Assembly: GCA_950295325.1 (NCBI GenBank)
Contig: OX485804.1
Span: 18,042,001 to 18,106,000, forward strand
Source of the DNA: Polytrichum commune
Taxonomy: Eukaryota; Streptophyta; Polytrichopsida; Polytrichales; Polytrichaceae
Direction: 5' to 3'
DNA length: 64,000 nucleotides
Under the pieces are notes generated by a model that saw only the letters and a list, made by a program, of their open reading frames with translations, had not been told where the DNA came from and searched no databases. Both the position numbers and the translations under genes were made by a program. Of this stretch, positions 1-64,000 are shown one piece after another (position 1 is the stretch's first letter; each line of letters starts with the position of its first letter).

Positions 1-599
1 TAAAACAAGACGCACGCAAATGATGGGAACTAATATGCTTGGAATTTACAGCTGCAGTGACATCCCAACTGCAAGCTTGCCACTTCCAGCATCGAAATTG
101 GTTTCTGTGGCCTCAGGAGAGCACCAAAGAAGAAGTACCAAGCGTGCAAAGCTTCTTTGTAATAATGCATGGTGTGGGCCTTGTTCCGTTCGGGGAGTCA
201 TTAGGGTGGGGACCTCCGTTAATGTTTAGAGATTTGATAGCAGCAACTAATGAGAGCAAGGGCTAGTGAGCAGTATGGGAGCTAGGGATCAGGCTAGAAG
301 AATTGGGGTAGGGATCATTCAAGTCATGTATGCATTTTTTGAACGACCGCAAACATTGAAACCAAATTGCATTTGGACAATTGAGGCTGTCAATGTCATA
401 TTTCTTGTTTGAACTAGTAGTACCATGTCTTTTTTTTTTTAAAAAAAAAAATTAATTTTATTATCTCATTGCTTCTTGGATGTCAAGTCTGCTCTCTCCT
501 TGGAACACATGATCAAAATCTGGGAACTTATGAAAGCTTAAGACGTAGAGAGAGAGAGATGTGGCACCTTTATAAAATTTTCTCTCTCTAAATATCTAT

Positions 600-1235
600 G
601 AGACATTGTTACAAGGGAGTCCACTATTGAAATGAAATTGATTTTAAAGTCCATGAAGCCAAAAGGTTAAGAGACTAGAAGTACATTAGTATGGAGTCCA
701 AGAGGTTAATTTCCTAGAGTGGCAGAGTGTAGTGGCCTCTATGAGACAACAACTAACATCAACATGATGGTCAACGTGGTAGCAAGACCTGAGATTATAT
801 TTAACTCTATATTCTAAAATAAAGAAGCAAACCTCTCTCACCACTAGCGATGATAAAGGTCCGGACATCCCAAACACAAAGTTTTGTGCTTCATTCTCAC
901 CTACATTACAAGAGCAAAAGTGGCACAATCTATGATCTCTATTGAAAGCAAAAGGCTTTATAAAGTTGAGCGCAATTACTGACATGCTTCAAGCCTTTTA
1001 TTTTGTTATTTCTGACTTCATTGTGGCTCAAAACCATAATGATGGTCAATGTGATAGCAAGACTTAGGCTGCGTACCTAGCTCTACATTTCAAAAAAACG
1101 GAAGCGAACCTCTCTCTCTAGTAGAGTTGTAAAGGTCTGTGCATCGATCCCAACACAAGGTGTGCTTCATTTCCATTTTCTGCTACGTTGTAAGAAACAG
1201 AAGTGGCACAATATACAAGTACGTCCATTGAAAAC
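600..1235. repeat. Two diverged copies of a dispersed repeat
   Basis: Bases ~690-985 and ~1020-1235 are diverged direct copies of each other. Both share a block with 'agcaaacctctctc', a 'gtgcttcatt' stretch, and 'aagtggcacaat' near the end. A third, more diverged relative lies at ~52690-52960 in the same orientation (it shares 'agaagcaaaagtggca'). No coding potential is convincing. The rest of 1-1257 shows only AT-rich sequence and short homopolymers. Confidence 0.5.
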
Positions 1236-1257
1236 AAAGGTGTAAATAAATACTTAC

Positions 1258-1659
1258 ATGTTTGCCTTCAAAGTGTTTCTTCTGAGTCCACCGCGGTTCG
1301 ATGTCATCAAGGTAGCCATACTTGGTAATTGGACCCCAAACGTTGACAGGATACGTGATGCCTGTGTCCATACTCGTTTGGGCTCCCATCATGTCCTTGG
1401 GCGTGCGCGGGGGAACAGGGGTGATCACCCCCGGTGGCACAAACGAAGGCGTCCTCGGAGAGCGCATGGGAGTACTCGAAGAAGCAGTCTGCTTCGGCGA
1501 TTTTGGCGATTTTGGCGACATTGGAGATTGAGACTTCACAACAATTCGAGCTGGTGGCTTTGGCGAAGCAGGTTGAACAACAGCCAGTGATTTCTGACCT
1601 GAATTAGGAGTGTTCAGTGAATCGGCGGGTGTCGCAGTTGAAGCACCTTCTTCGCCCAT
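1258..1659 (-). CDS. First coding exon of an unrecognised Pro/Ser-rich protein
   Basis: The exon reads from an ATG at 1659-1657 for 134 codons and ends at a canonical GTAAGT donor just below base 1258. The N-terminal ~95 residues are low-complexity and basic, rich in Ser, Pro and Thr, with an SPKSPKSPK run (~50-58) and several S/T-P sites that look like proline-directed kinase targets. Residues ~105-134 are a more ordinary folded-looking stretch containing NVWGPITKYGYLDDIEP. I do not recognise the family. The remaining exons should lie on the minus strand below 1250 or outside the window; none could be identified in the repeat-derived sequence there. The open frame, low-complexity bias and strong donor support a real gene, but function is unknown. 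Confidence 0.5.
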
Positions 1660-2938
1660 GTTGCTCAGGTATTACCGTGATACCACAAAAAACACAGTCG
1701 CTCAATGGGATGCTGAGAATTTTACACTTCAGGAATCGTCTTTTAGTAAACTGAATGTATTCTTCCACAGTCCCAATATCATTATATGGGTGACAACCGA
1801 GCAATCTTCAGAGTGGCTTCTCACATTGATCTTCCATGTTGCTGCTCAGATTCACCGCCCCCTGCACGGGAACTCGAAACTATGTTGATGTGTTCATGTT
1901 TGGAAAATCACGATGATTCTGCTGGACTCTAAACGGAATGGGTTAAGTTTCGCTTGAATCATCTGCACAGTCAGCTAATGGTTATTCCTGGTATTGAAAG
2001 ATCAAAACCACCACTACAGCGGCTGGCAGTTGAAGGGTTAAGTCATCACCAGCAGCAAATTAATCCCAAATTAATGTGCATGGCATATACTGTATAGGGG
2101 AATTAACTGGTGAGGGAATTATTAAGACTCTCCAAACTGAGTTTCATTTCTGAAAAAGGAAAGTTAGAGAATTCATCTACACACTTTGGTGAAGCCATCA
2201 TCATCCCACAATGGCTACATCCCGACTGAGCAACTCCATTCCAAAACACCAAGCCAATGAAAGATGCCATGTTTTCTATGAAGAATTTGAACTATGGACC
2301 TGCATTCGTAAGATTACAAGCATTTCTAAGACTACAAAGTCTACAAAAGGTCAAAGATTTCTTAGAAGTGAAGAATAATACCTAGTGGTTGGGTGGTGAC
2401 CCTTCCTTGGCACCAAAGGTATCAACAATTTCTTGTCAACGCCACCCCATGAGTTTCCAAGGATCATGTTGCTCTTTGCTGGAATGAAAACAAAATTTAA
2501 AAAAAGAAGTCAATCATCATGAAGTCATTCGAAAGAGTATGAGACGTGATCTAAAGGGGACTCACTCCTTCACATAGCCCTTCCTTAGTATATGCTATGT
2601 GAGCTGCTGCCGGAGGAGAAGGCTGCAAAATGTCCGGGAGGAGAATAATTGAACTCTTGCGGCTGCTTCAAGCTATAAAAGTAACTCTAGAAAAAGGGTC
2701 CCAACCGCCTCAACAAACTTCTTTTCATCACGTTCGGCTGACTCCACCATGTGCTCAATACACCGTATATGGTATTTAGTGTCACGCACACTTTGGAGTC
2801 ACTTTGTGCTATCACTTTGTACTATGGATCTCATTTTTTACCAACAAAGGTCAAATTGGTTGTTTGGACACTATATACCATTAACTTCTTCGCTTTCTAC
2901 TGGTTATTTGTCTCTCTCCTCTGGCGACCCCTCCCATC

Positions 2939-2963
2939 TCCCTCCCTCCCTCCCTCCCTCCCT
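2939..2963. repeat. (CCCT)n microsatellite
   Basis: About six CCCT units in tandem. The surrounding 1660-3590 region holds no gene I can support: it is AT-rich sequence with no clear splice-linked open frames. Confidence 0.85.
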
Positions 2964-3905
2964 AATATTTGCCTATGAAACTCTTTGCATTGATATCTCA
3001 ACATCTTTGAAAATCGATTTCGTTAATGAGGATCAAGTTACTCGTTGAGTTAAGGGAAGGCGGGCCTCAGAGCTCTTCACCCACTTCTTGTACCATATGA
3101 AACACGTAAATTACTATTGCAAGATGAATGACAATTCCAAGTCGTGGCCGTCGTCATTTCCTGAGTCTTGATTTTCGAGCTCATAAATATCTAATTATTC
3201 TTTGTCAAAGTGACGATTGTTGTGCTGATTAAATTGGTCATTAAATATAGGCTCCCTTTATTGTGTTGACTATTCAGCTTAGAATGGTTAATAAATTTTG
3301 AGCTCGTGGTTGAATTTCTTTTAGACACGTGTTTTTTTGGTGTCCGTTCTTACGTCCACCACACGTAACCACATAAGTCGACCTCTCAAATAGGTATGGG
3401 TGTTTGATCAAGATTAGTATCATGTTCTTTGAGAACTACACTAAATAGTGCTATCATTATGAAGACTTCCGACCAATGCCTCACATAACATAAATTAATC
3501 ACCTTACATCAAAAGTAACACAAAAAAGAAATAATCACCCACACTAATTATCATTTTAGAAAAACAAATTTGTGGCCAACGCTAAATTTCTACTAAAAAT
3601 TCAACATGGGGTCAAAAATAATGTGGCCCATACTAAATCTCATTATGAAAATTAGCACGGGCTCTAGAAAAGTACTCTGGCCCCCAACAATAGGACTACT
3701 TAGGGCCTGCCCACACCTGCTGGTGGGCGAGGCAGTGGAAGGCCCCCACCAGCAGGGAGGGACTTTTCGTCCAAAAAGTTGACCCACCAGCGACTGGGCG
3801 CAAGGCCCTTAATATTTGGCCGTTCGCAGGTAGCCCGGGTAAGTTTTCGGGTTTAGGACCAGAAACTTACTAAAGTGCGCAAGAGTGACAACGGCCGTTT
3901 GAGTT

Positions 3906-4239
3906 CATTGGCCCGTGTTCGGGGAAATTTTTGGGCATATTGGTTGAAATCCTACCGTAGGTTACTAGAAGCTTAGGCTTAAAATAATTATTACCAAGTG
4001 TGCCTTAACACCTAGGCAGTTCTTGACTTTGTTTGCTCAAAAAATTAAAAATTAAAATTGGGTTAGCTAGCCACCCAAGTAATTTAAAGTCTAAAGCCTA
4101 GAACTCGATGATATTCTATAGATTCTATAGATTCCTCTTAAATGATCGGTAATTTTCCTGTAGTCTTCAACTTCAACCGTTTATTTCTCAAACTCAACCG
4201 GTTCATTTGTAACTAACTGCCGGTTCTCCCCGATCATTG
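3906..4239. mobile_element. hAT-like MITE, chimeric copy
   Basis: The right half matches the MITEs at 6517-6725 and 60137-60362 and ends in CTCCCCGATCATTG. The left half starts CATTGGCCCGTGTTCGGGG. A direct repeat GTTTGAGTT flanks it at 3897-3905 and 4240-4248, consistent with an 8-bp target duplication. A second left-end-like segment starts again at ~4250, so the locus is nested or tandem. It is non-coding and non-autonomous. Confidence 0.6.
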
Positions 4240-4724
4240 GTTTGAGTTTAGTGGCCCGTGTTCGGGGAGATTTTTGGGCATAATTGGTTGAAGTCCTACC
4301 ATAGGTTAATAGCATCTTAGGCAGAAAATAATTATTTACAAATCTACCTAAACTTTTTGGAAATTCTTGACTTTGTTTGCCTAAAAAATTAAAAATTAAA
4401 AATGGTAAGTTACGGGTTCAATTCCTGCCAAGGATATTAACTCTTCAAATTTAAAATTTTGAACATGCCTTTCATTTCACTTATTCAAGATTTTGTACTA
4501 AGAAATGATTTCTAATAACTTTTCATACATTTTAAAAACAATTAGTGCCGATATGAATTCCATTTAATCGGATATTGGCCAATGAAAATATGACAATATA
4601 GGCAATTGGCCGATTGATTTTACAGAAGACCGGCTCTTACCGATGTAAATTGGAAAAAATCCGACCCTTCGTAGCAACTACCGGCAATTAGCCACTGAGG
4701 CTTCAAAAACTTCCCGAACTCTGG

Positions 4725-4792
4725 CCCACACATGCTGGTGGCGGCGAACGGACTTCGTCCGTTCACTGCCCCCCGCCACCAGTATGTGTGGG
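4725..4792. repeat. Cruciform-type inverted repeat with nested hairpin
   Basis: Outer arms at 4725-4744 and 4773-4792 are near-perfect inverted copies (CCCACACATGCTGGTGG against its complement). Inside sits a second perfect hairpin at 4745-4763 (GAACGGAC-TTC-GTCCGTTC). The same CCACAC..CTGGTG arm recurs at 41400-41467, at ~3709-3760 and once at ~61889, so this is a dispersed short foldback family. The flanking stretch 4800-6130 has no supportable gene. Confidence 0.7.
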
Positions 4793-6132
4793 GAGGGTAT
4801 TAGTGTAGTTAACATACTACAAGTGGGATATTCATCGAGTTCTCCATGTTGATGACAGGTGTTGCACTTCACACTCTGTGAATTGCATGAAGATGCCATG
4901 TGTCACTTGGTAATTGATTGGAACTTGTGGAGAAGTTGATGTGGCATTTGGCGAGCAAAGTGCCTCATCGACAAGAATGTCAAAAGTAATTGTCTTTTCA
5001 AGGGTGAAGGGGCTCATATGCTTTTGAAGTGAAAACTCCGCAGGGTTCATGACGTCCTGTGACAGTGTTCATCAGTGTTGTCAAGAATTGGAGCTCTTGG
5101 ATGGATTTCTTGGGTTGTTTTCGTTTTGTGAGTTTCTTCAGCATTCAGCTCCAAACGATTTCAAGCCCGTTGGCCGGTCATTCGAAGCATATGAAATTTC
5201 TGGTTCTGATCAATGCCTGGTACAAGGAGATGATGAGCTTGAGCAAGTGATAATCAACGCTACCGAATCGAATACATCATAATACAGTAATTTAGCCATG
5301 CTACCAGGCAAATTTGTGCCTGCTTTGTGGGCCCAGGAATTGGTGGAGATTAACTGTCCCCGAATTGTGCCCATGTAATTCGATCCTGGTGAATTCCACC
5401 AGCACGCAATTCAGAGCCTGAATCTGGGTTCTCCCCAGTTAGTTCTTTGTCTACATGTAGGAAGGGTGTATTATAAAAAAAAAAAATGGTGCATACTAAT
5501 GTTACGATGCTCAGAGCTTTCAATTTTGGCACGTGGATGTGGCGCCTTTGGCAATGGGCGTGAATGGCATAAATACACATTATTGTCTTTGTTGAGAACC
5601 AAACATGGAGAATAGAGTTGTGCGTGTGTAAGTCTGGGCTTCAAACTCCCGTTGAGTTTGCTAAAATGTGACTTTGAGAGTTCATGCATAAACACATCCA
5701 AATTTTTCTCATTGGTTAACTTATCGTATTTGGAAGAGTGATGTTGAGCGATTTTTTTAGTTTGTCCTACTAAAACTTTGAGAATATTCTTTGGGGGGGT
5801 GGCAAGAAGACATCCATGAAATTTCACTCAACTTTCAAAATAGGTTCTGACAAACGACATGCTAACGAACCCATGATAGAAAAAAAAATCTCAAAGAATG
5901 ATCAAACCCATGATGTGGTCCGTCTGCAAGAGAATTTATGCATAACTCGAATGTCAAGTTCTACGCATAACTCTAATTTCAATTCAAGAAGAGATGATGC
6001 CCTCCACCCTAAAATTTCTTAGGTAAACGGCACATTTAATCGCATCCACCTCATCAATTAGAACATGTCTTATACACGATCCAACAACATATTCACAAAA
6101 TTCACCAAGGATGGTGCATACTCTCATCCTAA

Positions 6133-6343
6133 CACTAGTAGAAAACTATGCCCCAAAAAATCGCAGTCGAAATCGGTTGTAATTCTTTTGACCAGCCTGA
6201 TATGCAATTGTCTAAACGATTACATATTTTTCTTTTACAATTTGCGGCTGCAAAATTTTGGGACAATTTTGGGACACTTGTTGCGCAATTGCTTGGCCTC
6301 GAAAAGCTTCAAACTAGGTGATGTATTGGGCATTGCTCTCTAA
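6133..6343. mobile_element. CACTA-type MITE, left end or truncated copy
   Basis: It begins CACTAGTAGAAAA, the plant CACTA-type terminus. The following sequence, through TCTTTTGACCAGCCTGAT, matches the left end of the complete copy at 33793-34121. No matching right terminus was found, so it is probably truncated. Confidence 0.5.
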
Positions 6344-6516
6344 TTAGGATTCAGATTTAAATTCATTCCATTTCTTGATGCAGCGCACAGGTGCTCCCAG
6401 TTATCACTACTGTATTTATACTTGCTCGCTCAAGAACCCATTTGTTGCACCAATACTCTGTGTCTCTTTTACGTTTGATATAATGTTGTGGGTGCGTGTT
6501 TTCTCACAGGCTGGAA

Positions 6517-6725
6517 CAATGATCGGGGAGAACTGGCAGTTAGTTAAAAATGAACCGGTTGAATTTCAAGACTGCAGGAAAATTACCGATAATTTTAGAG
6601 GAATTTATAGAATTAACCCCAATTTAATGAAGGAAAACCGGAGGAGGTCAACATGTAAGCAGTTGGACTTGCAAACACTAGCTAGGATCTCAACCAATAA
6701 TGCCCAAAAATCTCCCCGATCACTG
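6517..6725. mobile_element. hAT-like MITE with perfect 8-bp TSD
   Basis: This 209-bp element has termini CAATGATCGGGGAGA and (inverted) CAGTGATCGGGGAGA. It is flanked on both sides by GGCTGGAA (6509-6516 and 6726-6733). It is the reverse-oriented sister of 60137-60362. The CA-start termini and 8-bp duplication fit the hAT superfamily. No coding capacity. Confidence 0.85.
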
Positions 6726-8121
6726 GGCTGGAATGATTTTTAAGGTTGCACTTTGGTAGAGTGGGTTGAAGTTAGTTGCACCCAATTAATTACACAATTG
6801 TAGCATGATAGTTAGTTGAGCTTCCTTGTTGAAGATGGAGCTTTGATGACCTTGTAAGCATTGTATTTCTCTTCTGACTTGTAGTTAAATTATGCCCTGT
6901 AGGTTATTTTGATTTGGAAAGTTTGGGTCATGCAAGAGCATATTTGACATCATCTGAAGATGCATTTCAAATGTTTTGTGCATCTGCTCACTTGAAACCT
7001 CGACTGAAATTTGTATTTCGCGAGGGTCTGATTTTGAGAACAATCCAAGCGACATAATTGTGCTTGACATACAAAGTTAGATGTGTTTTTTTTAGCATTT
7101 GTTAATTATGGCTTGGCTGTGTGCACATTGATTTCCTCGTAGACAAGGAATGCCCCCGGAAAAGAGATGAGATTTGCACCCGTCACAAATCCCAAATGTT
7201 CAGAATCACAACCCCAAATGTATACAGGATGCACATTTGATAGTGTGACAAGCATTTGACAAGTGCAAATCTCAACATTGCCTCGGAATAACATCAACGA
7301 ATTTGACTTGTTGGGAGATTTGTTGTCTATGGTGGACAAATGTGGCCGATATTATATAGTTCATGAGTTTTCTCAACTCGAAGTTACGATTTATGGCTGA
7401 CGATTGTTTTATAGAACCACCATTCAAGGTTCCTATCTGTTTTCTTGATGTTCTTGTGAATGCGGATACCGTAGGTTGATAGCTGGTCCGGCACAAAATA
7501 ACTCTAAAAATATATTGAGAAATAATAATAGACACAACTTGTCAAAACTACTTTAATTTACCTTATGTTTTTGCTAGAATATGGCAAGTTCTCAATCTAC
7601 ACAAGCTTATGTAGTGTTAATAATCCATTATTAGGTGCAAGATAGAGGAGGGGTTCGCATTATATTCCAAGTCATCCTTGGTCATTGCAAAAAATATGGA
7701 TTAACACAAAAATGTACTAAGAACTTAGTTTGTGTCCTTAATAACTTTTGGGACCTCAATTCCACATAGAAGTTGCACTTATTTGGAATTGTGTCCAACT
7801 AGAAGGAAGTTGGTACATGAAACAAAGTACTACGTCCAAGAATAACTTTGTGGTTTGAAAATTTTATGCAAAAGATATGAACGAATTTCAGCAAGCATTT
7901 TCAAGAAGTGAGGAGGTTTGAAGAGAAAATGTGCAATAAACTGATTTTTGAAGCTTGACTATGCTAAGAAGTATACTTTTCTAGAGTTGCGTTAGACTAA
8001 GGAAACTTAGACATTCAAATATAGTACCACTGCAACAAACAAAAGTGCAATTTGAAGTTTTTATACAAAAAATACGGACGTATAGATACAAGAGGACTAC
8101 CATGGCTTCATCTCTCAAGTT

Positions 8122-8354
8122 TATATAACATCATATTAAACATTATGGGACTTTTGGGAGTCCCAAAATTGCAAAACATGTACATTTTGACCAAAATTCT
8201 ACGTGGGAACGTGAATGGGAACGTGCATGGGAACTTGCCAAAGATTATGTGCGTGTGTATGGGAACGTAGGAACACGGGGGGGGGGGGGGGGGCACTCAA
8301 TTGGGAACCTCAATACGAGGAGTATGGACGAGATTGGGGAACTTCTATGGGAAC
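8122..8354 (+). repeat. Left terminal inverted repeat and GGGAAC subterminal repeats
   Basis: Holds the left 33-bp terminal-type repeat (8122-8154), then seven GGGAAC motifs starting at 8205, 8217, 8229, 8261, 8303, 8337 and 8349. A ~17-G homopolymer at ~8277-8293 interrupts the cluster. Arrays of short motifs just inside the termini are typical transposase-binding regions in plant DNA transposons. Confidence 0.6.
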
Positions 8355-8733
8355 CATGGCACATGGCTGGGCCATAACGTTCGCCAATGTACACCACTTA
8401 CACACGATATTTGTGATATTCATAAATAGTTGCCTGCGTACAAATTTTCACAGCACATACGTACAGTGTCCCACCGCACATGTTTGAAATTGCGGGGAAG
8501 TTAGGGTTTAGGGTCCCTACATTGAGGTCTGAAAATCCATACATTAATGGGACCACACCATGCATGATGATATGACATTGGTTGAAATTTGCACATATAG
8601 CAATTAAGGCCGTATCGACAAAAAAATGAGATGTTTGGTTCCAAACGTACTGCCCTATCACCTACCGCAGATCACTAGGGTCTTGACACTGGCTCATCTA
8701 ATCCCGTATCACCTTCAATTCCAGTGTCTTTGA

Positions 8734-11700
8734 TCACCGGGATGTGCGTCCCCCAGATTTACGTCTACCACCTCCATGTCCACGGCCCCCTCGATGCCCA
8801 CTAGACTCCCCGTCGTCCCACCCACCCTCCCTGTTCCCACGCTCGACTGTTGAACACCGTCGAAGATTATCTTTGGCAAAACCAATTTGCTCTGCTGGGA
8901 TAGTAACCTTTAATGGCTCCACATCTTCCTGTGCTGGCAGAGGCCAGGCTGCCAAAATGCAATCGATCGGCTGCCAGTCGGAAACGGAGTATTTCAAATC
9001 TCGTTTCCACTTGAAGTTTGGGTTTGAGTCCCAATCATTCCATTTCTTTGAAAGGTCCCTCGCGGTTGAAGTGGGAGTGAACCACTGTACAAGTATTTGA
9101 CGTGGATGATCTCCCGTGACCGCCAAGTTCGGTACAGACACAGCCCGGCATACCCAAATGGGTCTACCTATATCTTGTTCTTGGGGACGCAATATTAGCA
9201 TATGCCCCTCGTGCACATTCTCTGCGATGCGGAAAGCTGCTGCAGGACGAAGGTTTGCTGGACCAACATAATGGTCGTCCGGTTGGTGCTCTTCCCGAAG
9301 CTCTCCATTCTGCAAGAAGGGATGTGCATCTGCTTCGACTCTACTTCGTGGCCAGAATCCCTCGCATAATGGCAGCCCAACAGTGTATACGTTTTTGAGG
9401 GGTGCATCTAATGCCTCCTTCACCCCTATCCAATATTGCAAAATATGCATGTGTGAACCCATATATGCTCCTGTCGTGTCATGGTCACATATTGATTGCC
9501 AATAGTCAATGAACCCTTGCAATCCCACAAGAACCTCCTCCAGCTTGGCCATACCTCGCGGTGGTGCAGGAAAGGGGTCCCCGGATGGAATACATGGCTC
9601 CCCTTTTATATTTGATTTCCACATCTTCACACCGTCTTTGGGCAACCACTCCCCATGCGTGCTTAGCACTTTGTATTGCATAACTGGCCAACCATCATCT
9701 CGGACATAGAATTTGAACTGTTGAGCCTTGGTGTGCCCAATGAGTTTCTCCTTACCACTTGGGATATGCTCGCTGACGAATGTTCTCCAATCTGGAAGTT
9801 CCTCTATCATGTGTGGAATGACAGGAACCTTTTCCATGTCCATGTATGATTTCATAAGAAGGGGTATAGTGGGATAGCCGTGTTCACGCAGGTCCATACT
9901 CCACCTTCCAAATGATGCATCGATGTCAACATGGGTGTGGCCAACCAATAGATAAGATACATGTACCTCCGTGAATATTGCTTTCGCCGTGAGCATAGAC
10001 CAAAATGCCTTTACAAACCTACACTTGTTGTCCTTCCAACAATTATCAAGCTGAACATGCAGAATGGGTGGAAGAGGAACTGTAGGTGTGGGCTCCGTGG
10101 GTGGGGGTCGTAATCCTCCCAAACATACATCGCTCCCATTGAGAACAACACAATACAAAGGTGCACGCCCGGAACCATGAAAAAGACGCTGGGATGATGA
10201 TATGGGAGGTTCCTCCAAATCGCGTAAAAGTCTCGCGAATGAGCCCACAGTATGGTTGCAATCTCCAGGGTACATGTCCAGTGCATAGTGGGCATATCTC
10301 TCATCTCCATGTCCATGGGCCATCATGCCTGTTACAGAAAGTGGTAGCTTTGTAAACATATCGGTGTCTTTGTTCTTGGAAGCAAAGCAAGGCGATGCGG
10401 TTTTGCCATGGTCCATTTTGTCGTGGATAATCGTCAACACCTTTTGGGGATGCTCAATTGAAAGAGCCCTCATGCATTGGTAAGCGTTGCGAGCCGATTC
10501 TTGTTGTGCTAGGTGTTTTTCCAATTGTTTCGAAAACCCTGTGTGTGCGGCTGAACCTTTCATATGTTGAAGTATAATTGCGGACAACGAATCACACTTC
10601 CCACAACGCGCAAAATTATCACCAACCCTCTTCTTTATGTAGTGCTTAAAGTAGGTATTTCGAATTTTGCTCAGAGTTGAAATAGATATTGGGAGCACTC
10701 CGCATTTGTCATTCACCTGCCCATATAGTATTAGTATAACATTAATAATACTTCACATGAACCATGAACCAAAGTGTATGAAATACGTTCATAATTGCCC
10801 CCTCGTGTCTATTCATTATACACAAACCCAACTCGATTGAATGTTTGATCTCCATTATCAATGCGGGTAATTGGACTATACCAATTGCGTACCTCATTGA
10901 TTGTAACCAAGAACTTCTTCCATTTGGTTCCGCGAGGCAAGACCATTTCTACAACTCGTGTACCATTTGGCAATGTGCGAGCCTTGTGAGGCATCATATT
11001 TGCTTTGTCTTCCAGTAGTGTCGAAAGTGTGGCTGTAGCTTGCTGGGTGGATGTTCGATTCCTTTTCTTATTTAGGTTCCCATGATCGCGTGGACGCATA
11101 CCATTCTTGAATTCCGACCGGTTTCTGTAGAACGTCGTTTTCGAGACGGCAAAAATGTGTCTCCATGCCTTCTCGCAGACATTGCGCCCACTCAAGGTGA
11201 CGACCTTCGTTGAACTTACAGGTAGTACATGTAATTGGCCATGGACTTCGAGTTGCTTAGCATGTCTCATCCGTGGCGAACAAGTGTAGAACTCCGTTCG
11301 TAGCGCAAGTGCCTCTTCCCTGGGAAAATATCTAGTGCACTCCCTATCACAACACACGCTAGCAGATAGTTAGTGGATGCTATTATTATTGAGAATTTGT
11401 GATTTCTTTGTCGGTCTGTTCTGCGGCGTCGTGCGTGATGTTACATATGCCCTCTTCCCCTCTTTCTTCCGTCTTTCTAGCAACGTGTTTTGCACACGCA
11501 ACCTGCGTGTGCTCACTAGGAGGTGGTGTGCAAGTGTATACCTCTGTTGGAAAACCCGATCAAGAGGCCATATTCGCAAGGAGAACATCCATCCCATATC
11601 CATCATTCCCTCTAATGGCTCCATAATAAGCACACCAATATTGTCTATTCCTAGACATTTGTCTTCAACACAATCCATCGGATTGACGTTGCAGCAAATT

Positions 11701-11987
11701 CCTTTTGCCACATTTTGTCCACTCACATTTACAAGCATAACAGGACTATGCAGCCATTCCTCCCTTCTCAGCCCGCTGCAGTCTACATCAATATCCTCTA
11801 TGCCAGCATTAGTGTCGTCTTCCGTGAACACCGCTTCAGATAGTGAAGATCCCTGCATCGTATTATCAGGTAAGTATGTTTGTCCGTACTCATGTCAGAT
11901 ACCACAATATGAAGTTACATCACATTGCAAAGTGGGGCAGTAACTGACCTCCTCGGAGCTCAAATGCTCTACTTCAGGTTGCTCCAT
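8734..11987 (-). CDS. DUF7869-like DDD transposase, four exons
   Basis: Proposed exons: 11949-11987, 11542-11852, 10824-11358 and 8734-10716, giving ~955 residues. Splice signals are GTCAGT, GTATAC and GTGTAT donors with CAG, TAG and CAG acceptors, and phases match. The start is the ATG at 11987. Motifs: a CGKC cysteine pair (~333-336), IHDKMDHGKT (~393-402), VQLDNCWKD (~516-524) and LVGHTHVDIDASFGRW (~552-567). Together these give three spaced acidic residues as expected for an RNase-H-fold DDD/E catalytic core. The GHTHxDID signature is, from memory, that of the DUF7869 group of transposon-linked proteins. The C-terminus (~925-955) is Arg/Gly-rich. The gene sits just inside the left terminal repeat and is divergent from the cargo genes. 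The reading frame is intact, so it may be active. Confidence 0.7.
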
Positions 11988-12604
11988 TGCCCTGATAACA
12001 ACACATAACTTCATTAACCATATTATTGTGCCGCCTACATAAAGCTCTATTACATGAGAAGTATACACGAATATGGAAACCCATACCCAAATATTAAAGC
12101 ACAACACTGGGCGTGGACATTCAGTAGTTTAGGCGAACATTGATCAACAATAATAAATACAAATCATATTTTATTGACCATGATCAAACAAATACACATC
12201 ATATTTCAGTATGCCTTTATCATGGACCAAAGATATTGATGACACTTTAGTTGTTCAAGTGGGTGATATTTATAGAGGGGTCCCCACGAAATGATGTCCC
12301 TGTTTTCGGAATTCAATGGGGCTTTATCAATACTGATTACACTGCGACCTTGACAGTAGCAATTAAAGGAGCCCAATTGAATACAAGGATATTAGACACT
12401 ATGCTATACGCGGAGGTTAGTATCATTGGAACCTATTCAGAGCACCGATTATAGGTTTATGACAATTACGCGTTTATCCGTCTTGTAGATTGAAGATGTG
12501 TTCGAGGATGTAAATACCGGTGGCCGCCCTTCACAACACTTCATTATGTTAAAGGATGAGCTACACCTACACCTACACCTACACCTATTAATGGATTAAA
12601 TGAT

Positions 12605-12965
12605 TTCCTCTCGGCGGAGAGGAACTTGGCGTGGAGATTCCTCTCGGCCGAGAGGAAAATTCTCTCCATGGTCTTTACACCCCGTGGGCGCGTGACTAGG
12701 ACTAGCGGACCATGTCCACTTGCTGATCACATGGAACCATTCTCCACTTCAGTCTTCAAAGTTCTCATTTGGATTTAGGTTGGAGCGCAGTTTGGCGCCG
12801 TAACTCGGATATCGGTTCATCCCGCGTTGCCAGTTCTGATAACAAAAAATGGCCCAATTGGAGCTCTCATTCGGTGCCAGGGTACAGGGTGTCGGGTTTC
12901 CTCTCGGCCGAGAGGAAACTTGGTGCCAGGGTGAAGGGTGAGTTTTCCTCTCGGCCGAGAGGAAA
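12605..12965. repeat. Four CTCTCG-NN-CGAGAG palindromes upstream of the transposase gene
   Basis: Palindromes lie at 12605-12624 (one mismatch, GGCGGAG), 12638-12657, 12896-12919 (24-bp perfect) and 12944-12965. All have centre GC. They sit 0.6-1.0 kb upstream of the transposase start codon. Immediately before them is a short (CTACAC)n run (~12568-12586). Confidence 0.85.
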
Positions 12966-12969
12966 CTTG

Positions 12970-15900
12970 GTGGCAGTGTTCATGAGGAAAAAAGGGCTAT
13001 GTCAGCTGGGCCGTACAACTGTACGGCTGCCACGTGGATGAAGTTGTACGGACAACTGATCGTAGGATCAACGGCAAAAGAAAACATACACTACTTAAAC
13101 CGGCACCTGTAAAAGAGAGCATGTGTTGGGTTCTGAATGCGTGTAGTGTCGACAATGAGAGGTATGGAAATGCCTCAAGAGTGAGAGTCGGAGACGGTTG
13201 TGGGTATGGGCCTTATATAGTAGATGGGAGATTGGTGGTTTTGAAATAGACGGGATCCTCTCTTGTACGGAGAATCAGCAGTTGAGGAGGTGTAGAGAGA
13301 ATGATTGTTTGGCGAGTAGATGTGCTTTCTAGTTGATAGTACATATAATGTACATTCTACACTACCTTCCATTGAATGCGACTGATCTCAAAATTTCGAA
13401 TTTAGTGTACATATATCCTCTCCAATGTGTTCATTGATTGTTGATCGTGGTCTAGTGTGATGAACTCTCAATCCCACTGTAGTCCAATCTCCTATAAACA
13501 TGTGTCATTATGGTATTTGTTCTTTCACAATCACCGAACCACGCACCGACCAGTGGGCCATGGTGGCAGCATGCAATATTTAGTAAATGCCAAAAAATTT
13601 ACCCTAAACCCTTAACCAAAAAAACGGCAAGATGAACCATCATTAATATCCATGGGCCCACTATATAATTGCACTCAAAACAATGTGCCATTGATATATG
13701 AATTTAAGACATTAAAAGGTAGAGTGGAAAAAAAGGCTAACCCCAAACCCCAAACCATCTTGGAGTGTGAAACTAAACATTGTTGTAACTTAATATCATG
13801 TCACACTTGTCTATAGCAAACATGATCCAGTGGGTGACTTGTGGCGAATTCCAAAAATGTGGGGTCAATTGCCATTTCGTAGATGCTTCCATGTTAAGTT
13901 CTTTGTTTGTTAAAATTATGAAAACAATCACTACACTGATTACCCAAATTGGTGAGGGATGGCTAATAGTGTTGTTGGGAAAGTACACTAAATAGGATGT
14001 TGAGTGTTTAATACACTAAATGAGAACAAATACACTCAATATCAATAACCATTAGTGTTAGTAAAGATATGGGAAAAATTGGGATATAATAAGGGATGTG
14101 GTAGTCGGGAAGAAAGCGGTACATTTATGTCCAGCACTAATGGTTAAAGAATTGAAAATTAGTTTTGAGCAAGGTAGGGTGGTGGTAGCAAACCCCAAAT
14201 ATAATCAAACACTAAATATCTTATTTAGTGTAGTGAAGGTGATACTAAAGTTCTTTATGCTAGGGATTTAGTGGCAGCAACAGAGCTAGGAAGCATTGGT
14301 CATCGTGAGTAATATTTATAACATCATTATTCATTTAAAGTATTGGCACTGTTCGTTGACAAGCAATGTGTTTGCATACGAAATGTTTAATCACACTACT
14401 AGCACCTTAGAGAACGCACTAATTTTCTCAAAATGAGCATGTATTTGTGAATTCAAAGATGTATGTGGAGTTTTAGAATGAGTCTTCGTATTATTATAAG
14501 ATAGCTATGTCCAATTTTGGTTCCTTATCTTAATCAAACACCTAGTATATGTCAGTGATATGTGGTTTGATGTGGCTCCAAGAATGGATAATAAAAAGGA
14601 GCTTTATTTTAAGGTATGAGGAGCCAAAAAGCTCGCGATGGGACTAGAGGTACATGTTGTCAAAAAGGCTAATTGCGTGGAGTACTAAAGCACAAGGGCG
14701 TCTACGAGATAGCGGTTGATATCAACTTTATGATCCACTCGGAAAAAGACTTGAGAGTACTATGATCTAAAATAGGGACAACGGTCAAAATCATCATATG
14801 GTCTCCAAAAATGATTAAGAAATGGCTATATCATGACTTGGATAAGGTAACCACTTGTTTCATATCCAACGATAAGTGGGTGCAGAGGTAAAAAATGTCC
14901 ATATAAGAAATGCTTAACTTAGCTCACTTACTTATTGACTTTATTAGTTTTTTCGGTAGCTATGATCTATAATTGACATGATTAAGTATGCCTCCTTGAT
15001 GCCTTTGACCTTGAAATGTGAGTGTATCTAATCCAGTATAACACCACAATGGGCCCACAATATATGTGTGAAATAGTGGAAGAGCAAGATTTAAATGAGA
15101 TGCATGAAAATGGGAAAATGTTTAATGCACAGCCACATTTTAAGAACTAAAAAGAAAAGAGGATGTGGACCCAAGCAATGGGAATCATTACTAACCAACT
15201 AGATGATGGTCTCCATAACATTATTTAGTTGTTATTGAGTGTTCCGTTATAATAATAGTAGGGCTCGGGGCAATCACATCCCCCTTCCATTTCGTTATCG
15301 CGTGCGTTTACCAGGTACGCAACTCCCGTATTATGTGGCCCTGATTATAATCACTTACAATGCGTTTTATTCCAATATTGAGTGATGCAATTTGTTTTAA
15401 TGTAGGAACCCCTTGTGGCCCTTCTAACAGAGGATCCAAAAATGTAATTATATGTATGAAACAAATATGTTTTGAACCATATGATTGCATTGAAAACCTG
15501 ATTATTTGGTTTTTTTGATACATGTACCATAGGTCAAACTACCCAACTTTTTGGAATTTTTGATAAAATTTCAACATTGTGAACGACTTATAATTTTCAT
15601 GGCAGGCAACTAGTCGTGGTTTATAACTCTAATTGGAGGCAACTATTCGGGTGGATTTTTAGAACTATGTGTAGGCAGCTTTTTTCTCATCTCATTTTAT
15701 TTAATTTGGTCTTCAAAAAAATGAGGGGTTGATATAAAACTATTCCCAGTAGGCAATGTTGAGAAGGCATAATTTGAAGCATCACATCCGATTTAATGAA
15801 TTCTTCAAAACCAAGTGCAGCCTCCATGTAACAGGTGAGGCTATATTTACAACGTTACAACATTACACCATGATTATAGAGACATGGATGCATTAATGAT

Positions 15901-17000
15901 CAAAGTTGGTTCAACATTTTCCCATTACCATTTTGTAGATGTGATTTTTCCACTCACAACGTGAACTTTGGCCCAAATATTATGAGTTGCATGGCATGGA
16001 TTTTAAAAGAGACATGTGCCCAACTTGGAGGTCATGTCATCATAATCAAAGTGTTGTAAGGTCAAGGTTTTGTGTGCCAAAAAAAACTATGTGTTACAAC
16101 TTAATGTATTTCAAGTACCTTCTCTTGCATATTTATCATATGTTCTTAAAGAAAATCTGTTTTGTGTGTTTATTATAGTCAAATTTCATGAAACAGTTTG
16201 GCACGCATATGGAAGATTTACTCATCACTAGTAATGCTTCTTATTTGAATGAAATACTCATGTTTTATAAAGATAGGTTGAGATAATTTGAATGAATTGC
16301 TCATGTTTTATAAAGGCAATAATTTGAAGGGTTGCTTGTATTTCATAGGGAAGGGTAACTCTAAATTTTCCCTTTCAAAATGAAGGGTTACCTCAAAAAC
16401 TGCCTTTCATGTATGTATTGAAGTTTTGTTGAAAGTGCACATTACCATGTTTATCATTTAAGTGACGTTGAAAACTATAAAACAAGTAAGACCAAAGAAC
16501 ACACATGGTTAAAAGATAGAACTATTTCATTAATGAAACATGGATGTTTGAGTACAATAAAACGGTAATGACATCTCAACATATTGATATCAATGATAAT
16601 GTCGAGGACAACAAGAAAGCAGTAGTATAAAGATGTAAGAAACTCACAATCTAAATCGCATTTGAAATCTTTTATGAATCATTCATGCACCTCTCCCAAA
16701 TATCTTTAAAATCAAGAGACTCCATAGGAATCTTCGCCATACTCCATTTTGAAGGGTTTAATAAAAATCACCCCTTCTTTTTTGAAGGGTTGCAAAAAAA
16801 ATTTGAAGGGAGTGTGAAGTTCTGGACCCCAAGAAAAGGGTAATAGCCATTCAATTTTTGTCCCTGCTTTATATCATGGTGCTTGCATAATAATTTATCT
16901 ATCACTTAACAGACGAGGAATTGCCAAAGTGCAAGAAAATAAAATTGTAAGACAAGATCCATGTTCAGGGGTCTCTTTTGAGGTATGAAGCCCGCCTTTA
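12970..17000. other. Non-coding interior of the giant element
   Basis: No supportable gene in 4 kb. Visible items: a CACGTG G-box-like hexamer at 13031-13036; a TATA-like TTATATAG at ~13214; recurrent 'acactaaat' motifs at ~13983-14040; a hairpin CACTAAATA/TATTTAGTG at 14210-14230; and repeated 'catgttttataaag' (~16260 and ~16300) and 'gaagggtt' motifs (~16325-16800). The sequence is AT-rich and looks like decayed repeat or spacer. Confidence 0.4.
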
Positions 17001-17424
17001 CATAAATATATATAGGTTTGCCTATGTGCCCCCCCCCCCCGGTCCAAACGTACTCTATCGACACATGTCGATTGGAGCTCCCCTACACGGGCTATTAGTC
17101 GGTATAGAGGGTCATCATGGGTAGGTGAGATGATCTTGGCCGTTTATAATGACGGCTCAATGTAGGCCGTCGATGCGGGCCACTATCCGAGGCCCCCGGG
17201 TGGAGTCCCTTCGGAATCATTGCGCCTTTTCATTTGTGGCCGCACCTCCTCACTCCCCTCCTCCCTCTCTCCCTCACTCCAACTCTCTCCTTCTCTTTTC
17301 CTCGCATTGCCTCACATTTCCTCGCCTCATTGCATTTCCACGCAATCTCCCACTACTCCAGGTTTGGGCGCGGAGGTGCATATCCAGCGGCTTTGGAAAT
17401 CTTCGGCGCGCCTCACAACTTCTG
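17001..17424 (+). promoter_or_regulatory. Likely promoter and non-coding first exon of the ParB-like gene
   Basis: A TATA-like AAATATATATAGG lies at ~17004-17016, followed by a poly-C tract (~17030-17040). A pyrimidine-rich leader (~17235-17330, CTCC/CTCT runs, a plant 5'-UTR style) then ends at a consensus GTGAGT donor (17425). The next good acceptor before the coding ATG is TTTTGCAG at 20144-20151, implying a 2.7-kb leader intron that contains the palindrome arrays. An open frame through this region is proline/serine low-complexity and I do not call it coding. The transcription start is inferred only. Confidence 0.4.
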
Positions 17425-17639
17425 GTGAGTATTCCACCACTACACCAGATTTTGCTTAAAACTTCATGTTTGAATGTTGGTATGGAGCGATTTGATGCAC
17501 ATTCTTTGAGTCATTATCAGTATGTTTGTATGTGCTTTGAATCTGTTGGTCTTGTGCGATTTCTATGAACATCTGAAAATAACTGGTGCATCTCTCAAGT
17601 CAGATTTGTGCTCTCTCCACTTAGAGTATGTGTTTGAGT

Positions 17640-18030
17640 TATCTATTAGGTTTGAATGTGTTGAGTTGTTGAAAGTGCTGAGTTGTTGAAAGTGCTGAGT
17701 TGTTGAGTTGTTGAAAGTGCTGAGTTGTTGAGTTGTTGGGTTGAATGTGTTGAGTTATCTATCAGGGTTGAATGTGTTGAGTTGTTGGGCTGTTGGGTTG
17801 AATGTGTTGAGTTGTGTTGAGTTGTGTTGAGTTGTTGAATGTGTTGAGTTGTTGGGTTGTTGGGTTGAATGTGTTGAGTTGTGTTGAGTTGTTGAATGTG
17901 TTGAGTTATCTATCAGGGTTGAGTTGTTGAGTTGTTGGGTTGAATGTGTTGAGTTATCTATCAGGGTTGAATGTGTTGAGTTGTTGGTTGGGGTGAAGAA
18001 ATTTCAGGGTTGAATGTGTTGGGTTGAATG
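17640..18030. repeat. GTTGAGTTGTTG-type minisatellite in the leader intron
   Basis: Irregular tandem arrangement of short units built from TTGAATGTG, TTGAGTTGTTG and TTATCTATCAGGG, with nested higher-order duplications. The strand is strongly T/G biased. No coding potential. Confidence 0.8.
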
Positions 18031-18543
18031 CTTTAGGTTGCTGAAATATCTTGCTTGAATAAGTAAACATAGTATCTTCAATGTTCTGTTCCTCAACTTC
18101 CTCAAATAATGGTGGATCTAGTTGAATATCAATGTAGCAATTGTAACTGTAGTGGCATTCATCAATGTAAACACTAAACCCTAGAAAATAAACTAAGCAA
18201 ATGTTCTTCTTTTCAATCTCCAGTGACTATATTGTATTTGTTGTTGCCGAACTAGTTCCAAAGTTTGTCTTTCTTCTGCGTTAATTGTTTGTGTGATAAT
18301 CATGCAGTCTCATTGAAAAATCACATCTTATTGCAAGAAATTGAGCCATTGCAGTCTGATAGAGCCATTGACACAATAGTTATGTTTTGGCATGTGCATT
18401 GATATCAATTGCATGAATTCAAAGTCGGTCTTTAATGCTTGATTCAACTCAATGTTACAAAACTCAAAATAGTGTCACAAAATAGTGTGGATAACTTATC
18501 CCTCACACAAACCCTCCCTCAAGCACCAGGATGGGAGGGAAAA

Positions 18544-19150
18544 CTTCCTCTCGGGCGAGAGGAAGATTTCCCTGGGGGTTCGCATTTTCAGAGCCCCCCA
18601 CCCTCACTCTCACACTTGAGGGTGAAAACTTCCTCTCGCTCGAGAGGAAGTTCTCCCCTGGCCTCTCATTTTCAAAAGGCCCTCCACACCCTCACTCTCA
18701 CACTTGAGGAGGGTGAAAACTTCCTCTCGCTCGAGAGGAAGTTCTCCCCTGGCCTCTCATTTTCAAAAGGCCCTCCACACCCTCACTCTCACACTTGAGG
18801 AGGGTGAAAACTTCCTCTTGCTCGAGAGGAAGTTCTCCCTTGGCCTCTCATTTTCAAGAGGCCCTCCACACCCTCACTCACACTTGAGGAGGGTGAAAAC
18901 TTCCTCTCGTTCGAGAGGAAGTTCTCCCCTGGCCTCTCATTTTCAAGAGGCCCTCCACACCCTCACTCACACTTGAGGAGGGTGAAAACTTCCTCTCGCT
19001 CGAGAGGAAGTTCTCCCCTGGCCTCTCATTTTCAAGAGGCCCTCCACACCCTCACTCACACTTGAGGAGGGTGAAAACTTCCTCTCGCTCGAGAGGAAGT
19101 TCTCCCCTGGCCTCTCATTTTTAAGAGGCCCTCCACACCCTCACACACTG
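18544..19150. repeat. Palindrome array: six ~90-bp tandem units, each with two hairpins
   Basis: A single palindrome at 18544-18565 (centre GG) is followed by six tandem units. Their palindromes start at 18629, 18720, 18811, 18900, 18989 and 19078, so unit lengths are 91, 91, 89, 89 and 89 bp. Centres are CT (one unit TT). Each unit also holds a second hairpin, GGCCTCT..AGAGGCC, decayed to AAAGGCC in the first units. Open frames through the array are a by-product of the repeat period. Confidence 0.9.
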
Positions 19151-19786
19151 ACGTCTCCCTAGCCTACAATCCTTTTTCAAATATTCAAAGATGTCAATTC
19201 TTCGAGTCATTTCTCTGTCAATATCGTCATCCTTGCACCAGGCAGAAGCACGTTTCAAATCAAGCTCATTGATGATCACATTACAAAGAACTGGATACTT
19301 GGAACCAAGATGTGTAATTACCGACAATCTTGAGTATGTGCTGTGATGAATGCTTAATAGAGAAGTTTTTGATAGAGCTTGCGACTAAAATTACTTTGGT
19401 ATGCAAACGTCTTCATACATTATTAATCGATTTTGGCGATTTGTGGTTGGAAAATGGCAGGTTCGTTATCTCAGACAGTTTCGTGAGTTGCAACTCCCTT
19501 GCCTTGAATTCAACCCTCTTTGCAAGGTACAAGTTCGACTTCAAGAAAATGATAAAGAAAAAGAATGTCATTGTTATTTACAACTGATATGTGATGTTTG
19601 TTCATCAATCCCTACTCATGGGGAGCGTGGGAACTGGTTTAATGTTTAATTAGTCTATATTATGTTAGTAAATCAAATATGGATGAATGGATGCATGTCT
19701 TTTATTTTGTTTTTGGTTTCCATCAATTTATAATGATGTGGGTTAGGTATTCGATGACAAACCCCTATCAACATGACAGCAGGAAA

Positions 19787-20028
19787 GGGAAAACTTCCTC
19801 TCGAGCGAGAGGAAGTTTTCCCCTGCGCTCACATTTTAAGAGCCCCTCCCAACCCTCACACGCAGACTTGAGGAGAGGGAAAACTTCCTCTCGACCGAGA
19901 GGAAGTTTTCCCTTGCACACTCATCTTATTAGCCCTCTCCTAGCCCTCACTCCCTAGACTTCAATCCACCCCTATCAACATAGAGCAGGAAAGGGAAAAC
20001 TTCCTCTCGACCGAGAGGAAGTTCTCCC
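19787..20028. repeat. Three extended palindromes just before the ParB-like gene
   Basis: Three 36-bp palindromes lie at 19787-19822 (centre AG), 19877-19912 (centre AC) and 19993-20028 (centre AC, one arm mismatch). Each arm extends the common core to GGGAAAACTTCCTCTCG. They end ~130 bp upstream of the coding start, inside the proposed leader intron. Confidence 0.9.
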
Positions 20029-20156
20029 TTGCACACTCATCCGTCACAGTATGTAAACCCTATTTATCAACGTACGCGATAGCCTCAAGGTGCAAGCTCT
20101 CTCAAGCTTGCTTTATTCCACAAATACTAACCATTTCAATTTGTTTTGCAGGTGAC

Positions 20157-23100
20157 ATGGAGAAGGAAGTGCTATGGACAGACCTTGTTGGGACAATGGA
20201 AATAGGGCAGAAGGGTGTCTATTGGGAATTAAAAGACACTCACTTGAGACACTGGTCAATTCAGGTACACAGGAGGGACAAAGAATCTCCGTTAAAACTA
20301 ACCCTCGCATACAGGGTAGGAAAAAATTGGATTCCAAACCTAGGAAACGCAATAACCCTGGCATCGGTCGGCGATCGCGACCAGCTTAATGTAACGGTGC
20401 TCGAAGGACTCGAAGAACGCACTTTGTCCATCGACTGCAAAAGACATAGATTTCACCTGGAGCCATTCACCCAATCAATCGAAATGCTTTCTCATGCGGA
20501 TAAAGAAGAGATGGAGAGAGTGATGGTCTCCGGTGTATCGAAGAAGGAAATTAACTTCCTTCTTGAAGCAATAGGTGATATCAATTCGAGAGAGGCAAAC
20601 GAAATGGAGGCTCTTAGGACGCAAAAGAAGAAACAAGCGGAGACACTTCTGAAATCTAGGACTGATGATGAGGGGAGTAAGAAGAAGAAACAAAAGAAGC
20701 AAAAACCCGGCGATCAAGATGTTGAAGGAACAAGAGAGGTGGCAAAGAAGCCCAAGAAGGCTTCTGGTGAACTCGTTCCCTTGGCAACGCCTACAAACGC
20801 GACGCCAATTATGCAAAGCCATCCCCAAGAGACATCAAGTGCAAGGAAACCTCCGGCCTCAAAGAGAACTACTGATGAGGAGCGGAAGACAAAACCTAAG
20901 AAGGCGAAGGCTGCGGATGCATCGGAAGAAACTCTACTAGTGCTCACCGCAACAGAGAGGGGCAGAGTCATCGCACATGGCGAGGAACCAAGCCTGGAGG
21001 AAGCTGCAGCGGACCGCAAGAAATTTGTCCAATTATTTGGACACTTATATCCTTTCGGTATCGAGAAAGTTTTTCATGTCCACATAAAGAAGATGTTGAG
21101 CGCAAAGTCTTATCAGGTTACTCGCCCATTGGATGATGTCGGAGTAGCTCTCATGAAAAACTACCTTATACAGACCCCACCAGCGTGGCCCAATCACAAT
21201 CTATGTCTCATGCCGAAACTCAATAAGGGTGAGACATGGAGAGAAAGAATGACCTGGGACGATATCAAGGACGACAATTTTGTGATCATCAATGGTCAAC
21301 ACAGCGTGGCTGCTTCGAGGCAGATTATAGGGCACAAGGATACAGATCGAACACTCAAGGATAAATTGAAGATTTGGCCTTGTACGATTGTTTGGACCAA
21401 TGATCCAAACATGACAGTTCGTCTCTCCTATACTCTAAACAACTCTAATTCTTTCAACAAGTTCACTCCTACTTGGACAACACAAATTATGTACTGTCGT
21501 AGGGTGTGGGTGAAACTAGGGAGGCCCTCTAAACAACGGATCAACGCTGTGGGGACAACTATAGACCCCAAAATGAAGGAGGCATGGAGAGTAAGTTTTC
21601 ATACACCCACTTTCATTCCAACTTTTATTTTTGCACTCCCACATGCAGACTCCTCTCCCATCCCTCAATCAGGGATCAAAGGCTTGAGGGAGGTGAGGGA
21701 ACTTCCTCTCGGCCGAGAGGAAGTTCCATCGCCTCCCTCAAGCCCTTGATCCCTGATTGAGGGATGGGAGGATTCATGGAACTTCCTCTCGGCCGAGAGG
21801 AAGTTCCCTCGCCTCTACCCTCCATTCATAGTTACTTCAACTTGTGTTCTAACACTTCTCCATTGCAGAATTTCACGACAAGCATGGAGGCTTCATTTAC
21901 CGCCATTGCTAGAGGGATCACCCACAATGACCTTAATGCTGAGCTGGCACTCATCATGGCAGATGATGAGACCTCAAGGATGTGGAAGAAGGTATTTCAA
22001 GGACACGAGAAAGGGACCCTTATTAACCCGGACAAACCAGGCTCCACCTATTTAGAAGAATATCTGGACACGCAACAGAAACAGCGAGCCCGCCACGACA
22101 AGAAAAAATCGGCAACACCATTCGAGAAGAAGCCGTATGTTTGTAAGCCATTGACCAGGGAAACTTTCAGGGTGATGGCAGGCCTAACACGGCCCGACTA
22201 TCTTCTGTGTGCGAGACGTATCCTCGAGGTGAGGCCTGGCGAAGAGGTTCCTAGAGTCTCTCTCCGTGTCACGATGTCACGACCTTGAAGTCGTGGTGTA
22301 ATTTTAGGAAGTGGAAGAATATTCTTCTGCAAGAGTTGTCAGCACACGACCCAGACGATCTTGGCATTTGGGGAAAGGACTCGGAGGACAATGAATGCCT
22401 TAATAGATCTGTTTGGGACAAATTCAAGAGGGACCATGGCATCACGAAGGCCAAATGGGTGAAGCTTTATCAGGTTGCAGGTGATGGTTGGCTAAATAAG
22501 AAGCGGTTGCCGAACTACAAGAAACTGGACCCTACCCCGGCATGCTTGCGTTTGTTGTAAGAGTGGCTGCAAACACCGGTAGAAGAGAGTCAAGGACAAG
22601 TGATCACTCGATATGTAGATTATAATTCTCTGAAGCGGAAGTTGGTGATCCCTAATCAGGACAAGGTCGACACTGATTGGTTCTCGAAGTTCACCATTAC
22701 AGGGGGCTTCATCGACTTTAGATTCATCCCGGGGTGTGTCGATAAGGCAGTATCATCGTCGGTGGTCGAGTCCTTGGTGAAGTATGTTGCAAACCCGATC
22801 TGGGTCCCGGGCCTCAAAAAAATCCCCGCTTGGATGATTGTGTCCGATTTGCGCAACCACCCCACGGCTGAAGAGTTCATCTCCGCCTTGATTCGCAAGC
22901 ACCCGGGGACGTTTCTGAACGTTCCGTCAGTTTATCTACCTTGTCACGCTGAGGATCAAACCTTCAACAAGGAAATAGATTGGCTAAGGACTACCCCTCT
23001 TTTTTATGTGGACTTCCTCACTTGCCGAAGTATCCTCCCGCGCCACAAGCAGTTTCGATGTCCCATGATAGCGCCTGTAACTCGGCGTTACAATGTGAAC

Positions 23101-24606
23101 CCGAAGGAGTGGTCGGAGCTTTTATACGAAGCGAACAGAGGCGAGTTGCGAATGGAGGTTTACAACTCGTTTCTCAGCAACCTTGGAAACTCGGGAGGAG
23201 TTGTGATAAATCTATTCGGCGGGTTGAAGCCTATTGCTGCCGCATTTGTGAGTACATACAATATCCGCAACCTTGCTTTTATTCGCAGGCTTGTTTATCT
23301 ATTCTGATATTTTTCATGTATGCAGATGAACGAACAGCATGTGTTCTCGTGCATGGACTCTAGCTTCATGCACACGCTTCCCGAGAAGATAGATTACGTT
23401 CGGCGACTTCGGGCTGTGGACTTTCAAGATGACCAAGAAGACCATGAAGTTGTAGGTGACGGAGATGACCACCCTCAACCTCAGCAAGAAGCACCCCCTG
23501 CACTGTTGCTGGAGGATGTTTCGCGAGATCCGTCACCCGGTTTGGACATCGACGCCATGGACGTTGATAGAAACGAATCCGAGGGCGAGTATGAGGAGCC
23601 CGAAGATGACGACAAAGAGGCGCCTAGTGAACATGATACAGAGGAGGCCTCCAGTAGAGGGGAAAGCGCCCATATGGATACGCAATCGGATGAATGCGAA
23701 TCCATTCACACACAATCACCACAACCACAGTCCGCTTCACCTATGCGCGGCAGGGTCTTGGAATTTGAAGAGGACGAGCATGTCACCTCTCTAGCGGAAG
23801 GTGACCCGGCCGAAGACCAGTATCGCGACGAGGATCACGAGGGAGATGCCAATGAAGAGCAAGATGCCGAGTACTCGGACCGTGAGGAGGAGTTTGAGGG
23901 AACGCTCCAGGAGGAGCTCGAGGGGGGCCTTGACGACGCACAAGAAGGGGCTTGCGAGGGAGCACAAGAAGAACGAGAGGTGGCTCAAGGAGAACATGAG
24001 CAGGCTCGTGTTCAAGAGGAGGCCGAAGGTGATGCGGCTGAGCTCACACCTGAAGTGGCAACCACCTCCCGGCCTTCCACGGCGTCAATTGTGTCTGAGA
24101 GCGAAGAAGAACTGCCACCGCCCAGTGCCCCAAAATCCAAGGCCTCCAAGCGAGGCAAGCACAAGGACCGGCATACGAAAAGACATAGTTCTCGGGTTCC
24201 AGAGCCTGTGATAGCGGAGTCTGTATTGGAAGACAAGATTGTGGGGATCTTGAGAAGCACACTGCCGAACATGCTGTCGGGTTTGCTCCAAGAAGCGTTG
24301 GGCCTGGCAAAAAATACCCCCCCTCAGCAAGTGCCGACACCAACACCCACAGTGGATGTTGCAGTCGGTGCAGCCGAGCCCGAAAGGGTGGACGATCAGG
24401 TGGGCGCATCGCTCCCAGTTGGCGTGCAAGCAGTGGATGTCTCCTGCGTGGATGCAGCACCGACAACCATCGACACCTCCGACAAGGCCGAGGTCAGTGT
24501 AAGTATTCGATCCCCGTGAACATTTCAGTATGCAAGTTTTTCTGTTCAAGTGACTAAATCTCCACCTGGATATTTGATCCAGGTCGGTGATGGCGCGGCA
24601 TCTTGA
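20157..24606 (+). CDS. ParB/sulfiredoxin-like domain protein with methyltransferase-like end (in-frame stop)
   Basis: Proposed exons: 20157-21590, 21869-22228, 22312-23247, 23326-24498 and 24583-24606, all phase 0, ~1,300 codons. The start ATG lies 5 bases after a TTTTGCAG acceptor. Residues ~155-252 are Lys-rich (nuclear-type). Residues ~365-435 contain FVIINGQHSVAASRQI, then WPCTIVWTNDP and a LSYTLNNSNSF segment, the order seen in ParB-N/sulfiredoxin-fold proteins (G-x-H box, then PC.I.., then the 'LADN' segment). Residues ~875-935 (VVINLFGGLKPIAAAF, then a MDSS turn) resemble the end of a beta-class DNA methyltransferase, where motif I (DPFxGSG) comes last, but the key residues are changed. 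The next ~390 residues are acidic/Pro-rich, with a Lys-rich patch and a short hydrophobic helix (~1225-1245). A TAA at 22558-22560 interrupts exon 3, so this copy may be a pseudogene. The acceptor at 22311 is unusual. Confidence 0.55.
21655..21807. repeat. 116-bp and 30-bp palindromes inside the first coding intron
   Basis: The 278-bp intron (21591-21868, GTAAGT...TTGCAG) contains a palindrome at 21655-21770 with 58-bp arms and only three mismatched pairs, centred on CTCTCGGCCGAGAG. A second, perfect 30-bp palindrome follows at 21778-21807. Transcribed, the first would fold into an almost uninterrupted hairpin. Confidence 0.9.
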
Positions 24607-24714
24607 AGCTAAAAGTGGACTAGGACGAGTAGAATAAATAGAGTTAGGGGTGTTGATTACCCGGAACTCATCCCTTGTGGGGAGGAGATGCAATATGTTC
24701 GACCATTTATTATA

Positions 24715-24720
24715 AATAAA
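24715..24720 (+). terminator. AATAAA polyadenylation-type signal
   Basis: AATAAA lies 110 bases after the proposed TGA at 24604-24606, in an AT-rich stretch. It supports an end of the ParB-like transcript here, though the phase-0 exons that follow leave open a longer transcript. Confidence 0.3.
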
Positions 24721-24795
24721 GTGGATTCCTTTGTCTAGCACATGTATTTTCTAGTTTGCATTCAATTGTCCTTAATGATGTCTTGCAATTCACAG

Positions 24796-26768
24796 GCTTG
24801 CCTGCACAACCCAGAACGAGTGGATGCATCACACACTGCAATTTTGTCTATTCAAACGTCACTAACTCCAATCGACGACCACCACATCAACCCCTTGCCT
24901 ATTGTGGTTCCCATACACACTTCGGATGCAGCGGTGGTCACCCGCGCTCCACCCACGGCCCCGTCACCGCCAGAACATCTGCAAGCTCAGGTTCCATCGC
25001 CGCGTATGGCACTCTCGCCGACTGGCATCAAACAAGTGGCAAATTCTACAATTAGTGACATCATTCAAGAAGTTATCCAAGTGCCACATTCTGCGCAGCC
25101 TCCACTTGAGCCCTCACCTTTGGAGGTTGTCGAGCTATCGCCGCAAGGTGTGGATGATGATGTTGCCAACGAAGAGGCTTCAACTCCACCCGTGGAGTGC
25201 CCTCAAACAAAGCCACAGTCGCATGCGACGGCATCCACGAGTGCTGTCAATGTTATCCCATTGGACTCGTCGAATCCAGAAGCCACCATAAATGCTCCAC
25301 AAGCTGTTAGGAGGTATTTGACACATTGGCCACAAGGCGAGAAGGCTCCCCATCCAGTATTCAACAACGTTAGTTGCCAAGATTTCCGGACGACGCACAA
25401 CAACCAAGACGATCAGAGACGGCGTGCCGAGCTTCTAAAAGTGGTGCCTTCACATGTCAAAGTAAGTTTATTCCATCCAATGCATTCGTTAAAAGGCACG
25501 TTAGTTTCGATTGACATATGTGTATTTCGACCTTTTCACCTCCCCATTTATTTAAATTCGCGTAGTTTTGGGTTTAGGCTCCACAGCATTCGATAGCGCC
25601 TTTGGATGCGCCTCTACCAAAAGACGTCGTCTATGATAAGCTATTTGTTTACGATGACACATACCCAAAGATCAATAGACCTTGCCAAGTTTTCACAAGG
25701 GAGATGGGAATCGCGTGTGCTAAAAGACTAATGTCTAAGTATCCCGAAGATCCTTCCCTAGGGTACTCTGAGCGATGGGAATTCAATCCAATACAGTACG
25801 AGGTATTGATCGTGGCCCATTTCTCCCTGTCGTTCGAGTTCGCCCATACCACACGTGGTTTGGAGGACTACACAATGAACTACTTAATGGTATAGTCCAT
25901 CATGCCTAGGTTTGCGAGGTCATTCTATGTTTAATTTATATGTAGCACATGTCAAAAGCTCACAGTGGGTTCATGTCGGCAGGCGCCTGCTGCTACACCC
26001 AGTCGAAGGTTCATTGTGGTGTTTGATTTAAACGGCATATTTTGCCACTGTTCCCGACGTAACCCGGGTATGGTGACTGTGCCCACTTGGATAACTTACG
26101 ATAAAGCACCGGACAAACCTCCGGCCTTGGTAGGGCCCAAGGTTGTCCTACCTAGACTGGGATACAAGGTGTTTTGGTTGCGGATGTCCTCCATGTTCCA
26201 TGTTTGCATATGGTCATCCATGAAAAAATCCACTGTAGACCTTGTGGTGGAGTATCTATTTGCCGGGGGCCCAAAACCCGCATTAGTACTTGGCCAAGAG
26301 GATTGCACCTTGTTCAAGGACATGTGGAACAATGTCGTCATGAACCCTTTGAAGCCAGAAGCTCCTTTGTTTTTGAAAAGTTTACTCAACAAGTTTTGGT
26401 GGCCGCCTATATCCTTTGATTCTGGAAGGATCACAGCTGCACCCTCGAACACCATTCTAGTAGACGATTGCCCTTACAAATATGTTTGCAATCCGGACGA
26501 GTGTGATATCTTTCCCAACCCATTCACATCCAATCGGGTGCAAGACGCAGACATGGCAAAGGTCCTCCTTCCTTACTTTCAATCATTGTTCTACTCACCA
26601 ATGTCCGACGCACGCGAATTTGTGGTCAGCCGTAGGTTTGGGCAACAACCTGTACGGCATAACGATGCAGTCAAGGTGGCAGTTTTGAAATCCAACGGGC
26701 TTGAAGAAACCGACTCGGAAATTGTAGAAAAGTTGCAAATCGATCGAATAGAAGTAGCAAAGAAATAA
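24796..26768 (+). CDS. Pro-rich protein with FCP1/NIF-like HAD phosphatase domain
   Basis: Exons 24796-25461, 25578-25802 and 25983-26768, each opening after a CAG/TAG acceptor and all phase 0. The first two end at GTAAGT and GTATTG donors. The first exon is Pro/Ser/Thr-rich and probably disordered. The last exon carries an FCP1/NIF-type HAD domain: motif I VVFDLNGIF, a WSSMKK segment at the usual motif II place (consensus WTS), and ILVDDCPYK for the late acidic motif. The nucleophile Asp is kept, but the usual second Asp is Asn and the following Thr is Ile. To my knowledge DLNG variants occur in plant FCP1-like proteins, so activity is uncertain. No clear initiator: an ATG at 24742 is in frame but lies in what looks like an intron end, so this may be the 3' part of the preceding gene. 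It stops at TAA 26766-26768 unless splicing at GTAGCA (26750) joins the next exons. Confidence 0.5.
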
Positions 26769-26813
26769 GTAGGATTGTATGTCTAGTAACATTGTATTTT
26801 ATGGTATCTTCAG

Positions 26814-27920
26814 CTTCCTCCTGCTGGGTACACACCATCCAGTTCCACGCCATCAGCTTTTGCGTGCCCCACTTCGGGGCTCTCACGCGGTCCAATAGAG
26901 GCGAAACAAGTTTCAGAGTCGCACAACCCAATGGAGGTTTCACCAGTGAAGAACAACTTGCACCATGTGCAATGGACAGATGGATCAACTCTGGTAATTT
27001 ATTATTGTGTCATTTATTATTATAGTGTTATTTATTGTTTCGACAACATTATTGTGTAAAGGTTATTATAATATCAAACACACATTTCATTACCAATTCA
27101 GGGTCATTAGCATAAGTATACTTGAATCTGTATAAATCCAAACTCGCTTGAACGTGCATGTGTACGCAATTTTGGTTCAGTTGCTACCGCATATGCGAGT
27201 TATGAAATCATGATAAGTTGCAAACATATATATGTATGGGTGTATATGTGTATATGTGTATGGGTGTATATCTGTATATGTGTGTGTATATGTGTATGGG
27301 TGTGTATATGTGTATGGGTGTATATGTGTATGGGTGCATATGTGTATATGTGTATGGGTGTATATGTGTCTATGAGTGTATATGTATGCACGAGTGTATG
27401 TAAATTAGTAAGCCAAATAAATGCGTGTCACTTTGTCACCGTGCAGGGTGTTGATCTCAATATGGAACCCGCAGTGGAAGATTGTGCATCCCCTTGTGAA
27501 ACATTGCCCGTCCTGCGCTCTATCTCTACACGCGACCACCAAATCTCCCTCATTGAATCAAGAGGCCCTAACTCAAGGGGTGTTCACATGTTACGTGCGG
27601 GATTGGCGAGCATTGGCAAAACTTATGACCCACAACCTATCACGACCACAGTGCCAACGATACTTTTGAACACGCAAGGTGCTGACTTCAATATGAAACC
27701 ATTGGGACCACCTTCCACCCGCGAGCATCAAATAGAGCTTATTGAGTCAAGAGGTCCTAATTCAAGAGGCGTCAATCTATTGCATGCGGGGTTGGCTGAC
27801 CTCGCGACACACACAGAGCACGGTCCGGAAACGGTTAGCCTCCCCTTGGAAGGCCCAAAATACCACAATCAATGTGATGGACAGATGATTTGTCTGTACC
27901 CTAAATATGCTAGAAGTTAA
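26814..27920 (+). CDS. Two exons encoding a protein with LIESRGPNSRGV repeats
   Basis: Exon 26814-26993 (CTTCAG acceptor, phase 0, 60 codons, Pro/Ser-rich) and exon 27447-27920 (GTGCAG acceptor, phase 0, stop TAA). The second contains two copies of a ~28-residue motif, STR(D/E)HQI(S/E)LIESRG followed by PNSRGV(H/N)(M/L)L(R/H)AGLA, separated by ~60 residues. Each is preceded by a (V/A)D(L/F)NM(E/K)P motif. I do not recognise the family. The exons follow the phosphatase exons with compatible phase, so they may be a continuation of that gene. No start codon is identified. The repeats being conserved at the protein level suggests past selection or recent duplication. Confidence 0.4.
27225..27400. 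repeat. TATGTGTATGGGTG-type minisatellite
   Basis: Tandem, slightly irregular units of GTATATGTGTATGGGT lie in the intron between the two exons around 27.0-27.45 kb. Long open frames across it on both strands are repeat artefacts. Confidence 0.85.
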
Positions 27921-28775
27921 ACAATCCCGTGACCAATTGTGCGGGCATTCATATGTGTACACAATATTTAGTGCAACACTCAATATATAAAAGTGGCCAG
28001 ACACTCCCAATACCCAACGCATTGTCTTATATCAAGTCGGTTCACATGTCAACCATGCTCTCATTTTGCTTACCATATCCACATGCTTGTTTGCACCCAA
28101 TGTATGGTTCTTGCTTGTCCTTCATAAATCCATCATCGAGCACTCCCCCATGTATGGGTGGAACATGTAGTGCATAAACGATACAGCGGAAGCTCCATGT
28201 GAATGTTTTCGTTCTGTCTTGCATAACTGCTTCATGGGAAGCTGCCCCTTCATGTAACCTATTTGTCCTGCCAAAACTCTTCTGTGATTGGACACAACGC
28301 GTAGGGCGCCTTTGTCTTGAATGCACACTCCCAGAGGAACAACCCATGTGTGCACCATGTAAATCCGCCCTTAAGGTATAGACACCCTATAACCGATAAC
28401 GATCCCATCACCGACAAGTAGAGTAGCTCATAAATGCACATGGCTTTACTAGAAGTCGTTATGAATATATATAAAATGCGAGGACAATATGACTGTGGAG
28501 GGGAAGTTGTTTCCCATAGATATTGTCGGTCATGTGTGAAGCTATGTGTTGGTTATGGGCTTTGACCGACTTTCGCACAAAGAAATTTTACACAATCAAT
28601 TTTGAAAAAAAGGTCATTATTCATGAACCTTATTTTCCTACGCACAAAAAATAACTCCTCCTTGATATTCCAAGATATGCTATGCTGAAATGCTTAAGTT
28701 TTCGGTTATAGGTATCTATACCTCACATGTTGAAGTGTTATTCACACTTGTTCGTACTATTCAATGCCGTGTCAG

Positions 28776-29678
28776 GATGCCCCTCCCAACCCGGCCAGTT
28801 CCCCCCCAGCTCCCCAGCCAACTAGGTTCGGGGAGGTCATTGCGAGAATGCAAACAGCTGAACTGGAACGCCTGTTAGGCCTCCCAATGGAAAGGAGGAG
28901 TATGGACGACGAGTTTAACAACTTAGCTTCAGATATTGATGTGTGCATGGAACGGTTCATGCAACTACAATCATTTATGACCACTGCTTTAGATAGATAT
29001 AAAGGATGCCGCTTGGTTGGAATGGATGCACACATGCTTGGGAGATTGGTGGTATACAGTGCCGATATAGGGCTCACCATCCCACAAGTGGAGGCACTCC
29101 AACAACGTCTCCCAGAGTTGCACTTAATAGAGAACGATATGTGGGAAGCTACTCAAGCAATCGAGCCCCATTTAGATGACTTACTCCGCCGTGATTCAGA
29201 AGACATGTTGAACCATGTCTATGACATCACGGATGAGAACCTCCCAATCACACCATTGTTGGAAGCCTGTCATATTGCCGATCCACAGAATGATGAAGGA
29301 GACCCAGTGGAACCCACAATGGGGGAGCGTAACATTGATTACGAGTTTTACTACTTAGCATCGCAGATCCATGACGTAACGCGCGAGTTTATGGGACTAC
29401 AGAGGACCATGACAACTGCTCTACAGAGATATACGGGCACTCTTTTGCTCGGCGATCGCATACACCGCCTTTGTATGTTGGTGTTAGCGGCAGAACACAT
29501 TGGCTTTGACTCTCAGCAAAAAGCCTATCTTGGGAGCAAAATACCGGACTTGGCTTACATGGAGAAAGTTACATGGGAGCAATCTCGGGAAATCAAACCT
29601 CACTTGCCAAACATCTTTGAGTCCATGGCCAAACAGGACTCCACAATTTGCGAAAGCCAAGGCACAAATGTAGAGTAA
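28776..29678 (+). CDS. Unrecognised protein with a tandemly duplicated ~105-residue helical domain
   Basis: The open exon starts after a GTGTCAG acceptor (phase 0; in-frame ATG at 28764) and ends at TAA 29676-29678, ~300 residues. After a Pro-rich start, two related domains follow. Both have the order MxER..(D)(D/Y)EF..LAS.I, then F(M)xLQ..MTTAL(D/Q)RY.G..L(L/V)G, then I(G)...Q, then WE(A/Q)(T/S)(Q/R)(A/E)I(E/K)PHL. They lie ~130 residues apart and differ at most other positions, so the duplication is old and both halves stay open. Predicted to be all-helical. I do not recognise the family. Last cargo gene before the right terminal repeat. Confidence 0.5.
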   Translation, partial: DAPPNPASSPPAPQPTRFGEVIARMQTAELERLLGLPMERRSMDDEFNNLASDIDVCMERFMQLQSFMTTALDRYKGCRLVGMDAHMLGRLVVYSADIGLTIPQVEALQQRLPELHLIENDMWEATQAIEPHLDDLLRRDSEDMLNHVYDITDENLPITPLLEACHIADPQNDEGDPVEPTMGERNIDYEFYYLASQIHDVTREFMGLQRTMTTALQRYTGTLLLGDRIHRLCMLVLAAEHIGFDSQQKAYLGSKIPDLAYMEKVTWEQSREIKPHLPNIFESMAKQDSTICESQGTNVE

Positions 29679-29871
29679 TTTAAGTTATGGCATGTTACAG
29701 GCATTTATAGCACAATATTCAATCGAGTGGACGCCTCCTAGCATAGAATTGGTGTTTCAATGAAGAGGATTGTGGGTGCAAACCTCCTGTTGTGTGACAG
29801 TCTATGCAAAAGCCCATTGGAAGCAAAGAGTATTTGTCTTGCATGGGCATGTCCATCCAAAGTGTCTACGA

Positions 29872-29975
29872 GTTCCCAATGAGTTCCCAATGAGTTCCCC
29901 ATGAGTTCCCCACATACATCCCAGAAGTCCCAAAATCATCCTAAAGTCCCATAATGTTTAATATCGCGTTATATA
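29872..29975 (-). repeat. Right terminal inverted repeat and GTTCCC subterminal repeats
   Basis: Four GTTCCC motifs start at 29872, 29883, 29894 and 29905, exactly 11 bp apart. They are followed by the 33-bp inverted partner of the left end at 29943-29975. Bases 29976-30407 outside show nothing recognisable. Confidence 0.6.
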
Positions 29976-30650
29976 TCCCACATGGATTGTGGACTTATAC
30001 ATCTCATGGGGAGGACTTATATACTAAAAGGTATTGGCCATGAAATGTGTAATGTGAATACCTCATACCTACTAACTGAGTATATGTGTAATGGTTGGAA
30101 TTGTAATAAAGTAATATGAAAAGTGTCAAAATTTTCAAATATACTATTTTGAAGTGACTTTTGGCACTTTGGATAATTATACGACATAGTTTTGTTGAAT
30201 TGGCTATCTAGCTATAGTAGTCATGTTCTAAAATCCATAAATGTCCATCTGAAAAGGAATCAATATGCCCTCCAACCAGAAGTGTCTTAGGGTAAGTATA
30301 TCCACCTCATTTACGAATTTGTTAGGTGGTTTACAAGTTTTTCAATGATGTGTAGAAAAAGAAAAAGGAAAAGAGCATCAGTGAGATTTCCTTCAACATG
30401 AATAATTCTCGGGGGGTGCACCTTTCATTAAAACCTAGAATCATGTGCGTTCACTGCATACTCTAAAAACCCCCTATATACAAGTTATTTTTTGTGAAAT
30501 GAAGTAATACACATACAATTGCAACAATAAATATACAAATGACAATATGTATGCACAAAAAAACATGCATTCATATATAGTCATTAACATAAGTATACAA
30601 ATATACTTTTGAACAATAATCAACCCCTATAATATGTATAACAAAATATC

Positions 30651-30926
30651 CTAGGTTTCATCAGCAAAGTCGTTGAAAACTTTTTCATCTCCCGGATGTA
30701 TCTCATAAACATTTGATTCACCAATATATGTCATTGTAGCCAATGCAATTATTGTCTCTAAGTCTACCATCAAATGATCAGTAAGATCATATGTCCACTT
30801 GTTGTTAGCCCATTTTTGATACCAACATAAACCAATCTCCACGTTTGATGGACAGTCCATCAAGTCAATTGGATCCCTATACTCCACTGTGAGCCCAAAA
30901 TTGATGCCCACATTGGTTGTTAACAC
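30651..30926 (-). pseudogene. Conserved C-terminal ORF remnant of the 8-bp-TSD transposon
   Basis: This short open frame shares ~75 C-terminal residues with the frame at 35544-35807 in the sister element (both contain VEYRDPIDLMD, NNKWTYDLTDHL and PGDEKVFNDF) with few changes, and both stop at the same place. It is probably the tail of the autonomous element's protein, kept in deletion derivatives. Family not identified. Confidence 0.45.
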
Positions 30927-32204
30927 TTGTAAAATATTACAAGTGGTATTTTGGTGATTTATGATTATTCACAAAAATATAAAAAGAGTGAAGCTTGAAG
31001 AAAGCTTAGTTTGAATCATTAGGCTTTTGTGGAGTGGATTTAAGTAGGAGAAGGACAAACCTTGGTAAAGTGTGGTAAGTAGAAAGCCAAGGTTAGTTAA
31101 ATGTTTGAATTAGGATCCTTGTTGATCATTTGAGGGAGGAAGGCTTAGGAGATAGGATAAGAGCCTACAAAGTAGGAGGAAATCTCGAAGGCTTATCGTG
31201 AGCCTTGAGGGTGCTCACCCCCTCAAACTCACTATATAATCCCTCATTCTTCCCTCACTCATCCTCTCTTTACTTCGTGCTCTTTGGCACTCCACGTGTT
31301 ATATGTGTGGGTGCGTGGGAAGCAAGATAGGAGCACGTGTGTGTGCATAGATGTAAGGTTAGGAGCCAATGCTAGTTGGCCTTGAAGAGGGTTTGACCTC
31401 TTGTTAGTAATAGTTGGGCGTGAATGATTTAAAGTTCAATTTATGGCTTTGTTTGAATACTTGGATTTACATTGATTAGCCTTATACTTATGCGGATGTG
31501 CAAAGTCTCTTATTGGAGCATTTAGTTTTGTTGGACTTCATATGAATTTTTGAGAGCCAAAAAACCGAAACTATGTCCAAACTTCCAAAAACTAGTGAAA
31601 AAATGTAGATTCAAAGGGAACAGCGTAGAATTGCAACCATATACTTTGTGGCAGTAGAAATATTATTGCATATTCATGTAGAGGACTTCATTACCTATCC
31701 ATGGATACCAAGAACTCATTTTTTGGACTTCATATGAATTTTTGAAAGCCAAAAAACCGAGACTATATCCAAACTTCCAAACTTCGAGATTAAGGAGTGT
31801 AAGAAGACATAGTATAGACTTGGCTAAGTTGCGTATATTCCAACGATAGATTGGAATCATACATTGTGTTACAAAGAGAGAAATCTCTACATGTCATTAT
31901 AAACTTCTCCATTCGGGCTAGGACGAAATTGAAGGGTGGAGGCTTTTTGGTGACATCCACCCAACGATTACCAAACGATTTCCAAACGATTTCATCCAAT
32001 ATGAAAACTTATGATATGTAGTATAGTAACAGTACCATACAAGTACAATTATTGTATACTTTTTAAAGGCCTTCCATATATGTACGTAACTATAAATTAT
32101 AACATGTATACCATATGTATACGTAATACGGCAAGGTCCGAATCAATACCCCTCCTGTGCACTCACGTATACTCGTACATGTTTAGTACAGTGCACCCCC
32201 CAAG

Positions 32205-32360
32205 GATAGATAGATAGAAACTCCGGTCCCTTTAGGGGCCGGCGTGAATAGAGTGTCCGTTCGTAATGCCAACAATCCGATGCCCACAGGACATGGGGAA
32301 GCTGGGACAAAACTACTCTCCTCTTTCGAGGATGGACACTATAGTATCCAGTAACAAATA
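32205..32360. repeat. Dispersed ~155-bp repeat, copy 1
   Basis: It matches 37061-37215 (shared: 'atagaaactc', 'ggtcccttt', 'gcgtgaata', 'ttcgtaatg', 'tttcgaggatgg'). It lies inside the 2.1-kb transposon in the segment absent from the shorter sister, so it may be a nested insertion. Confidence 0.6.
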
Positions 32361-32532
32361 ATAGGGGCCCGTCATGGCCCACGAGGGAGTATATTTTTTA
32401 AGGGCGGGACGTTGGTACCAACACACTTGCACCAATCCCTAATCCTGAGATGGGAATAAGTGTTGAATACATTTAAGTTTAAGTTTTGAGTTATGGGGGA
32501 TCTAGATTTTGGGTACCCCCCGAGGAATAATT

Positions 32533-33792
32533 GATGATTTGCATATTAACTTTCCAATGACAAGTATCAATTAACAAGAAACCAATGATGGCACCTTCTA
32601 TAATCTTGCTTGTTTTCCACCGAACAAATATCTATCTATCTATCTATTTATCTATAAGAAAAGAAAAGCAAAGAACTTATTTTGTAGAGCTTGTTGTGCT
32701 CTTTCTAGAGACACCAAGAATGCCTCCTATGAGTTTGGCTGCAATAGTTGTTCAAAGTTCAGTTCCATATATGTTAAAGTCGAATTTCAATATTCTCTCC
32801 CTCGATTCTTGGCCATAGAAAGCAAATGTATATTACTTTGGATTCAAATTCTCAATGGATTTCATATCCATGACCATAATTGAATGAATATGAACATTTT
32901 GTGTGGTTAAATACTCAAGTGTAATTAGTGATGTTGCGTGCTATTTCCATGCACGATGGTGTAAACTACGGATCACACGTATAGGATGCAAAGGGCTTGG
33001 GGGTGGGCTTTTCATTGGAAGTCACTTAAATGATGTGTGTGGTTCACTATGAAACTAAACCCCCTATATAACCAAGACTGGAGGTTATTTTTATAAATTA
33101 ACATTAATAGAGTTACTTTAGACCATACATTTGTGTATATGTGAACAAAATGCAAATGTAAGGTAGATGATGCTATCGTAACAATTCCTTGAAGGATGTT
33201 TGGCCTCTCTTAATATGCATTAAATTCTTTAAAAGTAAATTGGAATTGAATGACAAAGTGTTTAGCATCAAAATTGCTTGAAGCAATGCCTTGAATAGAA
33301 AAATCCTTATTATCTTGAAAAGGAAAATGTTAGGTAACCTCCTCATGTGCTCTTTGAGTTTTTGACCCCAAGGAGAATATTTCAATTTTTGTAGGGTTCA
33401 ATCTTGGTATTCGAAATTGCTCCATCATTGTTGTGTAGGCCAAACCTTGGTGAGCTTTTGAGAGATTGCTTTCAACTCGTTGAGGTTTAAGTTTTGCAAG
33501 TACATTGGATTCATAGTATTTACGAGCTTTATGTTACGGCCCATCAACACATGTATTTCCTCCTTCTTTCCTTTACATTCTTCTTTCTTGCAAACATAAT
33601 TGCTAGGGAACAAATCCACCTATGAAAATAAGTACTAAGCCACCTCTGCCCACCATGACCACTTAGACATGGACTAGAGGCGGTGAATGAACATCGCATG
33701 TTAATGTAAAACGAACATTTTTCTTTCTATGTTCTTTTTGCTAGGAAACACTAAATTTGAGGAGATTGATCTTACATGATGCTTTGTGTGTG
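32533..33792. other. Gene-free stretch with an inverted dispersed repeat
   Basis: (CTAT)n microsatellite at ~32629-32655. The segment ~33090-33220 ('acatttgtgtatatgtgaac' to 'ttggcctctctt') has an inverted diverged copy at ~48640-48750. No supportable gene. Confidence 0.5.
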
Positions 33793-34121
33793 CACTAGTA
33801 GAAAACCGTGCTAAAAAAACAGCAGCCGGAATCGGCTACAGTTCTTTTGACCAGCCTGATCTGTAGTCGCTCAATGACTGCAGGTTTATTCTTTCGTTTT
33901 GTGAGTGCAATTTTAAGAATTTCGGGGCATGTAATGTACCATTGGAAAGGTATTTTCAAGACCTTTCCGACGTTATATTACACGCCCACAAATTCCTAAA
34001 ATTTGAGTCACTAAATGAAAAAGAAAAATATGCAGTCGTTTGGCGACTGCAGATCAGGCTGGTCAAAAGAACCACAACTGATTTTGATTGCGATTCTTTT
34101 TGGCATAATTATCTTCTAGTG
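33793..34121. mobile_element. Complete CACTA-type MITE (329 bp)
   Basis: Starts CACTAGTAGAAAA and ends TCTTCTAGTG. The arms are inverted copies for ~85 bp, including TCTTTTGACCAGCCTGAT on the left and its complement on the right. Flanking triplets GTG and ATG differ at one base, so the 3-bp duplication is not perfect. The stretch 34122-35300 after it has no supportable gene. Confidence 0.75.
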
Positions 34122-35300
34122 ATGTTTAGCAGGTTTTTGGGATATGTGCATTGTAGTGGTGTCGTAGTTTAGGGTTTGTCACTCTCCCAAAGATGCAGTC
34201 CTTGGTAAATAAATGATGCCCATTACACTGTTGTTACTGACTACATAAAAGTGTAAGGAGGCCAAACAAGCGAGGTTCAAAGTGTTGAGGCTGTTGAGGC
34301 TGGGGTTGGTGAATCCAAAGAAAAGAGGTTCAAAGGCTGGTGACAATCTGTATAGCTGTGAATTTACTATCGTGTGATTTGGTGTTTATTGGTTATATTG
34401 GAGGCTGCAAACACAATGTGAAAGTACAAAAACAATTAGAAAAAATAAAAATAAAATGTCGAAATAACAAAACTGCACAGTAAGAAAATCAACAAATTCA
34501 CCACAATTTATAGCTTGATTGTGTTACTGACGGTGTTACTGCAAACTGTAATAGCATGATTAATACTGAAGCAAGGGTAATGGGATCCCTTATATACACC
34601 TACTGCAGGTAGAAATACTGAATGGCAAAGTCGGGTAATTATGGGCTCATGTTTGTACATAGTAGAGGCACCTATTCCCAACCAAGATCATGTCGTCAAT
34701 CTATAAGGTACCGGAATTTTGATCAAACCACAACCAACAGTGTCATGACACATGTCATGATTTTGAATGCTAAAGTGAAGAGGAATGGGCGCTTAAATGA
34801 GGGGTTATGGCAGACTCCAGACATTAGTAATATGTTCGTGTTAACTTTTGGCTTTAAAATTTCATAGTAATTTCAATATAAGGATTAAAATCATTGAAAA
34901 TTTTGCAGTTCTCTTGATTTCTATCTTCCTATATAAGAAAAATTTACACCGGCTTATACTTCTCTAGATCTAGCGTACGAACGTTTAAGCAATTTGTTAT
35001 GGGTGCCACTACTCTACATCACTTGGATAGAATTGTGAATGGCAATGATGCAAGAAGCAGGTCCCGTGGCACATGGTGCCAAGCTTATCTAAATTCTAAT
35101 ATACGCACCACAACAAAGTGTCAAAACAACCATGGTCATTACAACACGACCCCATTTTCAAAAAAAAAATGAATGATTGTGTTAGTGGTGCCCAATCCCT
35201 TCAATGGGTGTGGAAGAATCAAATTGATTCAAATTCTTGCTCAATAGTGTTGTCGTCTAGGCCCCACATTCTAGTAGTGAGCTTGATGACATAAGGAACC

Positions 35301-36016
35301 CTCGGGGGGTGCACCTTTCATTAAAACCTAGAATCACATGCGTTCACTGCATACTCTAAAAACCCCCTATATACAAGTTATTTTTTGCGAAATGAAGTAA
35401 TACACATACAATTGCAACAATAAATATACAAGTGACAATATGTATATACAAAAAGACATCCATTCATATATAGTCATTAACATAAGTACACAAATATATA
35501 TTTTTAAATTAATCAACCCCTATAATATGTATAACAAAATATCCTAGCTTTCATCAACAAAGTCGTTGAAAACTTTTTCATCTCCCGGATGTAACTCATA
35601 AACATTTGATTCACCAATATATGTCATTGTAGCCAATGCAATTATTGTCTCTAAGTCTACCATCAAATGATCAGTAAGATCATATGTCCACTTGTTGTTA
35701 GCCCCTTTTTGATACCAACATAAACCAATCTCCACGTTTGATGGAGGGTCCATCAAGTCAATTGGATCCCTATACTCCACCCAAAGATTACAAAACTTCC
35801 TCCGCATCCAATATGAAAACTTATGATATGTAGTATAGTAACAATACCATACAAGTACAATTATTGTATACTTTTTAAAGGCCTTCCGTATATGTACGTA
35901 ACTATAAGTTATAACATGTATACCATATGTATACGTAATACGGCAAGGTCCAAATCAATACCCCTCTTGTGCACTCACGTATACTCGTACATGTTTAGTA
36001 CAGTGCACCCCCCGAG
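35301..36016. mobile_element. 8-bp-TSD DNA transposon, 716-bp deletion derivative
   Basis: Perfect CTCGGGGGGTGCAC terminal repeats, flanked by AAGGAACC (35293-35300) and AAGGAATC (36017-36024). It lacks the ~1.1-kb middle and the distal part of the copy at 30408-32524. It keeps the minus-strand ORF remnant at 35544-35807. Confidence 0.8.
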
Positions 36017-38078
36017 AAGGAATCATGCAAGTTAGAATGAATGAAAAGCCTACATGAAGCCCACATGAAATCGTACATGTCATGAAATAGATAATGTTGG
36101 TCTACCGGAACTTGAGTCAAGCCCACCCCAAAGTGGTGGGTCTAACACAAAATTGGGAGACCATGACCCCTCAAAGTTTGACGATTAGTGATTTACTATT
36201 CCTTATTGAGTGGAAGGGCCTACACAAATAGGATGGTAATGAAATAGCATTAAGGTGATTATCTAGTTCCGTAATATGCCTTCACAGAAATTAAATAAGA
36301 GTCATTGGTGTGACTAACACTAATTTTCCAACCTTTCATAAACTTTCAAAGTACTTCACTTTGATGTAACAATTATTGTATAACAATGGACCAAACTAAA
36401 TGTAGAAATTAAGTTAGTGCAATCAACAATTATGAAGACACTTCAAATTACACAACTTCATGTGTCTTCAAACGGTAGTAAGTGAAATCGATTTGATCTC
36501 AATAACAACATTGGGACAAGGCCTCGTGCTCATCACCACCAATAGAAGTCCAATAGGTATAAAACTCCTATTGCCTACTCATTGTTGAGGGAGAGAGAGG
36601 TAACCTTCTAAACCACTTCCCATTCTCAAAAATTGAGGGTTAAAGAACTCTAGAGGGTTGTCTTACTTTTGCAAATCAATGGCAAATGAAAAAGTTTGAT
36701 GTATATGATCTTCCTGTGTGAGATGAGGATGCAACATTCATCCAAAAGACTTTGAAAAATGATTATTGAGGAATTCATTTTACAATGAGTGACCGTAGGA
36801 CATGCTCTAAGAGCATCTCCTAAGTTTCTGGAACAAAAATGCATCCCCTACTAGGATCCTATCTAGGTGGCGTCAATGAAAATGTCATCTAAGAAATCAC
36901 ACAAAAATCTAATAATTTCTATTCATTAAAATAGAACTTATTAGAAAAACACTGCAGTTCTTACTTTTGTTGTAATGCAATCCTACTTCTAGTAATAAAT
37001 TAGGTGCTTGCAATTAACAGTTGAATCCACCCATGATGAAGGATGGTCCTCTTCCCACTCACAAGATAGAGATAGAAACTCTGGTCCCTTTGAAGGGGCC
37101 AGCGTGAATAAAGTGTCCATTCGTAATGTCAATGACACGATGCCCACCGGACAAGGGGACATTGGGGCAATACTACGTACTCTCCCCTTTCGAGGATGGG
37201 CACTATAGTGACACACTATACTAGTTCCTAGCTAGCCACTAGTGCCTTGAACACTCCCACTCACAAAAGCTTATATTTTATCCAACCCTTTGTTCGATGA
37301 AGAAGAAAAGAGGCCCACCTTCAAAATCATCACTGAGGACTTGTCTCTCTTTCAATAATAATCGGTGGCCAAAGAACATACATATAGACTACATGGGTGC
37401 GACACAATATTATTCAGCTACTATCAACCATTCTATTTTTAATAATAACAGTGATAGTGTTTATCTTGAGTCTATCAGGTTGAATATATATTTTGTAGAG
37501 AATATAAGTTGAGTATAATTTCAAATAGACTTTGGTTTATTTCCGGCCCCACCCAATGTATAATCTGCGCTAAAATAATGTTATGAACTCATGAGCATGC
37601 AACATTGGCTCAGAATACCTCAAAAGCCTATTATTCATCGAGAGGATCAATTTCAAGTTGTTGTGTTATTAGTCTAATGTTGTCATATTTATGCTAATTG
37701 TTAAGTTATTAGACTAACCCATAGCCTAAGCCATATCATATGCTTGATTAATTGCTTGAATGTTTCATTTTTATTTATTTCTATCTTAAGTGTGTGCTTA
37801 GCACCCTACTTGTTGCCTTATTAGTCCAATGCATGATTATTGTGTTATTAGAGGAGTGGAGAGGAGACAAGAAGAATTTACCTTCTAAAGATTGATGGTA
37901 GAGATGAGCCCAATCTGGCTCATGTTGAGAGCTCAAGATGAGGAAAAGCTCATCCCGATTTCTTCAAGCCGGTCCAATGGTTTGGCGCCCAAATTATGCC
38001 ACATAGGATGCCACATGGGATGAGTGAGTGTTCAGGTTGGCCCTCAATCTGGCTCCAAGTATAAAGTGGTCCTGAGTA
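36017..38078. other. Gene-free stretch with dispersed repeats
   Basis: Contains copy 2 of the 155-bp repeat (37061-37215). A segment (~37390-37580, 'ctatcaaccatt' to 'ccggccccaccca') is also present diverged at ~49050-49230. A GAGCATCTCC Harbinger/Tourist-like end motif lies at ~36820. No supportable gene. Confidence 0.45.
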
Positions 38079-39715
38079 TAATGTTCTCCCTCTTTAGTAT
38101 GACACATTTGGGAAACACAAAAATTGTTGTATTATCGAGGTGTCGTATTCTTGTTAATATGACAAATGGCATAAAATTGTCGTACTATTGAGGGAATACA
38201 AAAACATAAGCAGTATGAGCTTAAATATAAATATATATATATATATACAACGAGTTTAAGCAATATAGATTGTTTGAAATAATAACTTATAACTCCAAGC
38301 AAATACAAATATTCTCAAGAACTCTTGAAATAGGAGTTCAAATACCTCTGGTGTTGCCTACTCAAATTAGCAATTGTCATCTTATCTAAATTCCCTACTA
38401 GCTTTTGTAAACTAATTATTTCATTAACACCAAAATATAAAGAGTTCTCTAATAAGAAATTAAACAACAATGATGCATGATATTTAGCATCACTAAGCTA
38501 TATTGTAGGTGGAGTAACATCATCCACATCTACTGAATGTAGATCAACATTAAGATCAAAGTCTTGTGCATAATCGATCCCCAAAGTAGCATCCACCAAC
38601 TCTTCAATTCTAGCTCAATAATTTCTTCCCCTTCCATCTAAATGTAAGTCTCAATTGACATCTCATCATCACCCAATCGCAACTTTGAAATCTAAGCACC
38701 AAGTTCATATGATCATCTTGCATTCTATTCTTCTCCCTTTCGTCAACTAGGGCAACATCAACATTCCATGTTGCAAGTAATATACGTGCCCTCTAATAAT
38801 ACTTGACTATTTGTGCATCCAACTCACTCCATACTTCATAACTCCACATGATAGCATGTTTGATGTTGGGCACCACCTTCTTTAAGTCCTTCAATGTAGC
38901 ATCATCATATTGTGATAAAACGCATTGCAAAAGTTTCTTCTTGTACTGAATTTTGAAGATGCTATGATACCTTGATCCAAAGGTTGGATTACGCTTATAA
39001 CATTGGGAGGAAAGAATACTAAAGAAGATGCATTATCCAAAATCATAATCACCTTTCAATTTTGGCCTTTGAACTAATTGTTGAGTTGCAAAATCCAAGC
39101 TTCAAATATATCCCCCTTCCTCCAAGCTCTTTTATTCGAGTGTCACCGAACATGCTCATGAGGTTGCCACCTTCCAAAACACTGTGGTTGCTTAGACATA
39201 TAAATCACAAACAACTTCAACTTATCAATCCCAATTGAATTAACAACAAGAGCAAGTGTTACACGCTCCTTCTGTAACTTCTGACCCTTAGCCTTCCCTT
39301 GTGCTAATGTTATATTAGGATGTGCTCTAAAATACAATCCAGTCTCATCCATGTTGTAAACATCTTCGAGCTCATAATCTGACAAAAGAATAGAAAGGAG
39401 ACCACTCTAACCCTAACCAAGTCCATTCTACACTAGTAACCCTAATTATCATTGAGTTCCCAATGACAAGTGAAGTTCCCAAGTAGTTCCCAAATGAAAA
39501 TGAATGTATTTTAGATATACATAACATACATGAAAGAATTTTAGTATTAACTACCACTTTAATATGACAAAACATAGATTCTAAATGTCCCATTATTGAC
39601 TGTCGTAGTCGTGTAAAAGAGGGAGTTTTGGACTAAAAAGTTGGGTCTTGGCAAAAATGTGTCGTAATATCGAGGGTGTTGTATAAATGAGTGTCGTACT
39701 AACGAGGTTAGACTG
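38079..39715 (-). mobile_element. Decayed pogo/Tigger-like element
   Basis: The right end reads, inverted, CAGTCTAACCTCGTTAGTAC followed by GACAC, a pogo/Tigger-type terminus, and is bordered by TA. A diverged inverted match (TAGTATGACACATTT, TTATCGAGGTGTCGTA) is at ~38085-38150. The transposase pseudogene lies between them. Left end placed approximately. Confidence 0.65.
38340..39385 (-). pseudogene. Tigger/Jerky-type DDE transposase, frameshifted
   Basis: The best-preserved exon (39143-39378 after a TTGTCAG acceptor) reads YNMDETGLYF, then KERVTLALVVNSIG, the first catalytic block of the pogo/Tigger DDE domain. Further on, in other frames, are IMILDNASS and VISVIQPLDQGII (second block), then LSQYDDATLKDL and a C-terminal tail. 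Several frame changes and stops separate them, so it is dead. The N-terminal DNA-binding part is missing. Confidence 0.8.
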
Positions 39716-39783
39716 TAGGAGTTGCTATAATATGAAGCATCATGCGCGGAGTGGAAGAAGGGGATTGATCATGCATGTTGTGG

Positions 39784-39789
<6 letters not shown>

Positions 39790-39816
<27 letters not shown>
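39790..39816. repeat. (TC)n microsatellite
   Basis: About 13 TC units directly abutting the left end of the Harbinger-like MITE. Confidence 0.9.
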
Positions 39817-39817
<1 letters not shown>

Positions 39818-40204
39818 GAGCATCACCACCCATCCTACAAAATGCAGGGTGGATCATCCTCATAATAAGTTCAAGTCACTCGGTTTGCAAGCCGGGTGAC
39901 CCACCCATGACTTGTATATAAGGTGATAAAACAAGGAAGAAACAAAAGCAAGATGAATCTCATTGGCACCTTGGAAATCGGAGAGGAATATGGAGTTTGT
40001 CCTTTGTTGTTTAGGGGGCTCCTTTTTGTTTTGGGGGCGGAGCTCTGACTTGCAAAATGACCCCAATTTGCAAGCCAACCTCAACTTCCAAACCGGCCCT
40101 ACCAACAAATCATCCATTTTGCAGGATGGGTGGGGCACTTTTGCAAGCCGCCTCTCACAATATAAGTTGAGGTCATCCGTTTTTGAGGATGGGTGGTGAT
40201 GCTC
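39818..40204. mobile_element. Harbinger/Tourist-like MITE with near-20-bp perfect TIR
   Basis: Termini GAGCATCACCACCCATCCT and its exact inverse, flanked by TCA on both sides (39815-39817, 40205-40207). The GAGCATC start and 3-bp duplication fit PIF/Harbinger (Tourist-like) elements. The interior repeats the motif 'ttgcaagcc' in both orientations. No coding capacity. Confidence 0.8.
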
Positions 40205-40835
40205 TCAATAATCACTGGCCCATGAAGATTTCGAAGATACATGGACTTTATGAGTATATGCGACACTGGCTCAAAAAGCTTTGTCAGCAGAGCATGGAAA
40301 TAATGATATCATAGTGACCATGGGGATTGCATGGGAAGGCAGTGTGGGAGGGTAGGAAAAAGAGGCTACACTTAGCCATGCTCAGGCCGACTTATCTCTC
40401 TTTCAATAATCCATGGCCACTGAAGATTTCTACTGTATATGAGCTTTATGGGTGAGATGATCATGCAACATTGGCCCAAAAACTTCAAAAGCTTATTACT
40501 GAGAGAGTTATTCTACAATGACCATAGGAATTATTTTAAAGCACCTTCAACACTGTCATTACATCTCCCTTCAATTCCTACTTCACAGCAGTAGCCGAGG
40601 AACTTGTGAACTACTACATAAGGAGCCCTTAAGACATAGTGGTAGACGCACAACCGTTGCTACTCTGTATGTATTGGTAATGCCCAAGAATGTGTAAGAC
40701 AATAAGGGACATGTGTTGATGTTGATAATTTAGTAATCATGTAAAGTTTAATACAAAGAGGTTGAATGATTCCGAAGATAACATTTTTTAGCATTGAAAG
40801 AGGTTTGACTAGGGACAATTTGTTTGTCTCTCATT

Positions 40836-41770
40836 TCATTTAGGTGTCTCAAATCTACGTTGACTGATGTAGAGGGAGATATGGTGTAATGCAATTGTGA
40901 TCTTTATGTCTCCTCTCCCTCCAAAGTAGTGTTGGAGGGGATGTGATGGTAGTGGTGGAGGTGCTCTAAGGAGCAACGGGGGTTGGCAAGAGAAGGAGTA
41001 GCCGTGTGGTAGGAAGAGAGGTAGTGGGCTTGGAGAAAAAAACGGTGCCTCTAAATCTATGGTGACAAGTGTAGAGGGAGATATGGTGGATGAAATGGTG
41101 ATCTTTATGCCTCGTCTCCCTCTAAAATAGCATCGGAGGGGATTTGCTATCATTGGTGGAGATGCTCTAAGGAGCAACAAACAGTGGGCAAGAAAGGGGG
41201 TATTGGACGGGGAGAGATTTCTGGTACTCTAACACCATCCCCACACATATTGGTGGGTGAAGCTAGTGGACGGCTCTTGCCAACATGGACCATTTTATTC
41301 TCCCTTTTCACTAATGAAGCTCACTAGATGTAACGTAGAGAGCATTTGATCATTCGTTGGTAGGATACTAGGTTTTTGGAGGACGGGGGTAAGTTACACC
41401 CACACTTGCTGGTGCCAACCCAACAAACATTGGTATGTTCACTAGCTTCCCACACCAGTAAGTGTGGACATGGTTTGAAATTCATGTTCACTGGTGTAGA
41501 GGGTGATGTGGTCGGACATAGTGATGATCGTTACACCTACTTACCCTCTAAAATAGTGTTGGAGGGAATGTAGTGATAGCGGTGGAGATACTCCAAGAAG
41601 CAATACGGGTAGGCAAGAGAATGGATAGCCGTGTGCCAAGAATAGGGGCAGCGAACAAGAAGAACATTTTGGTGCCTCTAAATCCACGTTGACTGGTATC
41701 AAGGGAGATGTGGTGGGATGCAAGGGTGATCGTCATGGCACCTCTCCCTCTAAAGTGGTGTCTAAAGAAC
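40836..41770. repeat. Diverged tandem repeat, ~3-4 units
   Basis: Units share 'tctaaatc(c/t)a(c/t)g(t)tgac', 'gagggagat(a/g)tggt', 'ctccctctaaa' and 'ggtggagatgctc'. Copies start near 40850, 41045, 41480 and 41680, and some units carry GAGCATC/GATGCTC Tourist-like ends. One interval is occupied by the foldback repeat at 41400-41467. Open frames on both strands are by-products. The stretch 40206-40835 before it shows nothing recognisable. Confidence 0.6.
41400..41467. repeat. Foldback repeat related to 4725-4792
   Basis: Arms CCACACTTGCTGGTG (41400-41414) and inverse at 41453-41467, one mismatch. Confidence 0.65.
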
Positions 41771-42358
41771 ACTACTTTAGTGTTGGAGGGGGATGTGGCG
41801 GGCGGGGTGGGGATGGGGTGAAGCTGGGCGGAAAGGAGCGGTGGGCTTGAAGCTGAATGCTGGCAGCTGGGGAGCCCCACACCTCCTCATTCTTCCCTCC
41901 ACTTCCACATTCACACTCATCGCGAATTCACTGCACACAGCTTCTCCCCCACACAACTGCGACAGGAGGAATTTGAGGGAATCCAATAGTACCACCGTTT
42001 ACCAGCAACACACATAAGTTATGACGCTGCAAAGCCAAACATAACTTATTTAGTAGACAGAAAGGAAGAAGAGAAAGGAAGGAAGGAAGGAAGGAGGTGT
42101 CACAACCCCGCACACACACACAACTCTCAGGAGGCGTCGTGGGACACCACAACGGAAGAGGGAGGACGCAAATTGGGGAGGAGGTCAAATTTAACACACG
42201 GGAAGACTGACTCACCGATCTGGGGGTTGCAACAAGTGTTGGTGACCGTCTGTTTGTGCCGAGAGAAGCGGAATACAGGAATTGGGCTAACGGTGGGCTT
42301 CGGTAAGGAAGGTGGGTGGTTTGTTTAGAGTTATTCATCGGGGAGATTGAGAATAGTC

Positions 42359-46677
<4,319 letters not shown>

Positions 46678-49600
46678 ACAATCTGCCTTGTAAGTCCTCT
46701 CTGTATTATATTTGCCCTCAAAACATTGATTTTTTGAAGGTGGTTGAGTTGGAGTTTGTGGCCACCTTCAACCACAATTACAATTTTTTTCTCATTTCGA
46801 TGCAACTACTTGAAGAGTTAATTTGGCCTCAATGATTGTCCTCCTAGTGGTGCAATCCGTGGATGGAGATAAAAATATTATGTATTCTAGTGGAAAGTTT
46901 GTCCAAGATTAATTGCCTTCTACAAATCCTATCCCATGCTTTGGATTTGAAGTTCTCTCCTGGTACCACTCAGTAATTTCAACAAAATTATAAACAAAGA
47001 AAGTGAACTACAACCATTGCAACTACTTCCAAGTACACCCATAACTTTATTAAGCAATGCGCGTTTGTTCATGTGGGTCCTATGGTTATATTCTCAGGGC
47101 CCACATCAATGAACGTACACTGCTTAATAATGACATGCCTTGTATCATAGTTGGCTACGAGGTAGAGTATTTTGTGATTGTGTTTGTCATCATTGCACCT
47201 TCGCTTAAAAATAGAACCAAAAAAACTAAACGACAACCATCAACTACCATGCCAATGGTGGCGTGGAAATACACATTGATTGAAAAGTTACTCACCTTGA
47301 ATGAAGTAGTCTCTACTCAATGCCTTCTCTCTGTACAATATTAATCTTCAGGTGCATGTTGAGGTTGGGAAAGATTAGTTGCAGATTTACTTTTCACATA
47401 AATTGGAGATCCCATGGAATTTGCAGGAGTCCCTGTACTACTGTAGCCTTGTCACCAAGCCTTGAAAATTGTAAGTTTCTGGATAAACAAAGTATCAAGG
47501 TGTTTTCCTTACAATTTTTGAATCTACATAGTCCAACAGTTATTAAGATGAATATGTATGTGTATCCAATTAGCCAAGGGTGGCTTAAACCCAAGGCCTT
47601 CAACCCAGATCCCATGGGAACTCTGAGGTGCAGTGGCCTAAGGCTGGAATAGCACTCTTCAAACCCAAGTTTACAACTCATGAAAGTTGGGTGACTTGTT
47701 TCAGGATTGGATCATAGGGTAAATCACTTTCCGAGCACTTGATTTATGGTGCATTCTACCATCTATAGTCCACCCAATCATAATGGGGTGTCCGGGTGAC
47801 CCGAATCTATGTAGCCAACCATGTGGGAACCTAGAGACTTGACCTTGGGGCAGATAGGTGTTGGCGGGCTTGTTTGCACCTATTCAGGGTATTCACCTCT
47901 GGAAGGAGGCAATAGTCTTTGGGGGGCGGGGGCCTCTTATTCTCATAATGCCCGTGTCAGGATTACATATAGACTTGGACCAAATCAAAATTGAAGCAAC
48001 ACCATAATTCATGCCGGCGGTAACATTGGAATAGTCTTTCTTTCTTTCTTCAATCAATTTCTATTGAGTTGATGCGAGTGGATTGCATTTTCAAATTGAT
48101 CTCCTTTGTTGAGTGTTATCAAAGAGCTCTAGTTTGCAATTTTAGGGTGCCAAGTGAAATGTTTAGAAGACGCAAGCATAGTCCAACGCATAAGTGTAGC
48201 CTACGCACTAAGAAGTATATTGTTACATCCTATATTACAATCTCCAAGGGTAGATAGTAATATATAAATTTGACAATGAGGTGTTCCTTCTTGAAGTATT
48301 CATTCTACTATTGACATGTTATGGAAATCCCAATCTTTATTCAAACACCTACTTTTGGGTGCAAAATGGTTCAATATTCTTTTAAGACAAACACTTCTAA
48401 TTGTTCTAAGAATCAATACAATGGCGCGTTGGTCAATACTGCAAAAATTCAATGTTAAAGATCAACACTTACGTCTTTTTGCACACCTATAATAACCACT
48501 CATGAAAATCACATATCTTCTTTTTGGAAATTCTTCACAAATTGACATGTTGTCACCTTGGTCCCATTATTACAGCATTACATTTGTACAAAGTCTCCTA
48601 ATCAACTCTATTTTTTTGGGGAAAATTTATTTGATATCAAGAGAGGCCAAACCTCCTTGAAAGAACTATAGTAGCCTCATCTACCTTACATCTGCATTTT
48701 GTTCACATATACAGATATGTAGTCTAAGGTAACTCTATGAATAGTGTCACGTACACCAGATGAGTTATGTACCACATGTCAAAAGACCCACTAAGTTAGT
48801 AGCGTCACCAACTCCAAACGTCAAAAAGAAGCAACCAACAACTAACATTTCTTGTGCATCCCCTTTGTGTTTAGTGCACTGGACATGAAATACCATAAAT
48901 ATTGTAGTCAACATAAAGCTTACTTAATAGTGAGTTGTACCTAAGCATTGCATTCTTAAAAATATAAAATACAAAATCTTGCACCAAAATTGAAACTTGC
49001 TATATTATCAAATGTAATTGAATTTGACAATTGTACCAAGCCATAACATTATTCAATTGCTATCAACCATTTCATTCTAATAATATCAATACACTACTTC
49101 ATCAAAGTTTTTTAGCATGTATTTGTCAATGCAATGCTCTGTTGTGAGAATAAACATGGTATAATTTCGAATAGCTTATTCCCGGCCCCATCCAACATAC
49201 AAGCTCAATTGAATAATGTTATGGTAGGCTTTGTTGCTCTCCCTATGTTTGGATCCAACAATATGTGATGATATAGACAAAAACCTTCACCATTCCTCGC
49301 CATGTAGTAAGCATCATACTTATGTCATCAATTTCAATACCTACACTGCTAACATATGAGTCCCAGGCGATCAACCAACATCGTTGAAAGAACAATCCAG
49401 ATCTATCGCTTCGATGGACTGTAGATTTGTAGATCTTCCAGTGACATAGGACAAGTTTTCAATGGTGCGGGATAATTGCCCAGAATTTATATGCTTGTAG
49501 TGCTAGTTCCTACTAGTAGCATCTTTGAGAACCCCAAAATATCAAATAAATGCTAAGAATACATACATGGGATCCATGTTATGACAAAACTACATTATTC

Positions 49601-50343
49601 CTTGGTCACACGGCTCAAGTGCAAACTTGTGATCATTGCACTAATGCAAAGGAAAAAATTGTCTTCTTGAGACTTGAAGGAGGTTGCCCTCTTATAAATG
49701 TGCACACAACCACCTACTATTTCTCAAACAACAGAATGTTGTAGACCTTAACAAGTGTTGCGGTCACTAACCTACTTGAGAGCCATTTTTCCTAGTCATT
49801 ATGAACAATTGTTGAGATGTTGGTATAAGTTCACTTGTCACTCGTGTTTTCTCCGGTGGTTGGAATGAATACTTGAACGTACAACTAATAGGAGATTTTC
49901 TTTTTGCTCCGCTTCTGATGCCCCCATTTAAACAAACCTGCACTGCAAATGGATCACACGATTCACAGTTGTGAAAAGCTAAATCAATCTTGATAGTCAC
50001 ATCCTTAAATAGCCTCATGAAACATCGTTTCTATGTTGATGGTCGTCTTCTGCACCTCAAATAAATAAATAAATAAATAAATAAAAGTAACATCGGAGTT
50101 TGAATTTTACTCCAACGTGAATGGGAGCATGTTTCTCACTACTGTGTTCATGTTTAACTAAGTGTCACCATAGGAGTACTTCCTCCCTCTCAAGAGGTGG
50201 GATTCGATAGTTTCCGAGGAGTGTAGTATCTACCGCATAATAGGGCATGTGATGGTATAGGGGTCTGACTGAGGTACAGGGGGGATCGAGGGGGGGTGTC
50301 CTACTAGGGGTTGTTTTTTTGTCCAGCTTACGTTTGTTGAGTA
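46678..50343. other. Gene-free stretch of dispersed repeats
   Basis: Contains the inverted partner (~48640-48750) of the 33.1-kb repeat, the relative (~49050-49230) of the 37.4-kb repeat, and an (AAAT)n microsatellite at 50059-50086. No supportable gene. Confidence 0.45.
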
Positions 50344-50865
50344 TTAAGTATGTAAGTATTTGATGGCAATTTGGTGTAGGTGTTTCATAAGTGTTTTTAT
50401 CTCAGTTTTAGGTTTTTCTAGTTTTTCTAGTTCTTTAATTGGTTGTTCATGAATAGCCCCTCTAACACCTATAGTGATGGTGATGAGGGGGTTAGCTTGC
50501 CAGCCGGCTCTTCTAATTGTTTCTATGAGTGTATTGTATTTAGTGATTTTTTCATTGCGTGCATTATTTGGAAATTTGTCGTGGAAATAGGTAAATTCAA
50601 TGAATTGTATGGTATGTGATGGGGTAGGCCTTAAAGGGGGTTGGTTGTCTAGTATGGGAGCACCAATTACGCATAATATGTCTGGTCCTAGTTTAGCTAG
50701 ACATGTGCATGATGTGATGGTACATGTGCATTGGAGTAGCCATTGTGGGATTGTGTTGTCTTGTGGTCTAGAGTCTTGACGGCCTGCATTTACGAGTGTA
50801 TAGTATCTTGTGTGTTTATTTGATTGGAGCGTATGTACAATTTGGTGGAGCACCTTGAACATCAA
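50344..50865 (-). pseudogene. C-terminal endonuclease-like relic of a non-LTR retroelement
   Basis: An open frame of 173 residues. YYTLVNAGRQ is followed by LLQCTC and C-rich spacing, then PDILCVIGAP and the block IQFIEFTYFHDKF..NEKITKY, ending in ITITIGVRGAIH. The order D/E, E, then K..KY, then a G-x-x-G turn resembles the restriction-endonuclease-like domain at the C-terminus of R2-type non-LTR retroelements. The reverse transcriptase that should precede it is absent above 50865, so it is a truncated copy. Assignment rests on remembered motif order. Confidence 0.45.
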
Positions 50866-52689
50866 AAAACCTTGTGACTACTATACATCAAAACTAGTCT
50901 CTAGATAACTAAACACTTAGAAATCAGGAAATTGGAGGGCCAATCACACAAAGCTTGAGCTCAAGCTTGTGAGCTTGGTGGGTCGAGGGAATAGGATTTT
51001 CACCTTACATAATTGGATTTGTAGTCAATAGATTTAAAAAGTCTATGAGTTGAAGTTTGGGCTTGAACTTCAAAATCAAAAAGTAAAATAAAATAAAGTA
51101 GGGACTAACCTTTAGACATAGCTTCATCATCTTAGGCGCATCATGTAAGGGTTCAAATTCTTTTACTTGGCCTCAGAGCACTAGTAAGCTTGAGCGTGAA
51201 CTCTAGTTGTGTGGGGCAACCCCATGTAAGGTGAGTGTGCCCATCATGAACTGTGAGCTATAATGAATTCTAACATATAAGTATCCAAGTCTGAAATATA
51301 CACATTTAGAAGAAACCATCATTTATAGATCATCTATGACTTGAAGGGTTCAAAATACATTCATCTTCACTTTTAAAATGAAAAATTGGCTCTCATGTTC
51401 TTTATTTGGATTTGCTAATGTATTCATACATTTATTATTATTCTATTTATTATTTTGTTATCAAAGTTCCTCTACATATGTTGAAGTTCAAAAAATGTCC
51501 ATAAAATATAGGTGCACTCACTTTATATCAAAATTGGTCTCCATATACTTGGAAACCTAGAAATCATGAAACATAGAATCTACAAAATCAACCAAACTTT
51601 CTAATAGAATCAATTTTAGTTTCATGTCTTCTTGAATTTTAATTATGCATTTAGTACTAGCACTATGTTCTTTAACATTGTAAAGTGTGTTGCCCTGATA
51701 CCGAGGGGATGTCCATTCGTTGAGCTCTAAGAAAAAAAATCAAACAATAGGGTCCTATGGTTCCCAAAGTTCCTAATGCAGGATTGAGGGGACGTGCCGG
51801 AGTTAGGTGGAGCCCACCTCCATGAAGGAAACTAAGGAGCACTTGCATGTGAGAGGGAAGTACAAAAATAAAGAACATAATCTCTCTAAATACGACAAGG
51901 TAAGCATGGTTTCAAGAACAAGAAAAATCCTCCCTATTCCTTTGCTATGATTCGTTAGCTAGGGTGTCGGATATAGGACACTTGGTGAGAGAATTTAGAG
52001 CCAAGTGAGTGTGTAATTAGCTCATTAGGTGTAGGGTTCCAAGACGCATGATGTTTTTGTAAAGAACATAGAGGTAATGAATAAACAAGAATTGATTCTA
52101 TGATAGAAGTTGTTCAAGTCTAAAATAAGACCTTTTGAAATCTAATACTGCACACTCTAGCAAAATACTAAAAAAAATCAATATTGACAATTAATTCAAA
52201 AAAATAGAGCAGATTTTTGTACGATTCCTCTACATGAAAAAAAAAATTCATGCCAATTGCCAATGTACATAAATAACAACAATTGCTCAAGATGTAGTCT
52301 TCTATAATAAGGCAGCATACCTTACACCAGATAACAAGCTACATGTTCACTGAAAGTCGAAACCTGTAACTTTTACAGGAATGTGGACATGATTAAGCTA
52401 ATAACTCATTGAACATCTAGCTTTCAAATCCGCAGATAGGCTACGACCTTCACAATACGCTCAACAACTAGCCTCAAAAAAACTACAGCCCAAAAATTTA
52501 GCAGAAGGCTTCAACTACAAAGAGACCCATTGCAAGTCCAAATATCTTCAGCAAGATCACCACCAGTCAGGTCAAGATACGAACCGATAATATAAATTTA
52601 GGACTACTTTCTAGAACCTCAACTTGCTGTTGACAGTCTGGGCAAATAATTTTGCAGCAAGTATCTAGAGGTAATGACATGAAGTGAAC

Positions 52690-52960
52690 TGAAATGAAAT
52701 TGATTCTGAAATTGAAATGCAATGCAACTGAGGATACATCAAGATGGTTTCAAACAAGCTAATTTTCTAGAGTGGTGGACTAGGGTCCTATGAGATGGAC
52801 TTGAGGCTCCCTAGAACTACATTCTCAAATAGTGATGGAAACTTATCTCTAATGGGGTTATATAGGGGACACTCCAAACCAAAATGTGCCCAATTTTCAA
52901 ATGTATTATAGAAGCAAAAGTGGCATGGTCTAGAGATAGGGTTAGTCAATCATCATCGAG
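52690..52960. repeat. Third copy of the 0.7-1.2 kb dispersed repeat
   Basis: Shares 'aattttctagagtgg', 'tatgagat' and 'agaagcaaaagtggca' with the copy at ~690-985. Stretch 50866-53460 otherwise shows no supportable gene. Confidence 0.5.
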
Positions 52961-53559
52961 TTTCAATGGCAAGTCTATGGTTCGAAGTGCGGTAGGCAGC
53001 AATGAAATCAGTGAGTGTAAACAGCAGAGACGAGAACTCCATTTGGAATCTCTAGTGGAATGTGTTTTTTTAGACATTCTCTTATGACTTCCCCTGTGTA
53101 TTCAGTAACTCCCATAACATTTTGAAAGAAAATCCACATACAGGAAATAGAGCAAAAAGTACGTTCTGATTTACTTGCAAATAATAACGATGGAATCGTG
53201 TGGCAAACAACACAAGAAATTTGGTCTTTTTGGCTGTATGAACTATAGCAATTCTATGAGGTGTCTAACCATGTAATCAGTTACGGAGTGAAGAATGCAA
53301 CTTAAATACTACCAGCTGGTAACAACATTAAAACATCTGAATCATCAGTTCATCAAATGAAGTGGGTTTTTATTGGTCTCCGATCATAAAGTTGTCAAAC
53401 TTTTACTATCAGTTAGCTCCTTTGTAGCTGGTGCTGATTAAAAATACACCAGTTTTACTGGGGACCTCCTTCCTTCAAATGCCAACCACGAGGTTAGACT
53501 AGGGTTTCAACATTCAGATAAATTTGTGACCTTGACTCACAATATGATTACTGCAGCAG

Positions 53560-55770
53560 TCCTTTTTCTCAGGTGCTCAAAACACAGACAACATCATCTG
53601 CCACTCTTTGACATAATTGGGCAATTTTAGCATTAGTTGCTAAAAGCTGACGTAGAATTTCAACATTCAAAGTTTTTGTGATCTCTCACATTGCTGCAGT
53701 CATTTTTGCTAAAAAAACAGCCAACATGAATTATATCTGCCACCTGTCTCTAAATTGATATAAGCACTAGATTATTGCTCAAAGTTTCCCTAGAGTGTCA
53801 ACGCTCGTGAGAGTTTTTTGTAATCTCTTCTTACTGTATATAATGTCATTTTTCTCAGGTGCTCTACAAACAGATATGATAGATCTGCCACCTAGAACCT
53901 CTTTGACATAAGAACTTGCTCAATCTGGTAACACGTTGCCCTAGAGTTTCGACGCTGAAAGCTTTGGTGATCTAGTAAGATATGTGAGCCTAAAACGAAC
54001 ACTGATTTTGAAGTGGTCAGAATCTCGTAAAATGTAGTCCGTCCCTTCATTTTAGGATGCGAGTCGTACATTGGTAACCATTAAACAAAAGTTTTCGTCT
54101 TAAGCTCACATACCTTCAAAGATATGGTATTGATGGTGGAGCTTAATTTGCAAAAGGTTCAAGACAGTTGCCAGCTCTCAAATCCTGCAAACACACCCAG
54201 AGTTACAAGATGTGTGACTCAGTTTTGAAAATTTAATTTCAACTAGGACACTTTGCAACATGTGTAATCTGATTTGCCTCGCACGGTCATGTTTCCTGTT
54301 TTCAGTATTCTAATAAAGTTGGGCATTTCAATGTGGATTCAAGGTAGTTGGAGCGCATAGTGATGTCGCGTTTTCCGTCACAATCAGTTCTTTTCAAAAC
54401 TGATGAGCAAAGCTACAAGGATGACAAATTACATTCGATCCACAGTTCAGAAAGGTGATTTGAATTCATTGAAAGAAAACATTGGCAACATTCTCTGACA
54501 TCAGTTCTCTGAGATGCCCACATTCTGTGGGAAGTTGAAAGCATTAATAGGCAAGGACAAAGGTTGATTGGAGAAGAGAGACAAGTAAGATGAGAAGACA
54601 TCAATTAATATCTGCCGGTTGAATGACTTCTTTCCTTTGGCCTGATCTAATTGTGAAGCTGAAATTTTGAGATTACCAGCAGTTGGCAATCAGGGCAAAA
54701 GTAGGGCAATCCGGAGAAGGGCCGGCGTGGGGTTGATCAGTTAAGAACACTCCTGTCTCTAATTGCCCTGCAAGACATTTGACCGAAGAAGCAATTAGCA
54801 CTTTCAAACAAATGAATCTGTAGATAGGAAGCATCATTTCAAGTTGAGTTTACAAGTAAGTGGTGCTCAAAACAAAGTCAACATGATCTGCCACCTCTTT
54901 GACATATACACTAATTGCTCAAGGTTGCCATAGAGCTCCAGTCTTCAAAGTTTTGTGATCTCTGACGTTATTGCAGTCATTTTTCTGATCAAGTACTGCT
55001 CAAACACAGACAACATCATCTGCCACCTGTTTGACACAAGCACTAATTTCTCAAGTTTCAACATTCAAAGTTTTGGTGATCTGATCTCTTACAATACTGT
55101 AGAAGTCATTTTTCTCAGGTGTTCAAAATACAGACAACATCATATGTCACTTACCTCTTTGACATAGGAACTATACTGCTCATGGTTACCCTACAGTTTC
55201 AACGCTCCAAGTTTTTTATGATCCCTTATATTGCTGCAATCATTTTCTTCTGGACACCCTTATATCCACAGGTGATTAGGTTAAATTGCAAACCTGTAAG
55301 GATTCGCAGTATCAAACGAATGACATCGTAGATAGGAAGAATCAAGTTGAGTATATAACTGGTGCTCAAAATACAACATGATCTGCCACCTACCTCTTTG
55401 ACATAAGCAGTAATTGGTTAAGGTTGCTCTAGGGTTACAGCATTCAGAGTTTTATGTGACCTCCCACAATATTACTGCAGTCCTTTTCCTCAGGTGCTCA
55501 AAACACAAACAAACAAACATCATCTGCGACCTACCTCTTCGACATAATTGGTTATAATTAGCACTAGTTGCTCGAGGTTTCCCTAGAGTGACTTCAACAC
55601 TTAGAGTTTTCTGTGATGATATCTTACATTACTGTAGGGCCATTTTTCTCAGGAGCTCAAAACACAGACAACGACATGATCTGCCACCTACCGCTTTGAC
55701 ATGGGTTTGACATAAGATCTTGCTCGATTAGGTAACAAGTTGTCCTAGAGTTTCAGCGCTCAAAGTTTTG
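53560..55770. repeat. Degenerate ~150-bp repeat domain
   Basis: Many diverged copies of one unit: 'atctgccacct', 'ctttgacataa', 'ttgctcaagg', 'gttgccctagagtttcaac', 'aaagttttggtgatctc', 'tgctgcagtcatttttctcagg', 'tgctcaaaacacagacaacat'. Copies occur at ~53590-54000 and ~54880-55770, split by ~900 bp of other sequence (54000-54860). No coding. Stretch 55770-57597 after it shows no supportable gene. Confidence 0.75.
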
Positions 55771-57597
55771 GTAATCTCTTCCGTTGTTACACTCCTTTAA
55801 TTGTCTCTGGACACCCTATCTGCAATGAACAGGTAACTCTGAGACCTGTGAGCTAGGCAGCAGTGACTCATTACACCAGATTGCAGGTCCATTCTTCACA
55901 TGTACATCACCTTCCAGTTTTTCCAGAATGCAGCATTTGATGTCCCCATAGAGTCGATAATACATTCTCCTACCTGAGGGTATACATATATCCTTTTTGT
56001 GTAAGAGTCTCACATTAACTCCGCAGGTGCTCAAACAGCGTGCAGGAATATCATTATGTGAAGGCAGAGAAGAACTTCGGCAGATTTGTGAGTTAGAGCA
56101 ACACTAACCTGGTTGCGCTTTCAAATCCTTAGCATGTTGCTCCTCAAGAAATGAACTCCAATACCTCCTCAGTCTGAAGCCTTTGGTAACTTACCTCACA
56201 AGGTAACCTGCACCCTCAGGCTTAAGCAAGAAACAGATATTGAAACCTCATTGCAAGTCATACTGCACTTTAAGACAAAAAAGGATGCGGTTAGGGCAAA
56301 GCACAGCAATGGAACAACAAACCCAACAGGTTCCAACTTCCAAGCGTGAAAATTTTCACCTGATAGTCTTCTCGAGTACTCATCCTGTGCTCACAGCACA
56401 AAAGGCCTGAGATTCAGAGTTCGAAGAAGAAGTTGTTCTGTGGGTTACATGTTGTTCTCTCATTCCAACTACTCAGTCCATCTCTACTGCACGCCCAACC
56501 CGTTTCCCTACATGTGCAAACATATACCCAGCAACAATGTGTTCATATCCTCAAAGACAAAGAATTTAGTACCTGCCGTGTCGAAGTTCGCTGTTGATGC
56601 TTCCTGCGAGTGTGCCCAAGCAGAAAGGAGGTCGCAAGTGACTTGCGACCTCGAATGCATAAACCTAATAAAATAATCAGCTCCTGAGTTCAGACCTCGC
56701 CATCTCCATGCAGACAACTTGACTTGAGTGTCATCTTAAGTAACTAAAGAATGAATTGGATGTTTGCCTGTTGACATTCAAAACTATAGAGTGATATAGT
56801 AAGTACGAAGATTAAATGGTTTTTTACATGACATGAACATGAGATTGGCAAGAGAAGAGCATGTAGTATTTTGCTTTTAATTTCCTTCATATCAATTTTA
56901 ATCGAAGCGATCATTATTTGTCATGATTATGAAGTATATATATTAGATACTAAGTTCATATTAGATAGTAATTCACAGTTTTTATTCACATGCATACGTT
57001 GCATGTTATGTTTCATCATGATTCTACGAAGTCCAATAATTGCATGTTATATCTAGCACTTAAAACATTCATATCATATCCTTGTTATAAGTATTATTGC
57101 TTGTACCTTCTTTATAACATTAGCATCACTAATATTTGTTGTAACTTGTAAGTAATTTATTCGTTGTATAATCTAAACAAACTAAAATAATGAAATCATC
57201 ATATTAAATTTAGAGATGATTTTATGAATTGTGTTATATTTTTCATTATGTGTTAGATTGATTTTTATGTTTTCACTATCACAAATGAATATGACATAAT
57301 ATATCATATAGAAATATATAATGATATTAATTTTATCTCATGTCTCAATATGAATTTGAATAAAATAATATAGACAACCATATACTTTTATGTAATAAGA
57401 ATTCAAAATTAAAGTCATGACATTCCATGAACATGTTCATTGAAATTTGATCATGTGACATGTGTTAAATCACTCAGACAACTTTAAATTTTAAAAGTGG
57501 TTCAATAGTTGGGTAGGACCCAAACAAATTATAGATGGTACAAAAATTTGGGTAGTACATCATTTTTAGCTCAAACTCCAACAACTTTGGATCTTCT

Positions 57598-58055
57598 GTA
57601 CCACCTAGATCCTCTTTCTTTATGACATATTATTATAACTTTAAAATTTTGTGGTCCTTCAAAAACTAAATCATATAGTAAGTCATTTTGTACCACCTAG
57701 ATCCTCTTTCTTTATAATATATTATTATAACTTTAAAATTTTGTGGTCCTTCAAAAACTACGTTATATAGTAAGTCATTTTGTACCACCTAGATCCTCTT
57801 TTCTTATAACATATTATTATAACTTTAAAATTTTGTGATCCTTCAAAAACTAAGTCATATAGTAAGTCATTCTGTACCACCTAGATCCTCTTTCCTTATA
57901 ATATATTATTATAACTTTAAAATTTTGTGGTCCTTCAAAAACTACGTCATATAGTAAGTCATTTTGTACCACCTAGATCCTCTTTCTTTATAATATGTTA
58001 TTATAACTTTAAAATTTTGTGGTCCTTCAAAAACTAAGTCATATAGTAAGTCATT
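57598..58055. repeat. 92-bp tandem repeat, five copies
   Basis: Units beginning GTACCACCTAGATCCTC start at 57598, 57690, 57782, 57874 and 57966, exactly 92 bp apart with only a few substitutions per unit. AT-rich, satellite-like. Confidence 0.95.
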
Positions 58056-58545
58056 AAATTTCTTATTTCTAATGAGAACATTCAAATCGATTCTAAAATT
58101 ATTATCAAGTTATCATATAAAATAGACATCAATAAGATAATATTATGTTTGATATCTAAATATTATTTCTGTATAATATTGATTATAAAGTTACATATTA
58201 TTTAATCATTTATAAACACATACAAATTTAAATAATGAGTACATAAAGATATAAAATTCCAACAATTTATATTGTATTCACTTCATAATTTTATTTATTC
58301 ACAAAAGAATATTACATTGATATTTACATACGTATATAAATCTGAATATTAAAATACCATGCATTTAATTTTTTTATATCAGAGCGTGGTCTAACATAAA
58401 GTCTTGAATTTTAAAATATGAAATCATAAAGGTAATCATTATTTTTTACGTAGTTAAAATTTCATGCACATCAATAATTATCATCATAAGAATAAATATC
58501 ATATTAAATTTATTCATATGCATGTACAAATCGTACCACAAATAA

Positions 58546-58990
58546 CATGTCATATTTTAGAAAGGGTTCATACCATCAAAATCTGATTGATTATAGCTGA
58601 AGTCAAACGTTGAAATATGCATATTGTGCATGAAACAAACAGACGTCATGTAATTATTCGTACTCATATACGCATCTTACGATAAATGACAACATGTTAT
58701 ATTTTAGAAGGGGTTCATATCATCAAAATCTAATTGATTATATCTGAAGTCAAACGTTGAAACATGTACATTGTGCATGAAACAAACAAACGTCATGTAA
58801 TTATTCATACTCATATACACATCTTATAATAAATGACAACATGTTATATTTTAGAATGGGTTCATATCATCAAAATCTGATTGATTATATCTGAAGTCAA
58901 ACGTTGAAACATGTACATTGTGCATGAAACAAACAGACGTCATGGATTTATTCATACTCATATACACATCTTACGATAAGTGACAACATA
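58546..58990. repeat. 147-bp tandem repeat, three copies
   Basis: Units beginning CATGTCATATTTTAGAA or CATGTTATATTTTAGAA start at 58546, 58693 and 58840, and a partial fourth starts at ~58987. Period is exactly 147 bp. Highly similar, AT-rich, 490 bp downstream of the 92-bp array. Confidence 0.95.
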
Positions 58991-59439
58991 TTATATTCAA
59001 GTCAACACTCATAATATCATCAGATTGAATCAATCATTACACCAGTCAGATACTGAAGCACATGTTCATCGTACATAAAACACAACGTATGATGTTTTCA
59101 TGAGAATCAGTTAAAAATCATCAGTTTTTACAACCCATGCACTTATTCGCATGCAAAAGCCGTCGCAAAGACACCTTCTCTTTCAATCAAACAAACAAAC
59201 AAAAAAACAAACAATCATCGATCCACGAGACCGCAACAAACTCTACATCACAAATCATTGCAATCCGTTCGTTGGAACCCAAAAGAGCAATTGCTTTCCA
59301 GACGCGCATGGAGAATCATCAACGATGGCTCCATGTCCTTCCACATCGTCTTGCCCTCCTCATGCAAGTAGCTTCTAAGCGGCACGCCCACCAATTGAGG
59401 AGGCTAGGCGGCTCACTTGAAGCTCTCCAAGGAGTCCCC

Positions 59440-59830
59440 ATGCGAAGTACATATACACTCACATAAGAAGTCAAAGTGTCGAGAGTCCCGCGACTCATGC
59501 ATTTATAAATGCAGGCTCTCATCGAGCAGCATGAGACAAGCAATCTGCCAATCAAGGACGGCATCAGCGTGACGATGCAAGCTAGTGTAGCAGCGGGGAT
59601 AGGCCTAGATGCAGCTATAATTACGTCCTCCACTATACTGTACACAGTGATTGCTACAACGAGGCTAACGAAGTTAAGAACAAGTACACAGCCACAGCAG
59701 CTAGGCTAGGAAAGCAAAGCAAAGCAAAGCAAAGCAAAGGCTAGCTTGCTCATAGGCTGCAAGCTTGCTTGCTTGCTTGTTTTCTGCACCTGGCAGGCAG
59801 CTGCCTACTTGGCTACAGTTATATAAGTAC
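59440..59830 (-). other. Possible hydrophobic-protein exon, weakly supported
   Basis: On the minus strand a TATA-like CTTATATAAC (~59826) is followed by an ATG at ~59750. That reads MSKLAFALLCFALLS through a (GCTTT)n run and meets a TAG, after which the same frame stays open for ~80 hydrophobic residues to a GTGAGT donor near 59464. The plus strand is also open (59509-59709) after an ATGCAG acceptor. Local base composition is less AT-rich than the flanks. No homology recognised. Confidence 0.2.
59709..59739. repeat. (AAAGC)n microsatellite
   Basis: About six five-base units; the unit length is not a multiple of three. Confidence 0.9.
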
Positions 59831-60136
59831 CCTTCTGACAAAAGTCTTTAAGGTCGGCTGCCCTGGCCTGGCTTTCTAGTGTCCATTTTGGAGGCTCTAG
59901 GGTCTAGCCTCAAGGCACTGACCCTCCGCGTCCAGCGCTGACACACCATGCATTTTATTATTGCCGCGACAAGCGTTTCTTGGCTCCCGGCTCTTGCTGT
60001 TTTCTGCAAATAATACTAACTTAATAAGTTAAGGGAGGGGTGTGTATATATGCGGGTGGGTGGATGGTGCTCGCTTTGTGTTCAGGAGTCCAAGTCAACT
60101 CCCACCCTGGAGAGTTGTACACAAGGAAGCTTGAAG

Positions 60137-60362
60137 CAGTGATCGGGGAGATTTTTGGGCATAATCGGTTGAGATCCTAGTGTTTGCAACTCCAACCGGT
60201 TATATGTTGACATCCTCCGGTTTTCCTTTATTAAATTGGGGTATATCTTATAGATTCTTTTAAAATGATCGGTTATTTTCTTGCAATTTTGAACTTCAAT
60301 CGGTTATTTCTCAAACTCAACGGGTTCATTTGTAACTAACTGCCGGTTCTCCCCGATCATTG
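60137..60362. mobile_element. hAT-like MITE with perfect 8-bp TSD
   Basis: This 226-bp element has termini CAGTGATCGGGGAGA and inverted CAATGATCGGGGAGA, flanked by GCTTGAAG at 60129-60136 and 60363-60370. It is the opposite-orientation sister of 6517-6725. Confidence 0.9.
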
Positions 60363-61537
60363 GCTTGAAGTGGTGCGTGACCACGCCATCGTTTCGGGGT
60401 TGGAACTCGATCCAAATGGTGTGTTTGCGTATCTATCAAAACAATCGGGTTGGGAATCGGACCTTTCCTTATTTACTATGGTTGTTGGCAGTATATGGTT
60501 GTTGGTTCTTTGATAGGTCTTTTCTCGGTTGTGTTCACTAGTTCAGTGTGGATAAGTTGGTAAAATTTGAAGATTTGCTTTCAAACTCTTTTAAACATGT
60601 GTTTTTATGGTGTTTGGTCTTTGGTCCTCACCTAGCCATACACCAGTCGAATATAGGTGCCCGGTTGAGAAAAGTTATCACATGCACGTCTTCATGGTGG
60701 GTTTAGAGTGTACGGTTGGGTCCAAGACATCGTCCGGACCAAATCGTCGGTTGATTGCAAATTGACTAGATGAAATTGTGAATTAACCGAATGAAATCAA
60801 CAATTAGAGGCACCCAAACTGTCACTTCTTTCATTATCATGGTGGAAATGAGCTTGGGGCCTCATATGGGGGCCACAACGGGGGGTCCAGCCAGCCCCCA
60901 ACCAACCTGGCCGGTGCAAGCCCCCCCCCCCCCGGGAGTTGGTGCCGGAGGAGTTTTGGCTCGCTCTGCTCAAAGTTTCCGCTTTGCTCGTAGTTGGTTT
61001 CTTTGTACACTTAGGATTTAGGGTTTAGAATACATAAGTGGTGACCGAGTCTGCATGTCCTGAACCTACCTTCCCTTGTTTGTGAACTTCCCAACCTCTG
61101 AGATAGGTAGGTATGTTGAATTAGGTCGATCTCGAATGTCGAATACGATACCTACACTATGCCATACAGATTGGACAATGTGCTCAAAATATAGACACAT
61201 ATAGTTTTGTGTATCCTATTTCTTGTGAGTATGCAGAAGTTGTGAAAGATTTGTCAAGAATGTTTGATGCAATTTTGCAACATTTGTGGGTTGTTTTAGA
61301 ATGATAGAAGGTTAGTCAGACATGTCATTTGCTAATCGTTTTTTCAACACTCATCTTACCCTAAGTTGAGCCCAAAATCTGGTGACAGCCGCTGGGAAAG
61401 TTATGACTTGGATGTTTTTGAACATGGAGAAACCATGAGGCATTTGACAAATGTTGTTGGACTTCTAGCATTGCAAGGAAGCAATCCGACATGCGACTAC
61501 AAAGTTTGCGACAAGGGGGCTCATACTCCACGCACAG

Positions 61538-61659
61538 TGGGGGGTCCAGCCAGCCCCCCTTGCCAACCGACCGGTTCGAGGCCTTGTCTCATGCTCCCTA
61601 GTTAGCCGCCCCCAAAGCCACGGAGGTCAGGCTAGCTACGGGGCCGGCTAGACCCCCCA
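61538..61659. mobile_element. Small foldback element with GGGGGGTC ends
   Basis: Ends TGGGGGGTCCAGCC and inverse GGCTAGACCCCCCAA. A partial relative with a ~14-C run lies at ~60878-60940. No TSD resolved. Stretch 60371-63185 otherwise has no supportable gene; an (AAG)n run lies at ~62051-62075. Confidence 0.5.
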
Positions 61660-63185
61660 ATGTGGCCCAACTATCAAAAGGTGTGTCCTCCTTTTGATTA
61701 GGTCTGCATCCTAAGTGTTTCATGCATTAAAGGAAAATTCTATGACCGGCATCTCCAATTCATGTGAACCCGAGAAACTAGATTTTTTATGTGGTGTTTT
61801 TCCATAAAAAATGTGACTTTTAGAAATGTCAATAGGATATAGACTTATGTTGGATATGAGGAAGGGCCCTAGTAAATTTTGTTAGCCACCAGTATGTGTG
61901 GCCTATAAGCCTAAAAGTTGGTTCTAAAAACACGGCCTTCACACCATTGACATTATCTAGTGCAAAGCCTAGTTGGCAAATGATGTGGCATGGTTTAAAA
62001 GGTGAGTCCAAGTTCTTTTTTGGGGTGGGGTGGGGGCCAAACGGAAAGACAAAGAAGAAGAAGAAGAAGAAGAAGTCCCCAAAGTTCTTGATACATGTTA
62101 CAATTTGTACTCTACTTTTTGGGCCTCAAAATCTCATAAGTTGTCTTGCTAGGCTTTGAGTTGGGCACCTATGTTATAGCATGCCTACACTAGAATCAAC
62201 AATTGATCCATAAGAGTGGGAGACTTTCCATCTTGATAGAAGTTTATGTCTTTGTATGCATTGAAGTGAATGGGCGGATTGCAATACATTACATCCAATG
62301 ACTCAATGAGGTTATTGTGAAGAGAACAAAAAGTCCTTTATTGATATCAGTAGATTATAGAAAGAGATAAACTTTCTCTATAAGAGGGACTCCTATGATG
62401 ACCGACTTGCTCTACTGTGCACATGACTATTACCTATTTACAGTGAAAACAAGCAGTCAACTTTACTATGTAGATACACTCCAATCACGTGCATGTTTCT
62501 GTTTTATGGGAAGATTTGATCAGCCTGCATCCTAAGCTCTTCTTTTTGCAAAAAAACAAAACTACTCTATGTTTGATATTTAGTGTCATATGGTAACCGT
62601 CCGGATGACACTTCTTATGAATAAGTGAACAAAAATTGTTATGGATGGTGGATGAGGTCATCCATTTGGCCAAAACTCTAGCTTTTCTTGTCATCAACTT
62701 GTGATGAAATATTGTCACAAAGTCCTGCAATTTGGATGAAAGATCACTTGGTAAGTGATAGTAATTGCAACATTGTGAATTGCAATATTGTGAATCTACA
62801 ATCCCCCCCAAAAAAAAATTTACAAGGAATGACAAATAATGTTGGGTTAACATTTGGTGTTGGTGACACTACATTGCGGCAAGGCCACTTCAGACACGAG
62901 TCAAGAGCCGTGACCTTGTAATGGTGAGGACCCGTGACTCTCATCCAAAGGCCGTACCATGGGTGTTGAGAAAGCCGTTTTATGTAGTCATGGGCCGTCA
63001 AGCATAGTGTGAAGTGAGAATGGACCATGTTGCGGGACCATTGCATATTTTGTTAGCAGGTTAAAAAGGGGAGGATGTGGTTTTATATAATATGTTTCAA
63101 ACTCTATCAATTGAGAGAATTACTTGGTGTCGTTTGTCTGTCCTGAAATCTATCCTGGAATTTGCCCTGTAATCTACGTCAAGAC

Positions 63186-64000
63186 TCTATAAATGTTACA
63201 GGTTGGGAGTAGCAAAAAAATAACATATATAGAATTATAACAAGTAACACTTATAGAATTCATACCGATGATTAATAACATTTATAGAAATAACACTTAA
63301 AATTTTCGAAAATGAAGAACATAACGTTTTATTAAAAAAATTAAAAATGATAATACATAATTCAACTAAACTAATTGAAAGAAATAATCTATATAGTAGT
63401 AACTTGACGAGATTCTTCCAACTAAACTAACCGAAAAAAAAGAGTCTATAGTACTTTGACGAGAAGCTTCCAAATGATGAGATGAAACTTCCTTCTGGAG
63501 TCCTTGAATGCTCTTGATGTGTGATAGGGCACCATTTGGTCTTTGTTCAAAGTATTTCTTCAAAGTCTCTAGAGAACGCTCAACAACACTAAATCCTACA
63601 ACTTCTTCTACCACATCAACCATAACCTTATCAACATCAATTTCTTGATGTTCTAAGGAATACATATCCAAAAACTCCTCATCGGTAGGTTCATAGAGGT
63701 TGTTTAAATCAAACTTCATCTCATAATTGAGGTATTCATGAGCATTCATCACATCACCCACCTCATTATTAGATGACAACAACATCAGTTGATGAAGTAA
63801 AGTAGCAACTTCATCAACCTCTACCAAGGGCCTAGCTTCCTCTATCTCCCTCTCAATGGAGATCGAAAGAACACATGTGTGCCTCCAACAATTTTGAATT
63901 GTTCGCAAAGAATATGAGATAAATGTGATTACATGTTTTAAATGTATGCTCTCATATATTATTACCTTGATTTTCTCAAAAATAACATTTATAGAGGTGC
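63186..64000 (-). mobile_element. pogo/Tigger-like element at window edge
   Basis: A CTCTATAAATGTTAC motif at ~63186-63200 and its inverse AACATTTATAGAGG at ~63984-63997 look like terminal repeats. Further AACA(T/C)(A/T)TATAGAA motifs repeat inside at 63220-63300. If both ends are here, the element is an ~810-bp deletion derivative; otherwise it continues beyond the window. Confidence 0.45.
63366..63908 (-). CDS. C-terminal part of a Tigger-like transposase
   Basis: Open for 180 residues: TIQNCWRHTCVLS at the start (the typical end of the Tigger catalytic domain), an acidic middle (EVDEVATLLHQL, NAHEYLNYE) and SLETLKKYFEQR plus a RQSTIDSFF tail. The D-D-E catalytic blocks would be further upstream on this strand and are not in the window. 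Either truncated by the edge or a deletion derivative. Better preserved than the copy at 38.3-39.4 kb. Confidence 0.65.
   Translation of the reverse strand: MRTIQNCWRHTCVLSISIEREIEEARPLVEVDEVATLLHQLMLLSSNNEVGDVMNAHEYLNYEMKFDLNNLYEPTDEEFLDMYSLEHQEIDVDKVMVDVVEEVVGFSVVERSLETLKKYFEQRPNGALSHIKSIQGLQKEVSSHHLEASRQSTIDSFFSVSLVGRISSSYYYIDYFFQLV

Follow-up and report, generated by a model that had tools for sequence, protein, structure and literature searches.

Several large, multi-gene mobile elements have been described in eukaryotes, among them KDZ, Starship, Maverick/Polinton and Teratorn, which use recombinases or transposases and carry gene sets other than those reported here. In the bacterial ParB-parS systems, palindromic sites are clustered beside the gene. 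According to the Sola passages of PMC10741241, Sola transposons have 4-bp target site duplications (TSDs), terminal inverted repeats (TIRs) and a DDD-type transposase, occur in the moss Physcomitrella and mostly measure 2–9 kb, with some above 15 kb. The passage of PMC3627910 on Sola2-Fanzor1 chimeras describes TSDs of 4 bp that are AT-rich, and 3' parts that differ. The VANDALs are non-TIR Mutator-like elements in the relevant part of PMC13317346. For VANDAL/VANC of Arabidopsis, the corresponding part of PMC5735166 describes short motifs of 8–9 bases that are clustered in non-coding DNA and differ between related families, and a transposase that is more conserved than the other protein.

Positions 8127–29970 of the window, the 64,000-nucleotide stretch of DNA analysed here, which looks like part of a plant chromosome, are supported as a giant DNA transposon, one of many copies in the same genome. 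New here are the palindrome arrays, which lie upstream of the transposase and in the non-coding parts of a GQH/methylase-like gene. Among the listed matches of the literature searched (titles and abstract openings), no description of this element was found, and the literature searched gave no mention of DUF7869, the Pfam family of its transposase-like gene.

Paired ends and copies of the element

A sequence-only reading had proposed a giant DNA transposon bounded by an inverted terminal match about 21.8 kb apart. This match is real (32 of 36 positions identical between 8122–8157 and 29940–29975), and the claimed GGGAAC subterminal motifs were found at both ends (Table 1). The proposed element stood, but its span of 8122–29975 is 5 bp too long on each side, because other copies fix the ends at the positions in Table 1, with the duplication ATAT outside. 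The TIRs are 28 bp long with AAC...GTT termini. Their 22-bp core is identical at the left and right ends and has no further occurrence within the 64 kb at up to five substitutions.

Table 1. Coordinates of features of the element in the window
Feature	Position	Strand	Basis or remark
Whole element	8127..29970		ends from other copies; 21,844 bp
Left TSD ATAT	8123..8126		sequence; exact 4-bp TSD in 32/32 tested pairs
Right TSD ATAT	29971..29974		sequence; exact 4-bp TSD in 32/32 tested pairs
Left TIR	8127..8154	+	AACATC + 22-bp core
Right TIR	29943..29970	-	AACGCG + 22-bp core
Left subterminal GGGAAC repeats, 7 copies	8205..8354	+	sequence scan
Right subterminal GGGAAC repeats, 4 copies, 11-bp period	29872..29910	-	sequence scan
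Transposase-like gene, main exon frame	8734..10752	-	DUF7869; motifs HDKMDH, QLDN, LVGHTHVDID
Transposase-like gene, upstream exon frame	10809..11369	-	39% over 160 aa to corresponding L002 ORF; 89% to subfamily B
Possible further transposase exon	11370..11894	-	open frame only
4 palindromes upstream of transposase-like gene	12605..12964		scan
10 palindromes upstream of GQH/methylase-like start codon	18545..20020		scan
GQH/methylase-like gene, exon 1	20157..21590	+	IINGQHSVAAS motif; ParB-like by eye; at least 91 matches in genome
Intron 1, GT-AG	21591..21868	+	2 palindromes at 21703 and 21783
Exon 2	21869..22228	+	sequence; subfamily B comparison
Exon 3, methylase-like part	22312..23247	+	in-frame TAA at 22558-22560 in window copy
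Exon 4 frame, acidic low-complexity tail	23326..24519	+	frame and subfamily B; 3' limit approximate
Open frame F	24739..25596	+	48% to subfamily B
Open frame upstream of FCP1-like domain	25578..25895	+	72% to subfamily B
FCP1/NIF-like domain	25935..26768	+	Pfam PF03031 E 4.1e-9; 78% to B; 34% to L011
Repeat-containing open frame	27447..27920	+	79% and 62% to B
Open frame with two tandem repeats	28734..29678	+	72% and 66% to B

The TIR core was located at 207 places in the same genome, compared with 3 for the reversed control. From the first part of these matches (about 100 places), 32 inverted end pairs were tested, spanning 0.78 to 73 kb (median 25.6 kb). All of them are flanked by exact 4-bp TSDs, against 14 of 992 in the mismatched control, and 29 are longer than 20 kb, so that other loci with both ends at such distances and a short target duplication do exist. 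Listed pairs outside the TSD test include C1:7834429/7838942, C1:21253463/21389095, C3:52817553/52839234, C6:38475344/38494011, C6:38871697/39069897 and C6:41342329/41385722. The TSD sequences vary among the tested pairs (GGAT, CATT, TACT, CAAT and others). Seventeen ends from other copies of the window's subfamily are 95.5–99.1% identical to the window copy, and no flank is common among the 30 loci compared.

Paired inverted termini and a fixed-length TSD are features of class II TIR transposons, and the terminal match is not a common dispersed repeat without paired ends. Chance inverted repeats, an assembly artefact, or host genes lying between unrelated repeats found no support; this reading is refuted by the TSDs in every tested pair together with near-identical ends in different flanks, and we give it practically no credence. 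Three known superfamilies were rejected as assignments. Ginger termini are 5'-TG...CA-3' in the relevant passage of PMC10741241, which differ from those found here. Kolobok and piggyBac target TTAA in the part of PMC9587614 concerned, whereas the TSDs of this element vary.

Transposase-like gene and neighbouring genes

The gene next to the left end matches Pfam DUF7869 (8737–10752, minus strand, E 1.5e-39). The location and this match agree with the DDD transposase-like gene claimed earlier, but the triad itself is seen as motifs only: three conserved Asp-containing motifs are present, and AlphaFold predictions from single sequences, run without an alignment, gave no usable structure (mean pLDDT 30.0 and 32.5 for two predictions), which also weighs against the mechanism discussed below. 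DUF7869 was the sole Pfam match, and the Mutator-like transposase of VANDALs was not seen. Along 641 aa, the main frame is 45% identical to L002, a contig of 4.3 kb that contains a transposase-like ORF. Two other loci from the pattern scan that gave L002 (L001 and L004) were rejected as relatives, as they look like chance matches.

The predicted FCP1-like gene was recovered, its domain reaching 36.8 bits against the curated cut-off of 21.8. The catalytic motif of FCP1/NIF phosphatases is DxDG; the window, subfamily B and L011 (one of two contigs from a bacterial bin, with L012) read DLNG instead. The genes described as a multi-gene cargo are present, but the label does not fit. The gene set recurs in the same order in one sampled copy of the diverged subfamily B (dN/dS 0.05–0.61), and L011 has counterparts of the GQH/methylase-like and FCP1-like genes, as L002 has of the transposase; therefore, they look like conserved core genes rather than recent passengers. 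Searches with frames E and F and with the final two genes found nothing convincing in L011, L012 or L002 at E up to 1.

The GQH/methylase-like gene

The long gene has a weakly ParB-like front and a weakly DNA-methylase-like rear. The motif at its front, IINGQHSVAAS, is one that we take to be reminiscent of ParB-like folds, and a 30% paralogue reads IIDGQHS. The ParB-like gene of the sequence-only reading holds at the level of this motif, but neither Pfam nor NCBIfam gave a match to a ParB model at E up to 10. The methylase-like segment of L011 matches PF01555 at E 0.007 with 16.8 bits, below the curated cut-off of 26.7 for N6/N4 DNA methylases, and the window, L012 and the 30% copy gave no match to this profile. 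Both profile results count against the mechanism discussed below. The protein alignment comprised six sequences, with the B, 66% and 47% copies left out.

Searches further afield gave little. No relatives were found in viral contigs; tblastn of the protein returned two phage matches (E 2 and 4) and no plasmid match. In phage records, the methylase-like part of L011 matched entries annotated as DNA helicase (E 0.6) and phage methylase (E 4), and its N-part had no match. The GQH part hit one PHROGs family of unknown function (E 0.048), a PDB search by sequence returned nothing useful, and Rfam gave 0 matches.

An exon 1 match was present in 27 of the 30 tested pairs longer than 10 kb, against about 0.2 matches expected by chance; the other three have no match to the gene. 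Twelve close copies are 92–100% identical over all of exon 1, of which nine have stops in this exon and three are open through it. This decay, the in-frame stop in the window copy and the three pairs lacking the gene match also speak against the mechanism. A frameshift suspected near 22229–22308 was rejected because another acceptor preserves the frame.

Palindrome arrays

The 20-bp palindrome TTCCTCTCGNNCGAGAGGAA consists of two 9-bp half-sites and a 2-bp spacer. At up to three mismatches it occurs 16 times in the 64 kb (mean 0.0 in five shuffles), and all 16 places are inside the element, as had been claimed. Genome-wide, at up to two mismatches, it was found at 578 places, compared with 16 for the reversed control. 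Fifty places are listed, all on contig C1, and they fall within seven of the eight tested C1 pairs longer than 20 kb; all eight pairs make up 0.28% of C1, and the listed places stop short of the last of them.

In the sampled B copy, 16 sites remain in corresponding kinds of places, even though intron 1 can hardly be aligned between the window and B except at the sites and at the acceptor end. Homologues of intron 1 with palindromes were found in B, L011 and L012; in other subfamilies, the palindrome-bearing region lies just after exon 1. Subfamilies at 69, 66, 59, 47 and 30% identity (one copy each), as well as L011 and L012, carry palindromes upstream and/or in the first intron, with four further half-site sequences; the 59, 47 and 30% subfamilies are represented by gene and palindromes. 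When the 69, 66, 59 and 47% copies were each shuffled 10 times, their own patterns did not occur; for the 30% copy, the mean over 20 shuffles was 0.0 (up to two mismatches). The sampled copies have 5 to 12 sites around the gene, some in introns within it. Through these changes, the 9-2-9 geometry is constant and the half-site frame TT.....CG is common in the consensus. Five palindrome sequences each stand beside their own version of the gene, with six half-site sequences in all. These comparisons show that the positions of the palindromes are conserved across diverged subfamilies while their sequence changes.

An unbiased palindrome scan took the six pattern-scan loci. L002 scored 9 against 1–4 in shuffles, and the best pattern of L003, which is AT-rich, scored 7 against 2–4; L004, L005 and L006 were not above shuffles, and L001, which has N runs, gave no usable count. 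The more distant DUF7869 contigs L003, L005 and L006 showed no clear palindrome family, a further point against the mechanism.

Discussion

We consider it fairly probable that this giant class II transposon has a family-specific self-recognition, in which its own protein acts at the 20-bp palindromes. The DUF7869 transposase would work at the TIRs and the subterminal GGGAAC repeats, and would integrate the element through a staggered cut of 4 bp. The protein with the GQH N-part and the decayed DNA-methylase-like C-part may bind the palindromes, probably as a dimer. Its predicted sites lie ahead of the transposase gene and of the start codon of the protein's own gene, and inside that gene's first intron. 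Its likeliest job would be to keep the chromatin of the element open, as VANC does for VANDAL, and/or to set the expression of both genes. We infer an element protein that reads cognate sites in a manner most like VANDAL/VANC anti-silencing. Another element protein could be the binder, since the palindromes accompany the whole element.

The same sites could be operators for simple autoregulation of the transposase gene and the binder's own gene, with no chromatin role. Such operators would suit the placement of the sites ahead of both genes and within intron 1 and, in other subfamilies, ahead of the GQH/methylase-like gene and immediately behind its exon 1; however, 5–12 sites per gene, some of them intronic, exceed the usual need for plain repression. 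This excess is not decisive, and we regard autoregulation alone as rather unlikely. A partition-like role, in which palindromes resembling parS serve as loading sites for a ParB-like protein that clamps or bridges DNA, for instance to pair the ends or tether the element, is drawn from the likeness to ParB-parS, namely clustered palindromes adjoining a gene with the GQH motif, and bridging could help to unite ends 20–70 kb apart. Unlike ParB-parS, the gene matches no ParB profile, has introns and is joined to a methylase-like part, and no ParA-like match was found among the ten frames scanned. Such a role seems improbable.

That the palindromes are the transposase's own internal binding or cleavage sites, setting regulation or deletion, recalls L002, whose own palindrome family flanks its transposase-like ORF on both sides. 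In the present element, however, the palindromes lie in the interior, with none at the termini, and cluster most tightly near the GQH/methylase-like gene, which makes this role quite improbable. The least probable of these roles is a structural one, as transcript hairpins that affect splicing or yield small RNAs. Introns and the region ahead of the start codon contain perfect palindromes, and a palindrome with 59-nt arms lies at 21655–21770, all of which would allow hairpins, but a dimeric binding protein fits better because the geometry and the common half-site frame persist despite sequence change.

Recognition by an element protein has its nearest counterpart in VANDAL/VANC. As there, short motifs are clustered in the non-coding DNA of the element, although their cognate status here is inferred. 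The main transposase frame is 90% identical to the sampled B copy, compared with 74–82% for the GQH/methylase-like exons between subfamilies A and B; part of this contrast is age, because synonymous divergence differs too. The sites here are 20-bp palindromes rather than the 8–9-base motifs given in the part of PMC5735166 cited above, and VANC is likened by site pattern, not by protein sequence. The 4-bp TSD recalls the Sola passages, a likeness by description only and not by transposase sequence; the size, the gene set and the palindrome arrays found here have no counterpart in those passages. The 29 tested paired-end copies of 20–73 kb with TSDs in one genome compare with 2–9 kb for most Sola elements in PMC10741241. 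KDZ, Starship, Maverick/Polinton and Teratorn share large size and multiple genes and are set apart here by description.

More tentatively, the element may belong to a lineage of giant eukaryotic transposons with their own genome-maintenance system, a ParB/methylase-like protein with arrays of 20–21-bp palindromes. The two would have evolved together through six half-site sequences, of which five stand next to the gene in corresponding positions, and each subfamily would thereby have a chromatin identity of its own. That identity might serve anti-silencing, self-recognition or the bridging of ends separated by as much as 73 kb.

The element supplies a biological context for DUF7869 and opens a route to learning how transposons of such size persist in genomes. 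Its five palindrome sequences, with their versions of the gene, form a natural series for protein-site co-evolution and for the escape of large elements from silencing. VANC in Arabidopsis is a known case of such an anti-silencing system; a second system of this kind, if true, would show that the strategy recurs.

Paired ends and copies in the genome

The two ends of the element form an inverted match of 32/36 (8122-8157 against 29940-29975), and the 22-bp core of these terminal inverted repeats (TIRs), ATATTAAACATTATGGGACTTT, is the same at both ends and has no third place in the window at ≤5 substitutions. GGGAAC repeats are located directly inside both ends in inverted orientation, seven at the left and four at the right, where the period is 11 bp. 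The end match and subterminal motifs described in the sequence-only reading were thus recovered. The GGGAAC trio outside the element (table below) may represent either a short derivative or one terminus of a further related element.

Features in the window
Feature	Position	Strand	Remarks
Element	8127-29970		TSD ATAT on both sides
Repeat array	17634-18040		imperfect, GTTGAGTT-type; upstream of GQH/methylase-like gene
GQH/methylase-like gene	20157 to about 24516	opposite to transposase-like gene	spliced; exons chosen by the analyst
Long palindrome	21655-21770		intron 1; near-perfect, 59-nt arms, around one 20-bp site
GGGAAC trio	39456-39491	minus	at 39456, 39475 and 39486; two spaced 11 bp
Open frame	46165-46677		resembles 12-oxophytodienoate reductase (OPR-like); such flanking frames suggest a plant host

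In the assembly containing the window (407.8 Mb, 64 contigs), the TIR core was found at 207 places at ≤3 mismatches, compared with 3 for the reversed pattern. From about 100 listed places among these matches, 32 inverted pairs were drawn and their flanks were read. All 32 have an exact 4-bp TSD outside AAC...GTT-type termini; as a control, when the left flank of one copy is set against the right flank of another, 14/992 combinations agree. The smallest pair spans 784 bp and the largest 73,240 bp; the median is 25.6 kb and 29/32 exceed 20 kb. The largest copies probably contain nested insertions. The host assembly therefore contains the paired ends and target duplications expected of the proposed giant DNA transposon, and the inverted, TSD-flanked pairs contradict the alternative of a common dispersed repeat without paired ends. 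Seventeen same-type ends from other copies are, over the longest piece that aligns, 95.5-99.1% identical to the window copy, and the 30 loci compared have no flank in common, which points to recent spread. A 784-bp short derivative (L086, G000:C1:53900886-53901669) still has both TIRs and subterminal repeats and is flanked by a 4-bp TSD.

Genes of the element

The gene at the left end matches DUF7869 (E 1.5e-39). A 963-aa ORF in L002, a contig of bin G001, is 45% identical to it over 641 aa, with conservation of three Asp-containing motifs that fit a DDD triad, judged from the motifs alone. The transposase-like gene claimed beside the left end is therefore present, and its DDD assignment is a motif-level fit. 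More distant DUF7869-like frames occur in three contigs from bins labelled Bacteroidetes (L003, L005 and L006; Pfam confirms L003).

The N-terminal part of the GQH/methylase-like protein carries IINGQHSVAAS. For the C-terminal part, the version in L011, another G001 contig, gives an alignment at E 0.007 to the end of the N6/N4 DNA methylase profile, under the cut-off, and this profile has no match in the window gene, in L012 (G001) or in the 30% copy (subfamilies are named by exon-1 protein identity to the window gene). No ParB or methylase profile reached its cut-off for this protein. On its 3' side follow a frame without assigned function, an FCP1/NIF-like domain in which DLNG replaces DxDG, and two more frames. 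Thus, the FCP1-like part of the earlier gene assignment holds, and the ParB-like part lacks a profile match at cut-off.

Exon 1 of the GQH/methylase-like gene has at least 91 protein matches in the genome (identity 100 to 30%), and 32 of those listed lie inside examined pairs. At least one match is contained in 27/30 examined pairs >10 kb, where about 0.2 matches are expected, and some matches outside the 32 examined pairs sit 8-9 kb from further TIR matches. The gene and the element ends travel together. No TIR was found for the 59, 47 and 30% groups. The window copy has one in-frame stop; the sampled copy of the second subfamily, B, is open at that position, but its exon 1 carries a stop. 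Exon 1 is open throughout in 3/12 copies with 92-100% identity over the full exon, the window copy included. The 57-59% group occupies 15 places over full exon 1 with almost equal scores, 11/15 of them open through exon 1, as a recent burst might leave; no ends were found for this group.

Cargo or core genes

The sampled B copy (C3:33705654-33731991) has homologues of the element genes in unchanged order. Their identity to the window is 90% for the transposase, 74-82% for the GQH/methylase-like gene and 49% for frame E, the tail of that gene, 48% for frame F, 78% for the FCP1-like gene, and 62-79% for the last two genes. The left 4 kb are 85% identical, non-coding DNA included. A simple count on this one copy pair, both partly decayed, gives the transposase a dN/dS of 0.11-0.19 and the first GQH/methylase-like exons one of 0.05-0.16; the FCP1-like domain stands at 0.41 and the remaining genes at 0.29-0.61. 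In the transposase, synonymous divergence is 0.25-0.47, and values for frame F, the FCP1-like domain and the final two genes fall within 0.31-0.57. Synonymous divergence is 0.97-1.78 for the GQH/methylase-like exons (window 20157-23247 against B pieces L087-L089), the high values being near saturation; this outlier suggests segment exchange between subfamilies, or another cause.

In L011, a GQH/methylase-like gene is followed by an FCP1-like gene in the element order, with GT-AG introns; the other element frames had no convincing match there. L002, L011 and L012 are contigs of bin G001 (AVDCRST_MAG81), which has the label Synechococcales as a GTDB species genome. They carry transposon genes, those in L011 and L012 with GT-AG introns, and are likely eukaryotic contamination. 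Several genes are present, as had been claimed, but their description as cargo is doubtful given the matching order in B and dN/dS of 0.05-0.61; by sequence comparison, the supposed cargo looks like a core gene set.

Palindrome arrays

The palindrome TTCCTCTCGNNCGAGAGGAA has 16 window sites at ≤3 mismatches (mean 0.0 in 5 shuffles), all within 12605-21802 and hence inside the element, as first reported. None of the 16 is in a predicted exon: four lie upstream of the transposase, ten upstream of the start codon of the GQH/methylase-like gene and two in intron 1 of that gene. B also has 16 sites at like places (5, 7 and 3, plus 1 in intron 2). Its intron 1 is barely alignable to the window except at the sites and the acceptor end; some other non-coding stretches are 72-75% identical.

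One copy was sampled from each other in-genome subfamily. The 69% copy has TTCCACTCGATCGAGTGGAA and an intron variant ending in GAGAGGAA (9 sites), and the 66% copy (12 sites) combines upstream TTCCACTCGATCGAGTGGAA sites with TTCCTCTCGATCGAGAGGAA sites that follow exon 1. TTTCACTCGATCGAGTGAAA is found in the 59% copy (9 sites) and the 47% copy (5 sites, 7 with another pattern), and TTACGAACGNNCGTTCGTAA in the 30% copy (8 sites upstream and 2 directly after exon 1, 10 in all). L011 and L012 each have 8 sites of TTCAGCTCGANTCGAGCTGAA in introns 1 and 2 and downstream, and in L012 also upstream. In L002, TTTAGCTCGANTCGAGCTAAA flanks the transposase-like ORF on both sides (7 sites when up to 5 mismatches are allowed, against a mean of 0.0 over 20 shuffles). 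Each half-site in the consensus sequences is 9 bp long, with TT at its start and CG at its end; a spacer of 2 bp separates the half-sites in the host genome and one of 3 bp in the bin contigs. No clear palindrome family was found in L003, L005 and L006.

Genome-wide, the window palindrome occurs at 578 places at ≤2 mismatches, compared with 16 for the reversed pattern. Fifty listed places, a non-random subset in contig order and all on C1, fall in 7/8 examined C1 pairs >20 kb, which together make up 0.28% of C1.

Relationship to known systems and proposed mechanism

Ginger, Kolobok and piggyBac were ruled out, as the termini or targets of the element do not match. The 4-bp TSD, the motif-level DDD fit and the link to early land plants point to Sola as a candidate superfamily for the element, going by the features given for Sola in PMC10741241.

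Paired ends, TSDs, several subfamilies, a gene set, and site arrays whose positions correspond while their sequences change are observed. In the proposed mechanism, the transposase would act on the GGGAAC repeats as well as the TIRs, and the palindromes would be read by the GQH/methylase-like protein, since they cluster at its own gene, down to 26-30% identity. However, the palindromes also track the whole element, those in L002 surround a transposase alone, most close gene copies contain stops, and the protein's ParB and methylase likeness stays below profile cut-off. As a reader, the GQH/methylase-like protein would be closest in role to VANC, which binds short motifs in VANDAL non-coding DNA and removes methylation; these motifs vary between families, and the transposase is better conserved (PMC5735166).
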